The notes: generated from the letters alone by a model not told the origin. Shown: positions 1 through 56,143, counted from the stretch's first letter. The stretch is DNA of 56,143 nt from a virus (IMGVR_UViG_3300046660_000277:1-56143); one strand, 5' to 3'. Made by a program: numbers and translations.

Positions 1-108
1 AGGTTCGCCGGCTGCCCCGCGACCGATACCGTCCGCGTGTCGAGGTTCACCGCGATATTTCCGACGGTGATGACCGACTGCGCATGACCCTTCGAACGCC
101 GCACGATC
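1..108. repeat. Left copy of imperfect terminal direct repeat inside ctrA-like gene
   Basis: Bases 1-108 align without gaps to 56036-56143. They differ at five positions (33, 59, 60, 66 and 96). The repeat lies in the ctrA-like coding sequence and keeps the frame across the two ends, so the window can be closed into a circle of 56035 bases. The mismatches argue against a simple duplicated contig end. Confidence 0.9.
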
Positions 109-446
109 GCGTGGATGCGCGCCACCAATTCGTCCTTGTGGAACGGCTTGGTCATGTAGTCGTCGGCGCCGACACCGAGCGCGTGCACAACGTTGTCGAC
201 GTTGCTGATGCCGGACAGGATGAGGACGGGTGTTTTGGTCTTGGCGACGCGCACCGCGCGCATCATATCGGCGGGAACCATGTCGCGGACGTCGCCGAAA
301 ATCGCGATGTCGTAGTCGTAGAGCTTGGCCAGTTCTACGCCTTCCTCGCCGAGGTCGGTCGTGTAGACGTTGAAGCCTTCCGACTTCAGTATCAGTTCAA
401 TCGACTGCGCTACGGCCGTATCCGCCTCGACCAACAAAACCCGCAT
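1..446 (-). CDS. ctrA: CtrA-like response regulator, N-terminal part (receiver domain), continues off left edge
   Basis: The ATG at 446 has GGAG six bases upstream and lies 59 bases after a phage-type promoter. The 148 visible codons match the CtrA receiver domain and linker: MRVLLVEAD at the start, [16 protein letters not shown] at 22-37, [13 protein letters not shown] and [12 protein letters not shown] later. CtrA is the master cell-cycle transcription factor of Alphaproteobacteria and is activated by phosphorylation of Asp51. Here residue 51 is Gly (IAIFGD at 47-52) and the acidic-pocket residue 8 is Ala. Asp9, the Ser of ILSG and the Lys of TKPF are kept. Asp52 is next to the gap and could only replace Asp51 if the beta-3 strand shifted register. 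The matching C-terminal half lies at 55720-56143. Joined through the terminal repeat, the two give an unbroken 253-residue protein, longer than Caulobacter CtrA (231). Family identity is very secure; loss of phosphorylation is inferred. Confidence 0.93.
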
Positions 447-474
447 GTTCGCTCCGTGTTGTTTGCTTAATCAA

Positions 475-505
475 ACGTTACGCCTCGGTATGTTTATTGT
501 CAACA
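475..505 (-). promoter_or_regulatory. Operator-promoter 1 (ctrA-like operon)
   Basis: Read on the minus strand, TGTTGACAATAAACA (505-491) contains a -35 TTGACA. After 17 bases comes TAACGT (480-475). The predicted start is near 468, leaving about 22 bases to the ATG of the ctrA-like gene. The -10 overlaps TTAA-N7-TTAC (467-481 on the plus strand), one base off the CtrA box consensus. Confidence 0.75.
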
Positions 506-506
506 T

Positions 507-1010
507 TCAAATCGCAAGAAAATGCGCGCGGCACCACGTTTTCGCTTCGTCGAGATTGTCGACGACCACGGTTGCGGCCATGCCAGCCACCATGAGGTCG
601 CGATGCGCCTCGAGCTGGGAATCACTCAGCGCGTCAACGATCCGCGCCGGCGCCCAGCCATTCGCGATCGCCTGCGCCCGCAATTCGAGGTGCAGAGGAC
701 TCCTTTTTTGCAGCGGGATTTTCTTCGCGTCGGGCCGTTTCCATTCCTGTCCGAACAAGAGTCCGAATGTCCCCTCGGTGAACCGAGTCGGCCGGAGGAA
801 CAAAAGATCATGGACACCTGCCCACACGCCCAATTCCTTAAGTCGCTTCCCTTCGAACGCGTCGCGCCGCTCGCCGCCGTTCGGCGTGTGCCAGAACTTG
901 ACACCAGGCGCGAGCGCGGGCGCTACGCGGGGCACGCCATCTCGACCGGGATTGCCGCGGAGCCAAATGACCATGGCTTTTTGGTACGCAAATTCGTCAG
1001 GCTTGGGCAT
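507..1010 (-). CDS. VRR-NUC family nuclease
   Basis: This 167-residue protein has the VRR-NUC core: FWHTPNGGERRD followed by a basic helix, LKELGVWAGVHDLLFL (Pro-Asp of the usual GVPDL replaced by His-Asp), and LHLELRA as the Glu-containing strand. VRR-NUC proteins belong to the PD-(D/E)XK group; they cut branched or flapped DNA and are common in phage replication modules, where they are thought to resolve intermediates. The start ATG overlaps the polymerase stop by one base (TAATG), so translation is probably coupled. It is the last gene of the leftward replication block. The family call is fairly secure, the exact substrate is unknown. Confidence 0.8.
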   Translation of the reverse strand: MPKPDEFAYQKAMVIWLRGNPGRDGVPRVAPALAPGVKFWHTPNGGERRDAFEGKRLKELGVWAGVHDLLFLRPTRFTEGTFGLLFGQEWKRPDAKKIPLQKRSPLHLELRAQAIANGWAPARIVDALSDSQLEAHRDLMVAGMAATVVVDNLDEAKTWCRAHFLAI

Positions 1011-3040
1011 TATTTCACCACCAGCTTCTCAGCAGCATCGATGTACCAATTGTAGTTCACTCTATCCCACGAAAAGTCCGACGCGCGACAACAATCCGCC
1101 ACCAGAAATCCCGCCTGCAATCCCTGCTCCCGCGTCTCATAACGAGATTTGTTCGCAGTGTGGATCCGCGGGTCGTGCGTCTCCGACGGCAGCGTTTGCA
1201 GCACGCCGTAATATTCCGCGTCCGTGATACTGTTTTTGCGCTTGTAGTGCCCGGCCGGTCCCTTCGGCGGCATCACCTTGCGCAGCGGAGCGCCGTCGGT
1301 CGCAATAAAGTAACGCAGGATGCGTTGCGTTTGCTTGTCACCGATCCACAGTTGCGACGAGCGATCGCATTTGGCGCGGCACATAAATAGAAACGGATCA
1401 TCGCACTCATGCACGACCCGCGCGATATCGGCGCCCGTGGTCATGTGCTCCACCGCGGCTTTGGTCGCGATCAGCGCGGAAAAATCCTTGTGCCAAGCGG
1501 GCGGGCTCGCGTTGGTGATGTCGTCGGGGAAGTTCTTGGGATACCAGAACCGCCCTTTTAACTTCAGTTTGCCCGAGGTCGCTGCCTTGGCGATGTAGTT
1601 GTTGACGTCGCCGATCCACATTGTCGAATACTCAACGTCCTCGAGCACCAGGCGCGTATAGGCCGCCCATGCGCGTTCGATCTCCTGCGCCGCGGGTAAG
1701 TTCGCCCTGGCAATCGTATAGGTGATGCCGTCCGTGTTTGCCTGCAGAAGCCGCACCGTCGGCACCGATAGCAGCCACTCCGCGAGCATGCAGAGCATCA
1801 ACTGGCCATTGATCGTGATCGCCATGGTGAAGCGCGGGTCGTAGAAAATCGAATGCTCGTTGTTCGAATTTCCATAGGTGCCATTGGCAGCGAGCTTGAA
1901 CGCGTTCGAGCGCGGCGTGCCCTTTTGATATCTGGCGCGCTCGATGGGGAGTTGCGAATACTCGAAAACAAAGCGCTCGCCGAGGTGTTCAGGATAGAGC
2001 CGGTTCACAATGGCAATTGCCGGATACAGGCCCGCAACGTCGATGTCGCGGATCATCGTGTCAGCGTCGGCGCGGACAACCTGCGACTCGACGCAAGCGT
2101 GAATGCCACCCGTGCCGAAATGGAAATCGAGTCCGCCGACGGTCGCGTGAACGTCCGAAAACACGCCCTTGGTCTTAAGCTTGCCGGTGACTTCGTCCTC
2201 GGTGATGGTCTGCGATCGCATCCACGTCAGGATGCGGGCAAATTCAGGATGCGAGAATCGGACGAACGGAAAGATGATATCGGATAGGGCGATCCGCTCG
2301 CGCCTGGTCTTGCGGGCTTCGCGGTAACCGTTCTCGCGGGTGTAACAGAGATCGTCGCCGAGCCGCTGTTCGAGGAGCTTCGAACCGATCTTGGAGTCTG
2401 ACCAGTTGAGCACGTCGCCGTCGAGGATGTCCTGCAATTCGATGCGAAACTTGATCGGGTCAAGCGAGATCAGGGCGAATTTCTTGGTTTCTTTGACGTC
2501 GTGGCGGCCGTAGGGCAACAGCACGCGGTCGATGTCAGGCGCCGCGATCGGCTGATCGAACGGCAGCGGCATCTCTAGGACCAACTCGGAACGCATGTTG
2601 ACCTCGAGTGCCTTCAGGCTGGTCATGCGGGCTTTGTTGTCGAAATGCCAGAGCTTCAAAAGATCGATCTGCGGCGCGAAGCGCTCGCTTTCCCAAACCA
2701 TCTTGAACATGGTCCGGTCGTGGATTTGCTCCTGCGCCTTCTCATAAATGTCCGCGTAACTGGCGCCGGGATTTTGCCAGAAGAAATGCAAGACGGGATA
2801 GTCGAACGCCAGGTTGTTGAACCCCACCATGGGTATGCGGTTCGCGTGCCAATATTCGATCCACGCCAGGATGAATTGCCGATCGTCGCGATACTCCGAT
2901 ATTTCGAACGTGGCCGACCAGTCGCCGAACAGCGCCGCGACTTCGATCGTAAAGCAATTGATCAGGGTTTCTTCGTCGTAGACGACGGCGCGTTGCAGGT
3001 CGTCGAGCGTGACCGGGATGCGTGGCGGACGCTCATACAC
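1010..3040 (-). CDS. Family B DNA polymerase with 3'-5' exonuclease
   Basis: This 676-residue polymerase shows the exonuclease motifs VYDEET (Asp22/Glu24), GFNNLAFDYP (Asn75/Asp80) and PYGRHD (Tyr177/Asp181). The polymerase motifs follow: A DIDVAGLYP (332-340), B FKLAANGTYG (381-390) and C QANTDGIT (433-440), a variant of the usual YxDTDS seen in some phage enzymes. All catalytic carboxylates look present, so proofreading and synthesis are both expected. It is short for a family B enzyme. The start is a GTG that overlaps the preceding DUF2493 gene by eight bases; the 3' end overlaps the nuclease gene. It is the likely replicative polymerase of the phage. Confidence 0.9.
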   Translation of the reverse strand: MYERPPRIPVTLDDLQRAVVYDEETLINCFTIEVAALFGDWSATFEISEYRDDRQFILAWIEYWHANRIPMVGFNNLAFDYPVLHFFWQNPGASYADIYEKAQEQIHDRTMFKMVWESERFAPQIDLLKLWHFDNKARMTSLKALEVNMRSELVLEMPLPFDQPIAAPDIDRVLLPYGRHDVKETKKFALISLDPIKFRIELQDILDGDVLNWSDSKIGSKLLEQRLGDDLCYTRENGYREARKTRRERIALSDIIFPFVRFSHPEFARILTWMRSQTITEDEVTGKLKTKGVFSDVHATVGGLDFHFGTGGIHACVESQVVRADADTMIRDIDVAGLYPAIAIVNRLYPEHLGERFVFEYSQLPIERARYQKGTPRSNAFKLAANGTYGNSNNEHSIFYDPRFTMAITINGQLMLCMLAEWLLSVPTVRLLQANTDGITYTIARANLPAAQEIERAWAAYTRLVLEDVEYSTMWIGDVNNYIAKAATSGKLKLKGRFWYPKNFPDDITNASPPAWHKDFSALIATKAAVEHMTTGADIARVVHECDDPFLFMCRAKCDRSSQLWIGDKQTQRILRYFIATDGAPLRKVMPPKGPAGHYKRKNSITDAEYYGVLQTLPSETHDPRIHTANKSRYETREQGLQAGFLVADCCRASDFSWDRVNYNWYIDAAEKLVVK

Positions 3041-3395
3041 GGGCCGGAATCTCCAATACCGGAACGCCCTTGGCGCGCGCCTGGCGCTTCATATCCGCCG
3101 TGCCGGCGCCTCCCGGAAACGCCACGACGAAATGCGGCCGACCGTCTCGCAGCATCTGCGCATTCCGGATCGGCCCGGCGGCGCGCGGATGGCTATCCCA
3201 ATCGGCCGGGAACGGCAGCACCGGAACGTTGCGCTTGTCCGCCCATTCGCCGGCAAGCGTGTCAGCGCCGCGCGCGCAGCCCTGAATGACGCACTCGAAC
3301 GCGCCGGCGCGGTGGTAGTGGTCGAGCACGCCGAACAGCAACTCGGCGTCCGTGAAGTCGCGACCGCCGCAAACTAGGACTCGATATCCTGGCAT
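3033..3395 (-). CDS. DUF2493 / YspA-type SLOG-family protein
   Basis: This 120-residue protein has the DUF2493 pattern: VLVCGGRDF at the N-terminus, GCARGADTLAGEWA in the middle, then GPIRNAQML and AFPGGAGTADMKRQA. The family belongs to the SLOG superfamily of Rossmann-like proteins that bind nucleotides or nucleotide-derived signals. It is frequent in phages, where its role is not established. It overlaps the polymerase start by eight bases and follows a tiny membrane peptide gene after three bases, so the three are probably one transcript. The family call is secure, the function unknown. Confidence 0.85.
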   Translation of the reverse strand: MPGYRVLVCGGRDFTDAELLFGVLDHYHRAGAFECVIQGCARGADTLAGEWADKRNVPVLPFPADWDSHPRAAGPIRNAQMLRDGRPHFVVAFPGGAGTADMKRQARAKGVPVLEIPARV

Positions 3396-3398
3396 GCC

Positions 3399-3497
3399 TC
3401 AGCCGCGAATTGCAGTGATCACGATCGCCAAGCAGATCAGCCCGACCCACCCGAACGGCGTGCAGAAAATCAGAACAATTGCGGTGCCGATGTCCAC
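3399..3497 (-). CDS. Tiny single-span membrane peptide, 32 aa
   Basis: A GTG start at 3497 has GAGGAG six bases upstream. The product is almost entirely hydrophobic (IVLIFCTPFGWVGLICLAIV), with one predicted transmembrane segment and a basic end. It sits three bases before the DUF2493 gene. The good ribosome site and tight spacing support a real gene. No family recognised. Confidence 0.5.
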   Translation of the reverse strand: MDIGTAIVLIFCTPFGWVGLICLAIVITAIRG

Positions 3498-3520
3498 GAT
3501 GGACTCCTCGGAAAATGAAA

Positions 3521-3576
3521 CCAACGACCGCGATGGCTCACAGGGCGAGAGGGCTTGCCCACATCGCGGTCGTTGG
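3521..3576. other. Long hairpin between the SSB gene and the polymerase block
   Basis: Arms CCAACGACCGCGATG (3521-3535) and its exact reverse complement (3562-3576) enclose 26 bases. The 15-bp stem is long for a factor-independent terminator and lacks a T-run on the minus-strand exit. It may be a processing, attenuation or protein-binding structure controlling read-through from the SSB gene to the polymerase genes. Confidence 0.6.
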
Positions 3577-3590
3577 TAACTGAAACAATT

Positions 3591-3642
3591 AGGCGCGGCG
3601 GCTGCAGGCAAACCCGAGGCCCACTCTCCCACCGCCGCGCCT
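3591..3642. other. Second hairpin directly after the SSB gene
   Basis: Arms AGGCGCGGCGG (3591-3601) and CCGCCGCGCCT (3632-3642) are perfect complements around a 30-base loop. It stands just past the stop of the minus-strand SSB gene and next to the longer hairpin at 3521-3576. Together they could reduce transcription into the polymerase block. Confidence 0.5.
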
Positions 3643-3658
3643 CTCCGGGTACCCCGTA

Positions 3659-4606
3659 CTAGCGGCCCGGGATCGGAGGCAGCCCACCGGGTAGCGGCGG
3701 AAGGCCGGCCGGCATGGTCATTGCGGGAGCCGGCGGCGGAGGCGCGGCGGCCGCGACTGGAGCGGCAGGCGGTGCCGGGGGCGGCGCTACGGGTGCAGCC
3801 GGCGGTGCCATCACGGCACCATTCGGCATGACCGTTTGCGCAGCGGTCGGCGGCAGCGTCGGAGCCGCGCCCTGCCCTGGCATGTTCGAATTCGCGACCG
3901 TCCCGGCCACGTTTCCGAACATCTGAGCCGCCGATTTCGGGCCGGCGTTGTTGCCGATTCGCTCGCCTTCGCGAGTGAACAGGAACCCGTCGAAACCGAA
4001 GTTGACGCCGAAAGTCTCGTTCTCGTAGGCATAGGCGTGGATGCAGGGGTAACCCCAATCGCCCGACTTGTACTGCTCGACTCCGTTGATCGACTTTGCG
4101 ACGATATCGACGACCTGACCACCGACGACCTTGGCGACCGCGATTTTGGTATCCGGCAGGAAATTCTCGGCTTCGACGATCCAGTAGCCGCGACGCCATT
4201 CGTTCTTTTTGGCGACCTCGACGGGATCCGGCAGCGGCTGACCGGGCTTCGGCTTCGACTGGAACGGAACGTCGCCATCCTTAACGTCGAACTGAGCGCC
4301 CGGAGGCCAAGCCCACTGGCCGGCGGCGTCGACGCTCTGCGGCCACATCTTGCGCGCCGCTTCGCACGCGATACCCCACAGGAACAGGTAGTTGGCGCAC
4401 TGATGCGGATCGTTCGACAGCTTCGGGAACATGAACGTGCCGCTGTAACGCGGGTTCGGCGTGCCGTCCTTCCTCGTGAAAAGGATTCCGGCGGCGTTCT
4501 TGGTGCGCTTCTCGTGGAAATAGGGATACGCCTGGCGGACTTCGCTCGGGCTGTTCTGCGGCGCGCTTCGTTCGTTACGCTTTTTGATGACGACGGGGGC
4601 ATTCAT
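3659..4606 (-). CDS. DUF2815-type single-stranded DNA-binding protein
   Basis: The chosen ATG (4606) has GGAG in its leader and gives 315 residues; a longer in-frame extension crosses the promoter and is rejected. The middle region carries DUF2815 features: DGTPNPRYSGTFMFPKL near residue 45, later SGDWGYPCIHAYAYENE and GVNFGFDGFLFTREGERIG. DUF2815 proteins are OB-fold, SSB-like proteins that occur beside DUF2800, polymerase and VRR-NUC genes in phages. That is the arrangement here. The last ~80 residues are Ala/Pro-rich and end in LPPLPGGLPPIPGR. This is a flexible tail like those by which SSBs recruit partners, but without the usual acidic tip. Confidence 0.75.
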   Translation of the reverse strand: MNAPVVIKKRNERSAPQNSPSEVRQAYPYFHEKRTKNAAGILFTRKDGTPNPRYSGTFMFPKLSNDPHQCANYLFLWGIACEAARKMWPQSVDAAGQWAWPPGAQFDVKDGDVPFQSKPKPGQPLPDPVEVAKKNEWRRGYWIVEAENFLPDTKIAVAKVVGGQVVDIVAKSINGVEQYKSGDWGYPCIHAYAYENETFGVNFGFDGFLFTREGERIGNNAGPKSAAQMFGNVAGTVANSNMPGQGAAPTLPPTAAQTVMPNGAVMAPPAAPVAPPPAPPAAPVAAAAPPPPAPAMTMPAGLPPLPGGLPPIPGR

Positions 4607-4641
4607 TGCGTGGTCTCCGGGGTTAAACGTTGAGTGCGGTA

Positions 4642-4671
4642 AACATACGCTTAGATTGTTTATTGTCAACA
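4642..4671 (-). promoter_or_regulatory. Operator-promoter 2 (SSB and replication block)
   Basis: The minus strand reads TGTTGACAATAAACA (671-657 of 4 kb), then 16 bases after TTGACA comes TATGTT (4647-4642). It lies between the GIY-YIG gene and the SSB gene and would drive the SSB and, by read-through, the polymerase genes. Confidence 0.75.
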
Positions 4672-4692
4672 ATGATTCTGCGGTGCGGCGCT

Positions 4693-5400
4693 TTATTCCG
4701 CCACGGAACGACGACGCAATGTTCTCTTGCCGAACGCCAGATGCTCGATGCCGCATTTTTTGAAAACATCGGGACCGTGACATTTCATTATCTCTTCACG
4801 TGCTCTACGTCGGTCCCAAGCCGCTCTAAGTGCTGGTCCTCTGTCGACTTTTGCTAGAGCCGCTTTCGCTGCGGTTTTATGTGCCTCCGACTTCGGTTTG
4901 CCGGTCAGCGTCACACGAATTTTGGCAATATGATCGGGAGCCAACTTCTTACCTGCTCTTACGGCAAGACTGGCTTGCACAGTTTGCGCGGATGGCTTTC
5001 TACCTCGATTAGCCGAACCAATCTTTTGCTTCGTGGCTTCGCTCATGATCATACCGGCGCAACCCTGGCCGCCATCTGCAACATTGGTGCCGCCGGGAAA
5101 CGAGAACCGCAGAATTGAAATCCAATGCTTTTCGCGTGCGACCCAATCGCCACCGGGCAGCACCGTCTCCATGATTTCGAGTCGCAGATATTCGCCGCAT
5201 TCGTTAACGCGCCGGCTCGTCGCGCGTTGCGGGTAACGTTTTGCGCACGCACGATGTCCGACCAAGCGAACCTGCGCACCTTCAACCGTCTTACCGCAGT
5301 AGAATGGTTGCCCCGAATGCCACCCGGCTGCGATTGTTTCGGGTCTCATGTCGAGCAACCAGTAGATCAGGGTCGAACGGTTATTTGGTCGACGCGGCAC
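4693..5400 (-). CDS. GIY-YIG homing endonuclease with NUMOD3-like repeats
   Basis: The N-terminus has a GIY-YIG nuclease pattern: LIYWLLDM, then GQPFYCGKTV with the Tyr and Lys, then RLVGHRA. The C-terminal half has short repeats of NUMOD3 type (SEATKQKIGSANRGRKPS and SEAHKTAAKAAL), which bind DNA in SegA-like mobile endonucleases. The GTG at 5400 has GGGGG seven bases upstream and gives 235 residues; TTG 5415 is an alternative. It overlaps the DUF2800 gene by 20 bases and is probably a selfish insertion between the Cas4-like and SSB genes. The call is good; the target site is unknown. Confidence 0.8.
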   Translation of the reverse strand: MPRRPNNRSTLIYWLLDMRPETIAAGWHSGQPFYCGKTVEGAQVRLVGHRACAKRYPQRATSRRVNECGEYLRLEIMETVLPGGDWVAREKHWISILRFSFPGGTNVADGGQGCAGMIMSEATKQKIGSANRGRKPSAQTVQASLAVRAGKKLAPDHIAKIRVTLTGKPKSEAHKTAAKAALAKVDRGPALRAAWDRRRAREEIMKCHGPDVFKKCGIEHLAFGKRTLRRRSVAE

Positions 5401-6469
5401 CGATAACCCCCGCAAACATCTCTTGTGCTGTACGCCGTTTGAATTCGGGACGCTTGTCCGAAGCGAAAGCGAGCACGGGCGCCCCCTCCGGCTTCTCGGC
5501 TAGTTCCGAGATGTCCAGACCCATCTTTTCCGCCTGCGTTGGCGTCGGTGGATCAAGTGCGTCCACACCGAAACGTTCGACAACGGCGGCGCGCGCTGCC
5601 GCATTATCCTTCCACGCGCGATGCGTGTTTGCGGTAACAAGCTTCGTCCCTGGTGCGATTGATCCCGCGAGCGCGCGCTTAGTCGCTAATTTTTCAAGCG
5701 ATTTGAACCAATCTTCAATGGGACGTTTGAGCGCCCACATAGTCGCAACCTGATCGGGCAACACGTCTTCGGTGGTGTGTTGCAGCATAACGGCAAGATG
5801 TCTCAGAACGTCGCGCGTTGCATCGCATCGGCCGAAAAGCGGACAGTATCGACAATGTTCGCCTGCGACGAATCGTTTCGACCCCGCTGGGATCGCCGAT
5901 GCGCGCTCGGCAAACTGCATTACAGCCTCGACCGGCTCGACCCATTGTTTGACGCGTGGTCCCGGTACGATGGAATTCGGCTGCACGATCACATAGCGGA
6001 GCCATTTCGCAGGCAATTTGTGCTGGCGTATCAGACTCGCTCCATAAATTCGGAGCTGGTCATTTTCCTCTACTGGCACATCGACGAAGCCGTTCTTTTT
6101 GTCGGCAATCGTCACAACTGCGTCGGTCGCGTACCAGTGTCCGTAATCCAGACGACCCCAAATCTGATCAGTTAGCGCGACTCGCTCTTCGATCCATTCT
6201 TGACCGGGGGTAGTCGTGCGAAGCTGCTGCACGAAATTCGTAAATATCGCCACGCCATAAGCGGCCGGATGGTCAAAATCAGGCAACCCTCCCTTGAGCA
6301 CTTTTTCCAGTTCCTCGTGGGCTTCGGTTCCGGCTATTGCGGCTTCTCCGGACTCCTGCTCCGGCAGCCGGCTTATAGCCTCCGCCGAGGCGGTGCAGAC
6401 GGTCCAGCGGTGCGCCGAGCTGGGGGCGTAGACAGCATGCGCGGCGTTCGGATCGGTGTGGATGGTCAT
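5381..6469 (-). CDS. DUF2800 Cas4-like PD-(D/E)XK nuclease
   Basis: This 362-residue protein starts with the DUF2800 signature YAPSSAHRWTVC, then GTEAHEELEKVL. A nuclease core follows with WGRLDYGHWYATDAV and the acidic/basic strand TIADKKNG, and QLRIYGASL. The cysteine cluster EHCRYCPLFGRCDATRD resembles the Fe-S ligands of Cas4/AddB-type exonucleases. In phages DUF2800 is found next to DUF2815 and is thought to process DNA ends in recombination or replication. The ATG at 6469 overlaps the stop of the 51-residue gene before it (ATGA). Family secure; iron-sulfur cluster inferred. Confidence 0.82.
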   Translation of the reverse strand: MTIHTDPNAAHAVYAPSSAHRWTVCTASAEAISRLPEQESGEAAIAGTEAHEELEKVLKGGLPDFDHPAAYGVAIFTNFVQQLRTTTPGQEWIEERVALTDQIWGRLDYGHWYATDAVVTIADKKNGFVDVPVEENDQLRIYGASLIRQHKLPAKWLRYVIVQPNSIVPGPRVKQWVEPVEAVMQFAERASAIPAGSKRFVAGEHCRYCPLFGRCDATRDVLRHLAVMLQHTTEDVLPDQVATMWALKRPIEDWFKSLEKLATKRALAGSIAPGTKLVTANTHRAWKDNAAARAAVVERFGVDALDPPTPTQAEKMGLDISELAEKPEGAPVLAFASDKRPEFKRRTAQEMFAGVIGAASTK

Positions 6470-6621
6470 TGATCCGATTCCGATTTGGCAATTTCGATGC
6501 GAATGTCGCTCGCCAGGGCGTCTAGTTCGTCGGCGATCTTGTATTCGTGTTTCCGATCTGCCCATCGGCGAACATGTGCCGCTCGTTGCTCAAAGATCGC
6601 TGCCAATTTCTCAAAATCCAT
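6466..6621 (-). CDS. Small hypothetical protein, 51 aa
   Basis: The ATG at 6621 follows AGGGAAAG by seven bases. The product (MDFEKLAAIFEQRAAH...) is helical and highly charged, with no known domain. Its stop overlaps the start of the DUF2800 gene, suggesting coupled translation in the same operon. Confidence 0.65.
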   Translation of the reverse strand: MDFEKLAAIFEQRAAHVRRWADRKHEYKIADELDALASDIRIEIAKSESDQ

Positions 6622-6622
6622 T

Positions 6623-6820
6623 TTACACTTTCCCTGTGAGGCGCTCTTTTTGTCGAGCAATGTTGTGTCGCAATTGCTCGCGTTGAACTGGATTGGTGCT
6701 CTTGCTGTAATTCTCGGTCATTTCGAGCAGATTGGAACATGCGTGCCCGCTCCGCGTTTTGGCGCCACACCAGGCGCGGAAGGCGAGCAAGATGGAACGG
6801 GTCTGCTTGATAAAACGCAT
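6623..6820 (-). CDS. Small hypothetical protein, 65 aa
   Basis: Begins one base after the stop of the previous gene (TGA-C-ATG) and ends one base before the next. It is basic, with a C-terminal helix (NPVQREQLRHNIARQKERL). No family recognised. The tight packing in the leftward operon is the main support. Confidence 0.55.
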   Translation of the reverse strand: MRFIKQTRSILLAFRAWCGAKTRSGHACSNLLEMTENYSKSTNPVQREQLRHNIARQKERLTGKV

Positions 6821-6821
6821 G

Positions 6822-7055
6822 TCACTTGCTCTGTTCTGAAGGGACAGAGGATGCGCGATCCTTGTACGGATCAAACCGACCGCTGCCAGGCTCCTTGCAT
6901 TCCATCTGCTCGCGCGTAACGTTGACGATGGGCCAGCCCTGTTCGTCCTCAGTGAAGTTGCCCTCGGCAATCGCCGCCTCGCGAGGATCTTCGCAGCCGC
7001 AGTCAAGGCACCAGGCGCCGGGCCAGCCGCTCCAATTGTGATGCTGAAAGGTCAC
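6822..7055 (-). CDS. Small hypothetical Cys-containing protein, 77 aa
   Basis: A GTG start overlaps the upstream stop (GTGA). The segment WCLDCGCEDPREA has three cysteines in a row of spacings that could bind metal, but there is no second pair, so a zinc ribbon is not clear. No family recognised. Confidence 0.6.
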   Translation of the reverse strand: MTFQHHNWSGWPGAWCLDCGCEDPREAAIAEGNFTEDEQGWPIVNVTREQMECKEPGSGRFDPYKDRASSVPSEQSK

Positions 7056-7462
7056 TTAGCGACTCCTCCCACATCACTGGCTGGTGGGGACCAGATCGTT
7101 TCGCGGTCAAGCGGCAATCTGACATCTCGCGAGCGCCAGCCCCGACGCCTCAGAGCATCAGCGAGTTGCGGCGTCGGCTCAAGAACAGTCGGCGCCAAGC
7201 CCGCGGCGTTGATGGCTGCCAGCATTCTTGTCATGGCGCCCTTGCCGCTTTCGTGGCTGTGTATGAGCACTAGGCGGACGGTATCCCTGTCGATCGATGC
7301 AACAGAGGCAGGTCGCCAGTCAGCGACGGGAAACCAGGGCGCATCGCCGGGGCGGACCACTTTAAACCCACGGTCGGTTTCGTCCTCTACAATAGCCGCA
7401 ACGGGGTCATACCCACCAGCAAGGATGCGCTTCACAACTTCGACAAGAGCGGATTCGCTCAT
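7052..7462 (-). CDS. Hypothetical protein, 136 aa
   Basis: A compact alpha/beta-looking protein with [18 protein letters not shown] followed by [27 protein letters not shown]. The last part resembles the C-terminal helix-strand of GNAT-like phage proteins, which is only a weak resemblance. It overlaps both neighbours by four bases (coupled). Confidence 0.6.
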
Positions 7463-7857
7463 CGCTTCGCCTCCGTGGTCACAGGTGCGGACACATCACC
7501 TGTGATGCGGGTGGCGCGCATTGCCTCGAAGTCCTTGCCGGGATCAAACCAATCGTCCTTGACGATGTGGCCGATCGCGCCGACGCAGCAATGATCTGAG
7601 CGAACGCGGATCGTCTTGCCGGGCAGCCTGTCCCAGCTCTCGACGCCGGCAACCTCCATTACGCGCCAGATGAAATGACCGGCATAGTTCGGCCCGCCCG
7701 ACTCGTGGTGGCTGTACGACTTCGGGAGATACAAGCTGTAGCCGCCGAATCCCTGTCCCGTGCCGCCATAGTCCAGATCCAGCCACGCCGAGAGCAAGCC
7801 GTGGTCGTCGCTCGTGATGCGGGCTGACTTAATGACGGCGTTCTTCAGTTCGCTCAT
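7459..7857 (-). CDS. Conserved phage hypothetical protein, 132 aa
   Basis: The ATG at 7857 has AGGGA upstream. The protein has [16 protein letters not shown], then [28 protein letters not shown], then [19 protein letters not shown]. This layout recurs in a phage-encoded hypothetical family of unknown function. It is cytosolic, overlapping its neighbours by four bases on each side. Confidence 0.7.
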
Positions 7858-8048
7858 TTGCAGTTTCCCTGATGCGAAGCCAATGCCAGTGCTCTTGCTT
7901 CCGGCGATGCGTGCATATGGTTTTTGGCGTTCGCGTAGTCGATAGCCGCGCGCATCACAGCCCGCGCGAACTCCTTTTGCTTCGCCGTGATCTTCATGGA
8001 GTCGATGGATTCGCACATGTCGCCGACGTATTGCTGAGTGAAAATCAT
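7854..8048 (-). CDS. Small hypothetical protein, 64 aa
   Basis: The ATG (8048) lies in the stop of the upstream gene (TGATG). It is probably helical ([24 protein letters not shown]). No family recognised; part of the coupled leftward string. Confidence 0.55.
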
Positions 8049-8839
8049 CACTTGGACTCCGGGCGCGAGAGTGTGGACGTGGGAATACCGCGAACTGCAC
8101 ACGCTCGTCGATGTAGCTCATTTGAAAGGCAAACTTCGCCTTCTATATCTTCAAGCAAGTCGATCACGCGAATGAGGGCGGCGGATGTCGCGCTCGCTCC
8201 CTGCGGTTCACCGACGACGAGCGGGAACGTTTCTAGAGCCGCGACGGCCGTCCTGCGGATTGCCCCTTGCGTGCCGCCCTGGTTCGGCGGGATGACCGTG
8301 ACGATGTCTTGAAGTGCGGCGCGTAGTCCGGCATTGCCGGCAGAGTGAAAGTACGTCGAGTCCGTCTCTTCGTTGTCGCGCTCGCCAGTCGCGAGGTTGT
8401 GCGAGGTCGTCTCGACCGGCCCGGCCGGCGGCTGGGCGGCGCGTTCGATGCTATCCGCGATCCTCTCGTAGATTGCGGCAACATCATCACCATGCTTGAG
8501 GCCGCGATGATCACGCCGCTCGCGATATATCTTAGCGGCTTCCCGGCAATCTTTCACGATCGCGCTCAACCCGACTGCTTGGGCAGGAGCGGTTACGACA
8601 TCCGGCGCGATGAATTCGCTATCTGGAAACTGCATCCAGCGCTTGATCTTGTCGTGCTTGATGTAGGTGTCGTCGGCGGTCTTGAAGTCGTAAGTCCATT
8701 CCTCGGGGAGCGACCGCAGCACGACACGATCGCCCCAGATGGTTTCGGCGATGAACCATTCTTCAGACCACGGCTTTGTCGGCGCCCCGACACGCCATTC
8801 CAAATGCAGTTCAGCGTTCTCAGCGGACTTGTCGTTCAT
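8048..8839 (-). CDS. Hypothetical protein, 263 aa
   Basis: The start at 8839 ([15 protein letters not shown]) is preferred over an upstream in-frame Met because it overlaps the stop of the preceding small gene (ATGA). The first half is Trp-rich and acidic. The second half resembles generic phage ead/Ea22-like proteins (repeated short helices, [12 protein letters not shown]). No catalytic motif is visible. Confidence 0.55.
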
Positions 8840-8979
8840 GGCTTCACGCTCCACAGAATAAAGACCACGATGAATGGGGTGAGGACGAGCGCGAGTAGCG
8901 GTGCCGAGAAAAACTCGATGTACCACCGCGCGGCACTTTCGCTCTCAGCGGAACACCGCTCACCCTTTTCGCCGGTCAT
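8836..8979 (-). CDS. Small membrane protein, 47 aa
   Basis: After a charged N-terminus (MTGEKGERCSAESES) there is one hydrophobic segment (APLLALVLTPFIVVFILW) and a short end. Single transmembrane protein, N-in or N-out not decidable. Overlaps both neighbours by four bases. Confidence 0.55.
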   Translation of the reverse strand: MTGEKGERCSAESESAARWYIEFFSAPLLALVLTPFIVVFILWSVKP

Positions 8980-9191
8980 ATCCCCGTCCTCCGTCCGCCC
9001 ACGACGCAACCCCACTTCGCGAGGCGATACCCGCGCGCGGTGTAGCCCTCCTGCTCCATCCAACCCGACAAGGCTTGCTGCGCAAACGCGCCGGTACAGC
9101 TTGCGAGGGAGGCTTGATCCGTGACGGTTCGCTCGATGCAGGTTGCGGGAGTGGACACGAGACACAGGGTCGCGACTACTAGGACGAGCAT
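8976..9191 (-). CDS. Small secreted protein with signal peptide, 71 aa
   Basis: MLVLVVATLCLVSTPATC is a signal peptide, possibly cleaved after TPA or processed at the Cys. The mature part has three further cysteines. The start has CCGGAGAA upstream. Its small size and export point to a periplasmic role such as superinfection control, but that is a guess. Confidence 0.6.
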   Translation of the reverse strand: MLVLVVATLCLVSTPATCIERTVTDQASLASCTGAFAQQALSGWMEQEGYTARGYRLAKWGCVVGGRRTGI

Positions 9192-9244
9192 GGAAAATTC
9201 TCCGGAAATGGGCGGGGTAATTCGGCCCCGCCCGCGTCGTTTCC

Positions 9245-9904
9245 TCAGGCGACCGCGAGCGCCGTGGCGACCGCCGACAGCTTGTCGTCGGGCATCAGAC
9301 GGATTGCCGAAATCGTGTCGTCGAAGGTCGAACCGACGGTCACGATCGCGTAGGCGGGAGACGCCAGCCAGTCGACGAGCGCTTTCTTGGTGCTGTCGTC
9401 GCTGCCGCGCTGCTCGAGGTTGGCAATCACCTTGCCGGCCAGGATGCCGGACGGCGGCACGACAGGCGGAGCCGGAGGCGCCGGGGGTGCGGGAGGGGCC
9501 GGCGGCGGAGCGGCACGCTTCAGGTACTCCGGCACGTCACCGCCAGCGGCGGCATTCTGCGCGACCAGATCGGGGGCCGGAGCAGCGGGAGCGGGCGGCG
9601 TTGCACCCGGGATCGGCGCCGGCGGCGGAGCCTGTGCGCTCGCGGGGTCGGGTTGGTTCTTCTTCGGGCGACCCGGCTTCCGGGTAGTCTCGCCGGTCTG
9701 TTCGCCTGCGGTCTCGACCGTACCCGACCCCGCGAGCGCCGTGCTGCCTTCCGACAGACCCTTCACGACGATTTCCATGTCCTCGCCGAAAATCTTGGTC
9801 AGCAGGACGCTATCCTCGCCGATGTAGCCTGCGAGTTCTCGCAGAGATCCAAACTCCATTGCAGCTTCGATAGAAGCGCGCCGGAAAGTGACGTTCAAGC
9901 TCAT
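9245..9904 (-). CDS. Hypothetical protein with AT-hook-like motif and Pro/Ala linker, 219 aa
   Basis: The first ~60 residues form a likely globular domain. Then comes KPGRPKKNQ, an AT-hook-like GRP core in a basic setting. About 70 residues of Pro/Ala-rich low complexity (repeats of APPAPP) follow, and a C-terminal domain with DSTKKALVDWLASPAY and SAIRLMPDDKLSAVATAL. AT-hooks bind the minor groove of AT-rich DNA, so a nucleoid or origin-binding role is possible. It is the first gene after operator-promoter 3. Function unknown. Confidence 0.6.
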   Translation of the reverse strand: MSLNVTFRRASIEAAMEFGSLRELAGYIGEDSVLLTKIFGEDMEIVVKGLSEGSTALAGSGTVETAGEQTGETTRKPGRPKKNQPDPASAQAPPPAPIPGATPPAPAAPAPDLVAQNAAAGGDVPEYLKRAAPPPAPPAPPAPPAPPVVPPSGILAGKVIANLEQRGSDDSTKKALVDWLASPAYAIVTVGSTFDDTISAIRLMPDDKLSAVATALAVA

Positions 9905-9940
9905 TCGGAATTTCCTCGGTTAATGTTGCAACAGACCGCA

Positions 9941-9970
9941 ACAGTAAACACGCCATGTTCATTGTCAACA
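9941..9970 (-). promoter_or_regulatory. Operator-promoter 3 (leftward operon 9904 to 4693)
   Basis: The minus strand reads TGTTGACAATGAACA (9970-9956), and 16 bases after TTGACA stands TACTGT (9946-9941). Just downstream is a further palindrome TGTTGCAACA (about 9924-9933). The promoter drives the AT-hook gene and the whole coupled leftward string. Confidence 0.8.
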
Positions 9971-10132
9971 TAAATTCACGGTCGGATTGCAAAAAACTTC
10001 CCGAGTTGTGATTCGTTTTACATGCCACCAACGTTTTTTGTTTATTTGCAACACAAAAAAGAATTGACAACATTAATTCGCATGGCCAAGGATAGGGAGC
10101 GCGGTAAGACTTTTGACGTAGGAGAACAATCA

Positions 10133-10519
10133 GTGCCCAAGCGGAAAGCGCTTCAATCAATTGAAGAGTCGGTTTTTACCGAAGCCACATTGGCCGCAAT
10201 GGCGAAGGATCTTAAATCCAGGCGCCTCATGCTCGACCGCACGACGGTTTCGGACGATCTGGTCGTCGGCTTGCGCGCGCTCATCACCAAGGACGGCGTC
10301 GTAAATTACCACGCTTCTTATCATCTCGGCGACAAGCGCGGCTATTTGCGGCTCGGAGTGCTGGACCCGAAACATCCCGACCACATTTCCCTTTCGGACG
10401 CCAGAGAGTTGACCAAGACGATCAAGGCACTCGCCGCCAAAGGGATCGACCCGGAAGATGGCCTTCATAGGAGGCTCATACGAGAAATGCTCGAGAAGGG
10501 AACACGCTGGCGGCCCTGA
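10133..10519 (+). CDS. Stand-alone integrase arm-binding-domain (DUF4102-like) protein, copy 1
   Basis: GTG 10133 has TAGGAG eight bases upstream; in-frame Mets at 10022 and 10082 lack a ribosome site. The 128 residues contain VGLRALITKDGVVNYHASYHLGDKRGYLRLG, then SLSDARELTKTIKALAAKGIDP. That is the layout of the N-terminal arm-binding domain of DUF4102-type integrases, but there is no catalytic domain. It is a clear paralogue of 54535-54849, with FTxxTLxAMxxDLK, GLRA(L/I)ITxD and ARxLTxxIxAxAxxG(I/V)DP in common. It is divergent from operator-promoter 3. A weak -35 TTGACA at 10064-10069 may start it. A DNA-binding regulatory or Xis-like role is inferred. Confidence 0.7.
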   Translation: MPKRKALQSIEESVFTEATLAAMAKDLKSRRLMLDRTTVSDDLVVGLRALITKDGVVNYHASYHLGDKRGYLRLGVLDPKHPDHISLSDARELTKTIKALAAKGIDPEDGLHRRLIREMLEKGTRWRP

Positions 10520-10596
10520 TAGTGTCTCCCCGCATCGGCTCATACTAGCCCTTGCGTTTTGCGGCGCGCATCACCGCACCTTTTCTAAGAACCTCC

Positions 10597-10614
10597 GGCG
10601 CTTTTTATTGCGCC
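10597..10614 (+). terminator. Possible terminator after the arm-domain gene
   Basis: GGCGC (10597-10601) pairs with GCGCC (10610-10614) across a TTTTTATT loop, followed by CTTTGCTTT. The stem is short. It stands between the arm-domain gene and operator-promoter 4. Confidence 0.35.
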
Positions 10615-10625
10615 CTTTGCTTTAA

Positions 10626-10656
10626 TGTTGACTTTCAACATACGTGGCGGTACTGT
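10626..10656 (+). promoter_or_regulatory. Operator-promoter 4 (primase operon)
   Basis: TGTTGACTTTCAACA (10626-10640) with TTGACT as -35, 17-base spacer and TACTGT (10651-10656). The predicted start is at about 10663-10666, at the ATG of the following 51-codon gene, so its mRNA should be leaderless. Confidence 0.8.
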
Positions 10657-10665
10657 CCCGCTTCC

Positions 10666-10821
10666 ATGCACCTCCCCCCTTGTCCCGTTCCGCTGTCGAT
10701 CAAAACCGCCGAGTGGAGTGGTGTTTGCGCGTGCGGCAAAGCCGCTGCAGATGGCGTGAAGTGCGCGCTTGGCGCGACGCATCAGGTACGCAGGCCAGCC
10801 TGCCCGGTGCCTTTGCCATGA
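10666..10821 (+). CDS. Leaderless small protein with CPVPL motifs at both ends, 51 aa
   Basis: The ATG is 40 bases after the start of operator 4, at the predicted transcription start. The product begins MHLPPCPVPLS, has CACGKAAADGVKC in the middle (possible metal-binding cysteines) and ends ACPVPLP. Its stop overlaps the start of the primase-polymerase gene (ATGA). The CPVPLP end recurs in other proteins of this phage. No family recognised. Confidence 0.6.
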   Translation: MHLPPCPVPLSIKTAEWSGVCACGKAAADGVKCALGATHQVRRPACPVPLP

Positions 10822-13460
10822 CCACCTTGCTCGCGCCCCTCGATTTCTACGCCCGCCACGGCTGCGCGCTGTTCCCGCTGCCCGCCGGCTCGAAGATCCC
10901 CGGCCCCGCGTCATTCTGGTCAGTTGACGGCGCCGCCGGCAGTTTCAAGCGTCACCATTCGTCCGACCCCACGCAATGGGCTCGTTGGTCCGCCGAACTC
11001 CAATGCAATTTCGGCCTGGTCGCGTTCGCTTCGCGCCTTTTGGTGGTCGACGTGGACACGTCCGAGTTGGGGCGCGACGCCGCGTGGGCGCTGTGGGTTT
11101 CACTGTGCGCCGAGTGGTCCATCCCGGTCGCGATGCCGCACACCCAATCGGCACGAGGCGGCTGGCACATCCTCTTTCAAGTTCCGGACCACGTCGCGCC
11201 CGAGTCGCTGCGCCAGCCAGACGCGATCAAAAAGTACGTAAATATCCGGTGTATCGGCTATGTCGTGGCGGCCGGCAGTTATTACGACGGCACAGCCAAG
11301 GGCGAGCAGAGCGGCCCTTACCAGTTGCTCACCGACGCCGCGCCCTATCCCGCACCCGCCGCGCTGATTGAACATTGCACCCGCCGCCCCGCGCCGCCGC
11401 GCTCCGCCACCGTGCAGCCCGGCTCGCTGGACCCCGCCGCCACGGCCACGCTTCTGACCTGGCTCAATGAGCGCGAGCAGTTCGCCGATTATGAGTCGTG
11501 GTTCCAGATCGGAATGGCGATCAAGCTCGAGTTCGGGGATGCCGGCTTTCCGCTGTGGGAACTCACTTTTGACCCGTCGGTGACACCCGAGACCGCTGCG
11601 AGCAAGTGGGACAGCTTCGCCACCGAGCCCGACGCGCATTCCGTCACGCTGCTGTCGTTCCTCGCGCGCGCCCATAAACTCGGCTGGAAAGGCAGCATCG
11701 GCCGCAGCACGCAGGCCATGTTCGGCGATGTCGTGGCCAATATCGCCGCCTCCGCCGGCGCTTCCCTGTCCGCTCCCGGTGGCAGCCTGATCGGCAATAC
11801 GCAGAAGCACGTCGCGGACCTCGGTCAGCCCATCCTAGAGACCTTTTTCGAGACCACCCGCGACGTTCCGCTGAACGCCTCGGTTCCCGCGCCGCGCCTT
11901 CCCGATGCGATCGTCGACCATGCCCTGTTCGACAGCATGAACCAAGCCATTACCCGCATCATGGCAATGGCCGAAGTCAAAAAGTCATTCGCGCAGCAGC
12001 GCGTTTGGCGCGTCCTGTCCGTGCTCAGCATCATGCATCCCGCCACGTATCAGGCGGTCGTCGATCGGATCAACGGTATTGGATGTGCGCTCACGCCGAG
12101 CAAGCTGGAATCGCACAACAAGCAATTCGAAATCTCGGTCACGCGCGCCACGCACGGCGACATGCGGACATCGTTTCACACCGACAGCAAGAACAAGCCG
12201 GATTCGGCGATCTCCGACAACGTCGGCATTTTTCTATCCCTTTCAAACCACAAGGTCCGGTTCGATTCTTTCCCCAAGCGGGCCGAAGTCGCTCACAACG
12301 ATGGTGACTACCGCAGGTTCGATCAGGACGAACTCGACCGTCTCTGGATGCTCGCCAAGAGCGCGGATTACAACTACCACCCCGCCAACGACGTGTTCCG
12401 CCGTGGTGTCAAGGTTGAAGCCAAAAAAGACGAATACGACTCGCTCGAGGGCAAGGTCTATGAACTCGCTCGCAAATGGGATGGTCAAGCGCGCCTTGAT
12501 GCCTGGCTTTCCCGCACCTGTGGTGTTGCGGACGACGTGTTGCACCGGGCGATCGGGCGCAACCTGCTCGGCGGTATGGTGCGGCGCGCGCGCTATCCCG
12601 GCTGCGTTCAAGCCGAGACGGTGATTTTCATCAGCCCGAAACAGGGCACCGGTAAATCGTCACTCTGCCGTATCCTGGCGCTCAAGGATGACTGGTTTCT
12701 CGGGTCATTCAAATTCGGCCAGTCGCAGCAAAGCAGCCTGCCGCTGCTCGCCGGCAAATGGGTGGTCGAGCTGGGGGAACTGGCCGGCCTCAACAAAACG
12801 GACTTCGAGGACGTCAAGACGTTCCTGTCCGAGACCAAAGACGAATACGTGGCCAAATACGAGTCCGAGCCGACGGAGAACATGCGGCGCTGCGTTTTCA
12901 TCGGCACGTCGAACGTTCGCCAGCCGCTAGGCGATCCCTCCGGCAACCGTCGCTTTCTGCCCGTCCATGTGCCGGGGGAAATCGATCTTGAATGGCTCCG
13001 CGACAACATCGAACAACTGATCGGCGAGGCCGCCAGGCGCGACGAGATGGGCGAGTCGTTTGCCATTCCGCGGGAGATATGGGCGCTGACCGAGACCGTG
13101 CAGGAAGCGGCGCGCAACGTCTCACCGGTTGAGGAAATGTGCTATAGTTGGTTCGACCGGCCGGGCGCGTTTTACATCCTATCGTCTGATCTGATGAACG
13201 CGTTCCGCATGTCCGGCCTCGGTGCGAACGTTCGCATCAGCGCCTTCATGGACAAGATGGGCTGGCGCAAGGCGCAGGTCGGCACGCATCGCGATCGCGT
13301 CTGGATCAAACACACCAACAACAACGTCGAGGATTGCCTGCAGCTCGTGCCGGCGCAGCAAACCGCCAATGGCCGCGTCGAAATGCGCATTCGCCAGGGT
13401 GCGGCAGCGTGTCCGGTGCCGTTGCCTCCGCCGATTCCGCTTCCCCGAGTCCAACCGTGA
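10818..13460 (+). CDS. Primase-polymerase fused to VapE/VirE-type helicase
   Basis: This 880-residue protein starts at ATG 10818 (MTTLLAPLDFYARHG), the usual start of prim-pol domains; longer in-frame starts overlap the small gene. The N-terminal prim-pol domain has LVVDVDTSE (catalytic Asp pair) and SARGGWHILFQVPD. A PriCT-like middle follows. The C-terminal half is a VapE-type helicase with Walker A PKQGTGKSSLCRI, then GKWVVELGELAG, KTFLSETKDEYVAKYE and GTSNVRQPLGDPSGNRRFLPV. It should prime and unwind at the phage origin. It ends ACPVPLPPPIPLP. GTG of the methyltransferase overlaps its stop. Confidence 0.9.
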   Translation: MTTLLAPLDFYARHGCALFPLPAGSKIPGPASFWSVDGAAGSFKRHHSSDPTQWARWSAELQCNFGLVAFASRLLVVDVDTSELGRDAAWALWVSLCAEWSIPVAMPHTQSARGGWHILFQVPDHVAPESLRQPDAIKKYVNIRCIGYVVAAGSYYDGTAKGEQSGPYQLLTDAAPYPAPAALIEHCTRRPAPPRSATVQPGSLDPAATATLLTWLNEREQFADYESWFQIGMAIKLEFGDAGFPLWELTFDPSVTPETAASKWDSFATEPDAHSVTLLSFLARAHKLGWKGSIGRSTQAMFGDVVANIAASAGASLSAPGGSLIGNTQKHVADLGQPILETFFETTRDVPLNASVPAPRLPDAIVDHALFDSMNQAITRIMAMAEVKKSFAQQRVWRVLSVLSIMHPATYQAVVDRINGIGCALTPSKLESHNKQFEISVTRATHGDMRTSFHTDSKNKPDSAISDNVGIFLSLSNHKVRFDSFPKRAEVAHNDGDYRRFDQDELDRLWMLAKSADYNYHPANDVFRRGVKVEAKKDEYDSLEGKVYELARKWDGQARLDAWLSRTCGVADDVLHRAIGRNLLGGMVRRARYPGCVQAETVIFISPKQGTGKSSLCRILALKDDWFLGSFKFGQSQQSSLPLLAGKWVVELGELAGLNKTDFEDVKTFLSETKDEYVAKYESEPTENMRRCVFIGTSNVRQPLGDPSGNRRFLPVHVPGEIDLEWLRDNIEQLIGEAARRDEMGESFAIPREIWALTETVQEAARNVSPVEEMCYSWFDRPGAFYILSSDLMNAFRMSGLGANVRISAFMDKMGWRKAQVGTHRDRVWIKHTNNNVEDCLQLVPAQQTANGRVEMRIRQGAAACPVPLPPPIPLPRVQP

Positions 13461-14443
13461 CGGCGCTGTACAATGAAATCGACGATTACGCTGCGGATTG
13501 GCTCGAGAACCTTATTGCTGCGGGGCTCATCGCGCCGGGAGTTGTCAACCGTCGCAGCATCGTTGATCTCCGGCCAGCCGACCTTGCCGGATTTACTCAG
13601 GTCCATTTCTTCGCTGGCATCGGCGGGTGGTCGCTCGCTGCGCGTCTTGCAGGGTGGCCGGACGATCGCCCGCTATGGACGGGCTCATGTCCATGTCAGC
13701 CGTTCAGCGTCGCCGGCAAGCAGGCCGGCCAGGCCGACGAACGCCACCTCTGGCCAGAATTCCACCGCCTCATTGCCGGTTGCCGTCCCCCTGTCGTCAT
13801 GGGAGAACAGGTTGCGGCAGCGGTTGGCAAGTCTTGGCTCGACGGAGTGTGTTCTGACTTGGAAGCAATCGGCTACACCACAGGGGCGGCCGTTGTCCCG
13901 GCTTGTGCCGTCGACGCGCCCCATCGGCGGGACCGATTGTGGTTTGTGGCCGACCAGTACGGCAGCGGATGGCCGGCGCGGATCGGGAACGGTTCGACCG
14001 CAGGACACAGGGATCCCGCTGCCGCAGCGAGTTGCGCTGATGATAGCGGCGAACCCGAGCCTATGGCCGACGGCAGCCGCATCGGATTGCAAGGGCTCGG
14101 TGCAGGGCGAGAAACTGGCGGAGCGCATGGACATGGCGCGCGGGGTCAGGCTTCCAGAGGAAGTGACGCGGGTGGTGCTGTTTCCATCACCAACAGTAGC
14201 ATGTGCGACGGGCGGTCAATCGAACCGATCTGGAGATCGCAGGGACGAAATGCTTCTTGGTGGGCTGGCGCGCAGCATGTCTCAGGTGCCGACGGAAAAG
14301 CCCGGCGCGTTAAACCCGGAATTCGTCTCCTGGCTCATGGGGTTTCCGCCCGAGTGGGTAAATTGCGCGCCTTCGGTAACGCGATCGTCCCGCAAGTCGC
14401 GGCCGAAATAATCGGCGCCTATATGGACATTTCCGCTCATTGA
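13457..14443 (+). CDS. DNA cytosine-C5 methyltransferase
   Basis: The GTG start overlaps the helicase stop (GTGA) and gives 328 residues. Motif I is FFAGIGGWS (51-59) for AdoMet. Motif IV SCPCQPFS has the catalytic Cys80. The ENV motif appears as GEQVA (116-120) and motif VIII as PHRRDRLWFVA. Motifs IX-X are near the C-terminus as GNAIVPQVAAEI. It should make 5-methylcytosine in phage DNA, probably against host restriction; specificity cannot be read. A second frame (13473-14411) shows motifs of a family often reported beside such genes; see findings. Confidence 0.88.
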   Translation: MTALYNEIDDYAADWLENLIAAGLIAPGVVNRRSIVDLRPADLAGFTQVHFFAGIGGWSLAARLAGWPDDRPLWTGSCPCQPFSVAGKQAGQADERHLWPEFHRLIAGCRPPVVMGEQVAAAVGKSWLDGVCSDLEAIGYTTGAAVVPACAVDAPHRRDRLWFVADQYGSGWPARIGNGSTAGHRDPAAAASCADDSGEPEPMADGSRIGLQGLGAGRETGGAHGHGARGQASRGSDAGGAVSITNSSMCDGRSIEPIWRSQGRNASWWAGAQHVSGADGKARRVKPGIRLLAHGVSARVGKLRAFGNAIVPQVAAEIIGAYMDISAH

Positions 14444-14454
14444 CTTCAAATTTA

Positions 14455-14485
14455 TGTTGACAGTCAGCATATAGCGGACTAGGTT
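14455..14485 (+). promoter_or_regulatory. Operator-promoter 5
   Basis: TGTTGACAGTCAGCA (14455-14469), TTGACA, 17-base spacer, TAGGTT (14480-14485). Drives the 78-codon gene at 14512. Confidence 0.7.
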
Positions 14486-14511
14486 GGCTTCACAAACACG
14501 GAGCCGACACC

Positions 14512-14748
14512 ATGACCTACGTTTCAGCCTTTCGCCGCCCCTCGCAATTCGCCACCGTTGGCGATCAGCTTCGCGCCGATGCGGAAGCCGCAGGCATTCC
14601 ATTGCGCACGCTGGAACAGATTCAAGATTGCATCGCACAGTGCCGCAAGCAGAAGTCCGATAAGACGATGGCTCGCCTGATGCTCAAGGCTGGTCGCATG
14701 ACCGATGAGGCGCGCGCTTGGCTCGCCGCTGAGTATCCCGCCGCCTAA
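14512..14748 (+). CDS. Small hypothetical protein, 78 aa
   Basis: Has its own operator-promoter and a GGAGCC ribosome site. The product is helical (LRADAEAAGIPLRTLEQIQ; MTDEARAWLAAEY) with a basic patch QCRKQKSDKT. It overlaps the end of the convergent gene 14745-15167 by four bases. No family recognised. Confidence 0.65.
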   Translation: MTYVSAFRRPSQFATVGDQLRADAEAAGIPLRTLEQIQDCIAQCRKQKSDKTMARLMLKAGRMTDEARAWLAAEYPAA

Positions 14749-15167
14749 CACCGTCCCCACTTTTCCGGCCATCCCACCCCTGCCGACAGATCGAAGTCGA
14801 GCATTTCGCGCCCCAGCGACACCCTGATCCGCTTGGCGCGTCGCAGCTCGCCCATGACCTGCCCCTCGAACGTTCCGGGCCATGCGTAGAGCGTCGTTCC
14901 GTCCTCGCTGAAATACCCGCCCGTGGTCATCGCCACAGGGCTGTTGTCCACTCGCCAGGACACGCCGATCCCCCGACCCCAGCCCTTGCGCTCGTTCCAC
15001 ATGAGGCGCGGGCTCACCCGACCATTCAGACAGCCCACGAGCAGCGTAGCGCCTCCGCTTTGGCTCGATGCCCATGTCAACTCGCGATCCGTCATGCGGT
15101 CACGCTCGCGGGTGACGGTCCAACCACCGAGCAGGAGGGCGCAGAGGGTGACAATTACGGTTCTCAT
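14745..15167 (-). CDS. Exported hypothetical protein, 140 aa
   Basis: MRTVIVTLCALLLGGWTVTRE is a signal peptide or anchor. The mature part has WASSQSGGATLLVGCLNGRV and a beta-rich body, similar in outline to small periplasmic VasI/TssV-like proteins (weak). It is a lone minus-strand gene among plus-strand genes and lacks the phage operator upstream, so it may be a moron expressed in the lysogen. Confidence 0.6.
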   Translation of the reverse strand: MRTVIVTLCALLLGGWTVTRERDRMTDRELTWASSQSGGATLLVGCLNGRVSPRLMWNERKGWGRGIGVSWRVDNSPVAMTTGGYFSEDGTTLYAWPGTFEGQVMGELRRAKRIRVSLGREMLDFDLSAGVGWPEKWGRC

Positions 15168-15180
15168 GCGCGCATTTTAA

Positions 15181-15593
15181 TTCGAGCGCATTGGATCGCT
15201 AGTGCAACAATATGTTGAATGGTAATTTTACCCGGGCAGAAAGTGTTTCATTTTGAGACATCGCAGATTTATGTAGAGCCGTTTCGGACCAAATAACTTT
15301 GTTGAATGTAAAATGGATTTACATTGCGGTGGTATCATAGTGTAGTGTCCGAACAGAAAGAACACCTCCGAACAGTTAGAACGGCACTTTGCTACGAAGC
15401 GTTTGGACGCCTATATGGTTACTAATGTATTATACCCGGGTATTAATATAACCCCTATTCTAAAGTTATAGTAGAGAGAGTCTGTTCTTAGTGTTCTTTG
15501 CGTTCAAACCACGGAAAATCCTTGGAAAAAGCCGAACACCTGACCCCATGGTCGCCTGTTCGCCGCGTTCGGCGCAATTCAACTTCATTTTTA
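15181..15593. other. AT-rich non-coding region with repeats, candidate replication origin
   Basis: No convincing gene. It is visibly richer in A/T than the rest of the window. It holds an inverted repeat AATGTAAA-5-TTTACATT (15305-15325), two direct repeats TCCGAACAG-TT/AA-AGAAC (15348-15363 and 15367-15382), and the palindrome ATACCCGGGTAT (15432-15443). Further GTTC/GAAC motifs lie between 15480 and 15575. An origin is inferred from composition, iteron-like repeats and nearby replication genes. Confidence 0.45.
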
Positions 15594-15623
15594 TGTTGAC
15601 AGTCAACAAACGACGCTTATTGT
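15594..15623 (+). promoter_or_regulatory. Operator-promoter 6
   Basis: TGTTGACAGTCAACA (15594-15608), TTGACA, 16-base spacer, TATTGT (15618-15623). Leader of about 23 bases to ATG 15653. Confidence 0.8.
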
Positions 15624-15652
15624 AGTCCTGGTAAACAGGATGGAGCGGGCAG

Positions 15653-15820
15653 ATGCAAAAGACATTACGCGAAGAAACGATTGCAGCGATATGGCGCGCG
15701 ATCGACGCCAGCCAGGAAGGCGTTGCGCGTCAATGCGCCGAACAGGCGGAAGCTGCGATCAAGGCTCTGCCGCTCGGCACGTTTGCTGACGAGCCCGGCG
15801 AAACGCGGTGGGGCGTCTGA
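15653..15820 (+). CDS. Small hypothetical protein, 55 aa
   Basis: First gene after operator-promoter 6, with GGAGCGGGCAG before the ATG. It is helical and acidic (MQKTLREETIAAIWRAI...). Its stop overlaps the next start (TGATG). No family recognised. Confidence 0.65.
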   Translation: MQKTLREETIAAIWRAIDASQEGVARQCAEQAEAAIKALPLGTFADEPGETRWGV

Positions 15821-16071
15821 TGACCCACCTGACCCGCACCCACCGCACCATATCGCTCCTGCACCTCGACGGCCGCCCATGGGCATCGGCCGGGTTCGCC
15901 GGCGGCCTGCCAAGCGACGCCTGGGCGTGGGTTTGCGAGACCGTGGCGGCGGAGTGTGGTGCGGATCCGGACGATGTGGGGTGTGCTGAGAGCGAGGACG
16001 GGGACGTTGTGACCGTGTCGGGAGTGGCGGTCTATCGTTTGGGAATTTTTGTGCCTGCGCCTGTGAATTAA
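15820..16071 (+). CDS. Small hypothetical protein, 83 aa
   Basis: Coupled to the previous gene by an overlapping stop/start. Contains WAWVCETVAAECGADPDDVGCAE and ends VYRLGIFVPAPVN. Similar short acidic proteins are common in phages of this group, function unknown. Confidence 0.6.
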   Translation: MTHLTRTHRTISLLHLDGRPWASAGFAGGLPSDAWAWVCETVAAECGADPDDVGCAESEDGDVVTVSGVAVYRLGIFVPAPVN

Positions 16072-16101
16072 TGTTGACAATCAACAAACGCTGTTTACAG
16101 T
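16072..16101 (+). promoter_or_regulatory. Operator-promoter 7
   Basis: TGTTGACAATCAACA (16072-16086), a perfect palindrome. TTGACA, 16-base spacer, TACAGT (16096-16101). Drives the small-gene operon starting at 16126. Confidence 0.8.
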
Positions 16102-16125
16102 AACCCGCGAACAGGAGCCGACCAG

Positions 16126-16365
16126 ATGCATAAGCCGCTCGCGCCATCCACGATTACCCCGCATCTGTTGCGGCAATTCCTCGATGGCGTGCTCGACACG
16201 TCGCGCCTGCCGGCGTTCCTGGCAGGCCAACTCGAGCAGATCGCGACCCGCATGCGTCGTCAGCGTGCCCGCTGGATCAAGCGCGAGACCAAGGCGCAGC
16301 GGTATCGCGCTGCCGCGCTCGCTGGTGGCGGTGCCCGTGAAGTGGCGCGGCGTCGGGGCCACTGA
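16126..16365 (+). CDS. Small basic hypothetical protein, 79 aa
   Basis: Has AGGAGCC upstream and its own operator-promoter. The C-terminal half is strongly basic (MRRQRARWIKRETKAQRYR), which suggests nucleic-acid binding. No family recognised. Confidence 0.6.
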   Translation: MHKPLAPSTITPHLLRQFLDGVLDTSRLPAFLAGQLEQIATRMRRQRARWIKRETKAQRYRAAALAGGGAREVARRRGH

Positions 16366-16366
16366 G

Positions 16367-16666
16367 ATGCAACCGATCCCGCTCGAACCCGGAATGCGCG
16401 TGCGCTGTGTGCGAACGGCGCAAGTTTCGAGAACGGTGATCGCGGGCGAGAATTACACCGTTCACGAGATTATCTCGCATGGACGGGTGACCCTCCGTGA
16501 GACCGACGGCCAATGGATTGCCAACCGCTTCAAACCGATCGTGCGCGTCAAGATGGGATCGGCGCGATCGGTTGGCGGTGCCCTGGTCAACGTCACGACA
16601 CGCGTTGGTAGCATCGAACTCGGTACGATGCGCACTCGTCATTGGATCGAACGCGCCCATGACTAA
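16367..16666 (+). CDS. Small hypothetical protein, likely SH3-like fold, 99 aa
   Basis: Starts two bases after the previous stop. The first 60 residues (MRVRCVRTAQVSRTVIAGENYTVHEI ... RVTLRETDGQWIANRFKPI) look like the small beta-barrel found in many phage proteins that start with a binding or transcription-like SH3 domain. Function unknown. Quoted motif is shortened; the barrel spans residues 9-60. Confidence 0.6.
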   Translation: MQPIPLEPGMRVRCVRTAQVSRTVIAGENYTVHEIISHGRVTLRETDGQWIANRFKPIVRVKMGSARSVGGALVNVTTRVGSIELGTMRTRHWIERAHD

Positions 16667-16805
16667 ATTCTACGATCCCCTGACCGAGCGCTGGCACACG
16701 ATGTACGCGGCGAAGCCCGCGCCCGTCACGATCGACCCGCCCGAGGACGATTACGCTCGGGGCGCGCGCCTGGTCCGCCAGACGTCGACACGGATCACAG
16801 CATGA
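16659..16805 (+). CDS. Small hypothetical protein, 48 aa
   Basis: ATG overlaps the end of the previous gene by eight bases; the stop overlaps the next start. Begins MTKFYDPLTERWHTMY. No family recognised; supported by packing only. Confidence 0.5.
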   Translation: MTKFYDPLTERWHTMYAAKPAPVTIDPPEDDYARGARLVRQTSTRITA

Positions 16806-17026
16806 GTGTGCAATACGTGAATCATCTGGCCCGCATTGCCGCGATGCATTCGGTTCGGCCGAATGTGCATTACGCGGCGGCGCTGAACGTTGAGCGCGCC
16901 CGCAGTTTCATGGAAACGCACCTTGGCTGCACAGCGCGGGAAGTCGCACAGCACCTTGGTGTTTCCGACGACCGCGCGCGGCGCCTGGTGCGCAGGATCC
17001 GTGCTGAATGGGTGGGGCGATGCTGA
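16802..17026 (+). CDS. Helix-turn-helix DNA-binding protein, 74 aa
   Basis: Residues ~37-70 (METHLGCTAREVAQHLGVSD then DRARRLVRRIRAEW) form a typical helix-turn-helix. The protein is small enough to be only a DNA-binding domain. It overlaps both neighbours. A regulatory role is likely; its target is unknown. Confidence 0.65.
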   Translation: MSVQYVNHLARIAAMHSVRPNVHYAAALNVERARSFMETHLGCTAREVAQHLGVSDDRARRLVRRIRAEWVGRC

Positions 17027-17100
17027 ATACGCGCGGCGCAATCGTGGTGTTGATCGTGGCAGCCGTGTCGGTGTGGTGCGGCATTGTGTGGGGGTTTTGA
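17020..17100 (+). CDS. Tiny membrane peptide, 26 aa
   Basis: The ATG overlaps the end of the helix-turn-helix gene. The product is one hydrophobic helix (AIVVLIVAAVSVWCGIVW). Too short for a family call; support is spacing and the absence of any other use of this gap. Confidence 0.4.
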   Translation: MLNTRGAIVVLIVAAVSVWCGIVWGF

Positions 17101-17102
17101 AC

Positions 17103-17372
17103 GTGGAAACGGTGCTCGTCTACTCTCATCGCTCGCCCTCTCGCGAACCCACCCTTTCGCCCGAACAGCTCCGCTTCCTACGCCTGCACCAAGACCATTT
17201 TGTCGAGCGCACGCAGAAGCTTTTCGAGGGCGCCATGATCCGCGCGACGTCGACGGGCGGCAAAACCGCAACGATCCGCCTCGACGAGTTGGAAAGCCTG
17301 GTCGGCGCGGGCCTGATGCGTCCGGATTGGGGCGGCGCATTTAAGGTGACGGTGGAAGGGGCGCAGTTGTGA
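17103..17372 (+). CDS. Small hypothetical protein, 89 aa
   Basis: GTG 17103 two bases after the previous stop; no strong ribosome site. Contains QLRFLRLHQDHFVERTQKL and a C-terminal winged-helix-like ATIRLDELESLVGAGLM. Its stop overlaps the next GTG. Confidence 0.55.
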   Translation: METVLVYSHRSPSREPTLSPEQLRFLRLHQDHFVERTQKLFEGAMIRATSTGGKTATIRLDELESLVGAGLMRPDWGGAFKVTVEGAQL

Positions 17373-17596
17373 CGACCTACCAGCATCCGCGCGGCGTGCA
17401 GTTGATCAATTGCGACTGTGAATATTGCCAACGCGCCGTTAGGCCGATCGTTTTGGAATTCATCGATGCGCCCGAACGCTGCACACAATGCGGATCTCGC
17501 GGAATGGAGCGCTACTGTTCGCGCCTAACCTGCGGCATGCCCGTACCCAATCGCCTCTACGGCGCCGAGATCAACCACGAAGGGGATGCGATATGA
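17369..17596 (+). CDS. Small zinc-ribbon-like protein, 75 aa
   Basis: Two cysteine groups, CDCEYC (15-20) and CTQCGSRGMERYC (38-50), have zinc-ribbon spacing. GTG start and stop overlap its neighbours. Function unknown, possibly nucleic-acid or protein binding. Confidence 0.6.
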   Translation: MTTYQHPRGVQLINCDCEYCQRAVRPIVLEFIDAPERCTQCGSRGMERYCSRLTCGMPVPNRLYGAEINHEGDAI

Positions 17597-18168
17597 ATGA
17601 GACTTGGCAGCACGATCAGACCAAGTTCAAAGGCCACGGCGTCCGCAAAGGCGACTGGATGCAGACCGTCACCGGCAAGCAGTTCTGGCCGCTGGATCCG
17701 CGTTCCGAGGAAGTCGACATCGAGGACATTGCAGGCGCCCTGTCCAAGCTCTGCCGTTACGGCGGGCAGTGCCTGCGGTTCTATTCGGTCGCCGAGCATT
17801 GCGTGCATGTGGCTGCGCACGCGCCGGTCGGGATGCAGCTCCCCGCGCTGATGCACGACGCCAGCGAAGCCTACCTGTCGGACGTCATTCGTCCGATCAA
17901 ATCGCACCTGACGAACTACCTCGAGATCGAAGCCGGCTTGGAACGCGTGATCTCCGAGCGATTTATGCTGCCCTGGCCAATGCCGGCGGAAGTGAAGCGC
18001 CTCGATACGGCAATTCTCGCCGACGAGCGTGACCAGGCGATGGCGCCGCCGCCCGTGCCGTGGTCGCAGACGACCGAACCGGCGATTGGCGTCGCGCTGC
18101 AGTTTTGGACGCCGGCGCGCGCGCGTGCGGAATTCCTGCTCGCGTTTCGTCGGTATGGAGGTCGCTAG
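17593..18168 (+). CDS. HD-domain phosphohydrolase, YfbR-like nucleotidase
   Basis: This 191-residue protein has the HD-domain metal ligands: VAEHCVHVA (His69, His72), LMHDASEAYLSDVIRPIK (His88-Asp89), and a later Asp in RLDTAILADERD. The layout resembles YfbR-type 5'-deoxynucleotidases, which dephosphorylate dNMPs and could steer nucleotide pools during phage replication. ATG overlaps the zinc-ribbon gene stop (ATGA in reverse order). The family is secure; the substrate is inferred. Confidence 0.82.
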   Translation: MNETWQHDQTKFKGHGVRKGDWMQTVTGKQFWPLDPRSEEVDIEDIAGALSKLCRYGGQCLRFYSVAEHCVHVAAHAPVGMQLPALMHDASEAYLSDVIRPIKSHLTNYLEIEAGLERVISERFMLPWPMPAEVKRLDTAILADERDQAMAPPPVPWSQTTEPAIGVALQFWTPARARAEFLLAFRRYGGR

Positions 18169-18169
18169 G

Positions 18170-18412
18170 ATGACTGACACCCGCAGAAAGAACGCCAATT
18201 GGAACGTCGGCGAGAAAATCACCGAGTGGGATCAATGCCAACTCGCCGTTCTGATGGACATCCGCGACGAATTGCAGGCGCTCCGCGCACTTGCCAGTTG
18301 CTACCGGATCCCGCGCGCGCTCGATGCCTGCATTGAGTTGGGCGTCGACCTGAGGCGCAAGAAACGCTTGGCTGCGAAAAAGCGCAAGGTCGCGAAACAA
18401 AGTGGACGCTGA
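18170..18412 (+). CDS. Small basic hypothetical protein, 80 aa
   Basis: ATG 18170 follows GGAGG by eight bases; an upstream in-frame ATG at 18155 overlaps that ribosome site. The C-terminus is Lys/Arg-rich (RRKKRLAAKKRKVAKQSGR). No family recognised. Confidence 0.6.
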   Translation: MTDTRRKNANWNVGEKITEWDQCQLAVLMDIRDELQALRALASCYRIPRALDACIELGVDLRRKKRLAAKKRKVAKQSGR

Positions 18413-18560
18413 GCGCATCCACGAGGCGGCTTGCCGCGCCGGCGCAACGGTCATGGGCGCCGAGGACGCGCCGCGGCACTACATCATGAACGCCGACGAG
18501 CTGCGGCGCTTCATGGCGTTGCTGCTTGCGCCGCCCTGCCCTGTGCCGCTGCCTAAATAA
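18402..18560 (+). CDS. Small protein ending in CPVPLPK, 52 aa
   Basis: GTG 18402 overlaps the previous gene by 11 bases. It runs MDAERIHEAACRAGATV to LLLAPPCPVPLPK. The last residues share the CPVPLP motif with 10666-10821 and the primase. It ends 23 bases before operator 8. Confidence 0.5.
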   Translation: MDAERIHEAACRAGATVMGAEDAPRHYIMNADELRRFMALLLAPPCPVPLPK

Positions 18561-18582
18561 ATGCGCCGTACCATCGATTTAA

Positions 18583-18612
18583 TGTTGACAATCAGCATGG
18601 CGTGTTTACTGT
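18583..18612 (+). promoter_or_regulatory. Operator-promoter 8
   Basis: TGTTGACAATCAGCA (18583-18597), TTGACA, 16-base spacer, TACTGT (18607-18612). The predicted start (about 18619) coincides with ATG 18620, so the mRNA should be leaderless. Confidence 0.8.
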
Positions 18613-18619
18613 TGGCGGC

Positions 18620-18838
18620 ATGGCTACTGGCGAAACAAAGAAACGGCTGTTGCTCTCGAAGTGGCGAACGCATCAGGAAGCCATGCAAGAGGACGTCGAC
18701 GGGCTCGCTTGGCAGGTTGAACAACTCGAAGCCGCGCTAACCGATGTGCGTTATTGGCTCCTGTCGGGGCTTGTACATCACCAATTGGTTTCTGATCCGC
18801 GGCAATTGCTGCGCAAGGTGGAAGATGCGCTGTCCTGA
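18620..18838 (+). CDS. Leaderless small hypothetical protein, 72 aa
   Basis: The ATG lies 37 bases after the start of operator 8, and no ribosome site precedes it. A helical, coiled-coil-like product (QEDVDGLAWQVEQLEAALTD). No family recognised. Confidence 0.65.
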   Translation: MATGETKKRLLLSKWRTHQEAMQEDVDGLAWQVEQLEAALTDVRYWLLSGLVHHQLVSDPRQLLRKVEDALS

Positions 18839-19010
18839 GTGCTGTTCTCATTGCTGGCGAAACGAGATTGACGTCGGCGTGGGCGTGATCTGCGACGAGT
18901 GGAAATGCGAGGAATGCGCGTGGGACGAGGATCAGGCTTTTCCCATGGCACCCCGAAATTGGAACGACTGGCTCAGTGAAGGACCGAAACCCGATGATTA
19001 CTGTTCATAA
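18825..19010 (+). CDS. Small zinc-ribbon protein, 61 aa
   Basis: MRCPECCSHCW and CDEWKCEECAW supply two cysteine pairs of zinc-ribbon type. It overlaps the previous gene by 14 bases and the next by 17. Function unknown. Confidence 0.6.
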   Translation: MRCPECCSHCWRNEIDVGVGVICDEWKCEECAWDEDQAFPMAPRNWNDWLSEGPKPDDYCS

Positions 19011-19266
19011 GCAACGGCTCGTTGTGACCGATGTGCAGACGTTATCGCTACCGTTCGACGCTGAACCGCTTTGCGTTCAAGAGCAGTTCGGCGAGCCCTG
19101 TCTTTGGTATCGGGTGAACACCGATATCACAGCGACTCAGTCGGTGCAGATTGCACTTTGTGGCACCGGTCATCCCTGCCCAGCGTCGTTCGACGGGAAA
19201 TACATCGGGACGGTTCTTTTGCACGGCGGATCGCTCGTGCTGCACGCATTCGCGAGGCGTCCATGA
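18994..19266 (+). CDS. Small beta-rich phage protein, DUF7352-like, 90 aa
   Basis: Contains QEQFGEPCLWYRVNTD, ALCGTGHPCP and YIGTVLLHGGSLVLHAF. This matches the pattern of a small phage protein family (resembling DUF7352) of unknown role. It overlaps the next gene by four bases. Confidence 0.6.
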   Translation: MITVHKQRLVVTDVQTLSLPFDAEPLCVQEQFGEPCLWYRVNTDITATQSVQIALCGTGHPCPASFDGKYIGTVLLHGGSLVLHAFARRP

Positions 19267-19814
19267 CAACCCACATCATGACCGACATCGAAACGCTCGG
19301 CACGCGCCCCGGCGCCGTGGTGATCTCCGCCGCGTTCGTGCGCTGCTCCGACGAAGCGCACATGGTCCTGAATCTGTCCATTCCCGACCAAGTCGCCTTG
19401 GGTATGGAAATCGATCCCGCAACACATGCCTGGTGGGGCGAGCAGGAAGCGAAATCGCCCGGTATTTGGTCGCGCGTCACTGAGAACCCCGTTCCCGTCG
19501 CGCAGGCGCTGCCGTACATTTCGAACTGGATCCAGTGGGCCGCCGGCGGCGACGATTGGCTGATCTGGTGCCACGGCGCGACGTTCGACTGTCCATTGCT
19601 GGACGAGTTTTACCGCCGCGCGGGCATGGTCTCGCCGTGGAAGTTCTGGCAGGTCCGCGACACGCGCACTCTGTACGACCTCGCCGGCATCAACCCGAAA
19701 GACTACGCCGTCCCGCCGCCGCACATCGCGCTCAATGACGCGTTGGGGCAGTCGCGCGCGCTGGTGGCAAGTCTGGCGATTCTGGCGCGGGCGCATCAGG
19801 TGGCGACATGCTGA
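19263..19814 (+). CDS. DnaQ-like 3'-5' exonuclease (Rv2179c/ExoX type)
   Basis: This 183-residue protein starts MTTHIMTDIETLGTRPGA, giving Exo I Asp8-Glu10. Then come WCHGATFDCPLLDEFYRR (Exo II Asp) and IALNDALGQSRALV (Exo III His-less Asp motif). The pattern fits the DEDD exonuclease group in phages (PF16473 type), which trim RNA or DNA 3' ends. The start overlaps the previous stop. Family well supported. Confidence 0.82.
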   Translation: MTTHIMTDIETLGTRPGAVVISAAFVRCSDEAHMVLNLSIPDQVALGMEIDPATHAWWGEQEAKSPGIWSRVTENPVPVAQALPYISNWIQWAAGGDDWLIWCHGATFDCPLLDEFYRRAGMVSPWKFWQVRDTRTLYDLAGINPKDYAVPPPHIALNDALGQSRALVASLAILARAHQVATC

Positions 19815-19930
19815 TTCCGAACCGCACGCTCGGCGATCTCCTGGCCAATCTTGGCGCTCTTGCGTTCGGCGTTGCACCTTGGGCTATTCCGATTGCGGTG
19901 GTGCTCGTTATCGTGGCGGTGCTGACATGA
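19808..19930 (+). CDS. Small membrane protein, 40 aa
   Basis: The ATG overlaps the exonuclease stop; the stop overlaps the next ATG. One long hydrophobic stretch (FGVAPWAIPIAVVLVIVAVL) at the C-terminus. No family recognised. Confidence 0.5.
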   Translation: MLIPNRTLGDLLANLGALAFGVAPWAIPIAVVLVIVAVLT

Positions 19931-20112
19931 CGCCTAAAGGCAGGCCGCATCCGTCTGGTCGACCGATCCGCATTCACCTAGTCAAAGGGCGTTCGATCTG
20001 GCGCATTCCGGACACTGAACCGAACGTGCCGCGCTTGCGGCCGCAGCGGCAGACCGTCGAGGCGATCGGCTTCATTCACAATTTCCACGAGGCGCCCGAC
20101 AATGACGCATGA
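19927..20112 (+). CDS. Small basic hypothetical protein, 61 aa
   Basis: Coupled on both sides (ATGA overlaps). Contains GRPHPSGRPIRIHLVKGRS. No family recognised. Confidence 0.55.
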   Translation: MTPKGRPHPSGRPIRIHLVKGRSIWRIPDTEPNVPRLRPQRQTVEAIGFIHNFHEAPDNDA

Positions 20113-20318
20113 CCATCTGCTACGCGCGCCCCGAGCGCCACGACCCGCACACGATCCGTTGCGCCGTCTGCCGTCTGGCGTGGGACATCGACGACCCGAT
20201 CGCGCCGAGTTGCCCCAAGCAGGTTACAGTGGCGTGCCCGCCTGCCCCGCCCCTCGCGCCCGAGCGGCTTCCGTTCGCCTCCGGCCTGCCGTTTGTTGAC
20301 TTTCAACATAAACGCTGA
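20109..20318 (+). CDS. Small zinc-finger-like protein whose end is coded by operator 9, 69 aa
   Basis: CAVCRLAWDIDDPIAPSCPK resembles a small zinc finger. The final residues PFVDFQHKR are encoded by operator-promoter 9 (20294-20324), so the C-terminus is shaped by the DNA element. No family recognised. Confidence 0.55.
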   Translation: MTICYARPERHDPHTIRCAVCRLAWDIDDPIAPSCPKQVTVACPPAPPLAPERLPFASGLPFVDFQHKR

Positions 20319-20324
20319 TACCGT
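20294..20324 (+). promoter_or_regulatory. Operator-promoter 9 (esterase operon), inside the end of a gene
   Basis: TGTTGACTTTCAACA (20294-20308), TTGACT, 17-base spacer, TACCGT (20319-20324). It lies inside the 3' end of 20109-20318 and drives 20385 and 20877. Confidence 0.75.
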
Positions 20325-20384
20325 GCGGACCAAATAAGCTTGGCTGCGGCCGGGCTGTTTCTCAGTTCCGAGTTCGGTCATGTA

Positions 20385-20876
20385 ATGCCAACCGCTCCCG
20401 AGCATGTAACCGTCGCAGATGGCGACGTTTTGACCGTCACGGCCGATGCCGGGAGCTACGGAACCGTGTTCGGCACCGCCGGCCAATGGACCGTTTCCGC
20501 CAAATCGCCATTGCGGGTCGGCCCCGGCCATTACCGCATCGAGACCGTCATCGGCACCGTGCGCCATGCCACGGACAGCCAGGCGGTCGCCGCGCTCAAA
20601 GCCACCCTTCCCCGCGCAACCGAAATCGTTTCCACGGCCGCCAATATCGCAGGAGCCATCGTGCTGCAGGACAAATTCAAGCGCCTCGCTGAGCGCGCCA
20701 AGGCCGTGCCGGCCAAGTTGGCGGCTCGAGCTGACAAGGTGAACGCGGCGTGGGACGCCCTCGAGGTGGACGGCGACGAGGCGTTCGACGGTCACGAGGC
20801 GATTCTGACCGATGCCGAACAGGGTGTCGCTGCGGCCAAGGATGCGCTGAACCAACTCACGAACGGAGCCTCGTAA
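20385..20876 (+). CDS. Hypothetical virion-associated protein sharing an N-terminal module with the esterase, 163 aa
   Basis: Residues 1-70 (MPTAPEHVTVADGDVLTVTA, later LRVGPGHYRIETVIGTVRH) resemble the start of the next gene product. The rest is helical (AERAKAVPAKLAARADKVNAAWDALE). The start at 20385 is chosen for similarity to the next protein's MPT start; no strong ribosome site is visible. Probably structural, linked to the esterase. Confidence 0.55.
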   Translation: MPTAPEHVTVADGDVLTVTADAGSYGTVFGTAGQWTVSAKSPLRVGPGHYRIETVIGTVRHATDSQAVAALKATLPRATEIVSTAANIAGAIVLQDKFKRLAERAKAVPAKLAARADKVNAAWDALEVDGDEAFDGHEAILTDAEQGVAAAKDALNQLTNGAS

Positions 20877-22448
20877 ATGCCGACAGTTTCAGGCGGTAAT
20901 TCGGTCGTTGTCGATCTGCTCCCCGGTCAGACGATGACCATCACGGCCGACGTCGCGGCCGGCATTGTTCGTTTTATCGGTCAGGAAGGCGCAGACGGTT
21001 CGGCCATCGCGGCCTCGAACAGCGTGATCACCCTGGCAAATAACACGCGTTTTATCGGACCGTTCCTTGCCCGCCGGCGCTACCGGATTGAGCCGTCATC
21101 GGGAACGATCCTGTACACGCTCCACGACGAGTCGGCGGCGTTCACTCTCTTGGGACGTCCCATTGGTTTTACGGCGATTCTCACCGACAGTCGTGGCGCG
21201 CAGATCCATTCGGATGCGACTGCGAAGCTTCGACAGACCACCTACAACCATTTCAATTGGGGTAATTGGCGTTCGGGCTCGCGCCTGTTCATCGTAGAAC
21301 AGGGTGTCAGCGGCAATCGCGCCGACCAGATGCTTGATCGCCTTCAGACTTGCATCGACAGCGGCGCCGGTCATCTCTACTTGCTCTGCGGCCTCAACGA
21401 CGTGTCGCAGGCGTTTTCCGGATACACCACAGTTAACACGATCGGCCCCAATCAGGGGGTTAATGTTAATCTTACGAACGTGGCCAATATTGCCGCACAG
21501 TTCATGCAGTATTGCGTTCAGCGTTTCATCAGTGCCGGCGGACGTATCGTTACGATCTGCCTCGACCCCGGTGCGGAAACGCTGGTGGCGTCGCAAATCG
21601 CCGCGCTCAATGAGTACAATCAGCGACTCAGGGATCTTGCGGAACTTTATCCCTGCATCGTTCTGTTCGATCTCGCGAAGGAAATGCGCGACCCTGCCGC
21701 CTCGTCCACCACGACCATTCGGTTCAAGTCGGGTTATGCGCAAGAGGCGTCCGGCAGCGGCATCCACGAAGGTCATTTGGGCGGCTACAAGGTCGGTATC
21801 GCGTTCGAAACTCACATTCGCGACAATTTCCCGGCGGTCTCGTTCCTCCCCACCGATGTCAACGAGATCACCACGATCTCGGTACTCAACCAGCTCGCCA
21901 ATCCGTTGTTCGTAACGGCAACCGGCGGAACGGTCGGACCAGGCGGCACGGGCACCGCGCCGGGCAACTGGACATTGGAGCGGGTGAACGGCGGCAGCGG
22001 CACGCAGACCGCGACCATCTCGGTTCAGGCGACATCGGACGGCGGTCCCGGTAATGAGGTCGTCGTGACGCCGACGTTTGCTGCGGCGGGCGATGCCTTC
22101 CGTCTGCGCCAGGATGGTGCGGCGGCCAATTTCAGCATCGGCGACATTATGCAGGCAATGTCCCGCATCACGGTTGACAGCGGTGGTACAGCGCTTGCCA
22201 CGGTGATCCTCGAGGTCATCTTTTTCGATGGTACGACCTCGTACACCGTTCAATGCGGAACCGCGCTCAATAACGTCGCGATCGGGACGGACGGTTTCAC
22301 GATCGACATGCGAACGGAAAAATTCACGGTGGTAGCCAAGTCGGGTTCGCCGACGATTTCGCTGCGGGTCTACATGCAGGGATCGGCCGCCGGCGCGGGA
22401 TCGGCGGTGCGCATCAAGCAGACGCAGATCCGAAAACGGACGTCGTAG
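20877..22448 (+). CDS. SGNH-hydrolase (esterase) protein, likely virion-associated
   Basis: This 523-residue protein has an N-terminal beta module (1-80), then an SGNH hydrolase: ILTDSRGAQ with nucleophile Ser105, QGVSGNR (block II), LCGLNDVSQ with Asn174 (block III) and GIHEGHLGGYKVG with His297 (block V). The C-terminal ~170 residues are Gly/Thr-rich and beta-like, as in phage fibres. SGNH domains in phage tails deacetylate surface polysaccharides. It sits outside the tail cluster, between accessory genes, under operator-promoter 9. The enzyme family is likely; virion location is inferred. Confidence 0.7.
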   Translation: MPTVSGGNSVVVDLLPGQTMTITADVAAGIVRFIGQEGADGSAIAASNSVITLANNTRFIGPFLARRRYRIEPSSGTILYTLHDESAAFTLLGRPIGFTAILTDSRGAQIHSDATAKLRQTTYNHFNWGNWRSGSRLFIVEQGVSGNRADQMLDRLQTCIDSGAGHLYLLCGLNDVSQAFSGYTTVNTIGPNQGVNVNLTNVANIAAQFMQYCVQRFISAGGRIVTICLDPGAETLVASQIAALNEYNQRLRDLAELYPCIVLFDLAKEMRDPAASSTTTIRFKSGYAQEASGSGIHEGHLGGYKVGIAFETHIRDNFPAVSFLPTDVNEITTISVLNQLANPLFVTATGGTVGPGGTGTAPGNWTLERVNGGSGTQTATISVQATSDGGPGNEVVVTPTFAAAGDAFRLRQDGAAANFSIGDIMQAMSRITVDSGGTALATVILEVIFFDGTTSYTVQCGTALNNVAIGTDGFTIDMRTEKFTVVAKSGSPTISLRVYMQGSAAGAGSAVRIKQTQIRKRTS

Positions 22449-22637
22449 CTAAGCGGCGACCTCGGCGCTGTCGTCAACATCGATTTCATACTCCATGATA
22501 ATCCAGTCATCCTCCAACGGCGAGGATCTTTGGATGCGCAGCGCGTCTCTTGCCTTCTCTGCTTTCTCAAGAGAAGAATAGATTGCCGTGGTGTTGTGCG
22601 CCTCTCTGCAATTGCGAGAAATGCCGTAAACTTTCAT
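22449..22637 (-). CDS. Small phage hypothetical protein (DUF7336-like), 62 aa
   Basis: MKVYGISRN, IYSSLEKAEKARDALR and WIIMEYEIDVDD match the layout of a short phage family with one beta-alpha-beta unit. It is a lone minus-strand gene, convergent with the esterase, with AAGGAA before the ATG and no phage operator. Function unknown. Confidence 0.6.
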   Translation of the reverse strand: MKVYGISRNCREAHNTTAIYSSLEKAEKARDALRIQRSSPLEDDWIIMEYEIDVDDSAEVAA

Positions 22638-22702
22638 GGTTCAATTCCTTGGGGTGACGAGCGCAAACCTACCCCACAATTTTGACCCACGCAACACTTT
22701 TA

Positions 22703-22733
22703 TGTTGACAATGAACATTCGTTGTTTCATTGT
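22703..22733 (+). promoter_or_regulatory. Operator-promoter 10
   Basis: TGTTGACAATGAACA (22703-22717), TTGACA, then CATTGT (22728-22733) after 17 bases. The predicted start coincides with ATG 22740, giving a leaderless mRNA. Confidence 0.75.
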
Positions 22734-22739
22734 CGCAGC

Positions 22740-22853
22740 ATGAAACACCCTCTCCCTACCAAAACTTATCAATATCTCCTGACGCTCCTGCTCACCGCGG
22801 GATGCTCATTCGCCGAGGCTGACGCGATCGCGCGCGAACAGGCCGCACGATGA
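22740..22853 (+). CDS. Leaderless small lipoprotein-like peptide, 37 aa
   Basis: The ATG is 37 bases after the start of operator 10. TYQYLLTLLLTAGCSFAEAD reads as a short signal with a lipobox-like TAGC. Its stop overlaps the next ATG. No family recognised. Confidence 0.55.
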   Translation: MKHPLPTKTYQYLLTLLLTAGCSFAEADAIAREQAAR

Positions 22854-22936
22854 AGTGGCTGGTCATCCTCGCGGTCGAGATCGGCGCATGTGCGGCGTTC
22901 GCGCATCACGTTTTCAGTCCAGTGGTGGGCTGGTAA
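22850..22936 (+). CDS. Tiny membrane peptide, 28 aa
   Basis: MKWLVILAVEIGACAAFA forms one hydrophobic helix. Coupled to the preceding gene by overlapping stop/start. Function unknown. Confidence 0.45.
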   Translation: MKWLVILAVEIGACAAFAHHVFSPVVGW

Positions 22937-22937
22937 A

Positions 22938-23291
22938 ATGACCACCCTTTACCGCACGCCGAATATCATCGTGGACAAACACGAATGGCATGTCGCCGTG
23001 GTCAAGCACTACGGCAAAACCGTGGTTCGCTATTGCTGGCGTCCCCTCTCCACGCGCGCCGCGCGGTGGCAGTCGATCGCCGTATGGGAAGGTCCGAAGC
23101 CGAAGCGGATTGGTCATGCGTTCCTGCGCTTTCGCGGACACATTCGCGAGGCGATGGGATACGAGCAGGCGCGCCTCGAGGCTTTGACGGGAGGAGTGGA
23201 CCGGACGCAATACGGGACTGTGCGCAAGCCGGCGGGGCGCAAGGATCCGCACCATCACGGGTTGGGATTGGCGAGCGGGCACGCGGCGTGA
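22938..23291 (+). CDS. Hypothetical protein, 117 aa
   Basis: Starts one base after the previous stop. Contains HEWHVAVVKHYGKTVVRYCW and a basic, His-rich C-terminus. Its stop overlaps the helicase GTG. No family recognised. Confidence 0.6.
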   Translation: MTTLYRTPNIIVDKHEWHVAVVKHYGKTVVRYCWRPLSTRAARWQSIAVWEGPKPKRIGHAFLRFRGHIREAMGYEQARLEALTGGVDRTQYGTVRKPAGRKDPHHHGLGLASGHAA

Positions 23292-24904
23292 TCACCCTCC
23301 GCCCCAATCAGATTGCGGCAGCCGACGCCGTAGAAGATGCTTATCGCATCGGCATGACGCGCCCGCTGGTCGATTCTTGCGTCGGTTCCGGCAAGTCTCT
23401 GACCATGGCAGAGCTGGCGCGGCGTGCATGGCTACGCGGCGAACGGACAATCATTCTCGCTCATACCCGCGAACTGGTCGAGCAGAACGCCGAAGCCTGC
23501 CGTAAACTCGGCCTGCAAGTTGGGGTCAATGCGGCGTCGCTCGGCGAACGCACATGGCGCGCTCCGGTTATTAGCGCAAGCATTCAGAGCGTCTATAAAT
23601 CAGCTCGCTCATTTGGTCCGGTGCAGAACATCTTCACTGACGAAGCGCATTTGATACCGCCGAGCGACAACGGCATGTATCGGGAGTTTCGACGCGAATT
23701 CCCTAGCGCTCGGTTTCCGGGCTTCTCTGGAACAGTCTATCGTTTGCAGGGCGGATCGTTAGTCGAAGGTGAAGCGGCGCAGTTTGAGAAGGTCGTATAT
23801 ACCTACTCGATTGTTGACGGTATCCGTGACGGGTATTTGGTGCCGGCCTTCACCGCGCCGACATATGACGCAATTGATGTTTCCAGGCTCCGCGTTCGTC
23901 AGGGTGAATACACTGGTGAATCGCAAGATGCGCAGATGATCGCGCAAATGGACAATCATTGCGCCCAACTCGTTCAGCACCGCGACACGCGGCGCGGCTG
24001 GCTACTATTCGAGGCGTCGGTTAAGGCCGCAAAGGCGATGACGGAACGCCTGAATCAATGGGGCATTCGCGCCGTCATGGTAGTCGGTGAGATGTCCGAC
24101 GCCGAGCGAACGCGCAATATTCAGATGTTCCGAAGCGGGCAAGCGCAAGCCCTGGTTAACAAGGACGTTTGTACGGTCGGGTTCGATGTTCAGCACGTTG
24201 ACCTACTGGCAATGCGCTTCAAGACGAAATCACTCGGCAAATATGTTCAAATTATCGGTCGTCTTTTGCGAACCATCGGCGGCAACATTGAAGCGAGTAT
24301 TGCTGCTGGGAAGGCGGACGGAATTCTTTTCGATTGGGGCGGGAACGTGGACGATCACGGTCCTCTTGACTTTCTGCGACCGAAACTGATCGGCGCCAAA
24401 CTCGTCTCGTGCGAGGCGTGCGGCAAGCGCAACGGCTCGGCCGCCGTCAAATGCTGGAACTGCGACGAGCCGATCCACAAGCTTTGCCCGGGCTGCCTGG
24501 CCAACATTCCCAAAGGAACTTTGGACTGCCCCGAATGTAGGCACGACATGCGGCTTGGCACGGTGGAAGGTGCGGCTCCGCGCGGCGCCAAGCTGCTCGA
24601 AACGCCGTCGGGTGCGGCGCTGATCGCGGCGTTTCGTCCGGTCTCGGAGAAGGCCGGCGGATGGATCCCGATTCGCAAGACGTATTCCAAAGGTGAGGAC
24701 ATGTTCGCCTTGGACAACAACGGTACAGAATGGGCGCTTCCGTCGGCCCTCTCCAACCACGCGATCGACGCGCGGTGGATCCGTGGCGAGGGCGGCGCGG
24801 TGGCGGGGCTGTTGAAGCCGAACGGCGCGTCGCGGACCACGGTGCTGCAGGTCACGGTCGGGGGCGCGGTGCTGCCGGTGCCCATGCCGCCGAGTGCGGC
24901 GTAA
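23288..24904 (+). CDS. SF2 DEAH-box helicase with C-terminal zinc ribbons
   Basis: GTG 23288 overlaps the previous stop and gives 538 residues beginning MITLRPNQIAAAD, the usual start for this helicase type. Motif I is CVGSGKS (31-37), motif Ia LAHTRELV, motif II DEAH (118-121), and motif VI QIIGRLLR. The C-terminal part has four Cys pairs (CEACGKRN, CWNC, CPGC, CPEC), i.e. zinc ribbons. It ends VLPVPMPPSAA, similar to the CPVPLP tails. Probably acts in replication restart or recombination. The family is secure. Confidence 0.88.
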   Translation: MITLRPNQIAAADAVEDAYRIGMTRPLVDSCVGSGKSLTMAELARRAWLRGERTIILAHTRELVEQNAEACRKLGLQVGVNAASLGERTWRAPVISASIQSVYKSARSFGPVQNIFTDEAHLIPPSDNGMYREFRREFPSARFPGFSGTVYRLQGGSLVEGEAAQFEKVVYTYSIVDGIRDGYLVPAFTAPTYDAIDVSRLRVRQGEYTGESQDAQMIAQMDNHCAQLVQHRDTRRGWLLFEASVKAAKAMTERLNQWGIRAVMVVGEMSDAERTRNIQMFRSGQAQALVNKDVCTVGFDVQHVDLLAMRFKTKSLGKYVQIIGRLLRTIGGNIEASIAAGKADGILFDWGGNVDDHGPLDFLRPKLIGAKLVSCEACGKRNGSAAVKCWNCDEPIHKLCPGCLANIPKGTLDCPECRHDMRLGTVEGAAPRGAKLLETPSGAALIAAFRPVSEKAGGWIPIRKTYSKGEDMFALDNNGTEWALPSALSNHAIDARWIRGEGGAVAGLLKPNGASRTTVLQVTVGGAVLPVPMPPSAA

Positions 24905-24913
24905 TCAGATTTA

Positions 24914-24945
24914 TGTTGACAGTGAACATTGAGGCCGCGTAGGGT
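24914..24945 (+). promoter_or_regulatory. Operator-promoter 11
   Basis: TGTTGACAGTGAACA (24914-24928), TTGACA, then TAGGGT (24940-24945) after 18 bases. The start ATT/GTG gene 24968 follows with GGAGAT in the leader. Confidence 0.65.
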
Positions 24946-24967
24946 TGAGCGAAATGGAGATGCAATC

Positions 24968-25429
24968 GTGAAAAAGTTTCCCCTGCTTGAACAGATGCGC
25001 GCTCAACGTCAGCGACGTGAGGATGAACTGACGGCGCCGCTCAAGGCCGAACTCAATTCAGCCGCAGCCGCTATTGCGAGTCTTCGGCGTACCGTCAGGA
25101 CCATGGAAGATTTCATGGGCAGAGAGATTTCCAAACATCTCATGGAACAGATCGGCCGCGAGATTAGCGGCACTCTGAGGCGGGAAATTTTTAAAGCTGT
25201 GTCTCAGGTCACGAGGCCGTTCGAACCTATCACGATCACGTTGTCACCCGACACGGTGCGATTCATGGACCCCGATTCGCTCGAACGGCGTGTTCTGGAT
25301 GAGTATCGCCGCGCATCCATGCCTAACTTGTCGGTCCGCTTCGACCAAGATATGTCAGAAGTTTCAAGCTTTACGGTCGTTGATATTCGACTGCCGTCCC
25401 TCGGGTATCGTCAAACAGTCGCGAACTGA
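24968..25429 (+). CDS. Coiled-coil hypothetical protein, 153 aa
   Basis: GTG 24968 has GGAGAT nine bases upstream. Residues ~8-50 are heptad-like and charged (EQMRAQRQRREDELTAPLKA). The middle is helical and the end beta-like (FTVVDIRLPSLGYRQ). No known domain. Confidence 0.6.
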   Translation: MKKFPLLEQMRAQRQRREDELTAPLKAELNSAAAAIASLRRTVRTMEDFMGREISKHLMEQIGREISGTLRREIFKAVSQVTRPFEPITITLSPDTVRFMDPDSLERRVLDEYRRASMPNLSVRFDQDMSEVSSFTVVDIRLPSLGYRQTVAN

Positions 25430-25431
25430 CC

Positions 25432-25743
25432 ATGCAGAACCCCATCGTCTCAAAAATCCTCGCCTTGGCCGACCGCGGACAATCTGCGGACGCAATCGCT
25501 GCGGCCGTCGAGCGCTCCGCCGGCTACGTCTATTCGGTCCTCCGGGAGCACAGGCCCGATCGGCCGCGCAAGGTCCACAAGACGCGTTCTGATTTACCTC
25601 GGAAGATTGCGGCGCTGCATTTGGCGGGGAAAGAGACGGTCGCGATCGCGGAGAAGCTGGCGGTGTCGCGGGCATATGTCTATCGCCACTTGCCGCGCGG
25701 GCGGGAGGGGGCAATACTGCCGCCCTGCCCTGTGCGGCTGTAA
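25432..25743 (+). CDS. Tandem helix-turn-helix protein, 103 aa
   Basis: Two helix-turn-helix units are visible, at ~5-40 (SADAIAAAVERSAGYVYSVL) and ~58-90 (TVAIAEKLAVSRAYVYRHL), both resembling transposase/regulator HTHs. The C-terminus is GAILPPCPVRL, another variant of the CPVPLP ending. A regulator is likely. Confidence 0.7.
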   Translation: MQNPIVSKILALADRGQSADAIAAAVERSAGYVYSVLREHRPDRPRKVHKTRSDLPRKIAALHLAGKETVAIAEKLAVSRAYVYRHLPRGREGAILPPCPVRL

Positions 25744-25764
25744 GCGAACATCTGGGAGGACAAA

Positions 25765-25944
25765 ATGGACGACAGCACCGCTCAAGCCTGCATCTCCATC
25801 GCCGAGGACGTGAAGCTCAAGGCTGAGATAGCGGCCGCTCACATGAGCTATGGCGAGCTCTACGGCGAGCAATGCAAGGTCGAGGCCGCCCAGGAGATTA
25901 TCGACCGGATCAAAGCCGCTGCTGGGCAAGGAGCGATGAAGTGA
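25765..25944 (+). CDS. Small hypothetical protein, 59 aa
   Basis: GGGAGGA seven bases before the ATG. Helical product (DDSTAQACISIAEDVKLKAE). Its stop overlaps the next GTG. Function unknown. Confidence 0.6.
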   Translation: MDDSTAQACISIAEDVKLKAEIAAAHMSYGELYGEQCKVEAAQEIIDRIKAAAGQGAMK

Positions 25945-26231
25945 CTTACAAGGTTTGGCAGATTGCCTACAAGGGCCGGAGCGAAGGCCTGTGCGTCGTC
26001 GCAGTAAGCTCGGAGACCCGGGAGCGCGCGATCTCGCGCCTCAAGGGGAACCGCCCGGCAGATGTGATTTACGCCAAGGTTATCTCCGGGCGCGAGCCGG
26101 AATATGCGCAGGACCGTATTGAAGGTACTTGCGACCTGCGCAACCTTTTGGCGCCCCCGCCGCAATCAGGGACATACGAGGCCGAAGAGATTAGGTTGGC
26201 CAACCAGTCGGCACTCTCGCACTCTCCCTGA
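25941..26231 (+). CDS. Small hypothetical protein, 96 aa
   Basis: Coupled to the previous gene. Begins MTYKVWQIAYKGRSEGLCVV and contains RERAISRLKGNRPADVIYAK. No family recognised. Confidence 0.55.
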   Translation: MTYKVWQIAYKGRSEGLCVVAVSSETRERAISRLKGNRPADVIYAKVISGREPEYAQDRIEGTCDLRNLLAPPPQSGTYEAEEIRLANQSALSHSP

Positions 26232-26257
26232 GAATGTGCCGACGCAATCGATTTTTA

Positions 26258-26288
26258 TGTTGACTTTCAACACATCGTTTGCCATCCT
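26258..26288 (+). promoter_or_regulatory. Operator-promoter 12
   Basis: TGTTGACTTTCAACA (26258-26272), TTGACT, 17-base spacer, CATCCT (26283-26288, weak). The predicted start coincides with ATG 26295, giving a leaderless mRNA. Confidence 0.7.
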
Positions 26289-26294
26289 GTTCCC

Positions 26295-26486
26295 ATGGCA
26301 AAGCAAGTTGACGACCTCTACACCAAACGCGGCGCGGAAGCGCTCGCCGAGCGCATCGTGCGGTTCTGGCAGTCTCGCGGCTGCCGCAGCGTGTCGGCAT
26401 CGGCGTTCCAGATCCCCGGGTTCGGCACGCATTGGGGCGTCCGGAGCAATTTGGTGGCGGGACTGCCGCCAGTGAGGCGGGGATGA
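26295..26486 (+). CDS. Leaderless small hypothetical protein, 63 aa
   Basis: The ATG is 37 bases after the start of operator 12. The product has AEALAERIVRFWQSRGCRSV and AFQIPGFGTHWGVRSNLVAG. The layout recalls short phage proteins with a DNA-binding helix, but no family is certain. Its stop overlaps the next ATG. Confidence 0.6.
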   Translation: MAKQVDDLYTKRGAEALAERIVRFWQSRGCRSVSASAFQIPGFGTHWGVRSNLVAGLPPVRRG

Positions 26487-26743
26487 GCATATTCAAAGTC
26501 GAAGCGCTATCGTCAGCGGCAATCGAAATGCTCGGGCAACTCTACGTTAACGGCCCGACTTGGGACGGCAACGTTTGTTCGAAGCAAGGTCGATCCGAAC
26601 TGTGCCGCACCGGTCTCGCTTGGCACGCGCACGGCTACGCGTCGTTGACCCCGGAAGGCGTGCGAACTGCGGTCGAATGGGATCGAACCGACCTTCGCCG
26701 GCGCAACGCCGACCGTTGGCTCAAGAAACTGAGGGACTCATGA
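26483..26743 (+). CDS. Small winged-helix-like protein, 86 aa
   Basis: Residues ~8-65 (AAIEMLGQLYVNGPTWDGN; GRSELCRTGLAWHAHGYASL; TPEGVRTAVEW) follow the pattern of short winged-helix phage proteins. Overlaps both neighbours by four bases. A regulatory role is possible. Confidence 0.55.
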   Translation: MSIFKVEALSSAAIEMLGQLYVNGPTWDGNVCSKQGRSELCRTGLAWHAHGYASLTPEGVRTAVEWDRTDLRRRNADRWLKKLRDS

Positions 26744-26997
26744 TCCCCGGCCGCATCGAAGGCGCGAATTGCACGCTTGGCGCTCCCGGAGATTGGGACA
26801 AGTCCCGCGATGGCAACTGCTCGTCGCTGTCAATCCGCGCCGAGCCTGCCGAATCAGACGCCCTGCTCATGCACTCGGTTTGGTTTCCGACGCCCGACGA
26901 AATGGCGGCGATCGCCGCCGGCGCCCCTGTCACGCTCTGCGTCTACGGAAACGGCCACCCGCCCGTCATGCTAGGGGTCGGAAATTTGCCCGGGTGA
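26740..26997 (+). CDS. Small hypothetical protein, 85 aa
   Basis: The layout MIPGRIEGANCTLGAP then CSSLSIRAE and MHSVWFPTPDEMAAIAAGAP, ending NGHPPVMLGVG, is found in several phage hypothetical proteins. Function unknown. It ends three bases before operator 13. Confidence 0.6.
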   Translation: MIPGRIEGANCTLGAPGDWDKSRDGNCSSLSIRAEPAESDALLMHSVWFPTPDEMAAIAAGAPVTLCVYGNGHPPVMLGVGNLPG

Positions 26998-26999
26998 TA

Positions 27000-27030
27000 T
27001 GTTGACAATCACCATACGATGATGTAAATA
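27000..27030 (+). promoter_or_regulatory. Operator-promoter 13 (packaging and head genes)
   Basis: TGTTGACAATCACCA (27000-27014), TTGACA, 17-base spacer, TAAATA (27025-27030). The leader to ATG 27076 is about 39 bases. It probably drives terminase, portal, MuF and scaffold. Confidence 0.75.
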
Positions 27031-27075
27031 GGCATTACATGCGCTCGGGATGGGCGCGACTAGTATTGCCAGGGA

Positions 27076-27534
27076 ATGGCCAACAGTCACACCAAACCGC
27101 AGCAAGAGTTCATAGTGCGCAAGCTTGCTGCCTTTGAGCCTCCGCGTTCCATCGTGTTGGATTTCGCCGCCGTGTTTCCGGACACGAAATGCGACGAGAA
27201 CGACGTGCGTCGGCTCGACCCGTCGAATGGCGCGGTGTCGTTCGATCTGTTCCAGTTGTTCAAGGCGACCCGCGAACGGGTCCTGCTCGACCCCGAATCG
27301 GCTCCGTTCGCCGCACAGCAAGCGCGCCTGATCGCGCTCAGCCGGGACGCGCAGTTTTACCGCGGCAATAACCAGCTCTCCGAGGCCCGCGCCGTCATGC
27401 GTCAAATCGCCGAGGAATTGGGTGCGGTTGGCCAGGGCAAGGCGGCCAAGGCGCCGGGCGCGACTGCGGAAAAGCTCGTGGCCATTACCCGAACCGTTGT
27501 CGATCCCTCCCCGCCGGAAGCGCCCGCAGCATGA
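27076..27534 (+). CDS. Terminase small subunit, DUF2280-type
   Basis: This 152-residue protein matches DUF2280: KPQQEFIVRKLAAFEPPRSI, then DENDVRRLDPSNG and the C-terminal helices (AQQARLIALSRDAQFYRG). The N-terminal helices should recognise phage DNA at the packaging site. It precedes the large subunit with a four-base overlap. The AGGGA directly before the ATG is closer than usual. Confidence 0.8.
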   Translation: MANSHTKPQQEFIVRKLAAFEPPRSIVLDFAAVFPDTKCDENDVRRLDPSNGAVSFDLFQLFKATRERVLLDPESAPFAAQQARLIALSRDAQFYRGNNQLSEARAVMRQIAEELGAVGQGKAAKAPGATAEKLVAITRTVVDPSPPEAPAA

Positions 27535-28787
27535 TGCCCGGCCGCACACTGGACATTCCGACGCCGCGCGCGTTCCTGCCTATGCTCGGTAAGCAGCCGT
27601 TTCAGGGCTCCAAGGGCGGCCGTGGCGGCGGCAAGTCGCATCTGGTCGCGGGTCTGCTCGTCGAGGAAATGGTCTCGCAGCACGTCCGCGCGGCGTGCGT
27701 CCGCGAGGTCCAGAATTCAATTAAGGATTCGGTCAAGCAGCTCGTCGAGGACAAAATTGACCTCTACGGCGTGCGGAGCGAATTCAAGATCACCGACCGG
27801 GAAATCGTCTGCCCCGCCACCGATAGCCTGATGATTTTCCGCGGGCTGCAGAACCACACGGCGACGTCGATCAAGTCGCTCGAGGGGTTCAATCGGCCCT
27901 GGTACGAGGAAGCGCAGTCTCTGACCAAGCGCTCGCTCGAATTGGCCATTCCGACATTCCGCAAGCCCGGCACGATTCAGCGCTTTACGTGGAACCCCGA
28001 TCTCGACACCGACCCGGTCGACACGCTGTTTCGCGAGAACGCGAACGATCCCGACTTCATTTGCGTCGAGGTCAATTATTGGGACAACCCTTGGTTTCCG
28101 GAGGATCTGCGCAAGCAGATGGCACGCGACAAGGCGCGCGATTCGGAAAAGTACAATCATGTCTGGTGTGGCGGCTACCGGCGCAATTCCGATGCGCAGG
28201 TTTTCCGCAACTGGAAAGTGGAGCGTTTCGACGCGCCGCCGGCGGGAACGCCGCTCTACTTCGGCGCCGATTGGGGCTTCACGATCGACCCGAGTGTGCT
28301 TGTGTGCTGCTTCATCATCGGCCGCACGCTCTACATCTGGCGCGAGGTTTGGGAACTCGGCGTCGGCATCGATCGCCGCGGCCCGCTGTTCGACAAGATC
28401 GATCCGGATTGGAATATCGCGCGTGCGAAGGACCCGAACTGGAAATCGATCGCGCGTAAATACCAGATCACCGCCGACAGCGCCGAGCCGCAGACGATCG
28501 ACTTTCTGCAACGCACCGGCTTTTCGCGAATGCAGCCGGCCGTCAAGGGTCCGAACAGCGTCGAGGAAGGCGTTTCGTTCCTGCAGGGTTACGACATCGT
28601 CGTGCATCCAGATTGCAAGCACGCGGAAAAAGAACTGCGCCTCTACGCCTACAAGACCGACAAGAAAACCGGCGCGGTGCTGCCTGAACTCGACGACAAA
28701 GACAATCACGTTATCGATGCCCTGCGCTACGCGCTCGAATCTGTGCGCCGCGCGACCACCACCACACGCCAGGAGCTGCGATTCTAA
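27531..28787 (+). CDS. terL: Terminase large subunit (PBSX/Terminase_3 type)
   Basis: This 418-residue motor has Walker A SKGGRGGGKSHL (27-38), Walker B RPWYEEAQ (122-129), an ATPase domain and a RuvC-like nuclease with FGADWGF (Asp247) and NHVIDALRYA (Asp396). It should translocate and cut DNA into the prohead. It overlaps TerS by four bases and the portal by one. Length and motifs are typical of the PBSX group. Confidence 0.93.
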   Translation: MMPGRTLDIPTPRAFLPMLGKQPFQGSKGGRGGGKSHLVAGLLVEEMVSQHVRAACVREVQNSIKDSVKQLVEDKIDLYGVRSEFKITDREIVCPATDSLMIFRGLQNHTATSIKSLEGFNRPWYEEAQSLTKRSLELAIPTFRKPGTIQRFTWNPDLDTDPVDTLFRENANDPDFICVEVNYWDNPWFPEDLRKQMARDKARDSEKYNHVWCGGYRRNSDAQVFRNWKVERFDAPPAGTPLYFGADWGFTIDPSVLVCCFIIGRTLYIWREVWELGVGIDRRGPLFDKIDPDWNIARAKDPNWKSIARKYQITADSAEPQTIDFLQRTGFSRMQPAVKGPNSVEEGVSFLQGYDIVVHPDCKHAEKELRLYAYKTDKKTGAVLPELDDKDNHVIDALRYALESVRRATTTTRQELRF

Positions 28788-30259
28788 TGGCACAGAAAAA
28801 TGTTTCGACGCCCACCGATGTCCAGTCCGCAATGGTCGCGGACGCGCGGCCGATCCGGTTGCTCGTCGCCGGCACCAAGGCCATGCGCGCGGCCGGTGAG
28901 GAGTTCCTGCCGCGGCAGCAAGCCGAGTCGGTCGCCAATTACGAGGCGCGCAAAAAGCGCTCGTTTCTGTTCGGCGCGACCGCCAAGACGGTCAGCGACA
29001 TGACCGGCAAGGTGTTCACCAAGCCGATTGCCGTGGAAAAGGGCGTCGATAGCGAACTGCAGACGTTGTTCGACAACATCGACAACGCCGGCCGGCATCT
29101 GAACGTGTTCGCCCGTGACGTCTTTCTCGACGCGATGCAGCCCGGCGTCAGCTTCATTTATGTGGACATGCCGCCGGCCGTGCAGCGCGTCGACGGTGCT
29201 CCGGCCACGATCGCCGACGAGCAGCAAGCCGGCATTCGCCCCTATCTCAAAAATATCCCACTCGAAAGTCTGATCGGCTGGAAATCCGAGATGATCGCCG
29301 GCGTCGAGACGCTGACGCAAATTCGGATCAAGGAGTGCACCAGCGAGGAAGATCCCAAGAACCCATATGACAACGTCGACATTGATCAAATCCGCGTCGT
29401 GTCGCGGGTCGACGGCGTGGCGGATTGCACTTGGGAGACGTTCCGCAAGAATGGCACGGACGAGGCGGCGGAGTGGGTGACCTATCAGAACGGCACCATC
29501 AGCCAGCCGGAAATCCAGCTTTTCCCGGTCTACACCAACCGCACCGATTTCATGAAGGCGTGCCCGCCCCTGGCCAAGCTCGCCGAACTCAACATCGCGC
29601 ATTGGCAGTCGTCGAGCGATCAGCGCAACATTCTCCACATCGCGCGTGTGCCGATCCTGTTCGGTGCCGGGTTCAGCGCGGATGACAAGCTCATCATCGG
29701 CGCGGCCGAAATGGTCCAGTCGTCCAACGAGAACGCGAAATTGACCTATGTCGAGCACACCGGCAAGGCAATCGACGCAGGCGACAAGGATCTGACCAAG
29801 CTTGAGATTCAAATGCAAGCTATGGGGCTCCAGTTGCTCATCGACGACACCAAGGGGCAGTCTGCGACCGGCGAAATTCGCGACGACGCGAAAGAGAACT
29901 CGCCGCTCGCCATGATGGCCACGGCGCTGCAAGACGCGTTGACGCAGGCCGTGCAGAGCATGGCGCGGTTCGCCAACCGTACTGAGCCGAAGGCCGGCGA
30001 CCTGATGGTCAGCAAGGATTTCGGCATCAGCGGCAACCGGTTCGATCTGCAATTCCTCACGCAGCTTTGCCTCGGTGGCAAACTCAGCCAAGAGACCATG
30101 TGGGAAGAATTGCAACGCCGTGGCACGCTGTCCGACTCATTCGATCCGGAAGTCGAGAAATCGCGCGTCGAGGCAGAGGCGCCCACGCTCGACGCAGGAC
30201 CGGGCAACGGAATGGACCTCGGCGGGCCGCCCAAAAAGCCCGTGGCGAGCGCCGCGTAG
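28787..30259 (+). CDS. Portal protein (DUF4055)
   Basis: This 490-residue protein matches DUF4055: ESVANYEARKKRSFLFGAT near the N-terminus, GVSFIYVDMPP, then PYLKNIPLESLIGWK, and GAGFSADDKLIIGAAEM. It forms the dodecameric DNA channel of the head. Position between TerL and MuF is canonical. Confidence 0.88.
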   Translation: MAQKNVSTPTDVQSAMVADARPIRLLVAGTKAMRAAGEEFLPRQQAESVANYEARKKRSFLFGATAKTVSDMTGKVFTKPIAVEKGVDSELQTLFDNIDNAGRHLNVFARDVFLDAMQPGVSFIYVDMPPAVQRVDGAPATIADEQQAGIRPYLKNIPLESLIGWKSEMIAGVETLTQIRIKECTSEEDPKNPYDNVDIDQIRVVSRVDGVADCTWETFRKNGTDEAAEWVTYQNGTISQPEIQLFPVYTNRTDFMKACPPLAKLAELNIAHWQSSSDQRNILHIARVPILFGAGFSADDKLIIGAAEMVQSSNENAKLTYVEHTGKAIDAGDKDLTKLEIQMQAMGLQLLIDDTKGQSATGEIRDDAKENSPLAMMATALQDALTQAVQSMARFANRTEPKAGDLMVSKDFGISGNRFDLQFLTQLCLGGKLSQETMWEELQRRGTLSDSFDPEVEKSRVEAEAPTLDAGPGNGMDLGGPPKKPVASAA

Positions 30260-30262
30260 CCC

Positions 30263-31357
30263 ATGGTAACCACCACCAAGCAAAGCAGTAACGAAACGCT
30301 CGTCGATCTCTACGTCGAACGCGCGATTGACTTGTTGCGCCTTGAGGCGGGCACCCGAAACAAGGTGCTCGCGATCCTGAACGACCTTGAAGGCGAATTG
30401 GTCGCGGCGCTCGCCAAGAACGACCCAACCGGAGTCGGCAGCATCAGTGCGCAGCGAAAGCGCCTGACAAAACTGCTTGACGCGGTGCGCGGCGCGATCC
30501 GCGCGTCGTATCGGGACGCGTCCGCGCTGATGACGAAAGAGATCCGCGAGATCGTTGACCAAGAACACGTCTGGACCGCCAGTGCGATCAACACGTCGAT
30601 CGACATTGATTTCGTTACGGGCGGACTGACACGCAAGGGTCTCGAAAATCTCGCGTCTGACGTGCTGATCCAAGGCGCGGCGTCATCAGATTGGTGGTCG
30701 CGCCAGGCGCAGGGGCTGCAGAACAAGTTCGCCGACGAGATGCGGCGCGGCGTCGCGCTCGGGGAAAGCAACGCCGACCTGATTGCGCGTGTACGCGGCA
30801 AAGCGGGGCAGTCCGGCATCATGGACGTGTCCCGCAATTCGGCGGAGCGCCTGGTGCGCGCCTCGGTGCAGGCGGCAGCGAACACCGGTCGCGAAGCCAT
30901 GTATGAGGACAATTCGGACATCATCGCGTCCTTGCAGTGGCACGCCACGCTCGACACGCGGACGTCGATTTGGTGCCTCACGCGCGACGGCCACCACTAC
31001 AGCAACGACGCCGAGCACAAGTCCAAGGACGGCGGGCCGGCATGGCTCGAGGGACCGGGCAAGCTGCATTGGGGCTGTCGCTCGACCAGCGTTCCGGTGC
31101 TCAAGTCCTGGCGCGATCTCGGCATCGACATGGACGAAATCCCGCAGACGACGCGTGCGAGCATGGACGGCCAGGTGCCAGCATCGATGAATTTCGAGGC
31201 GTGGCTAAAGAAACAGAGCGCCGCGCGCCAGGATACATCGCTCGGCGCGACCGCCGCGGACCTGTGGCGCCGTGGCAAAATCAATTTCCGCGATCTGCTC
31301 GACCAGTCGGGCCGGCCGCTGACCACCGAACAACTGCGCGAAAAAGCGAGCGGTTAA
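30263..31357 (+). CDS. Minor head protein (MuF-like head morphogenesis)
   Basis: A 364-residue protein. The N-terminal ~150 residues are helical. The C-terminal domain has QAAANTGREAMYEDN, LQWHATLDTRTSIWCLTRDG and LHWGCRSTSVPVLKS, the Cys/His pattern of phage Mu gpF-type head proteins. It starts three bases after the portal stop. Confidence 0.85.
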   Translation: MVTTTKQSSNETLVDLYVERAIDLLRLEAGTRNKVLAILNDLEGELVAALAKNDPTGVGSISAQRKRLTKLLDAVRGAIRASYRDASALMTKEIREIVDQEHVWTASAINTSIDIDFVTGGLTRKGLENLASDVLIQGAASSDWWSRQAQGLQNKFADEMRRGVALGESNADLIARVRGKAGQSGIMDVSRNSAERLVRASVQAAANTGREAMYEDNSDIIASLQWHATLDTRTSIWCLTRDGHHYSNDAEHKSKDGGPAWLEGPGKLHWGCRSTSVPVLKSWRDLGIDMDEIPQTTRASMDGQVPASMNFEAWLKKQSAARQDTSLGATAADLWRRGKINFRDLLDQSGRPLTTEQLREKASG

Positions 31358-31498
31358 AGACGATTGGGCCGTTCGATACCGAAAGGGTTCGAAAGCGGCA
31401 GTCCTCGGACAATCTGGCGATACGATGCCACCGCCGCCAGCGGCCCTTAGTAGACGACCCTGCCGGCGGGATGCCGGTTCTAACAGCGAGATGCTGAA

Positions 31499-32266
31499 AT
31501 GGCTTTGGAATTGATCGTTGATACCATCGACACCGTACCGGAAGCGTTCCGGAGCGAATACACCGAAAAGGACGGCAAGTTCCATCTTGCCGTGACCGGC
31601 CTCGAAAAGACCTATGTCCCGCGCGACGCGCTGACCAAGGCCAACAACGAGGCGGCGCAGCGTCGTCACGCCCTCACCGCTTGGGAGACGGCCGTTGCCG
31701 GTAAGAGCGTCGAGGACGTCCAGACGCTGATTGCCGATTTCGACTCGGGCAAATTCAACAAGGGCAAGACCAAGGAAGAATTCGACGCCGCCCTTGTGCA
31801 GCACAAGACCGCCGCCGAACAGAAAGCAGCCGCGCTCGTCGCGGAACGCGATACCGCCTACACGGCCGCCCGCAAGGCGATCGTCGATGGCGAGTTGAAA
31901 GGCGCCCTGGCCACCGCGAAGGCGACCAAGACCGGCCTGGCGATGCTGCCGAAGATCCTCGGTGATCGCATCGAACTCAAGTTCGAGAACGGCGAGCCGG
32001 TGCGTCGGATCATGGCTGCCGATGGCAAAAGCCCCATGATCGGCACGGGTCCGGACGGCTTCGCGACGCTGGACGACCTGATGAAAGACGTGGTCAAGAC
32101 GTACCCCGATCTGTTCGAGGGCTCCGGCGCGGGCGGCGGCGGCGCACCGCACAAGAACGGTGGCGGCGGTGGCGGCGTGACCATGACCAAGGCGGAGTTC
32201 GATGCGCTCTCGCCGAAGGATCGCGCAGCCAAGGCCACGCAGGCGGGCTTCAAGATCGTAGGCTAA
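31499..32266 (+). CDS. Head scaffolding protein
   Basis: A 255-residue protein with LIVDTIDTVPEAFRSEYTEK at the start (as in DUF6651-type scaffolds), a Lys/Glu/Ala-rich coiled centre and a Gly-rich linker before a short C-terminal helix (TKAEFDALSPKDRAAKATQ). This layout and place before the coat gene fit a scaffold that binds coat through its C-terminus. The 141-base gap before it (31358-31498) contains no clear signal. Confidence 0.75.
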   Translation: MALELIVDTIDTVPEAFRSEYTEKDGKFHLAVTGLEKTYVPRDALTKANNEAAQRRHALTAWETAVAGKSVEDVQTLIADFDSGKFNKGKTKEEFDAALVQHKTAAEQKAAALVAERDTAYTAARKAIVDGELKGALATAKATKTGLAMLPKILGDRIELKFENGEPVRRIMAADGKSPMIGTGPDGFATLDDLMKDVVKTYPDLFEGSGAGGGGAPHKNGGGGGGVTMTKAEFDALSPKDRAAKATQAGFKIVG

Positions 32267-32287
32267 ATACGACCCGCGGTGGAGCTA

Positions 32288-32318
32288 TGTTGACTTTCAA
32301 CATAAAGTCTGGTAGCGT
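32288..32318 (+). promoter_or_regulatory. Operator-promoter 14 (coat gene) with long leader
   Basis: TGTTGACTTTCAACA (32288-32302), TTGACT, 17-base spacer, TAGCGT (32313-32318). The leader to ATG 32453 is ~128 bases, by far the longest here. It contains GGGC-GTGAT-GCCC followed by TTTT (32354-32370), a possible attenuator or mRNA-stabilising stem. The coat gene thus has its own, controllable transcript. Confidence 0.75.
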
Positions 32319-32452
32319 CACCGCGATTATACGTCTGCTTAACGGCGACGTTTGGGCGTGATGCCCTTTTGAAGCTCCATTCCGGGGGATCCGGCGGCGC
32401 TCTCACCAGCAAAACCGAATCAACGCGCTCGCTGTAGCGCCACGGAGAATTC

Positions 32453-33583
32453 ATGTCCAATACCCTGACCACGCTTGCGCCGACTCTGTTTTCGGCGGCC
32501 AAAAAAGTCGCTGCGGAGCCGTTCGGCGTCGTCGGCGCGATCAATACCTCGTTCGACGACAAGGGCGTTGCCAAGGGCGACAATGTGTCCGTCGATGTCG
32601 CGCCGACCCGCGCCGCTGCCGATTTCACCCCCGGCGCGACGACCTCGACCGGCGACGACTCGACCGGTGCCAAGATCGACGTCACGATCACCAAGAGCCG
32701 CAAGGTCTCCTGGCATCTGACCGGCGAACAGCAGCGCTCGCTTGCGAATGCGACGATTGATCAGGACTGGGTTTCCCAGCTCGTTCAGCAGGGCATGCGT
32801 ACCCTCCGCAACGAGTGTGAAGTCGATGCCGCGGTTGCAGTCAAGGTCGGTGCGTCCCGCGCCTACGGCATCGCGGGCACTGCGCCGTTCGCCACCGATC
32901 TGACCGCGCTGACCAATGCGCGCAAGATCCTCGTGGACAACGGCGCGCCCAAGGCCGACCTCCAGATGGTGTTCGACACGACCGCCGGTCTCAACCTGCG
33001 CAACCTCGGCGTCCTGCAGAATGCCTATCAGGCTGGTGGCGATGCCGAGCGCCGGAGCGGTGAGTTCCTGCCGCAGATGGGTTTCCGTCTGTCGGAGTCG
33101 GCCGGTATCGGTCTGCACACCCCCGGCACGGGCGCCGGTCATCTGATCAACAACGGTGCCGGCTATAGCATCGGCTCCACCGCCCTCACGGTCGACACCG
33201 GCACCGGCACCATTCTGCCCGGTGACGTGATCACCATCGCGGGCGACGCCAACAAGTACGTTGTCGTTTCCGCGCTCGCGGCGAACGTCGTGACCATCGG
33301 CGCCCCCGGTCTGCGCAAGGCCGCGGCTGACAACGCCGCGTTCTCGTACACGACCGCCTACACCGCCAACCTCGCGTTCGAGCGCAACGCGGTCGTCGGC
33401 GTCCTCCGCCCGCCGATCATGCCCCCGAACCCGACCATCGATCAGATGCTCGTGTCGGACGACAAGGGTATGACCTACCTGATGCTCCAGATCGCGCAGT
33501 ACGGTCAGCTCTCTTGGGAACTGCATCTGGCCTGGGGCTTCAAGACGATCAACGGCGAGTTCTCGGCAATCGTCCTCGGCTGA
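32453..33583 (+). CDS. Major capsid protein, P22 coat-like
   Basis: This 376-residue protein has the P22 coat layout: helical N-arm (SNTLTTLAPTLFSAAKKVA), strand-rich section with SWHLTGEQQRSLANA, DNGAPKADLQMVFDTTAGL, an insertion domain with VDTGTGTILPGDVITI, and a hydrophobic C-terminus. GGAGAATTC precedes the ATG. P22-like coats adopt the HK97 fold. Well supported by position and sequence. Confidence 0.88.
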   Translation: MSNTLTTLAPTLFSAAKKVAAEPFGVVGAINTSFDDKGVAKGDNVSVDVAPTRAAADFTPGATTSTGDDSTGAKIDVTITKSRKVSWHLTGEQQRSLANATIDQDWVSQLVQQGMRTLRNECEVDAAVAVKVGASRAYGIAGTAPFATDLTALTNARKILVDNGAPKADLQMVFDTTAGLNLRNLGVLQNAYQAGGDAERRSGEFLPQMGFRLSESAGIGLHTPGTGAGHLINNGAGYSIGSTALTVDTGTGTILPGDVITIAGDANKYVVVSALAANVVTIGAPGLRKAAADNAAFSYTTAYTANLAFERNAVVGVLRPPIMPPNPTIDQMLVSDDKGMTYLMLQIAQYGQLSWELHLAWGFKTINGEFSAIVLG

Positions 33584-33602
33584 TCCACCGGCGGCTTCTA
33601 AG

Positions 33603-33626
33603 GGCGCACCCTTCGCGGGGTGCGCC
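33603..33626 (+). terminator. Hairpin after the coat gene
   Basis: GGCGCACCC (33603-33611) and GGGTGCGCC (33618-33626) form a perfect 9-bp stem with a six-base loop TTCGCG, 20 bases after the coat stop. There is no T-run, so it may be a partial terminator or mRNA-end stabiliser. Confidence 0.6.
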
Positions 33627-33655
33627 TCATAGAGTCCACCGTCTAAGGAAATCAA

Positions 33656-33952
33656 ATGGCACTCTCTGGAATTTCGCTGAATGGGGCAAGTTCGACCGGT
33701 CCCGGCTCGGCGGTCATGTTCGACACGCCGAAAGTTGACATCAGTCTGTCAATCGTGTTCCCCGCATGGTCGGCGATCGTTTCTCTTGAGGGAACAATCG
33801 ATGGTGTGAACTGGGGAGAACTTACATCGATAACCGGAATCAACGATACGCTATTCGTGTCGTCGAATGGAATTCCGTTACTTGGCGCACGTGCCAATCT
33901 GAAATCTTGGGGCGGTGGTACTGTTACCGCTTCCGTGGCCGCGCGGGAGTAA
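33656..33952 (+). CDS. Head-associated hypothetical protein, 98 aa
   Basis: Beta-rich protein (SAVMFDTPKVDISLSIVFPA; GIPLLGARANLKSW) next to the coat gene. This suggests a decoration or head fibre role, but no family is recognised. Confidence 0.5.
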   Translation: MALSGISLNGASSTGPGSAVMFDTPKVDISLSIVFPAWSAIVSLEGTIDGVNWGELTSITGINDTLFVSSNGIPLLGARANLKSWGGGTVTASVAARE

Positions 33953-33959
33953 TTCTATC

Positions 33960-34271
33960 ATGTCCGACACCATTCCGACCGTTCGTGTCAAGTCCGGCGA
34001 CAGTTACGCCATCATCAACGAATCCGATTTCGACCCCTCCGTGCACGAGCTTTTCGAGGCTCCTCCTGCTCCCCCGCCTCCGCCCCCGGGTGCACCGCCC
34101 CCGCCGCCTGGTCCGACCGATCCGCTTGACGGGCTGGCTGAGAACTGGCGCGACGACCACGGCGCCCGTCTGAAATCGATCGCGCAGGCCGTTTCGCAGC
34201 GGGCCGTCGAGAACAAGGCGCAGGCGATCGAAGTGATTGAACAGGCGTTGGCGGATCGCGCCGCGAAGTAA
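33960..34271 (+). CDS. Hypothetical protein with poly-Pro linker, 103 aa
   Basis: N-terminal beta segment (IPTVRVKSGDSYAIINESDF), resembling small head proteins with a VK-GD start. Then a proline run (residues 38-57) and a C-terminal helix. Probably a head/neck accessory. Confidence 0.5.
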   Translation: MSDTIPTVRVKSGDSYAIINESDFDPSVHELFEAPPAPPPPPPGAPPPPPGPTDPLDGLAENWRDDHGARLKSIAQAVSQRAVENKAQAIEVIEQALADRAAK

Positions 34272-34283
34272 GAAGGAACGGGG

Positions 34284-34736
34284 ATGCGCAGTTTGAAGGA
34301 TCGCCGCGCGTCCCCGTACATCATTCGCCAGGTTGACGGCGACGAATGCGCGGATGATCTCCGCGAATTGCAGGAACCGTTCGTTCCGGTGATGCCCGTC
34401 GTGGACACGTCCGACGGCTGGTGGTGGATCGCTTACCACAAGCGTTTGCCTGCGGCTTATCTCGGTGTGATCGTGTCGACCTATTATCCGGACACCCTCT
34501 ATTTCAAGCGTGTCGGTGTGCTGCCGGAACACCGCGGCAATAGTCTGCAACGCCGGCTAATGCGCGTCATGGAGTTGTTCGCGCGTCGGCGCGGCTTCAT
34601 CGCCCTGGTCAGCGACACCACCGAGAACCCCTGTTCCGCGAACAATTTCATCTCTGCCGGCGGTTGGAAACTGTTCGAGCCCGAATATCCGTGGGCGTTT
34701 TCGAACACGCTCTACTGGCGAAAGGATTTACTATGA
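34284..34736 (+). CDS. GNAT-family acetyltransferase
   Basis: This 150-residue protein has the GNAT acetyl-CoA motif VGVLPEHRGNSLQRRLM (motif A) and ENPCSANNFISAGGWKLF near the end. GNATs in head gene clusters are seen in some phages; substrates are unknown. GGAACGGGG precedes the ATG. The stop overlaps the next start. Confidence 0.75.
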   Translation: MRSLKDRRASPYIIRQVDGDECADDLRELQEPFVPVMPVVDTSDGWWWIAYHKRLPAAYLGVIVSTYYPDTLYFKRVGVLPEHRGNSLQRRLMRVMELFARRRGFIALVSDTTENPCSANNFISAGGWKLFEPEYPWAFSNTLYWRKDLL

Positions 34737-35296
34737 GCCTCGACAGCACCGCCGGCGGCGCATCGGCCGAATCGTTTTTCTCGGTCGCCGAAGCGGACAC
34801 CTATTTCGCCAACCGTGGCGTGACCGCGTGGGCGGCCGGCGTGACCGCCGCCAAGGAACAAGCCGCTCGGCTCGGGACGCAGTATCTCGAAAACACCTAT
34901 CGCGGGAAATGGGTCGGTCTCACCGCGACGCAGACGCAGGCGCTCGCCTGGCCGCGCGTGGACGGCTCCCGGGGCGGCCAAGGCCGGTCGTTCGGCTACG
35001 GCTGGACCTTCCCGCTCTACGACATCAACGGATGGGCGATCGACAGCACGACGATCCCCGCACAGGTCAAATACGCCGCGATGGAAGCGGCGCTGCTCGC
35101 GCTGTCGGGCGTGAAGTTGGAACCGACCCTCGAGCGCGGCGGCCAGATCCACAGCATCGACAAGAGCGTCGGCCCGCTCCGCAAGGCGATCGTTTACGCC
35201 GACGGCGCCCCGGCGCGCGATACCTACACCGCGATCGACGGCTATTTGCGCGGGCTGGTGCAGTCAAACAACAATGTCCAGTTGGTGCGGGCCTAA
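34733..35296 (+). CDS. DnaT-like / head-tail connector protein, 187 aa
   Basis: Has FFSVAEADTYFANRG, YLENTYRGKWVG and ALAWPRVD, the pattern of phage proteins annotated as DnaT-like ssDNA-binding or head-tail connectors. In this gene order a connector role is more likely. Overlaps the GNAT gene by four bases. Confidence 0.7.
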   Translation: MSLDSTAGGASAESFFSVAEADTYFANRGVTAWAAGVTAAKEQAARLGTQYLENTYRGKWVGLTATQTQALAWPRVDGSRGGQGRSFGYGWTFPLYDINGWAIDSTTIPAQVKYAAMEAALLALSGVKLEPTLERGGQIHSIDKSVGPLRKAIVYADGAPARDTYTAIDGYLRGLVQSNNNVQLVRA

Positions 35297-35670
35297 TGAG
35301 TGACGTATTCGACTATTTCGAGACGCGCGACGACGCCGACGACCTCATTCGCGAGTTCGGAACGGCTGTCACGATCCGGCGACAGACGGCGGGCGGAACG
35401 CCGTTCGACCCGACCCTGACCAATACCGATTACGCGACGGTCGGCGCCAGGATCGAATTCACCTATCGGCAACTTCAGTCCGACTCGGTGCTAGCGACCG
35501 ACGAACGGTGGATGATCGCCGCCGGCCCGCTCGCCGCGCTCGGGGTCAACGAAATCCTGCCCTCAGACCATATCGTGGTCGGTGGCGTCGAACACTCCGT
35601 CGGGCCGCTCTCCAAGCCGATCGCGCCGGCGGGGATCGTGTGCGCTTTCGACGTGCAGGCGCAGAAGTGA
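35296..35670 (+). CDS. Head-tail adaptor-like protein, 124 aa
   Basis: Strand-rich protein with FGTAVTIRRQTAGGTPFDPT and DERWMIAAGPLAALGVNEIL. Place and shape suit a head completion protein (neck). Coupled by overlapping TAATG and GTGA. Confidence 0.6.
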   Translation: MSDVFDYFETRDDADDLIREFGTAVTIRRQTAGGTPFDPTLTNTDYATVGARIEFTYRQLQSDSVLATDERWMIAAGPLAALGVNEILPSDHIVVGGVEHSVGPLSKPIAPAGIVCAFDVQAQK

Positions 35671-36077
35671 GCACGGGAAGCCTATTCACCGCACAAATTG
35701 CGGCGTTTGTGGAAAAGGCCAAAGGCAACGTCGATTTGGTTGTACGCAAGGTCGCGCTCGACATGTTTTCGCGGGTGATTCAGAAATCGCCCGTGGATAC
35801 CGGCAGATTCAAGGGAAACTGGCAAGTTGCGATCGGCTCAATCCCGGCCGGAACGCTGCAACTCGACGACAAATCCGGAACGGCCGCCATGGCCAAGGTC
35901 ACAGCCGCCGCGCTGCAGCTCGAAGCCGGCCAGGTCATCTACTTGGTCAACAACCTCCCCTATGCGCAGGCGCTCGAATATGGCCATTCCAAGCAGGCGC
36001 CGAACGGAATGGTGCGCTTGACTGTGCAGGAATTCAATTCTGTTGTTGATCGGGCCGCGTCCACTCTCCCCAAATAG
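35667..36077 (+). CDS. HK97 gp10-like neck/tail completion protein, 136 aa
   Basis: Has KSPVDTGRFKGNWQVAIGS and LEYGHSKQAPNGMVRLTVQE, the hallmark of HK97 gp10-type proteins that attach tails. GTG start overlaps the previous stop. It ends six bases before operator 15. Confidence 0.8.
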   Translation: MSTGSLFTAQIAAFVEKAKGNVDLVVRKVALDMFSRVIQKSPVDTGRFKGNWQVAIGSIPAGTLQLDDKSGTAAMAKVTAAALQLEAGQVIYLVNNLPYAQALEYGHSKQAPNGMVRLTVQEFNSVVDRAASTLPK

Positions 36078-36083
36078 CCTTAT

Positions 36084-36114
36084 GTTGACTTTCAACATAC
36101 ATCGTGCTACCCAT
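36084..36114 (+). promoter_or_regulatory. Operator-promoter 15 (tail genes)
   Basis: TGTTGACTTTCAACA (36084-36098), TTGACT, 17-base spacer, TACCCA (36109-36114). The predicted start coincides with ATG 36120, implying a leaderless tail transcript. Confidence 0.75.
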
Positions 36115-36119
36115 ATCTA

Positions 36120-36554
36120 ATGTCCGCTACGGGTACTGATGCGTTGATTGAGGAAGCGCTGTTGACGCGCCTCGCTGCTTTCACCGCATCGCCCGCTCTG
36201 CAAGTCGCTTGGCCAAACGTGCCGTTTCCGGCGCCGCCCGCTACCGACAAGCCGGACACGTATTTGCAAGCGTCGGTGCTTCGCGCGCAGACGCAGGGAA
36301 TCGGAATTTCGGCTTGGGATGAGCACGGCGGCATTTTGCAGGTCGATATTCTCTACAAGCCGCAGGACGGCGATATCAAGCCGCTGAATATAGCGGGCGC
36401 CGTTGCGGCATGGTTCGGGCGCGGGACGCGCATGATCAACGGTGCGGTGACCGTGAACGTTTACGAAAAGCCGTCGATCGCGTCGTCCATGCCCAACGGC
36501 GACGGTTACGAGAAATTCCCGGTTAGCGTTCGCTACCGGACATTTGTTCGCTAA
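36120..36554 (+). CDS. Tail terminator protein (DUF4128-like), leaderless
   Basis: A 144-residue protein with ALLTRLAAFTASPALQVAWP at the start and LQVDILYKP, then the C-terminal GYEKFPVSVRYRTF. It matches DUF4128 tail terminators. It lies between neck and tail tube genes as expected. The ATG is 36 bases after the start of operator 15. Confidence 0.75.
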   Translation: MSATGTDALIEEALLTRLAAFTASPALQVAWPNVPFPAPPATDKPDTYLQASVLRAQTQGIGISAWDEHGGILQVDILYKPQDGDIKPLNIAGAVAAWFGRGTRMINGAVTVNVYEKPSIASSMPNGDGYEKFPVSVRYRTFVR

Positions 36555-36566
36555 GGAGTCGCGTAA

Positions 36567-37043
36567 ATGGCACTTTATCCCGTCGCCGGCTGCCACATCT
36601 ACATTGGTGGTGTTCTGTCCGACAAGTCCACCGACTTTGTGGCGTCCGATTTCTCCGGGCAGTCATGGACGGAAATCGACGGCTGGGAAACGATGGGTGC
36701 CCACGGCGACACCGCACAGGTCATCACGACCAGCCTGATCAATCGCGGCCGTGACATCAAGCAGAAGGGCACGGCGAACGCCGGCTCGATGCAGAACGTG
36801 TTCGCCGAGATCAAGAGCGACGCCGGCCAGATCGCGCTTATCGCCGCCTCGGCTCCCTCGAACAAGAACAACTATGCGTTTCGGATCGACTACAACGACG
36901 CGATCACGACCACGCCGACGAAGCACTATTTCGTCGCCCTGGCGATGACCGGCGAAGCGGCGGGCGGCAGCGCGAACACCATCCGGAAGCTGAATGCCAC
37001 CCTCGAACTCAATTCCAACGTCGTGGAAGTCGCCGCGTCGTAA
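36567..37043 (+). CDS. Major tail protein
   Basis: This 158-residue protein (SQSWTEIDGWETMGAHGDTA type layout, IKQKGTANAGSMQNVFAEI, NTIRKLNATLELNS) fits siphoviral tail tube proteins in size and position, two genes before the tail chaperones. The quoted fragments are short excerpts. AAGGAG precedes the start. Confidence 0.78.
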   Translation: MALYPVAGCHIYIGGVLSDKSTDFVASDFSGQSWTEIDGWETMGAHGDTAQVITTSLINRGRDIKQKGTANAGSMQNVFAEIKSDAGQIALIAASAPSNKNNYAFRIDYNDAITTTPTKHYFVALAMTGEAAGGSANTIRKLNATLELNSNVVEVAAS

Positions 37044-37083
37044 CGCGCGGCCCGCGCGTTCCCATTCCCATGGAGTCTGACCA

Positions 37084-37491
37084 ATGGTCGACATTACCGT
37101 TACCGCCGCGAATGTGCTGGCCAGTGGCCAGGCCGACAGGGAAACCGGAATTGCCGGTGTTTCCGTCACCGCCGGACAGCCGGTTTATAAAGAAGCCGCG
37201 ACCGGTCAGTTCAAGCTGACCAATTGCGTCGGTGTCGGCGAGGTACGAAAGTGCTACGGCATTTCGCTCAATGCCGCAGGCGTCGGTCAGACCGTCACCG
37301 TGGCCAAATCCGATCCGGATTTCACGCCGGGCGCAACGCTCGTCAAGGGATCGCGCTATTACACCTCGGCCGCCGGCGCCATCGCTCCGGAAGCGGATCT
37401 GACGACGCTGGACGAACTCACCCTGCTTTTCGTCGCGAGTTCGACCACCAAGGCAATTCTGCGACCTTGGAATACGGGGGTGACCCTGTAA
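37084..37491 (+). CDS. Hypothetical structural protein (DUF2190-like), 135 aa
   Basis: Beta-rich protein with AGQPVYKEAATGQFKLTNC and YGISLNAAGVGQTVTVAKSD, ending FVASSTTKAILRPWNTGVTL. This resembles capsid decoration proteins, though it sits in the tail cluster. Its stop overlaps the next start (TAATG). Confidence 0.6.
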   Translation: MVDITVTAANVLASGQADRETGIAGVSVTAGQPVYKEAATGQFKLTNCVGVGEVRKCYGISLNAAGVGQTVTVAKSDPDFTPGATLVKGSRYYTSAAGAIAPEADLTTLDELTLLFVASSTTKAILRPWNTGVTL

Positions 37492-37814
37492 TGGCGAACG
37501 CGGCAATCGGCGAAGTCGATATCGAACTCGGCGGCAAGATCGAAACGCTCAAGTCCTCCATCCCGGCCGCGCGCACCGCAAGTCAGGTCGGCGGCGGGTT
37601 CATTGGCGCCTCGGCGCGGGTGGCCGCGTTTGATTTCGACACGGTTTTGCACATCGTCGCGGCGGGCCTCGGCAAGAAGCCGGCCGACGTCGAGCGGGCC
37701 GTTTTCGAAGCGGGAATGCCAACCCTATCCGGCCCGGTGTCCACCTTCATCACCTACCTGGCCAACGGCGGCAAGCCTCCGAAAGAGGACTCTGCCGGCA
37801 CGGGGGAAGCGTAA
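37491..37814 (+). CDS. Tail assembly chaperone, upstream (gpG-like) product, 107 aa
   Basis: Has EVDIELGGKIETLKSSIPAA and FDTVLHIVAAGLGKKPADVE, the layout of GTA gp11-like or G-type tail chaperones. Near its end the run CGGGGGA (37801-37807) lies before stop TAA 37812-37814. The -1 frame is open into the next gene, so a G/GT frameshift product of about 190 residues is likely. Confidence 0.75.
   Translation: MANAAIGEVDIELGGKIETLKSSIPAARTASQVGGGFIGASARVAAFDFDTVLHIVAAGLGKKPADVERAVFEAGMPTLSGPVSTFITYLANGGKPPKEDSAGTGEA
37801..37807 (+). other. Probable -1 ribosomal frameshift site
   Basis: In frame zero the codons are ACG GGG GAA GCG TAA. Slipping back one base on GGG keeps full pairing and gives GGA AGC GTA AGC CAC TCC, which reads on without stop into 37853-38062. 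It is a G-run rather than a classical X-XXY-YYZ heptamer. Inference from reading frames only. Confidence 0.5.
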
Positions 37815-37852
37815 GCCACTCCGAATACTGGGAGTGGCTGGAGAACGAAGGA

Positions 37853-38062
37853 ATGGGCGTCGTGGGTTACACCTACGAACAGGTCGCATCAATGCCCATG
37901 GAAGCCGTGGCGCGCTCGATTGTCGCTCGTAAAAGGTTTGTCGGCGACATCATCGCAGCTGTACTCGGCAAGCCCGACGAGCCGGAGGAAGTGTCGCCGG
38001 TTTCCGGTCGACCGTTGACCCCTGCCCTTTTCAAAGCCGCAATCATGGGTGAGCGCTCGTGA
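37853..38062 (+). CDS. Tail assembly chaperone, downstream (T-like) part, 69 aa or frameshift extension
   Basis: From its own ATG it has 69 residues (MGVVGYTYEQVASMPMEAVA). The same frame is open upstream back to the slip site and reads HSEYWEWLENEG just before the ATG. That looks like real protein, so it is more likely the C-terminal extension of the preceding chaperone than a free gene. Its end overlaps the tape measure GTG. Confidence 0.65.
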   Translation: MGVVGYTYEQVASMPMEAVARSIVARKRFVGDIIAAVLGKPDEPEEVSPVSGRPLTPALFKAAIMGERS

Positions 38063-40332
38063 CCGACGTCGCACGCCTTGGTCTCGCTATCGATTCGTCT
38101 CAGGCGAAAACCGCTGCGACGGATCTTGACCGCTTTCAAGCGTCCGCGAACCAAGCCGCGGCGGCAACAGACAAGCTCGCGGCATCGAGCACCAAGAGCA
38201 ACGCCGCCGGCAAGACCGTCAAGGACGCGGCGGCCGGGGCCGCGCAGGGTCACAACGCGCTCACCATTGCCGCGACCAAGGCCGCCGGCGCCGCCGACAC
38301 ACTCACCAAATCATCCGGCCTTGCCCGCCATGAACTGGTCAACCTGTCCCGCCAGGCGCAGGACATCGGCGTTTCGCTCGCCTCTGGCCAGTCGCCGTTC
38401 ACCGTCCTGATCCAGCAAGGCGCGCAGGTCGGAGACATTTTCTCCAGTACGCAGGGTACCATTGGCGGGTTCGGTCGCCAGGTGGCCGGTGCCCTCACGC
38501 CCGCGCGCCTGCTCGCCGGCGGCGTGGTCGGCATCGGCGCGGCATTCGCCTATGCCATGGTCAGCGTCGTGCAGTCCGCGAAGGCGTTCGACGACGTCTC
38601 GCGATCGATCGGCACCACCACCGGCCAGTTGCATAGTCTGCAGCAAGCCGCCTCGTTCAAGGGGATCGGCCAGGACGACTTCCTCAAGACGATGCAGCAG
38701 TTCGGCGGCGCCGTTTATGAAGCGCAGCACAACATGGGCGGTCTCGCCGATGTCATGCGCAACAACGGCAAGTCGGCGAAGGACTTCAACGGCTATCTCG
38801 AGCAAGCCGCCGATCTGATCAAGAATGCCGCGAGCGACCAGGCGCGCTTGCAGTTGCTCCAACAGATGGGCTTGCCCGCCACGATGGATTGGGTGCGGTT
38901 CCTGTCGCAGGGCAAGGACGGCATTCGCAAGGCCACCGAGGAAGCGGCGAAGTTCAACGATAGCGCCGAGGGCAAGCTGATTGCCTCCGCGCGCAAATTT
39001 GACGATGCGTGGAACACCGCGACGACCAAGCTTGTCAGCAGTTTCAAAGCCGCAATGGTCGATATCGCTGGCGCAATGGCCGGCGTGCAGGTTCCGCAGT
39101 GGCTGGTCAACGTCGGTCGCGGTGCCTTTACCGGCGCGCAATTTGGCGGCATTCCGGGCGCGGTGGCCGGCGGCATTTACGGCGCCAGCAAGGGCAATGA
39201 GGCCAACTTCGGCGACCGGTTCGGTTCGTTCACGCCGACCACGGGCGCCCTTCAAAACGGAATCGATAATCGCGCCAAGGCGATGAACGGCGCCAAGTCG
39301 ACCGTCGACCCGAACGCGGCACGGAATGAACTTGGTCTCGAACAGCAACGGCTTGGGATTCTGTCGCAGCTCGGGCGAGTTGAGGACGCAGTTCTCAGCA
39401 AGGAAAACGAAATCAAACTTGCACGCATGAACGGCGTCAAGGTTACCAAGGACGAAGCCGCCGCGATCGTCGCCGTGACGCGCGCGCAGGCGGAAATGTC
39501 GCGTGTTTCGCAGCAAGCCACGATCGGCACATTCGATCTCGCCAAGGCGCAGCAAGCCGCGAACGACAATTTGAAATCCATGGTCGCACAGGGTCTCCTT
39601 GACCCGAACAATCCGAAGCAGTGGGCGGCTGCGAATGTCGTGGCGGCGAAGTCGCTCGAGCAGCTTTCTGACCAGGCAAAGATTGCAGGATCCAATTTCG
39701 AGCAGTTGAAGCGTTATCAGCTCGACGCGACCAACACCCGCACTCTGTTTGACGGGTTCTCGGTGCGCTCACTCGACACGTTCGCCGACGGCTTGACCAG
39801 TGTCGTGACGGGCACCAAGAACGTTAAGACCGCGTTCAGCGACATGGCAAAGTCGATCATCGCCGACTTGGCAAAAATCGCAATCAAACAAGCGATTGTG
39901 GCGCCGATCGCGGGTGGTCTGCAAAGTCTCGGCGGATTATTCGGGCTCGGCACGCCGACATTGACGGCGTCCGGCGGCATCTCTGGTGCGATTGGTGCTA
40001 CTTCGGTCGGTGGTGCTCCGCTCGTCCCCCCAGCGTATGCCAGCGGCACCAATTTTGCGCCCGGCGGCCCGTCCATGGTCAACGAAAAGGGCGGCGAGAT
40101 CATCGATCTCCCGACAGGCGCCCGCGTGATCCCGCATGATCTGTCCAAGCAAATGCTTTCCGGCGGCACGACCGTTTCGTTTGGTGACACCAACGTCAAC
40201 CTGTACGGCAACACCGACGAATACGGCCTCTCGCAGGTCCGCAAGGAACTCGCCGCGCATCGCCAGGCGCTCGCCGGGATCGCCGGTCGCGGTCGCAAAC
40301 AAGAGCGCTTCGCCGCAACGGGTGTCGGATGA
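38059..40332 (+). CDS. Tail tape measure protein
   Basis: This 757-residue protein has an N-terminal coiled, Ala/Lys-rich part, then RHELVNLSRQAQDIGVSLASG and SPFTVLIQQGAQVGDIF, signatures of lambdoid/GTA-type tape measures. A hydrophobic region follows (LLAGGVVGIGAAFAYAMVSV), and a Gly-rich C-terminus with FAPGGPSMVNEKGGEIIDLP. Its length sets tail length, here a fairly short siphoviral tail. GTG start overlaps the previous stop. Confidence 0.9.
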   Translation: MTDVARLGLAIDSSQAKTAATDLDRFQASANQAAAATDKLAASSTKSNAAGKTVKDAAAGAAQGHNALTIAATKAAGAADTLTKSSGLARHELVNLSRQAQDIGVSLASGQSPFTVLIQQGAQVGDIFSSTQGTIGGFGRQVAGALTPARLLAGGVVGIGAAFAYAMVSVVQSAKAFDDVSRSIGTTTGQLHSLQQAASFKGIGQDDFLKTMQQFGGAVYEAQHNMGGLADVMRNNGKSAKDFNGYLEQAADLIKNAASDQARLQLLQQMGLPATMDWVRFLSQGKDGIRKATEEAAKFNDSAEGKLIASARKFDDAWNTATTKLVSSFKAAMVDIAGAMAGVQVPQWLVNVGRGAFTGAQFGGIPGAVAGGIYGASKGNEANFGDRFGSFTPTTGALQNGIDNRAKAMNGAKSTVDPNAARNELGLEQQRLGILSQLGRVEDAVLSKENEIKLARMNGVKVTKDEAAAIVAVTRAQAEMSRVSQQATIGTFDLAKAQQAANDNLKSMVAQGLLDPNNPKQWAAANVVAAKSLEQLSDQAKIAGSNFEQLKRYQLDATNTRTLFDGFSVRSLDTFADGLTSVVTGTKNVKTAFSDMAKSIIADLAKIAIKQAIVAPIAGGLQSLGGLFGLGTPTLTASGGISGAIGATSVGGAPLVPPAYASGTNFAPGGPSMVNEKGGEIIDLPTGARVIPHDLSKQMLSGGTTVSFGDTNVNLYGNTDEYGLSQVRKELAAHRQALAGIAGRGRKQERFAATGVG

Positions 40333-41006
40333 GCATCGAAATCCCGTGGAACCGACTAGTCGAGAACAGCCACGATTGGAATTTGCTCGGCGTCGCCATG
40401 ACTGCCGGGCAGACCGCAGGCATGTCCGTGGATACCCGTTCGGACGGCGGCGGCTTCTGGCAAGCCAAGCTCAACAACGTTCGATTCCGCGATCGTCTTG
40501 ATACGCTGCTTTGGCGCGCACTGCGTCAGATCGCGAACGGCGGTGTCGTGCCGCTCATCGTCTATCGCCGCGATACGACGTGGGCGCCATTTCCAGGCAG
40601 TCTGACGGAAAGCATCCTTCCGGACAATTACGCCTATTTCGACAATGGCGCCGGCTACTATACGCCGATCATTGACGTGACCTGTTCCGGCGGCGCGGCG
40701 CTGCGCGCGACGTCGATGTCGGTCAATCTCAAAAACTGCGCGGCGTTGCAGGGAGGCGAGTGCTTTTCGATTAAGCATCCGACGTTCGGATGGCGCCTCT
40801 ATGAAATCGCAACCGTGACGGACAACGTCATCACGTTCAACCCGCCGCTGCGCGAGGCCATCGTCGACGGTGATCGGCTCGAATTCGATCGGCCGCGCTG
40901 CCTGATGAAGCTCGCCAGCTCGTCGGCCATGGACCTGAACAACACGACCTATCCGTTCAGCCTGGCGTCGGTGGTGTTCGTCGAAACGAAGTACGCAACA
41001 CCATGA
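40329..41006 (+). CDS. Tail protein, distal tail candidate, 225 aa
   Basis: Has MSIEIPWNRLVENSHDWNLL and FWQAKLNNVRFRDRLDTLLW, ending FSLASVVFVETKY. The position after the tape measure and this layout (cf. GTA gp12-type) suggest a distal tail/hub protein. Overlaps both neighbours by four bases. Confidence 0.65.
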   Translation: MSIEIPWNRLVENSHDWNLLGVAMTAGQTAGMSVDTRSDGGGFWQAKLNNVRFRDRLDTLLWRALRQIANGGVVPLIVYRRDTTWAPFPGSLTESILPDNYAYFDNGAGYYTPIIDVTCSGGAALRATSMSVNLKNCAALQGGECFSIKHPTFGWRLYEIATVTDNVITFNPPLREAIVDGDRLEFDRPRCLMKLASSSAMDLNNTTYPFSLASVVFVETKYATP

Positions 41007-41614
41007 TCTTGAATGACGCAGAACTAGCGGTTTTGTCCGGCGACGTCATCAATCTGGCGGCGTTCTTTCGACTGGAAACCGACCCGGTGGTGCGGCTTTG
41101 GCTCGGGTTCGGCGACATCGTTGCTTCTGCCAGCCTGCTCGACCCCGACGGCGCGGAATACACCGGGTTTGGTGAAATCAGCAATCTCCCCGAGTTCAGC
41201 CAAATGATCAACGGTGCCGCCGAGCGCGTTGACTTCACGATCAGCGGGGTCTCGGGACCGATTCTTGAAGTCGCCGCGGGCGATGCGACGAACGTGCAAG
41301 GTAAGCGGGTCTCAATCGGGTTCGGTATCTTTGACTCGTCCTGGCAGTTGCTCGGCGCTCCGAAGTGGTTTGCGCATTACCGCGCCGATGTGCTGTCGAT
41401 TGGCCAGCAACCGACCGGCGATCCCGAATCGCCGATCATCCGATCAATCACGCTGTCCTGCGGCTCATTGATGACCATGCGTCGCCGCCCGGCGCGTTCC
41501 TATTTTTCAAACGTTGACCAGCAAGCCCGCTTTCCGGGTGATGAGTTCTGTAGTCTCACTCAGAAATATGCTCACGGATTTAGCAAGCCGTGGCCGAAGT
41601 TGCCGTCGTCATGA
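41003..41614 (+). CDS. Tail hub-like protein (DUF2163/GTA gp13-like), 203 aa
   Basis: Has LAAFFRLETDPVVRLWLGFG, QLLGAPKWFAHYRADVLSIG and SYFSNVDQQARFPGDEFC, a DUF2163/GTA hub-like pattern with the late Asp/Cys motif. Likely at the tail tip. Confidence 0.65.
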   Translation: MILNDAELAVLSGDVINLAAFFRLETDPVVRLWLGFGDIVASASLLDPDGAEYTGFGEISNLPEFSQMINGAAERVDFTISGVSGPILEVAAGDATNVQGKRVSIGFGIFDSSWQLLGAPKWFAHYRADVLSIGQQPTGDPESPIIRSITLSCGSLMTMRRRPARSYFSNVDQQARFPGDEFCSLTQKYAHGFSKPWPKLPSS

Positions 41615-42039
41615 ACGAGCTTTCGCAGTACCTGGCGGACGTGTCGCGCGGCAAATGGGGCTATGGAGCGCTGGATTGCTGCACGTTCATGGCGGATTGG
41701 CTGATGCGTCTCGGCTTTGCTGATCCGATGGCCGACAGACGGGGCACTTACGCGACACATCGGGAATATCGTGCGCCGTTCCGCGCGGAGGGTGGAATTC
41801 TCGGGTCGTGCAAGTTGCGATTTGGTGCGCTGGGGTTAAGCGAAACCGGCGAGCCTGACACCGGAGCCGTTGCCTTGGTCATGGCGCCGTATGCGATTAA
41901 AAAGAGCGGCAAAATCGTGCGCTTTCCGACTGGCGCAATCTGTACGCGGCGAGACCGCTTCGCTGTCGTGACGTCAGACAAGGGCTTGGTGGTTTCGCCA
42001 TTCCCCCTCGTTGCAGCATGGAGTATCGCCCGTGGCTGA
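41611..42039 (+). CDS. Tail-associated NlpC/P60-like protein (DUF6950-like), 142 aa
   Basis: WGYGALDCCTFMADWLMRLG contains the Asp-Cys of NlpC/P60-like peptidases, followed by MADRRGTYATHREYRAPF. Such proteins occupy this slot (cf. GTA gp14) and help the tail cross peptidoglycan. A distal His is not obvious, so catalysis is uncertain. Overlaps both neighbours. Confidence 0.7.
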   Translation: MNELSQYLADVSRGKWGYGALDCCTFMADWLMRLGFADPMADRRGTYATHREYRAPFRAEGGILGSCKLRFGALGLSETGEPDTGAVALVMAPYAIKKSGKIVRFPTGAICTRRDRFAVVTSDKGLVVSPFPLVAAWSIARG

Positions 42040-43576
42040 GACGATTGGGGCGCTCATTTTCGCATCAGTGGAAGCGGCAGGAGCAACGGGCGCGGCTGCA
42101 TTTGGTTCGACTGTCATTGTTGGTACGTTGACGGTCAATGCTGCCATCGGTGCCGCAGCGATCACGGCTGCGTCGATCGGTTTGAGTTACGCCCTCACAT
42201 CAGCACCTAACGTTCCGTCTCCGGAAGCGGGCTCACAGGCTGTCAAACAATCAATCCCGCCGCGCGTGCGAGGATATTGGGTCAATCGCCTGGCCGGAGC
42301 TTACGTGCTTTTCGAGGCGGACAACAACACTCCGAATTCATCTTATGATGTAATCGCCTATCACCATGGTGAAATTGAATCGGTTCTTGAAGTCTTTCTG
42401 CACGACGATTCGGTCCAAACAAATCTCGATTTTACGAACTACAACACCATCATCACCGTCCTTGGTCAGGCCGGTACTGGCGCATATGAGGGTGGCGGTG
42501 TCCAGATAGAGTTGCTCAAAGGTCGGGATGACCAAATTGCCACCGACTGGTTATACGGCGACTCGAATATCAACAGCATCTGGACGTCAGCTTTTCGCGG
42601 GCGTGGCATTGCCGCCCTCGTTCTCAAATGTACAGGACCGGCTGACGCGGCAAATTATTCAAACGTCTATCCGCGCGGCAAACCCGAACCGTCGGTCGTC
42701 GCCAAATGTTCGATGATTTTGGACCGCCGCACCAATGTCACCGCGGCCACGCCGAACCCGGTCGTACAGTTGATCGACTATCTGACCGGCGATCCCGACG
42801 TCACGGGTGGACCAGGCCTCGATTACGACACCACGATCGCTCCTGTCATTGACCAGTGGCATACGGAAGCGGCGCTTTGCGACGACATCGTCAGCGGCAG
42901 CCTGCGTTACACTTCCGCAGGTTGGTACACGTTCGAAAACAAGCCGGAAGATGTCATCGGTAAAATTCTCTCGACCTGCGACGGCTACCTGATGGAAAAC
43001 GGCGACGGCACATTGTCGCTTACCGTTGGCTACTATAGGGAGCCCACTGAGCCGGCGCTGACGTCGGAGCACCTCTTGGGATTTTCCGTCGATTACGGTA
43101 CCGCGGACGAGAGCAAGGTCAATCAACTGGACGTTACGATTACCTATCCGGCGGAAAAGTACGTCTCTATCCAACTCAACTCCATACGCGACGAAGACTC
43201 GATTTCCATGTTCGGTCTCCGCAGTCAGACGCTAGATTTGACATGGGTGCAGACGGTGGACCAGGCCAGTCGACTTGCTGAGCGCGCGATGCAGCGCCTC
43301 AATTCGACGATGTCCGGATCAATCGTGACTACACTTTACGGCTTCCGCTATTTCGGCAAGCGATGGATTAGATTGCAATATCCAATTGCCGGGCTTGAGG
43401 ATTGCGTCGTCGAGATTCAGACGGTCAGGACGAACCTGCTCGGCGGTCAGATCACGTTCGAATGGAAATTGATCGATCCGAGCGGTTACGCCGAGTCAAT
43501 CGCGTTGCCGAAAGTATATCGGGAGGATGGTTCGTTCCTCCTCCGTGAAAATAGTGCTGCTTACACCAGGGGATGA
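42032..43576 (+). CDS. Tail tip / host specificity protein (J-like), 514 aa
   Basis: GTG 42032 overlaps the previous stop by eight bases. The N-terminus has small hydrophobic segments (TVNAAIGAAAITAASIGLSY) as in gpI/K-J fusion-type tips. Then PPRVRGYWVNRLAGAYVLFE, TDWLYGDSNINSIWTSAFRG, and gp27-like domains (LDLTWVQTVDQASRLAERAM) typical of baseplate hubs. Expected at the tail tip, contacting the host surface. Confidence 0.78.
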   Translation: MAETIGALIFASVEAAGATGAAAFGSTVIVGTLTVNAAIGAAAITAASIGLSYALTSAPNVPSPEAGSQAVKQSIPPRVRGYWVNRLAGAYVLFEADNNTPNSSYDVIAYHHGEIESVLEVFLHDDSVQTNLDFTNYNTIITVLGQAGTGAYEGGGVQIELLKGRDDQIATDWLYGDSNINSIWTSAFRGRGIAALVLKCTGPADAANYSNVYPRGKPEPSVVAKCSMILDRRTNVTAATPNPVVQLIDYLTGDPDVTGGPGLDYDTTIAPVIDQWHTEAALCDDIVSGSLRYTSAGWYTFENKPEDVIGKILSTCDGYLMENGDGTLSLTVGYYREPTEPALTSEHLLGFSVDYGTADESKVNQLDVTITYPAEKYVSIQLNSIRDEDSISMFGLRSQTLDLTWVQTVDQASRLAERAMQRLNSTMSGSIVTTLYGFRYFGKRWIRLQYPIAGLEDCVVEIQTVRTNLLGGQITFEWKLIDPSGYAESIALPKVYREDGSFLLRENSAAYTRG

Positions 43577-43579
43577 ACT

Positions 43580-45178
43580 ATGGTCGGTAAAATCTCGGAA
43601 GATCCGGACAAGCCGTCACTCGACGGAACCGAAAAGCTCGCCATGACCAGCGGCGGAGCGAATTACGGTTCGCTTCTCAGTTCGATTGCGAATTACATCT
43701 TCACGGCGTTGTTTTCGTCGTCCACAATCGATGCGTCGGGCACGTTGGCTGCCAATAGCGACAGCAAGATTCCGACGCAGAAGGCGGTCAAGACCTACGT
43801 TGACAATATCGCCGATGCCGTCAACGCGTTCCAGAACAAGGGCGGTATCAGTTGCTCCGGCAATCCGAACTATCCGGCTGCCAGCAATGGTTGGACATAT
43901 GTCGTCACGTCCGCGGGCAAGATCGGCGGCGCGTCCGGCGTCAATGTCGAGATCGGCGATCTGCTGATTTGCAAGACGGACGGTTCGGCCGCTGGCACGC
44001 AGGCGACGGTCGGCACTAACTGGACAATCGTGCAGGGCAATATCGACGGCGCCGTGATCGGGCCGGCGTCATCTGTTTCGGCCAACCTGCCGACTTACAG
44101 CGGCACGTCCGGCAAGCTTCTACAGGATTCCGGCGTCGCGATCTCGACCGACGGCACGCTTGCGTCGAATGTCGACACCAAGGTGCCGACCGAGAAAGCG
44201 GTCAAGACCTATGTCGCGGCCAATGCCGTTCCGGGCGGGTCCGGCAAAAACTGGCTGCTCAATCCGTCTGGCGCGGTCAACCAAGCCGGCGTCGGATCGC
44301 AGGCCGACGTCACTTATGACTTCGATCAGTGGCTGACACTGACGCAGTCCAATCCGGTCACGGTCAGCCAGGTCGCCGATGCCGAGAACGGCACGCCGTT
44401 CATGATGCGCTCGCTTCAGGCCAATGCCTCGGCTCAGCGCTTCGGCCGGATCCAGTGGCTGGAAAAGCTGTTCTGCCGCGAACTGCGTGGTCAAGCGGTG
44501 TCGCTGTCGGCGCGGGTGCGGATGTCGGCCTCGACGACGCTGCGCTACGCCGTGATCGAATGGACAGCAACGGCCGACACCATCACCAAGGACGTTGTCA
44601 ATGACTGGACCAGCGGCACCTTCACGGTCGGTAACTTTTTCTCCGGATCGAACCTGACGATCGTGGGCGCCGGCAGCATTGCGCTGACGGCCAACACGCT
44701 GACCGACATCGCCGCAGCCGCGCTCGGTACCGTCTCGTCAAACATGAACAATATCGCCGTGTTCTTCTGGACCGACAGCACGCAGGCGCAGAACGTCACA
44801 CTGGATATTGCCAAGGTGAAGCTTGAGGCGGCAGCGACCTTGTCGCCGTTCGTGGCGCGATCCTATGCGGCTGAGGAGTTCGACTGCCGTCGTTACTGGG
44901 AACCTGTCACATACGGCATCGAGGCATATGCAAGTGCGGCAGTGCAGCGCTATCAATCGACAGTGTCCTTTGTGCCGAAACGAACGGCGAGCTGGACTGT
45001 CACGCGGATAACGGCACCAACGACATCGACAAATATCCGCAGTAGCGATCCCGCCACCTACGTTCTTATCGGCGGCATCTGGAAGGCCGTCGCGGAGGCG
45101 AGCGTCAGCGCTGAGAGCGCCAATGCCGGCCTGGTACAGGCCTATCCGGTGGTCGACGCCATTATCGCGCGGCTTTAA
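43580..45178 (+). CDS. Tail fibre protein, 532 aa
   Basis: Has two copies of a fibre repeat (SGTLAANSDSKIPTQKAVKT and DGTLASNVDTKVPTEKAVKT). A C-terminal receptor-binding-like domain follows with WLLNPSGAVNQ, a jelly-roll-like body and FVARSYAAEEFDCRRYWE. The latter is typical of phage fibres ending in a carbohydrate-binding tip. Its stop TAA directly precedes operator 16. Confidence 0.8.
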   Translation: MVGKISEDPDKPSLDGTEKLAMTSGGANYGSLLSSIANYIFTALFSSSTIDASGTLAANSDSKIPTQKAVKTYVDNIADAVNAFQNKGGISCSGNPNYPAASNGWTYVVTSAGKIGGASGVNVEIGDLLICKTDGSAAGTQATVGTNWTIVQGNIDGAVIGPASSVSANLPTYSGTSGKLLQDSGVAISTDGTLASNVDTKVPTEKAVKTYVAANAVPGGSGKNWLLNPSGAVNQAGVGSQADVTYDFDQWLTLTQSNPVTVSQVADAENGTPFMMRSLQANASAQRFGRIQWLEKLFCRELRGQAVSLSARVRMSASTTLRYAVIEWTATADTITKDVVNDWTSGTFTVGNFFSGSNLTIVGAGSIALTANTLTDIAAAALGTVSSNMNNIAVFFWTDSTQAQNVTLDIAKVKLEAAATLSPFVARSYAAEEFDCRRYWEPVTYGIEAYASAAVQRYQSTVSFVPKRTASWTVTRITAPTTSTNIRSSDPATYVLIGGIWKAVAEASVSAESANAGLVQAYPVVDAIIARL

Positions 45179-45209
45179 TGTTGACTTTCAACATATGTGT
45201 TGCTACACT
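45179..45209 (+). promoter_or_regulatory. Operator-promoter 16 (tailspike)
   Basis: TGTTGACTTTCAACA (45179-45193), TTGACT, 17-base spacer, TACACT (45204-45209). Gives the spike gene its own transcript with a ~24-base leader. Confidence 0.8.
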
Positions 45210-45239
45210 GCAACGCCCTGTTTTGTGTAGGAAATTTCC

Positions 45240-47330
45240 ATGGTTATGAAACTCGCGGCCGAAATCTGGCGCCGTTATGTGACTGATGGCGTTCCGGCTT
45301 CGGGTTTCAACAACCCGAATCGCGATGACATTCGCGCTTGGGGAACCACATTCGAAACCATGCTGAGCGCGGGCGTCGCGGGCCTTGTGTTCGCCACGCT
45401 TGCGGAGGCGACGGCCGATTTGGTGCACAACGCGAACACGTCCGCTATCGTCTACAATGACGCCGCGCCGGCCAACAACGGTCTCTATTGCAAAATCGGA
45501 GTGTCCGGTACCGGCTCCTGGCAACGCATCGGTGACCTTCCTATCGCCGTAGTACCGATGACTGTCACGGGTGGCACAGCAAACGCCATTGTGGCTACAG
45601 CTCCGGAAACGCCGCAATCGCCCGGTCGCAAACTGTTCCTACTCACGCCGACTGCCAACAATTCGGGCGCAACGACCCTCGCCTACAACGGGCAATCGGC
45701 TCTGCCGATCAAGTCGGCGTTCGGCAATGCCCTGGTTGGCGGTGAACTGCTCAATGCCAGCCCGATCATGATGCTCGGTGCCTCCGATCATTTTACATTG
45801 CTGCTTTCCACGAACGTGGACGCGTCGGGAATTCTGGCCGCTGCAGTCGCCGCACAGAGCGCCGCCGCTTCGTCCGCATCCGCGGCCGCCTCCAATGCGG
45901 CCCTGCTCGGCAATCAGGTAGCGCAATACGATACGCGCGCAGCGGCGATCGCCGCGACCATTCCAGGCGGCGTCAATTTCATCCGGACGCTGGCCTATGA
46001 TTCCACATTTCAAGAAAACAGCGGCGCCCTTTTCAAGCGAGTAGCAGCCGGAACGGCGTTCATCGACACTTACCCACTAACGGTTACGATCACAGGCGGG
46101 TCAGGCTACACCAACGGCACGTATCGCGGCATTCAGATGAACGCAACGTCGGGTCGCAATCTCACGGCGACGGTGACGGTCTCCGGCAACGCAGTCACCG
46201 CGCTCGACTTCACGGGCTGCCCTGGCAATGCCTACAAGGTCGGTGAAACCATCACAGCGCCGGCGGGTCAGATCGGCGGTACCGGCTCCGGGTTTAGCGC
46301 AGCAATCGCCACCATCAGCTCGCCGGTCGCCAGTTTCGTCAATGCGAACGATAGCAGCAGATGGCAGTACACGCCGAGCAAGGGTTTTGTCCACGTCAAC
46401 GAATTTGGCGCTGTGGCAGACTGGACCGGAGCCGACGCCGGCACGACTGAGAATTTCACCGCGTTTTGGAATGCGTTGATTTTTGCGGGTCGTCAGATGA
46501 GCGGTTTGTCCGCTGATATCGGTCCTGCCGGCGATGTGATGAAATGCGGCGTAGGTGCCTATAGGATCAAATTGCCTAGCGCAGGAAAGTCACTGATCGT
46601 TCCATTCGGCGTCATTCTCGAAGGCGTCAGCGGTTCGATCTTAAAGATCGATGATACATCGGACAACGCGACGCACTTCATCACGCTGGGCGATCCTAAC
46701 ACGCATCTTGCTTGCTTCCGGTCACGGCTGAAAAACCTATCGCTTTTGGAGACCGCAGCAGGCGGCGCTGCCGGTACAGCGATGGTATTTTCAAACAACA
46801 CGCAGGACTTTGGCGGACTAGAGGACGTCTACATCTATGCGAAGCAGCGCGGCGGCGTACTCTTTACCAACGGCTATGGTGGTGCCTCGACTGTTCGACT
46901 CTGGAATGTGAGCGTAAATTGGAATTCAAATACGAATCCGGGCATCTCGCTTAATTACGGGACGACGATGGTCAGCATGCACGATGTAATCGCAGGCGGC
47001 CCGAGTTCTGGTAGCGTCGCGGCGATTGGGATCAGTCTCGCTGGCACTAGCGGCATGTATAAGATCGAGGGATTCCATGCCGAAAACATCACGACCGGCA
47101 TTGCTGTCAATCTCACCAGTGGCGGCATGTGCAAGGTGGTAAACGCTAACGGCGGCTCGGGCGTCACCAGTCTGGTTTCTTTGGCCGCAACCAATCAACC
47201 CGGAAATTTCTCGATTGAAGAAGCGGCCATTAACGGCGCAACGACGCTGGTGTCGAATGGTCAGTCCGGCGGTACGTCGCGCTCGACGGACGTCATGCCG
47301 AAAGACGGGATTGTGTTTTTCAATCCGTAG
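45240..47330 (+). CDS. Tail fibre/tailspike with predicted beta-helix, 696 aa
   Basis: The N-terminus (KLAAEIWRRYVTDGVPASGF; IRAWGTTFETML) is a common virion-attachment module. A Thr/Gly-rich stalk follows. From ~390 on, short strand repeats and turns (GAYRIKLPSAGKSLIVPFGV; SRLKNLSLLETAAGG; GLEDVYIYAKQRGGVLF) fit a right-handed beta-helix as in pectate-lyase-like spikes. A polysaccharide depolymerase is possible but no catalytic pair is seen. TAGGAAATTTCC precedes the ATG. Confidence 0.75.
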   Translation: MVMKLAAEIWRRYVTDGVPASGFNNPNRDDIRAWGTTFETMLSAGVAGLVFATLAEATADLVHNANTSAIVYNDAAPANNGLYCKIGVSGTGSWQRIGDLPIAVVPMTVTGGTANAIVATAPETPQSPGRKLFLLTPTANNSGATTLAYNGQSALPIKSAFGNALVGGELLNASPIMMLGASDHFTLLLSTNVDASGILAAAVAAQSAAASSASAAASNAALLGNQVAQYDTRAAAIAATIPGGVNFIRTLAYDSTFQENSGALFKRVAAGTAFIDTYPLTVTITGGSGYTNGTYRGIQMNATSGRNLTATVTVSGNAVTALDFTGCPGNAYKVGETITAPAGQIGGTGSGFSAAIATISSPVASFVNANDSSRWQYTPSKGFVHVNEFGAVADWTGADAGTTENFTAFWNALIFAGRQMSGLSADIGPAGDVMKCGVGAYRIKLPSAGKSLIVPFGVILEGVSGSILKIDDTSDNATHFITLGDPNTHLACFRSRLKNLSLLETAAGGAAGTAMVFSNNTQDFGGLEDVYIYAKQRGGVLFTNGYGGASTVRLWNVSVNWNSNTNPGISLNYGTTMVSMHDVIAGGPSSGSVAAIGISLAGTSGMYKIEGFHAENITTGIAVNLTSGGMCKVVNANGGSGVTSLVSLAATNQPGNFSIEEAAINGATTLVSNGQSGGTSRSTDVMPKDGIVFFNP

Positions 47331-47592
47331 GTCGCACTATATAATAGCGTTGACCGTTCTTGTTCGGATCGCTGCCGTCGCTCGACTTGAGCGTGACGAA
47401 ACGCCAAATATTGGCTTCGCTGAGTTCTTGCAATTCGTAATTTGCCTTCGGAAGCGGTGTCGTTCCTTCATATATAATCGGCGGAATAGGCTCCTCGGGG
47501 ATTACCCATTTTCGGACGCCGTTGACGAAGGTTTCGCGCTTGGTGAATTTGTAAGTGCGGGTAGTCCAGCGTCCATCCGCTGTTGGGGTGAA
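47320..47592 (-). pseudogene. Open frame downstream of an in-frame amber stop, 90 codons
   Basis: Directly after the TAG of 47593-47868 the same minus-strand frame stays open for 90 codons. It reads as plausible protein: RWTTRTYKFTKRETFVNGVR, KWVIPEEPIPPIIYEGT and NIWRFVTLKSSDGSDPN, ending YYIVRPTD. There is no ATG, GTG or good TTG start near its beginning. It ends overlapping the spike stop by three bases. Either the full gene was cut by a TAG mutation or the TAG is read through. Confidence 0.5.
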
Positions 47593-47868
47593 CTAACCTA
47601 ATTGTTCGATAAAAGAGCCGGGCGGTTTCTTCTCTTCCGGAAATCCATATGCCAGCCAAAAGGCGATTGGTGTCCACACCAAAAAGACCAGCGCTGTTAT
47701 TAGCATGATCTGCCAAAATGATAGTTCTAGAAATTCGGATTTCTTTGGCGTCTTAGACGCGGTTTTGTAATTCTGCGCAACTTCGCGAAGTGCGCCGGCC
47801 TCCAGCGGATCGGCCCTATCGGCCAAATCGAGGCATAGCGCTTCCATTTCTTTGTTTGAATATGTCAT
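47593..47868 (-). CDS. Membrane protein with predicted single span, 91 aa, ends at TAG
   Basis: ATG 47868 has AGGG upstream; a longer start inside operator 17 is rejected. N-terminal cytosolic helix (NKEMEALCLDLADRADPLEA), then a transmembrane segment (IMLITALVFLVWTPIAFWLA) and a short tail. The family is a phage membrane protein type of unknown role. The reading frame continues past its TAG (see 47320-47592). It runs convergent to the spike gene. Confidence 0.6.
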   Translation of the reverse strand: MTYSNKEMEALCLDLADRADPLEAGALREVAQNYKTASKTPKKSEFLELSFWQIMLITALVFLVWTPIAFWLAYGFPEEKKPPGSFIEQLG

Positions 47869-47915
47869 GAGCGATACCCTACCCTGCCACAACCGTTCCG
47901 TGCAAGCCCCTTTTA

Positions 47916-47946
47916 TGTTGACTTTCAACATAAATCATGCCACGGT
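47916..47946 (+). promoter_or_regulatory. Operator-promoter 17 (lysis cassette)
   Basis: TGTTGACTTTCAACA (47916-47930), TTGACT, 17-base spacer, CACGGT (47941-47946). The predicted start coincides with ATG 47953; the lysis transcript should be leaderless. Confidence 0.75.
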
Positions 47947-47952
47947 GCACAC

Positions 47953-48039
47953 ATGGTCAAATGGTGCGAGCAAAACCCGGTTAAAGCGGCCCTTTGGCTC
48001 GCCGCGGCGTTGCTGTTCGCCTTCTCGGTGACGTTATGA
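47953..48039 (+). CDS. Leaderless tiny membrane protein, pinholin or holin candidate, 28 aa
   Basis: The ATG is 37 bases after the start of operator 17. The product is a charged N-terminus (MVKWCEQNPVK) and one hydrophobic helix (AALWLAAALLFAFSVTL). It overlaps the endolysin start. Its place at the head of the lysis cassette suggests it times lysis, which is inference. Confidence 0.55.
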   Translation: MVKWCEQNPVKAALWLAAALLFAFSVTL

Positions 48040-48869
48040 ACGACGGCCTGCAAATCAGCGAAAAGGGCCAAGCCCTGGTCAAGTCGTTCGAAAACTGCCT
48101 TACGGCGGTGAACGCCGCCAAAACCGAATTCAAGCCGTACTTCTGCCCCGCCGGCGTCCTCACGATCGGATGGGGTCACACCAACGACAACGGCCGCAAG
48201 TTCAAGGAAGGCGACATTTGGACCAAGGGCGAGTGCGACGCGGAATTTCGCGCTGACATGCGCAAGTTCGAGGTCGCAGTCAAGCGCCGCGTCAAGGTGG
48301 CGCTGACGCAGTCGCAATTCGATGCGCTGGTGTCGTTCACCTACAATTGCGGCGAAGGCAATCTGTCCCGCTCGGGATTGCTGCGCAAAGTCAACGCCAA
48401 GGATTTCGAAGGCGCGGCCGACGAATTCGCCAAATGGAATCGTGGTGGCGGCAAGGTGCTGCGCGGCCTTACGCGGCGGCGCGCGGCGGAAGCAGCTCTT
48501 TTCCGCGAAGGCAATCAGGAGGACATTCGCGCCTCGTATCGTTCGGACGTTCGCCAGGATCCAGATCCGGAGACTATGCCGCAAGGTGTGGATGTGCCCG
48601 ACGGGACGCCCCGCCCCATGTCCACGTCCAAAATCGGCAATGCGCAGATCGGCATCAGCGCGGCGGGTGCGGTCGAAGCGGCCAGTAAGGTCAAAGACGC
48701 CATCGACCAGGCCAATTCGGTCAAGGATAGCGCCGAGCAATTGACCGGAGGCGGCGACGTCCTGACCCATCTCCTGACCATGCCGACGTTCTGGATCGCC
48801 GTGGCAATCATCGCGGCTGCCGGCGCGGCTTGGTACTGGCGCAGCCAGCACGCGGAGGCAGGCGTCTGA
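48036..48869 (+). CDS. GH24 endolysin with C-terminal membrane segment, 277 aa
   Basis: The N-terminal domain is a T4-lysozyme-type muramidase: SFENC (Glu19), PYFCPAGVLTIGWGHT with Cys37 at the T4 Asp20 position and Thr43, and FDALVSFTYNCGEGN. It cuts the glycan strands. Unusually, a linker region and a hydrophobic segment (FWIAVAIIAAAGAAWYW, ~250-267) follow, so the enzyme may be membrane-anchored or carry a holin-like part. The cytosolic N-terminus lacks a signal peptide. Confidence 0.88.
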   Translation: MNDGLQISEKGQALVKSFENCLTAVNAAKTEFKPYFCPAGVLTIGWGHTNDNGRKFKEGDIWTKGECDAEFRADMRKFEVAVKRRVKVALTQSQFDALVSFTYNCGEGNLSRSGLLRKVNAKDFEGAADEFAKWNRGGGKVLRGLTRRRAAEAALFREGNQEDIRASYRSDVRQDPDPETMPQGVDVPDGTPRPMSTSKIGNAQIGISAAGAVEAASKVKDAIDQANSVKDSAEQLTGGGDVLTHLLTMPTFWIAVAIIAAAGAAWYWRSQHAEAGV

Positions 48870-48982
48870 TGATCCTGCTCACGCTCCGGCCGTTCACCGA
48901 AATTATCCATCCCTGGCCGCTTCTTGTCCTCTGCTTCATCTTTTTGGCATTCGTCGCGTTCTGCTTCGTGAGCGACCGCTGA
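48869..48982 (+). CDS. Small membrane protein, holin candidate, 37 aa
   Basis: ATG overlaps the endolysin stop. One hydrophobic stretch (PWPLLVLCFIFLAFVAFCFV) between charged ends. Lies between endolysin and spanin genes. Confidence 0.55.
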   Translation: MILLTLRPFTEIIHPWPLLVLCFIFLAFVAFCFVSDR

Positions 48983-49368
48983 TGTGGGCACTTTCTTATC
49001 TCGGATCGACATGGGTTTTGATCCTCGTCATCGCCCTGGTCGTTATGGCGCTTGGGGCGCTCGCGTGGTTTTCGCGCAATTGGAAATTGATCGCCGCCGC
49101 GGTGTTCATTCTCGCCGCTGGTTTCGCCTACATGCACGTCGACAAGCAGGCATACGCGCGTCGACTCGCTGAAGAGTCGGCCGCACAGGTCCGTACACTG
49201 CAAGGACACATCAAGACATTGAACGACGCAGCGGACGCCGACGCCAAGCTTGCTCGCGCCGACGCTGACCGAATTTCCAAGCTCGAAAGCCAGGTCAATG
49301 AGACTCCTCCGAACGCTCAGCGCTGCCTTGATCGGGCTGGCGCTGGTCGGGTGCGCAACATCAAGTGA
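48982..49368 (+). CDS. i-spanin (Rz-like), 128 aa
   Basis: Two hydrophobic segments near the N-terminus (TWVLILVIALVVMALGALAW; WKLIAAAVFILAAGFAYM) and then a periplasmic coiled coil (LAEESAAQVRTLQGHIKTLN). The next lipoprotein gene starts inside it in another frame, the classic Rz/Rz1 arrangement for disrupting the outer membrane. Confidence 0.75.
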   Translation: MWALSYLGSTWVLILVIALVVMALGALAWFSRNWKLIAAAVFILAAGFAYMHVDKQAYARRLAEESAAQVRTLQGHIKTLNDAADADAKLARADADRISKLESQVNETPPNAQRCLDRAGAGRVRNIK

Positions 49369-49591
49369 CGGGCCGACGACGCCGCATGGCGCGATCGTCC
49401 AGTTGCCGCCCGTGCCGGCGGATATTCAGGCGTGCTTTCGCCGTTCTGTGGTCGACGTTCCCGATCGGGATTTGTCGGCGGCCGATATCGAAAGCCTGTG
49501 GAAGCAAGACCGCTATCGATCCGTCGTGATGCGCAATTGTGGGCAGCGATTCCTTGCCTGGTACGAAATGCTGCGGGTGAACTGGAAATGA
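49298..49591 (+). CDS. o-spanin (Rz1-like lipoprotein), 97 aa
   Basis: MRLLRTLSAALIGLALVGC is a lipoprotein signal with the modified Cys19. It starts within the Rz-like gene (overlap 71 bases). The mature part is Pro-containing (HGAIVQLPPVPADIQAC) and longer than lambda Rz1. Outer-membrane partner of the i-spanin. Confidence 0.75.
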   Translation: MRLLRTLSAALIGLALVGCATSSDGPTTPHGAIVQLPPVPADIQACFRRSVVDVPDRDLSAADIESLWKQDRYRSVVMRNCGQRFLAWYEMLRVNWK

Positions 49592-49851
49592 TTCCCCTCT
49601 CGTCATCTGAAATCCAGCACATCGCAAACGAGACGGCCAAGGCCGCGGTACGCGATACGCTGCTCGCAATGGGCGTTGACGTGAGCGATCCCAAGTCGAT
49701 TCAGGAAATGCAGTACGACATGGCGCACGTTCGCCGCTGGCGAAAGAGCGTCGAGACAGTGCAGCGCCAAAGCCTGATTACTGCACTCGGCATCGTCGTG
49801 TCCGGTATTGCCGGTGCCATTTGGATGGCGATTTCCATGAAGGGGCACTGA
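49588..49851 (+). CDS. Small membrane protein (DUF6127-like), 87 aa
   Basis: N-terminal helices (IANETAKAAVRDTLLAMGVD; MAHVRRWRKSVETVQRQ) and a C-terminal hydrophobic helix (LITALGIVVSGIAGAIWMAI). Similar proteins are found in phage lysis regions; a holin-like function is possible. Overlaps both neighbours. Confidence 0.65.
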   Translation: MIPLSSSEIQHIANETAKAAVRDTLLAMGVDVSDPKSIQEMQYDMAHVRRWRKSVETVQRQSLITALGIVVSGIAGAIWMAISMKGH

Positions 49852-51080
49852 TGGCCGGTCCGCGGCTTTCCGACGAACTGGCCCAGGCTGCGGCGGACGC
49901 GTGCCGCGCGGATCACGGCAAGATCACGCAGGCGACCGCAAACCGCCTCGGGATGCCACTGGCGACCTACAAAAGCCGAGTCAAGGTCGCATCCGAGCGC
50001 GGAATGCTGCTCGACATACCGCCCGCAATGCCAGGCTACCGCGTGGCGCAACTCACCACCCTGCCCGATGGCAAACAATCAATCCAGCAAAAGCCCGATC
50101 ACGGCGAGGAATTCGCCGTTCCCGCCGGCCACATGGTCAAAGGCGTTTCGGCGCTGGTGGATCCCGACGGCCGCGAGATCGTCAAGTGGATCAAAACCAG
50201 CCAGGACGCCGAGCAGCGCGACGCCGCGATGCGGGCCGTGGTCGAGGGGTTCAAGTCCGACATTCCGCGCGCCGAACCTGTGCCAGCACCAGCCGGCCGC
50301 AACTCAGACCTGCTCAACCAATACACCGTCACCGACCTGCATTTCGGCATGCTGGCGTGGCGCGAGGAAACCGGCGCCGACTACGATCTGAAAATCGCCG
50401 AACAGCTCCTACTTGATTGGTTCGCCGCGGCTATTCGCCAGTCGCCGGACGCCGCCACCGCGATCCTGTGTCAGCTCGGTGATCTCTTGCACCATGACGC
50501 GCACGAGAGTGTCACGCCGGCACACAGGAACGTCCTCGACGCGGATTCGAGACTGCAAAAAATGATTCGCGTGGTCATCCGCACCATGCGTCGCATCGTG
50601 GCGATGTTGCTCGAGAAACACGAGCGCGTCCACGTCATCATGGCCGACGCCAACCACGACCCGGCCGGCGGCGCCTGGCTGCGCGAGATGTTCGCGGCGT
50701 TCTTCGAGAACGAGCCGCGCGTGACGGTAGACACCAGCCCGAGCACCTACAACATGTTCGAGCACGGCGAAACTTCGCTGTTCTATCACCATGGGCACAA
50801 GCGCAAGATTGCCACGGTCGACAGCGTGTTCGCGGGCAAGTTCCGCGAAGCCTACGGGCGGACCAAATTCAGCTACGCGCATTTGGGGCACTTGCACAGC
50901 GACGAACTGAAATCCACTAATCTGATGAAGGTCGAGCGGCACGAAACGCTCGCTGGCCCAGATGCCTACGCGGCGAACGGCGGCTGGCTATCCGGCCGCT
51001 CCGCCAAAGTCATCACGTACAGCAAGCGGTTCGGCGAAGTTGGCCGGATCACCCTGACCCCTGAGATGGTGCAAAGCTGA
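49851..51080 (+). CDS. Phage metallophosphoesterase with N-terminal helix-turn-helix
   Basis: A 409-residue protein. Residues ~10-55 look like a small winged helix. The calcineurin-like domain has TVTDLHFGMLAW (Asp162, His164), CQLGDLLHHD, MADANHDPAGG, FYHHGHKRK and YAHLGHLHSDE, i.e. all metal ligands. Such phage proteins are often labelled oxidoreductase or DNA repair exonuclease; a nuclease or phosphodiesterase is likely. ATG 49851 overlaps the previous stop. Confidence 0.82.
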   Translation: MAGPRLSDELAQAAADACRADHGKITQATANRLGMPLATYKSRVKVASERGMLLDIPPAMPGYRVAQLTTLPDGKQSIQQKPDHGEEFAVPAGHMVKGVSALVDPDGREIVKWIKTSQDAEQRDAAMRAVVEGFKSDIPRAEPVPAPAGRNSDLLNQYTVTDLHFGMLAWREETGADYDLKIAEQLLLDWFAAAIRQSPDAATAILCQLGDLLHHDAHESVTPAHRNVLDADSRLQKMIRVVIRTMRRIVAMLLEKHERVHVIMADANHDPAGGAWLREMFAAFFENEPRVTVDTSPSTYNMFEHGETSLFYHHGHKRKIATVDSVFAGKFREAYGRTKFSYAHLGHLHSDELKSTNLMKVERHETLAGPDAYAANGGWLSGRSAKVITYSKRFGEVGRITLTPEMVQS

Positions 51081-51298
51081 TGGCGAACAACGTGAACGAC
51101 ATCCTCCCGCCGGGTTGGTCAGCCTGGCCAATGAACGACCGTGAGTGGGCGCGCGGCGCCGTGCCGATCCCGAGCCCGCTCCGCACCCATATCGGCTGCA
51201 ACGTCACGACCTGCCCGAACGGCAAATGCCGGGCGATTGGCGAGTGCATCAATCTTGAGGCGCAGCGCGCCGAACAAGCGAGGCAGAACCGTGGGTAA
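51080..51298 (+). CDS. Small Cys-containing hypothetical protein, 72 aa
   Basis: HIGCNVTTCPNGKCRAIGEC has four cysteines in a short span, a likely metal site. Starts at the last base of the previous stop; overlaps the next GTG. Function unknown. Confidence 0.6.
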   Translation: MANNVNDILPPGWSAWPMNDREWARGAVPIPSPLRTHIGCNVTTCPNGKCRAIGECINLEAQRAEQARQNRG

Positions 51299-51644
51299 TC
51301 TCCCGCAGCGCCAACGCCTGATCGACGCCGACAGCGCGACCCGCAAGACGTTCCCCATGGCGGCCGGCCTGCTCGACTACTTCCCCGATGCCCTCGCCGA
51401 GGTCTCACGCATCTCCTACCTCGGCAACCAGAAGCACAATCCCGGCGAACCGCCGCACCACGCCCGCGGCAAGTCCGTGGATCACGCGGACTGCATCGTG
51501 CGGCATCTGGTCGGCCGCGGCGGGTTCGACGGTGAGTTGCGCGAAAGCGCCGCCCTTGCCTGGCGAGCACTCGCGCTGTTGCAGGAGGAATTGGAACGCG
51601 AGATGGGGTTGCCGCTTCCTCGTGGCGCTCGCGCGCCGGAGTAA
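51291..51644 (+). CDS. dATP/dGTP diphosphohydrolase N-terminal domain-like protein, 117 aa
   Basis: Has KTFPMAAGLLDYFPDALAEV, ISYLGNQKHNPGEPPHHARG and KSVDHADCIVRHLVGRG, then ALAWRALALLQEELERE. This is the all-alpha pattern of phage dATP/dGTP diphosphohydrolase N-terminal domains (PF18909), related to MazG. Such enzymes adjust dNTP pools or support base modification. GTG overlaps the previous stop. Confidence 0.78.
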   Translation: MGNLPQRQRLIDADSATRKTFPMAAGLLDYFPDALAEVSRISYLGNQKHNPGEPPHHARGKSVDHADCIVRHLVGRGGFDGELRESAALAWRALALLQEELEREMGLPLPRGARAPE

Positions 51645-51650
51645 GAAAAA

Positions 51651-51668
51651 GGCCGCATTTGCGCGGCC
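51651..51668 (-). terminator. Terminator between convergent transcripts
   Basis: GGCCGC (51651-51656) and GCGGCC (51663-51668) form a GC stem. On the minus strand it is followed by TTTTTC, a proper terminator for the 51858 gene. It may also slow the rightward late transcript. Confidence 0.7.
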
Positions 51669-51678
51669 CGACACTTCC

Positions 51679-51858
51679 TTAGCTCGTGTGATTGTCCCAA
51701 TCCACCCGCACGCCTACCGCCGTCGCCAGGGCCTCGAACTGGACATAGAGCCGATTCCGTCTGGCCCTGTCGTCCACCATCTCAGTCGCCATTGCCATCA
51801 CGGTTCGCACCGCGAACCCGTCATCTTCCTTGGTCTTAGCCGCCCGCCCGCTGCTCAT
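51679..51858 (-). CDS. Small hypothetical protein, 59 aa, divergent from the XRE gene
   Basis: ATG 51858 has AGGA seven bases upstream (GTG 51864 is an alternative). The product is mostly helical (VMAMATEMVDDRARRNRLYV). Divergent from the XRE regulator across a repeat-rich gap, it has the position of a cro- or anti-repressor-like gene, but no HTH is seen. Confidence 0.55.
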   Translation of the reverse strand: MSSGRAAKTKEDDGFAVRTVMAMATEMVDDRARRNRLYVQFEALATAVGVRVDWDNHTS

Positions 51859-51869
51859 TTTCACTTCCT

Positions 51870-51974
51870 AAGTTCCTCAAGGTTGCATTTTCGGAACTTT
51901 TCAGTTCCTAATAGTAAGTAAATACCTTGAACGAATTTTGGTCAACAAAGAACTCATTTTATTCAGTCCGGACT
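51870..51974. promoter_or_regulatory. Candidate immunity operators
   Basis: The AT-rich gap holds repeated AGTTCCT-type elements: AAGTTCCT (51870-51877), the inverted repeat GGAAC-6-GTTCC (51893-51908), and AAGAACT near 51949. A 10-bp palindrome AGTCCGGACT lies at 51965-51974. These differ from the genome-wide TGTTGA operators and may be bound by the XRE protein. Confidence 0.45.
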
Positions 51975-52050
51975 AATACGGATGCCATCCATGGAACGGG
52001 GCGTTCCTAAAATGATAAGCAGAAAGCGCAATTTGGGGCGAAAACTACGC

Positions 52051-52416
52051 ATGCCTATAAATAGATTACACGGCTGCCAAGCACGGGCGGCGCGGGCCAT
52101 GCTGACGTGGTCAGTGCGCCAGCTCGCGCAGCAATCGGGCATCAGCGAAAGTTCGATTCGACGGATCGAATCCGAGTTCGGCGTGCCGGAGAATGTTACC
52201 TTAGACCTTCTGACCCGGCTCCGTGAATTCTACGAAGGTAAGGGGTTCACGTTTACGTTCGAGCCGGACCCCGGCGTGACATGGCGCCGGAAGGAACGGC
52301 GACGCGGCGATCGGCGTGGTCCTGGCGGTGGTGACATGGAAGCGGCCGGCATCGTGACGGATGTGATTGCCGTGATCCCGATGGTTTTCATTGATCGCGA
52401 CATTGGCACCGTTTGA
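52051..52416 (+). CDS. XRE-family regulator, lysogeny repressor candidate, 121 aa
   Basis: HTH at ~17-42: RAMLTWSVRQLAQQSGISES then SIRRIES, of the type common in alphaproteobacterial prophages. The C-terminus FTFEPDPGVTWRRKERRRGD is basic and lacks a RecA-sensitive peptidase domain. Start uncertain: ATG 52051 suits the family, but ATGs at 51982, 51991 and 52012 are in frame. Adjacent to repeats and integration genes. Confidence 0.65.
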   Translation: MPINRLHGCQARAARAMLTWSVRQLAQQSGISESSIRRIESEFGVPENVTLDLLTRLREFYEGKGFTFTFEPDPGVTWRRKERRRGDRRGPGGGDMEAAGIVTDVIAVIPMVFIDRDIGTV

Positions 52417-52594
52417 GGCAAACGCGTATGGGAATTTTCGCAACCCCGTTGTGCAACTTTATCCCGACGCCGCCCGGCCGGCTTGAACAATCGTGCTGTA
52501 ATGTGGAGAACGGAATGGCGACAGGAATTGCAAACCGCTCTGCAAACCGGTCTTTCCGTTCTCATTCCGTTTCGAGCTAAGTTCTTGATTTCGT

Positions 52595-52647
52595 TGGCGC
52601 GCTCGGAGAGATTCGAACTCCCGACCCTCGGAATCGAAATCCGATCT
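52595..52647 (-). other. attP: Phage attachment site (attP): 3' part of a tRNA-Arg(UCG)
   Basis: The minus strand (52647 to 52595) reads as the anticodon arm, variable loop, T arm and acceptor 3' strand of a tRNA ending CCA. The anticodon stem TCGGA/TCCGA encloses TTTCGAT (anticodon TCG, Arg). The T loop is GTTCGAATC. No 5' half precedes it, so it is not a tRNA gene. Such fragments beside an integrase restore the host tRNA after integration. Confidence 0.8.
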
Positions 52648-52712
52648 TTTTGCAACAATATCAAATAGATGTTTGCAAACCGATATGATTTCGAGCGATT
52701 GTTTTCGTTTAG

Positions 52713-53849
52713 CTATTCGGCCGACTGCAAACCAATTTCGAAAGCTTCGCGCATGGCCATGGCCTGTTCTGCCAGCTCGAATTTGCCGCCGAGGTAGTGC
52801 GCCTGCAAGATGCGCTCGACGTCCTTGAGGCTGTGACCGGTGAACCCGGCGATCTGCGGCACTGTGCAGCCGGCCAGCGCCAGGCGCGTCACAGCGGTGC
52901 CCCGGAGGTCGTTGAACCGCGGCATGTCCTCTGCGGCGGCTCGGTCGCACGCCTTCCCCCACGACGTCCGGAAACCGTCTTCGGTCCATTTCTGGCCGCG
53001 GGTGTTGCGGAGGATTGCGCCCTCGGCTTTCTCGGGCTTGCGGGCGTCCAATTCGGCTTTGAGCACGGATCCCACCGGGAGCAGAACCCGGGCCTTTCGC
53101 TTGCCCTGACGAAGCCGGATATGCGCGCCGTCGTATTGCTGCCAGGTGAGCTTGATCAGGTCGCCCTGCCGCTGGCCAGTCCACAGGGCGAGCACGAGCG
53201 CGAACCACAGTTCGTCGGGCGCGGTCGCGCCGAACGCCTTGATGTGCTCGGGTTGCCAGATGACCTCGGCTCGGTCGACCTCATAGAGCCGGCCGCCGCG
53301 CTCACAGACGTTGACGGAGATCGTGCCGCGGTCCTTGGCCACCGATAGCACGCGCGCGAGCACGCCCCATGCGTAATCGGCCTGGCGATCGCCAGCAATC
53401 GGCGCGACCTCTCCTGCTTTCTTCATCTCTGCACGTTCTTTTGCGCTCAGCGGTTCAGTTGCGGCGATGCCATCACGCCAGGATTTGAATTCGCCTCGCG
53501 TCTCCGTCTTTACGACCAGTACCAACGGAAGCGTTCCGAATTCCTGTTCGATCAGGTCGAGAAAACGCACATAATCTTTCTTTGTGCGAGGTGCGAGTTT
53601 TGTGTATTCGCTCGTAGCCTTATAAGCGGCGATCAAAGAGAAAAGTGTTCCTTGCGTCGGCTTCTTCCGGTCCTCGACCAGTTTGGAATATACCGGGACG
53701 AAATCGGTATCGCCCGGCTTCAACGGCGTGTCGTCCGCAGATTTGATGAGTGGTCCACCTCGCCAAGCGTAGAAATATTTTCGCTTGGTGCCGTCCGCGA
53801 GCGTCTTACTTGCGGAGGCCAACCCCGGCAACACTTTTGCGCGCCTCAT
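52713..53849 (-). CDS. int: Tyrosine integrase
   Basis: This 378-residue recombinase has an N-terminal region with TKRKYFYAWRGGP, a SAM-like core-binding domain, and the catalytic domain. The active-site residues are Arg227 (WTGQRQGD), Arg316 (FNDLRGTAV), His339 (GFTGHSLKD) and Tyr352 (AHYLGG). The first residue of the usual HxxR box is Asn313 instead of His. It lies 66 bases from the attP fragment. It should integrate the phage at a tRNA-Arg gene. It overlaps the Xis-like gene. Confidence 0.9.
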   Translation of the reverse strand: MRRAKVLPGLASASKTLADGTKRKYFYAWRGGPLIKSADDTPLKPGDTDFVPVYSKLVEDRKKPTQGTLFSLIAAYKATSEYTKLAPRTKKDYVRFLDLIEQEFGTLPLVLVVKTETRGEFKSWRDGIAATEPLSAKERAEMKKAGEVAPIAGDRQADYAWGVLARVLSVAKDRGTISVNVCERGGRLYEVDRAEVIWQPEHIKAFGATAPDELWFALVLALWTGQRQGDLIKLTWQQYDGAHIRLRQGKRKARVLLPVGSVLKAELDARKPEKAEGAILRNTRGQKWTEDGFRTSWGKACDRAAAEDMPRFNDLRGTAVTRLALAGCTVPQIAGFTGHSLKDVERILQAHYLGGKFELAEQAMAMREAFEIGLQSAE

Positions 53850-54084
53850 TCTGCACCTTCCATTCGGCGAGCGTCATTTCTTGACCATCAGGCACGACTG
53901 ACGGTGCAACAATTCCGGACGCCTTGTCTAGCGCCAGATCAATGGCTTTTCGGTCCCATCGACGACCAATCGCCGCCTTGGGCATTGCGCCATCTGCGAC
54001 CCACTTTGACCATGTGGCCGGTGTCACGCCGCAATAGGCGGCGGCTTCGGATCCGGACATGAGGCGGGGCGCGAGCGTGGTCAC
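53806..54084 (-). CDS. Xis/AlpA-like helix-turn-helix protein, 92 aa
   Basis: MSGSEAAAYCGVTPATWSKW followed by GAMPKAAIGRRWDRKAID is the winged-helix layout of excisionase/AlpA (MerR-like) proteins. Overlapping the integrase start by 44 bases, it is probably the directionality factor. GTG start overlaps the upstream stop. Confidence 0.75.
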   Translation of the reverse strand: MTTLAPRLMSGSEAAAYCGVTPATWSKWVADGAMPKAAIGRRWDRKAIDLALDKASGIVAPSVVPDGQEMTLAEWKVQNEARKSVAGVGLRK

Positions 54085-54302
54085 TGTTCGTCACCTTTGA
54101 TGGCGACGCCGCCCATGATCGACGCAATCCCGCGCATTGCTTCGCGCATGCTCAGAATATCCGAACGATGACGTGCGATCACGAGATCGACATGATAGTT
54201 TCGTAGACGTTCGATTTCGCCAGTCGGGATATCGGGGTATCGACTTGCCCAGTTTTCGGCACTACGATTGATCTCAGCGAGTTTTTCGGTGAGCGTGGTC
54301 AC
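54081..54302 (-). CDS. Small hypothetical protein, 73 aa
   Basis: GTG 54302 overlaps the previous stop (TGTGACC). Helical (LTEKLAEINRSAENWASRYP; LVIARHRSDILSMREAMRGI). No family recognised; in the integration operon. Confidence 0.6.
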   Translation of the reverse strand: MTTLTEKLAEINRSAENWASRYPDIPTGEIERLRNYHVDLVIARHRSDILSMREAMRGIASIMGGVAIKGDEQ

Positions 54303-54538
54303 AGTAGTTTCACCGTTGACCAATCGATCGACTGCTTTCGAAATTCTGTCGCTGTCAAACCTCGACAGTTCAGGCGAATGAACCTCTCAACAATAACGTT
54401 GACTCGCCCGCGCGAAATTCCGAATTCACTGCCGACTGTGGTCATGTTGCCGCGCTCGTGGTACGCGCGAGAAACTTCCATCCGGCGTTTCGCCTGCTCT
54501 AATCGTTTCGCTTGCGTTGCTGGCTTGATCGACATCAC
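54299..54538 (-). CDS. Small helix-turn-helix protein, 79 aa
   Basis: Residues ~28-58 (ERGNMTTVGSEFGISRGRVN then VIVERFIRL) form a helix-turn-helix of sigma-like type. GTG/ATG start overlaps the arm-domain gene stop. A regulator or accessory of integration. Confidence 0.65.
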   Translation of the reverse strand: MMSIKPATQAKRLEQAKRRMEVSRAYHERGNMTTVGSEFGISRGRVNVIVERFIRLNCRGLTATEFRKQSIDWSTVKLL

Positions 54539-54849
54539 GCCGCCTCCAACGACGCAATGTAACCGCGACGCATGTCCTTGACCGGATCGACGCCCGTTGC
54601 CGCGATGGCCAGGATCTTTGTCGTCAGCACGCGAGCGCGCTCAATCGAGATTTCGTCGAGGGTGCCGAGGCTGAGAAAAGGACGTTCCTCCCCGACGCCG
54701 TAGCGCACGTGGAGAGTGATTGTGTCGCGCGTGATGATTGCGCGGAGCCCTTCTACTTTGTCGTCGTTTGCGATCGAACGATGCAACTTGAAGCGCTTGA
54801 GATCGCGCTGCATTGCGACAAGGGTTTCGACAGTGAAGATGTTCGACAT
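54535..54849 (-). CDS. Stand-alone integrase arm-binding-domain protein, copy 2
   Basis: A 104-residue paralogue of 10133-10519. It shares FTVETLVAMQRDLK, VEGLRAIITRD and ARVLTTKILAIAATGVDP with it, and consists only of the DUF4102-type arm-binding fold (LHVRYGVGEERPFLSLGTLD). First gene of the integration operon, directly after operator-promoter 18. It may bind arm-type sites or the dispersed operators; inference. Confidence 0.72.
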   Translation of the reverse strand: MSNIFTVETLVAMQRDLKRFKLHRSIANDDKVEGLRAIITRDTITLHVRYGVGEERPFLSLGTLDEISIERARVLTTKILAIAATGVDPVKDMRRGYIASLEAA

Positions 54850-54886
54850 GGGGAGTTACCTTTCCCGTTGGTGTTTCAATGCGCCT

Positions 54887-54916
54887 ACAATAAGCACTGT
54901 ATGTTGATTGTCAACT
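54887..54916 (-). promoter_or_regulatory. Operator-promoter 18 (integration operon)
   Basis: The minus strand reads AGTTGACAATCAACA (54916-54902). TTGACA, 16-base spacer, TATTGT (54892-54887). Drives the second arm-domain gene through to the integrase. Confidence 0.8.
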
Positions 54917-54921
54917 TGTTT

Positions 54922-55080
54922 TTACGTCCGCCTCGCCAAATACTCCGCACCCGCCGCGGTCAGATACACCCGACCCCACCAATCGACAGCAGCGAAGCCG
55001 ACGAACAGCGCGCTCCACAGCGGACCCATGGCCACGACGGCGGGGGATTCGTAGAGGATGCGGAGCAGGTCGGGGGTCAC
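54922..55080 (-). CDS. Small membrane-associated protein, 52 aa
   Basis: GTG 55080 overlaps the MazG-like stop. A hydrophobic stretch (VVAMGPLWSALFVGFAAVDW) precedes LTAAGAEYLARRT. It is the last gene of the ctrA-like operon, ending six bases before operator 18. No family recognised. Confidence 0.55.
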   Translation of the reverse strand: MTPDLLRILYESPAVVAMGPLWSALFVGFAAVDWWGRVYLTAAGAEYLARRT

Positions 55081-55490
55081 CACTTTTTGCCGTCCGCCGC
55101 CAAACGCGCTTCAGATTTGTGGTCGGCGCGTGTTGCGTTGAAGGCGCGCTTTTCCATTACGGCGCCATCGAGATCGTAACCAAAGGCCCCGGCGTAGTCG
55201 AAAATTCGAATCAGCGCGTCGGCCAATTCGACTTCCGCCATCTTGCGATGCGGCAACTTGTCGTCCATCAGGTTCTTGCGCTCGCCTTCCATGCACTCGG
55301 AAATCTCCGAATGGACAAGGCAAAGTAGTTCACCCTTGTTGCGGTCGAGGCGTTCGCCAGTGGCGGGATGGTGCCACCAATGTTGATTGGCAGCGTGGCA
55401 TTCCCGCGCTAACCTGTTCAGCGGCTTGTCGCAGTGAGCGCACCACGGACCTGGGTCTTTCCCCTCGCAGCACTTCGGACGATTGGTCAT
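55077..55490 (-). CDS. MazG-like nucleotide pyrophosphohydrolase, 137 aa
   Basis: The N-terminus has zinc-binding Cys pairs (CCEGKDPGPWCAHC). The MazG-like core is GELLCLVHSEISECMEGERK (ExxE with Glu pair), then KMAEVELADALIRIFDYAGA (ExxD). Phage MazG-like enzymes hydrolyse (d)NTPs and have been proposed to modulate alarmone signalling. Its link to a CtrA-like gene in one operon is notable. ATG overlaps the previous stop. Confidence 0.78.
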   Translation of the reverse strand: MTNRPKCCEGKDPGPWCAHCDKPLNRLARECHAANQHWWHHPATGERLDRNKGELLCLVHSEISECMEGERKNLMDDKLPHRKMAEVELADALIRIFDYAGAFGYDLDGAVMEKRAFNATRADHKSEARLAADGKKW

Positions 55491-55720
55491 CAGACTCGTT
55501 CCCTCATCCACCGAATTAGATTGCGCGCGTTCACCAGTCCCATGGTCGCGCTGAATGCAGCGCACAGCCACAGTTCGGCCCAAGCATTGACCGCGGCGAA
55601 GCACAGCGCCGCAACGATATTGAGCGCCAGACCTGAGACATGCTTGTTTCCGATCAGCCAGGCTGCAGCGAGCGTGACTGAGCAAGCGACGATTTGCAGG
55701 ATCAGCCCGACGTCCAGCAT
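55490..55720 (-). CDS. PnuC-like small membrane protein, 76 aa
   Basis: Three hydrophobic segments (VGLILQIVACSVTLAAAWLI; SGLALNIVAALCFAAVNAWA; LWLCAAFSATMGLVNARNLI). The C-terminal Trp/Arg pattern resembles short phage PnuC-like proteins (half-transporter size). It overlaps the ctrA-like stop (TGATG), so is translated with it. Nicotinamide riboside transport is a possibility only. Confidence 0.6.
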   Translation of the reverse strand: MLDVGLILQIVACSVTLAAAWLIGNKHVSGLALNIVAALCFAAVNAWAELWLCAAFSATMGLVNARNLIRWMRERV

Positions 55721-56143
55721 CAGACCGCTCTTCCCCGAACCACTCGACCATTGCCGACGACGAACGCATCGGCCTTGGCATAGTCGGTGCCCGCCATCGC
55801 TGCGATTTCCGGCGCCAGACTCTCACCACGCTCACCGAACAGATACCCCCGGCCCCACACCGTCGCGATCGTGTCCGGCGGCAGCTTTTTGCGCAGCTTG
55901 CAAACGAACACGTCGATGATCTTGGCTTCGGGTTCGTCCCTGCCGCCGTAGAGATGGTTCAGGAACATTTCCTTGGAGAGCGTCACGCCCTGGCGCAGCG
56001 CGAGCAATTCCATCATCTGGAATTCCTTGCCGGTCAGGTTCGCCGGCTGCCCCGCGACCGATACCGTGCGCGTGTCGAGGTTCACCGCGATATCGCCGAC
56101 AGTGATGACCGACTGCGCATGACCCTTCGATCGCCGCACGATC
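55720..56143 (-). CDS. ctrA: CtrA-like response regulator, C-terminal part (DNA-binding domain), enters from right edge
   Basis: The frame enters at 56143 and ends at 55720. It starts in the linker ([16 protein letters not shown]) and continues with the OmpR/PhoB-type winged helix of Ctr[30 protein letters not shown], and the recognition helix [18 protein letters not shown], near-identical to cellular Ctr[11 protein letters not shown] follows, but the last ~35 residues ([10 protein letters not shown] to RGRAV) differ from cellular CtrA and extend it. CtrA boxes should be recognised. It matches the left-end half through the terminal repeat. In this copy the repeat reads TVGD where the left copy reads TVGN. 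Confidence 0.93.
56036..56143. repeat. Right copy of imperfect terminal direct repeat inside ctrA-like gene
   Basis: Matches bases 1-108 with five substitutions, four of them silent or paired in codons and one giving Asp instead of Asn. See the left copy. Frame is kept across the junction. Confidence 0.9.

Follow-up and report, generated by a model that had tools for sequence, protein, structure and literature searches.

The viral contig analyzed here (the window; an IMG/VR record of 56,143 bases) carries copies of a short DNA element dispersed along its length, and the question raised by this arrangement is whether the copies are promoters, operators or both, and which protein reads them. 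A sequence-only reading had listed 18 copies of a 15-bp palindrome, proposed that each is itself a promoter, and suggested that one repressor could silence the whole prophage, to be checked by a motif search on this and related phages. That search, with the element TGTTGAnnnTCAACA, returned exactly 18 matches at one mismatch or fewer in the 56-kb genome, where 0.07 were expected, and equivalents were found in two relatives, G030 and G043. None of 100 shuffled sequences gave the TGTTGANNNTCAACA match set (mean of 0.07 compared to 18 observed at one mismatch or fewer in the 56,143-base window), and at three mismatches or fewer TGTTGANNNTCAACA had 42 matches in the window compared to 13.9 expected. 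Seventeen of the listed positions are correct, and the one given as 36084 should read 36083. A nineteenth copy, TGTTTATTTGCAACA at 10039, was absent from the list; it has two mismatches and lacks a -10.

Element copies as promoters

TTGAC occupies the -35 place in all 18 listed copies and is aimed at the next gene on the same strand (gene calls were made with our own script and are approximate), and the minus-strand copies at 491, 4657, 9956 and 54902 are reversed, both as had been described. The copies fall into two sub-classes. Class A, TGTTGACTTTCAACA, comprises seven copies that are identical across all 15 bp, have a spacer of 17 bp, and serve mostly structural, lysis and primase operons. 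Class B, resembling TGTTGACARTSARCA, comprises 11 copies with a spacer of mostly 16 or 17 bp. Outside the element and the -10, the copies share no related sequence.

On the minus strand, all sites are of class B. The site at 491..505 (TGTTGACAATAAACA; -10 TAACGT at 17 bp) precedes a ctrA-like gene and, beyond the contig junction, the genes that follow it (counterparts at 66466 in G030 and 60377 in G043); that at 4657..4671 (TATGTT at 16) precedes the genes from g5 (ssDNA-binding/annealing) to DNA polymerase (G030 60348, G043 55966); that at 9956..9970 (TACTGT at 16) precedes the leftward early operon from g10 to the exonuclease gene g6 (G030 55530, G043 51849); and that at 54902..54916 (TATTGT at 16) precedes the g63-HTH-xis-int operon. 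Class B sites on the plus strand lie at 14455..14469 (TAGGTT at 17), 15594..15608 (TATTGT at 16), 16072..16086 (TACAGT at 16), 18583..18597 (TACTGT at 16; G030 43714, G043 40551), 22703..22717 (CATTGT at 17; helicase operon g28-g29; G030 41017, G043 37768), 24914..24928 (a weak TAGGGT at 18; operon with a double-HTH protein; G030 37596, G043 33331) and 27000..27014 (TAAATA at 17; g33-terminase-portal operon). The class A sites, all on the plus strand with the -10 at 17 bp, lie at 10626..10640 (TACTGT; primase/helicase-like g12), 20294..20308 (TACCGT), 26258..26272 (CATCCT), 32288..32302 (TAGCGT; coat protein g38), 36083..36097 (TACCCA; tail genes from g44 on; G030 23000, G043 18479), 45179..45193 (TACACT; g54, a putative tail fibre) and 47916..47930 (CACGGT; lysis genes; G030 9439, G043 5774). 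The site-bearing operons thus include those for early functions (recombination/replication), late functions (terminase, coat, tail), lysis and integration, in agreement with the sequence-only reading.

A -10 of the form TAnnnT at a spacer of 16 or 17 bp follows 12 of the 18 sites, whereas the rate is 0.9% among random positions and 0.7% among the 136 TTGAC occurrences elsewhere in the genome. The relatives display the same arrangement in 13 of 20 copies (G030) and 13 of 17 (G043). Further evidence comes from the start codons. In five of the 18 cases (18583, 22703, 26258, 36083 and 47916), an ATG lies exactly 23 bases past the 15-mer, at 18620, 22740, 26295, 36120 and 47953, respectively, a coincidence with a probability of about 1e-4 after correction for 30 offsets. 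Counted from the A of these ATGs, the TTG of the element falls at -35, and RpoD motifs in Caulobacter begin at -34 to -37 from the start site (PMC4287350). Given that the ATG coincides with the predicted transcription start, messages from these five sites should be leaderless, and the ATG positions independently indicate that these promoters are genuine. These data support the elements as sigma-70-type promoters, as judged by sequence. A stoperator reading of the elements was rejected on account of their -10 boxes, and the contrast with stoperators drawn earlier is strongly supported.

We also noticed that the predicted leaderless frame at 47953-48039 encodes a 28-residue membrane-like peptide whose stop overlaps the endolysin ATG (ATGA), possibly a coupled holin-like peptide.

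The phage and its host

The ends of the window (1-108 and 56036-56143) share 108 bp at 95% identity, and a CtrA-like response regulator is split between them (3-446 and 55720-56139, both on the minus strand), which makes a circular or circularly permuted genome probable. The 95% identity of the ends suggests assembly from strain variants. A tyrosine integrase (52713..53849, minus strand; PF00589, E 1e-11) is encoded downstream of the site at 54902, and together with an excisionase-like HTH protein, also encoded in the window, it indicates that the phage is probably temperate. Four repeats resembling TGCAAACCG at 52529-52736 flank a stretch that by eye resembles a tRNA 3' end (about 52600-52655), and this region is a probable attP with integrase arm sites. 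These arm-type repeats (TGCAAACCG; 52529, 52541, 52674 and 52726) were considered as instances of the same motif and rejected for the window element; TTTGCAAA occurs in the arm-type repeats and also in the G030/G043 element.

The CtrA-like protein suggests that the host is most likely an alphaproteobacterium. Its receiver is very close to that of Brucella CtrA (4qpj, E 3e-47), and G030 carries an ortholog of the gene. The phosphoacceptor region departs from IILLDLNLPDM and one residue of the acidic pocket is changed (EAD for EDD), implying that the protein may act without phosphorylation. At 467-481, a CtrA-box-like sequence, TTAATCAAACGTTAC, which differs from TTAA-N7-TTAA by one mismatch, overlaps the -10 belonging to the promoter of the ctrA-like gene itself. 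Near matches to the CtrA box number just two across the window, which is no excess, and CtrA was rejected as a regulator common to the sites. A search for terminase relatives in GTDB genomes found none. In the coat-protein gene, the DNA at 32453-33583 is 73% identical to two Synechococcus phages; within the 25 kb tested, this stretch is the sole match to any phage record.

Relatives and candidate regulators

The candidate that we favor as the regulator is the product of g11 (10133..10519, plus strand), a protein of 128 aa consisting of an arm-type DNA-binding domain only (PF13356, E 1e-6; 29.1 bits, above the curated cut-off of 27), lacking the catalytic domain that a tyrosine integrase carries on the same protein. 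The AlphaFold model (pLDDT 77.7, pTM 0.70) retrieved 3ju0 (E 3e-4), 3rmp and 3jtz as its top three Foldseek matches, with probability 1.00, and these were the only confident matches, consistent with a predicted arm-type fold. P4-like integrases bind attP arm sites through this fold, and we know of no arm-type domain that acts as a stand-alone repressor. A paralog, g63 (54535..54849, minus strand; 45% identical, PF13356 score of 25.7 bits, just below the cut-off), is the first gene of the integration operon.

Proteins of the window and of G030 and G043 are mostly 35-70% identical, and the three phages are syntenic. DNA-polymerase and terminase searches supplied relatives, most of which lack the element: it was not found in G006, G009, G032, G036 or G037, nor in the Synechococcus and Rhizobium phages compared. 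With the window sequences alone, g11, g63 and the double-HTH protein had no matches in the phage, plasmid, viral and genome collections, and matches were reached only after a family search (PF13356) of relatives' records. Among the 44 records in that search, one, G030 (83.8 kb), had a stand-alone arm-type protein orthologous to g11, adjoining the same divergent neighbor g10, and this phage carries 20 copies of an element resembling TGTTGACTTTTTGCAAA. A blind scan of IMG/VR with the G030-type element gave one further multi-copy phage, G043 (66.4 kb), with about 17 equivalent promoters, and it too encodes a g11 ortholog. The arm-type profile detected the orthologs in G030 (E 5e-67) and G043 (E 3e-63), which are 50-51% identical to g11, and none in 28 further records that had entered the set through motif matches at chance level; a protein-led scan returned the same two records only. 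The exact 17-mer TGTTGACTTTCAACATA had nine single, chance-level matches in IMG/VR, in records without g11. By itself, the co-occurrence of g11 with the element is a weak argument, since G030 and G043 are close kin (DNA 72-95% identical over many stretches) and share most genes with the window; the three phages are in effect two lineages. The G030 contig also yielded no PF00589 integrase, which leaves lysogeny uncertain for that phage.

Matching promoters in the relatives precede ctrA, g5, g10, g24, g28, the double-HTH operon, g44 and the lysis genes, and they keep TGTTGACT but have the spacer half TTTTTGCAAA in place of the window's TTTCAACAT. The palindrome emphasized by the sequence-only reading is consequently a feature of the window element and not a shared one, as the second half in the relatives is not the inverted repeat of TGTTGACT, a point against the favored reading. 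Conservation, measured as information content, extends over TG-TTGAC, the -10 and the spacer half, the last of which reads TCAACATA in the window but TTTTTGCAAA in both relatives. Sigma-70 does not require a particular spacer sequence, and the conserved, lineage-specific spacer half is therefore likely to be the trace of a second DNA-reading protein, a phage-encoded regulator, as is also suggested by conservation of the promoter set in two relatives. Two proteins, g11 and the double-HTH protein, are encoded in all three phages, as such a shared regulator would be.

We favor g11 for its position between divergent promoters, for its own promoter without a full element copy and for the operator-like copy upstream. 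It is the only gene between the leftward early promoter at 9956 and the rightward promoter at 10626, reminiscent of lambda, in which cI is located between PL and PR. The divergent gene g10 (9245..9904, minus strand) encodes a proline-rich protein, and this gene order is conserved in G030 and G043. Rather than a full element copy, g11 seems to have a promoter of its own, with ATTGACA at 10062 but lacking a clear -10, and the two-mismatch copy at 10039..10053 lies 9 bp before this -35 (TTGACA, 10063). Operator-like copies without a -10 precede g11 in all three phages (G030 55438, G043 51781). On this analysis, we put the candidacy of g11 as the lysogeny repressor at about even odds.

The same regulon might instead be read by the double-HTH protein (25432..25743, plus strand; HTH_23, HTH_38), as a Cro-like repressor or an activator in lytic growth, which we consider unlikely. 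It has two HTH units and co-occurs with the element as well as g11 does: among 35 records, strong-scoring orthologs (41-43% identical) came from G030 and G043 only, and in each of the three phages a site drives the operon that contains it. However, a gene behind a site would be switched off as long as the prophage is silent; a lytic-phase role therefore fits it better than that of lysogeny repressor, and its gene has no operator-only copy. A repressor beside attP is common among temperate phages, and an Xre/HTH_3-type protein (51982..52416, plus strand; PF01381) adjoins int/attP, has an ortholog in G030, and has a promoter region with no full site, only a half-site, GTCAACA, near 51942. Against this protein as lysogeny repressor, a search of G043, where the regulon is present, did not find it (although that 66.4-kb contig may be incomplete), and its promoter region contains a separate inverted repeat, GGAACTTTTCAGTTCC (about 51894), that looks like its own operator; we regard this assignment as quite unlikely. 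The interval between g61 and the HTH_3 gene (51862-52010) holds GGAACTTTTCAGTTCC along with several TTCCTAA repeats and is probably a separate local operator.

It is also conceivable that no phage repressor is involved. The CtrA-like regulator encoded by the phage demonstrates that links to host control exist, and a host transcription factor binding the element could couple the phage to host physiology. The spacer half, however, is constant within each phage and differs between the window and G030/G043, and other relatives lack the element, making a host factor improbable. Alternatively, there may be no regulator, the copies being strong promoters or a recently spread cassette whose spacer half reflects common descent. 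While the identity of the seven class A copies would fit such a cassette, the flanks outside the element and -10 are unrelated between copies, syntenic copies persist at about 50% protein identity with their own spacer half in each lineage, and the operator-like copies before g11 have no -10 in any of the three phages; we find this explanation very improbable.

Proposed mechanism and comparison with known systems

The reading that we favor overall, that of sigma-70 promoters with built-in operators through which a phage protein, preferably g11, silences all sites, has in our estimation an even chance of being correct. Each site would be a sigma-70-type promoter with an operator spanning the -35 and the adjacent spacer half, and jointly the sites would account for transcription of nearly every unit of a temperate phage whose host is most likely an alphaproteobacterium. 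A phage DNA-binding protein on the element would exclude RNA polymerase at all sites at once, silencing early, late, lysis and integration genes together and keeping the prophage silent, and upon its loss all operons would become available. The operator copy before g11 suggests autoregulation. Repression is inferred because the element overlaps the -35 and the -35 sequences are good, and activation is also conceivable. Thus, of the earlier proposal of one repressor silencing the whole prophage, the genome-wide operator-promoter set, conserved in two relatives, is strongly supported, and the sign of regulation and the identity of the regulator remain matters of inference. The more specific proposal is that an integrase arm-type domain freed from its recombinase acts as a master repressor covering the -35 of nearly every promoter, that its paralog g63 has a second role, and that operator and repressor diverge together between phages; we hold this tentatively, at somewhat less than an even chance.

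In many well-studied temperate phages, silencing takes place at a few early promoters. In the window phage, nearly all recognizable promoters, late and lysis promoters among them, share an operator, and the plan is kept across diverged phages with one operator half changed. With nearly every transcription unit starting at an element copy, one viral protein, perhaps of an unusual kind akin to an integrase segment, could turn the entire virus on or off. The three-phage series is natural material for following a repressor and about 20 operators changing together. Should g11 prove to be the repressor, a DNA-reading domain would be common to integrases and repressors as a source of immunity specificity; we know of no description of immunity specificity derived from an integrase arm domain, and a master repressor of the arm type would be new. 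In predicted fold and PF13356 match, g11 resembles the P4-like integrase arm domain (3ju0, 3jtz, 3rmp), but g11 lacks the catalytic domain, occupies an immunity-like position and is not next to int. A possible parallel is the Streptomyces phage phiC31, which belongs to another host group; conserved inverted repeats, dispersed over its early and late loci in large number, serve there as operators that one repressor binds.

L5-type sites are short and asymmetric. In the Cluster A mycobacteriophages (L5/Bxb1), 20-30 sites per genome, most of them not at promoters, stop elongation, are oriented with transcription, and have a motif that varies between related phages along with the repressor (PMC6550527). 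The window shares with them dispersed copies of one short motif (18, and one at two mismatches, slightly under 20-30) and orientation with transcription (18/18), but not the promoter-distant, elongation-blocking trait, as only the copy at 10039 lacks a -10. P1 has 22 dispersed C1 operators (PMC8546580), and the window resembles it in having about 20 operators at promoters and spread over the genome, which in P1 answer to a single repressor. In P1, the operator spans 17 bp, is asymmetric (ATTGCTCTAATAAATTT; PMC8546580) and does not resemble the window element. When the candidate regulators were scanned with Pfam, g11 matched integrase arm domains. Given the precedents of P1 C1, the L5 stoperators and phiC31, the dispersed-operator plan is itself known; the new parts are the promoter at every site, the lineage-specific spacer half and the arm-type candidate.
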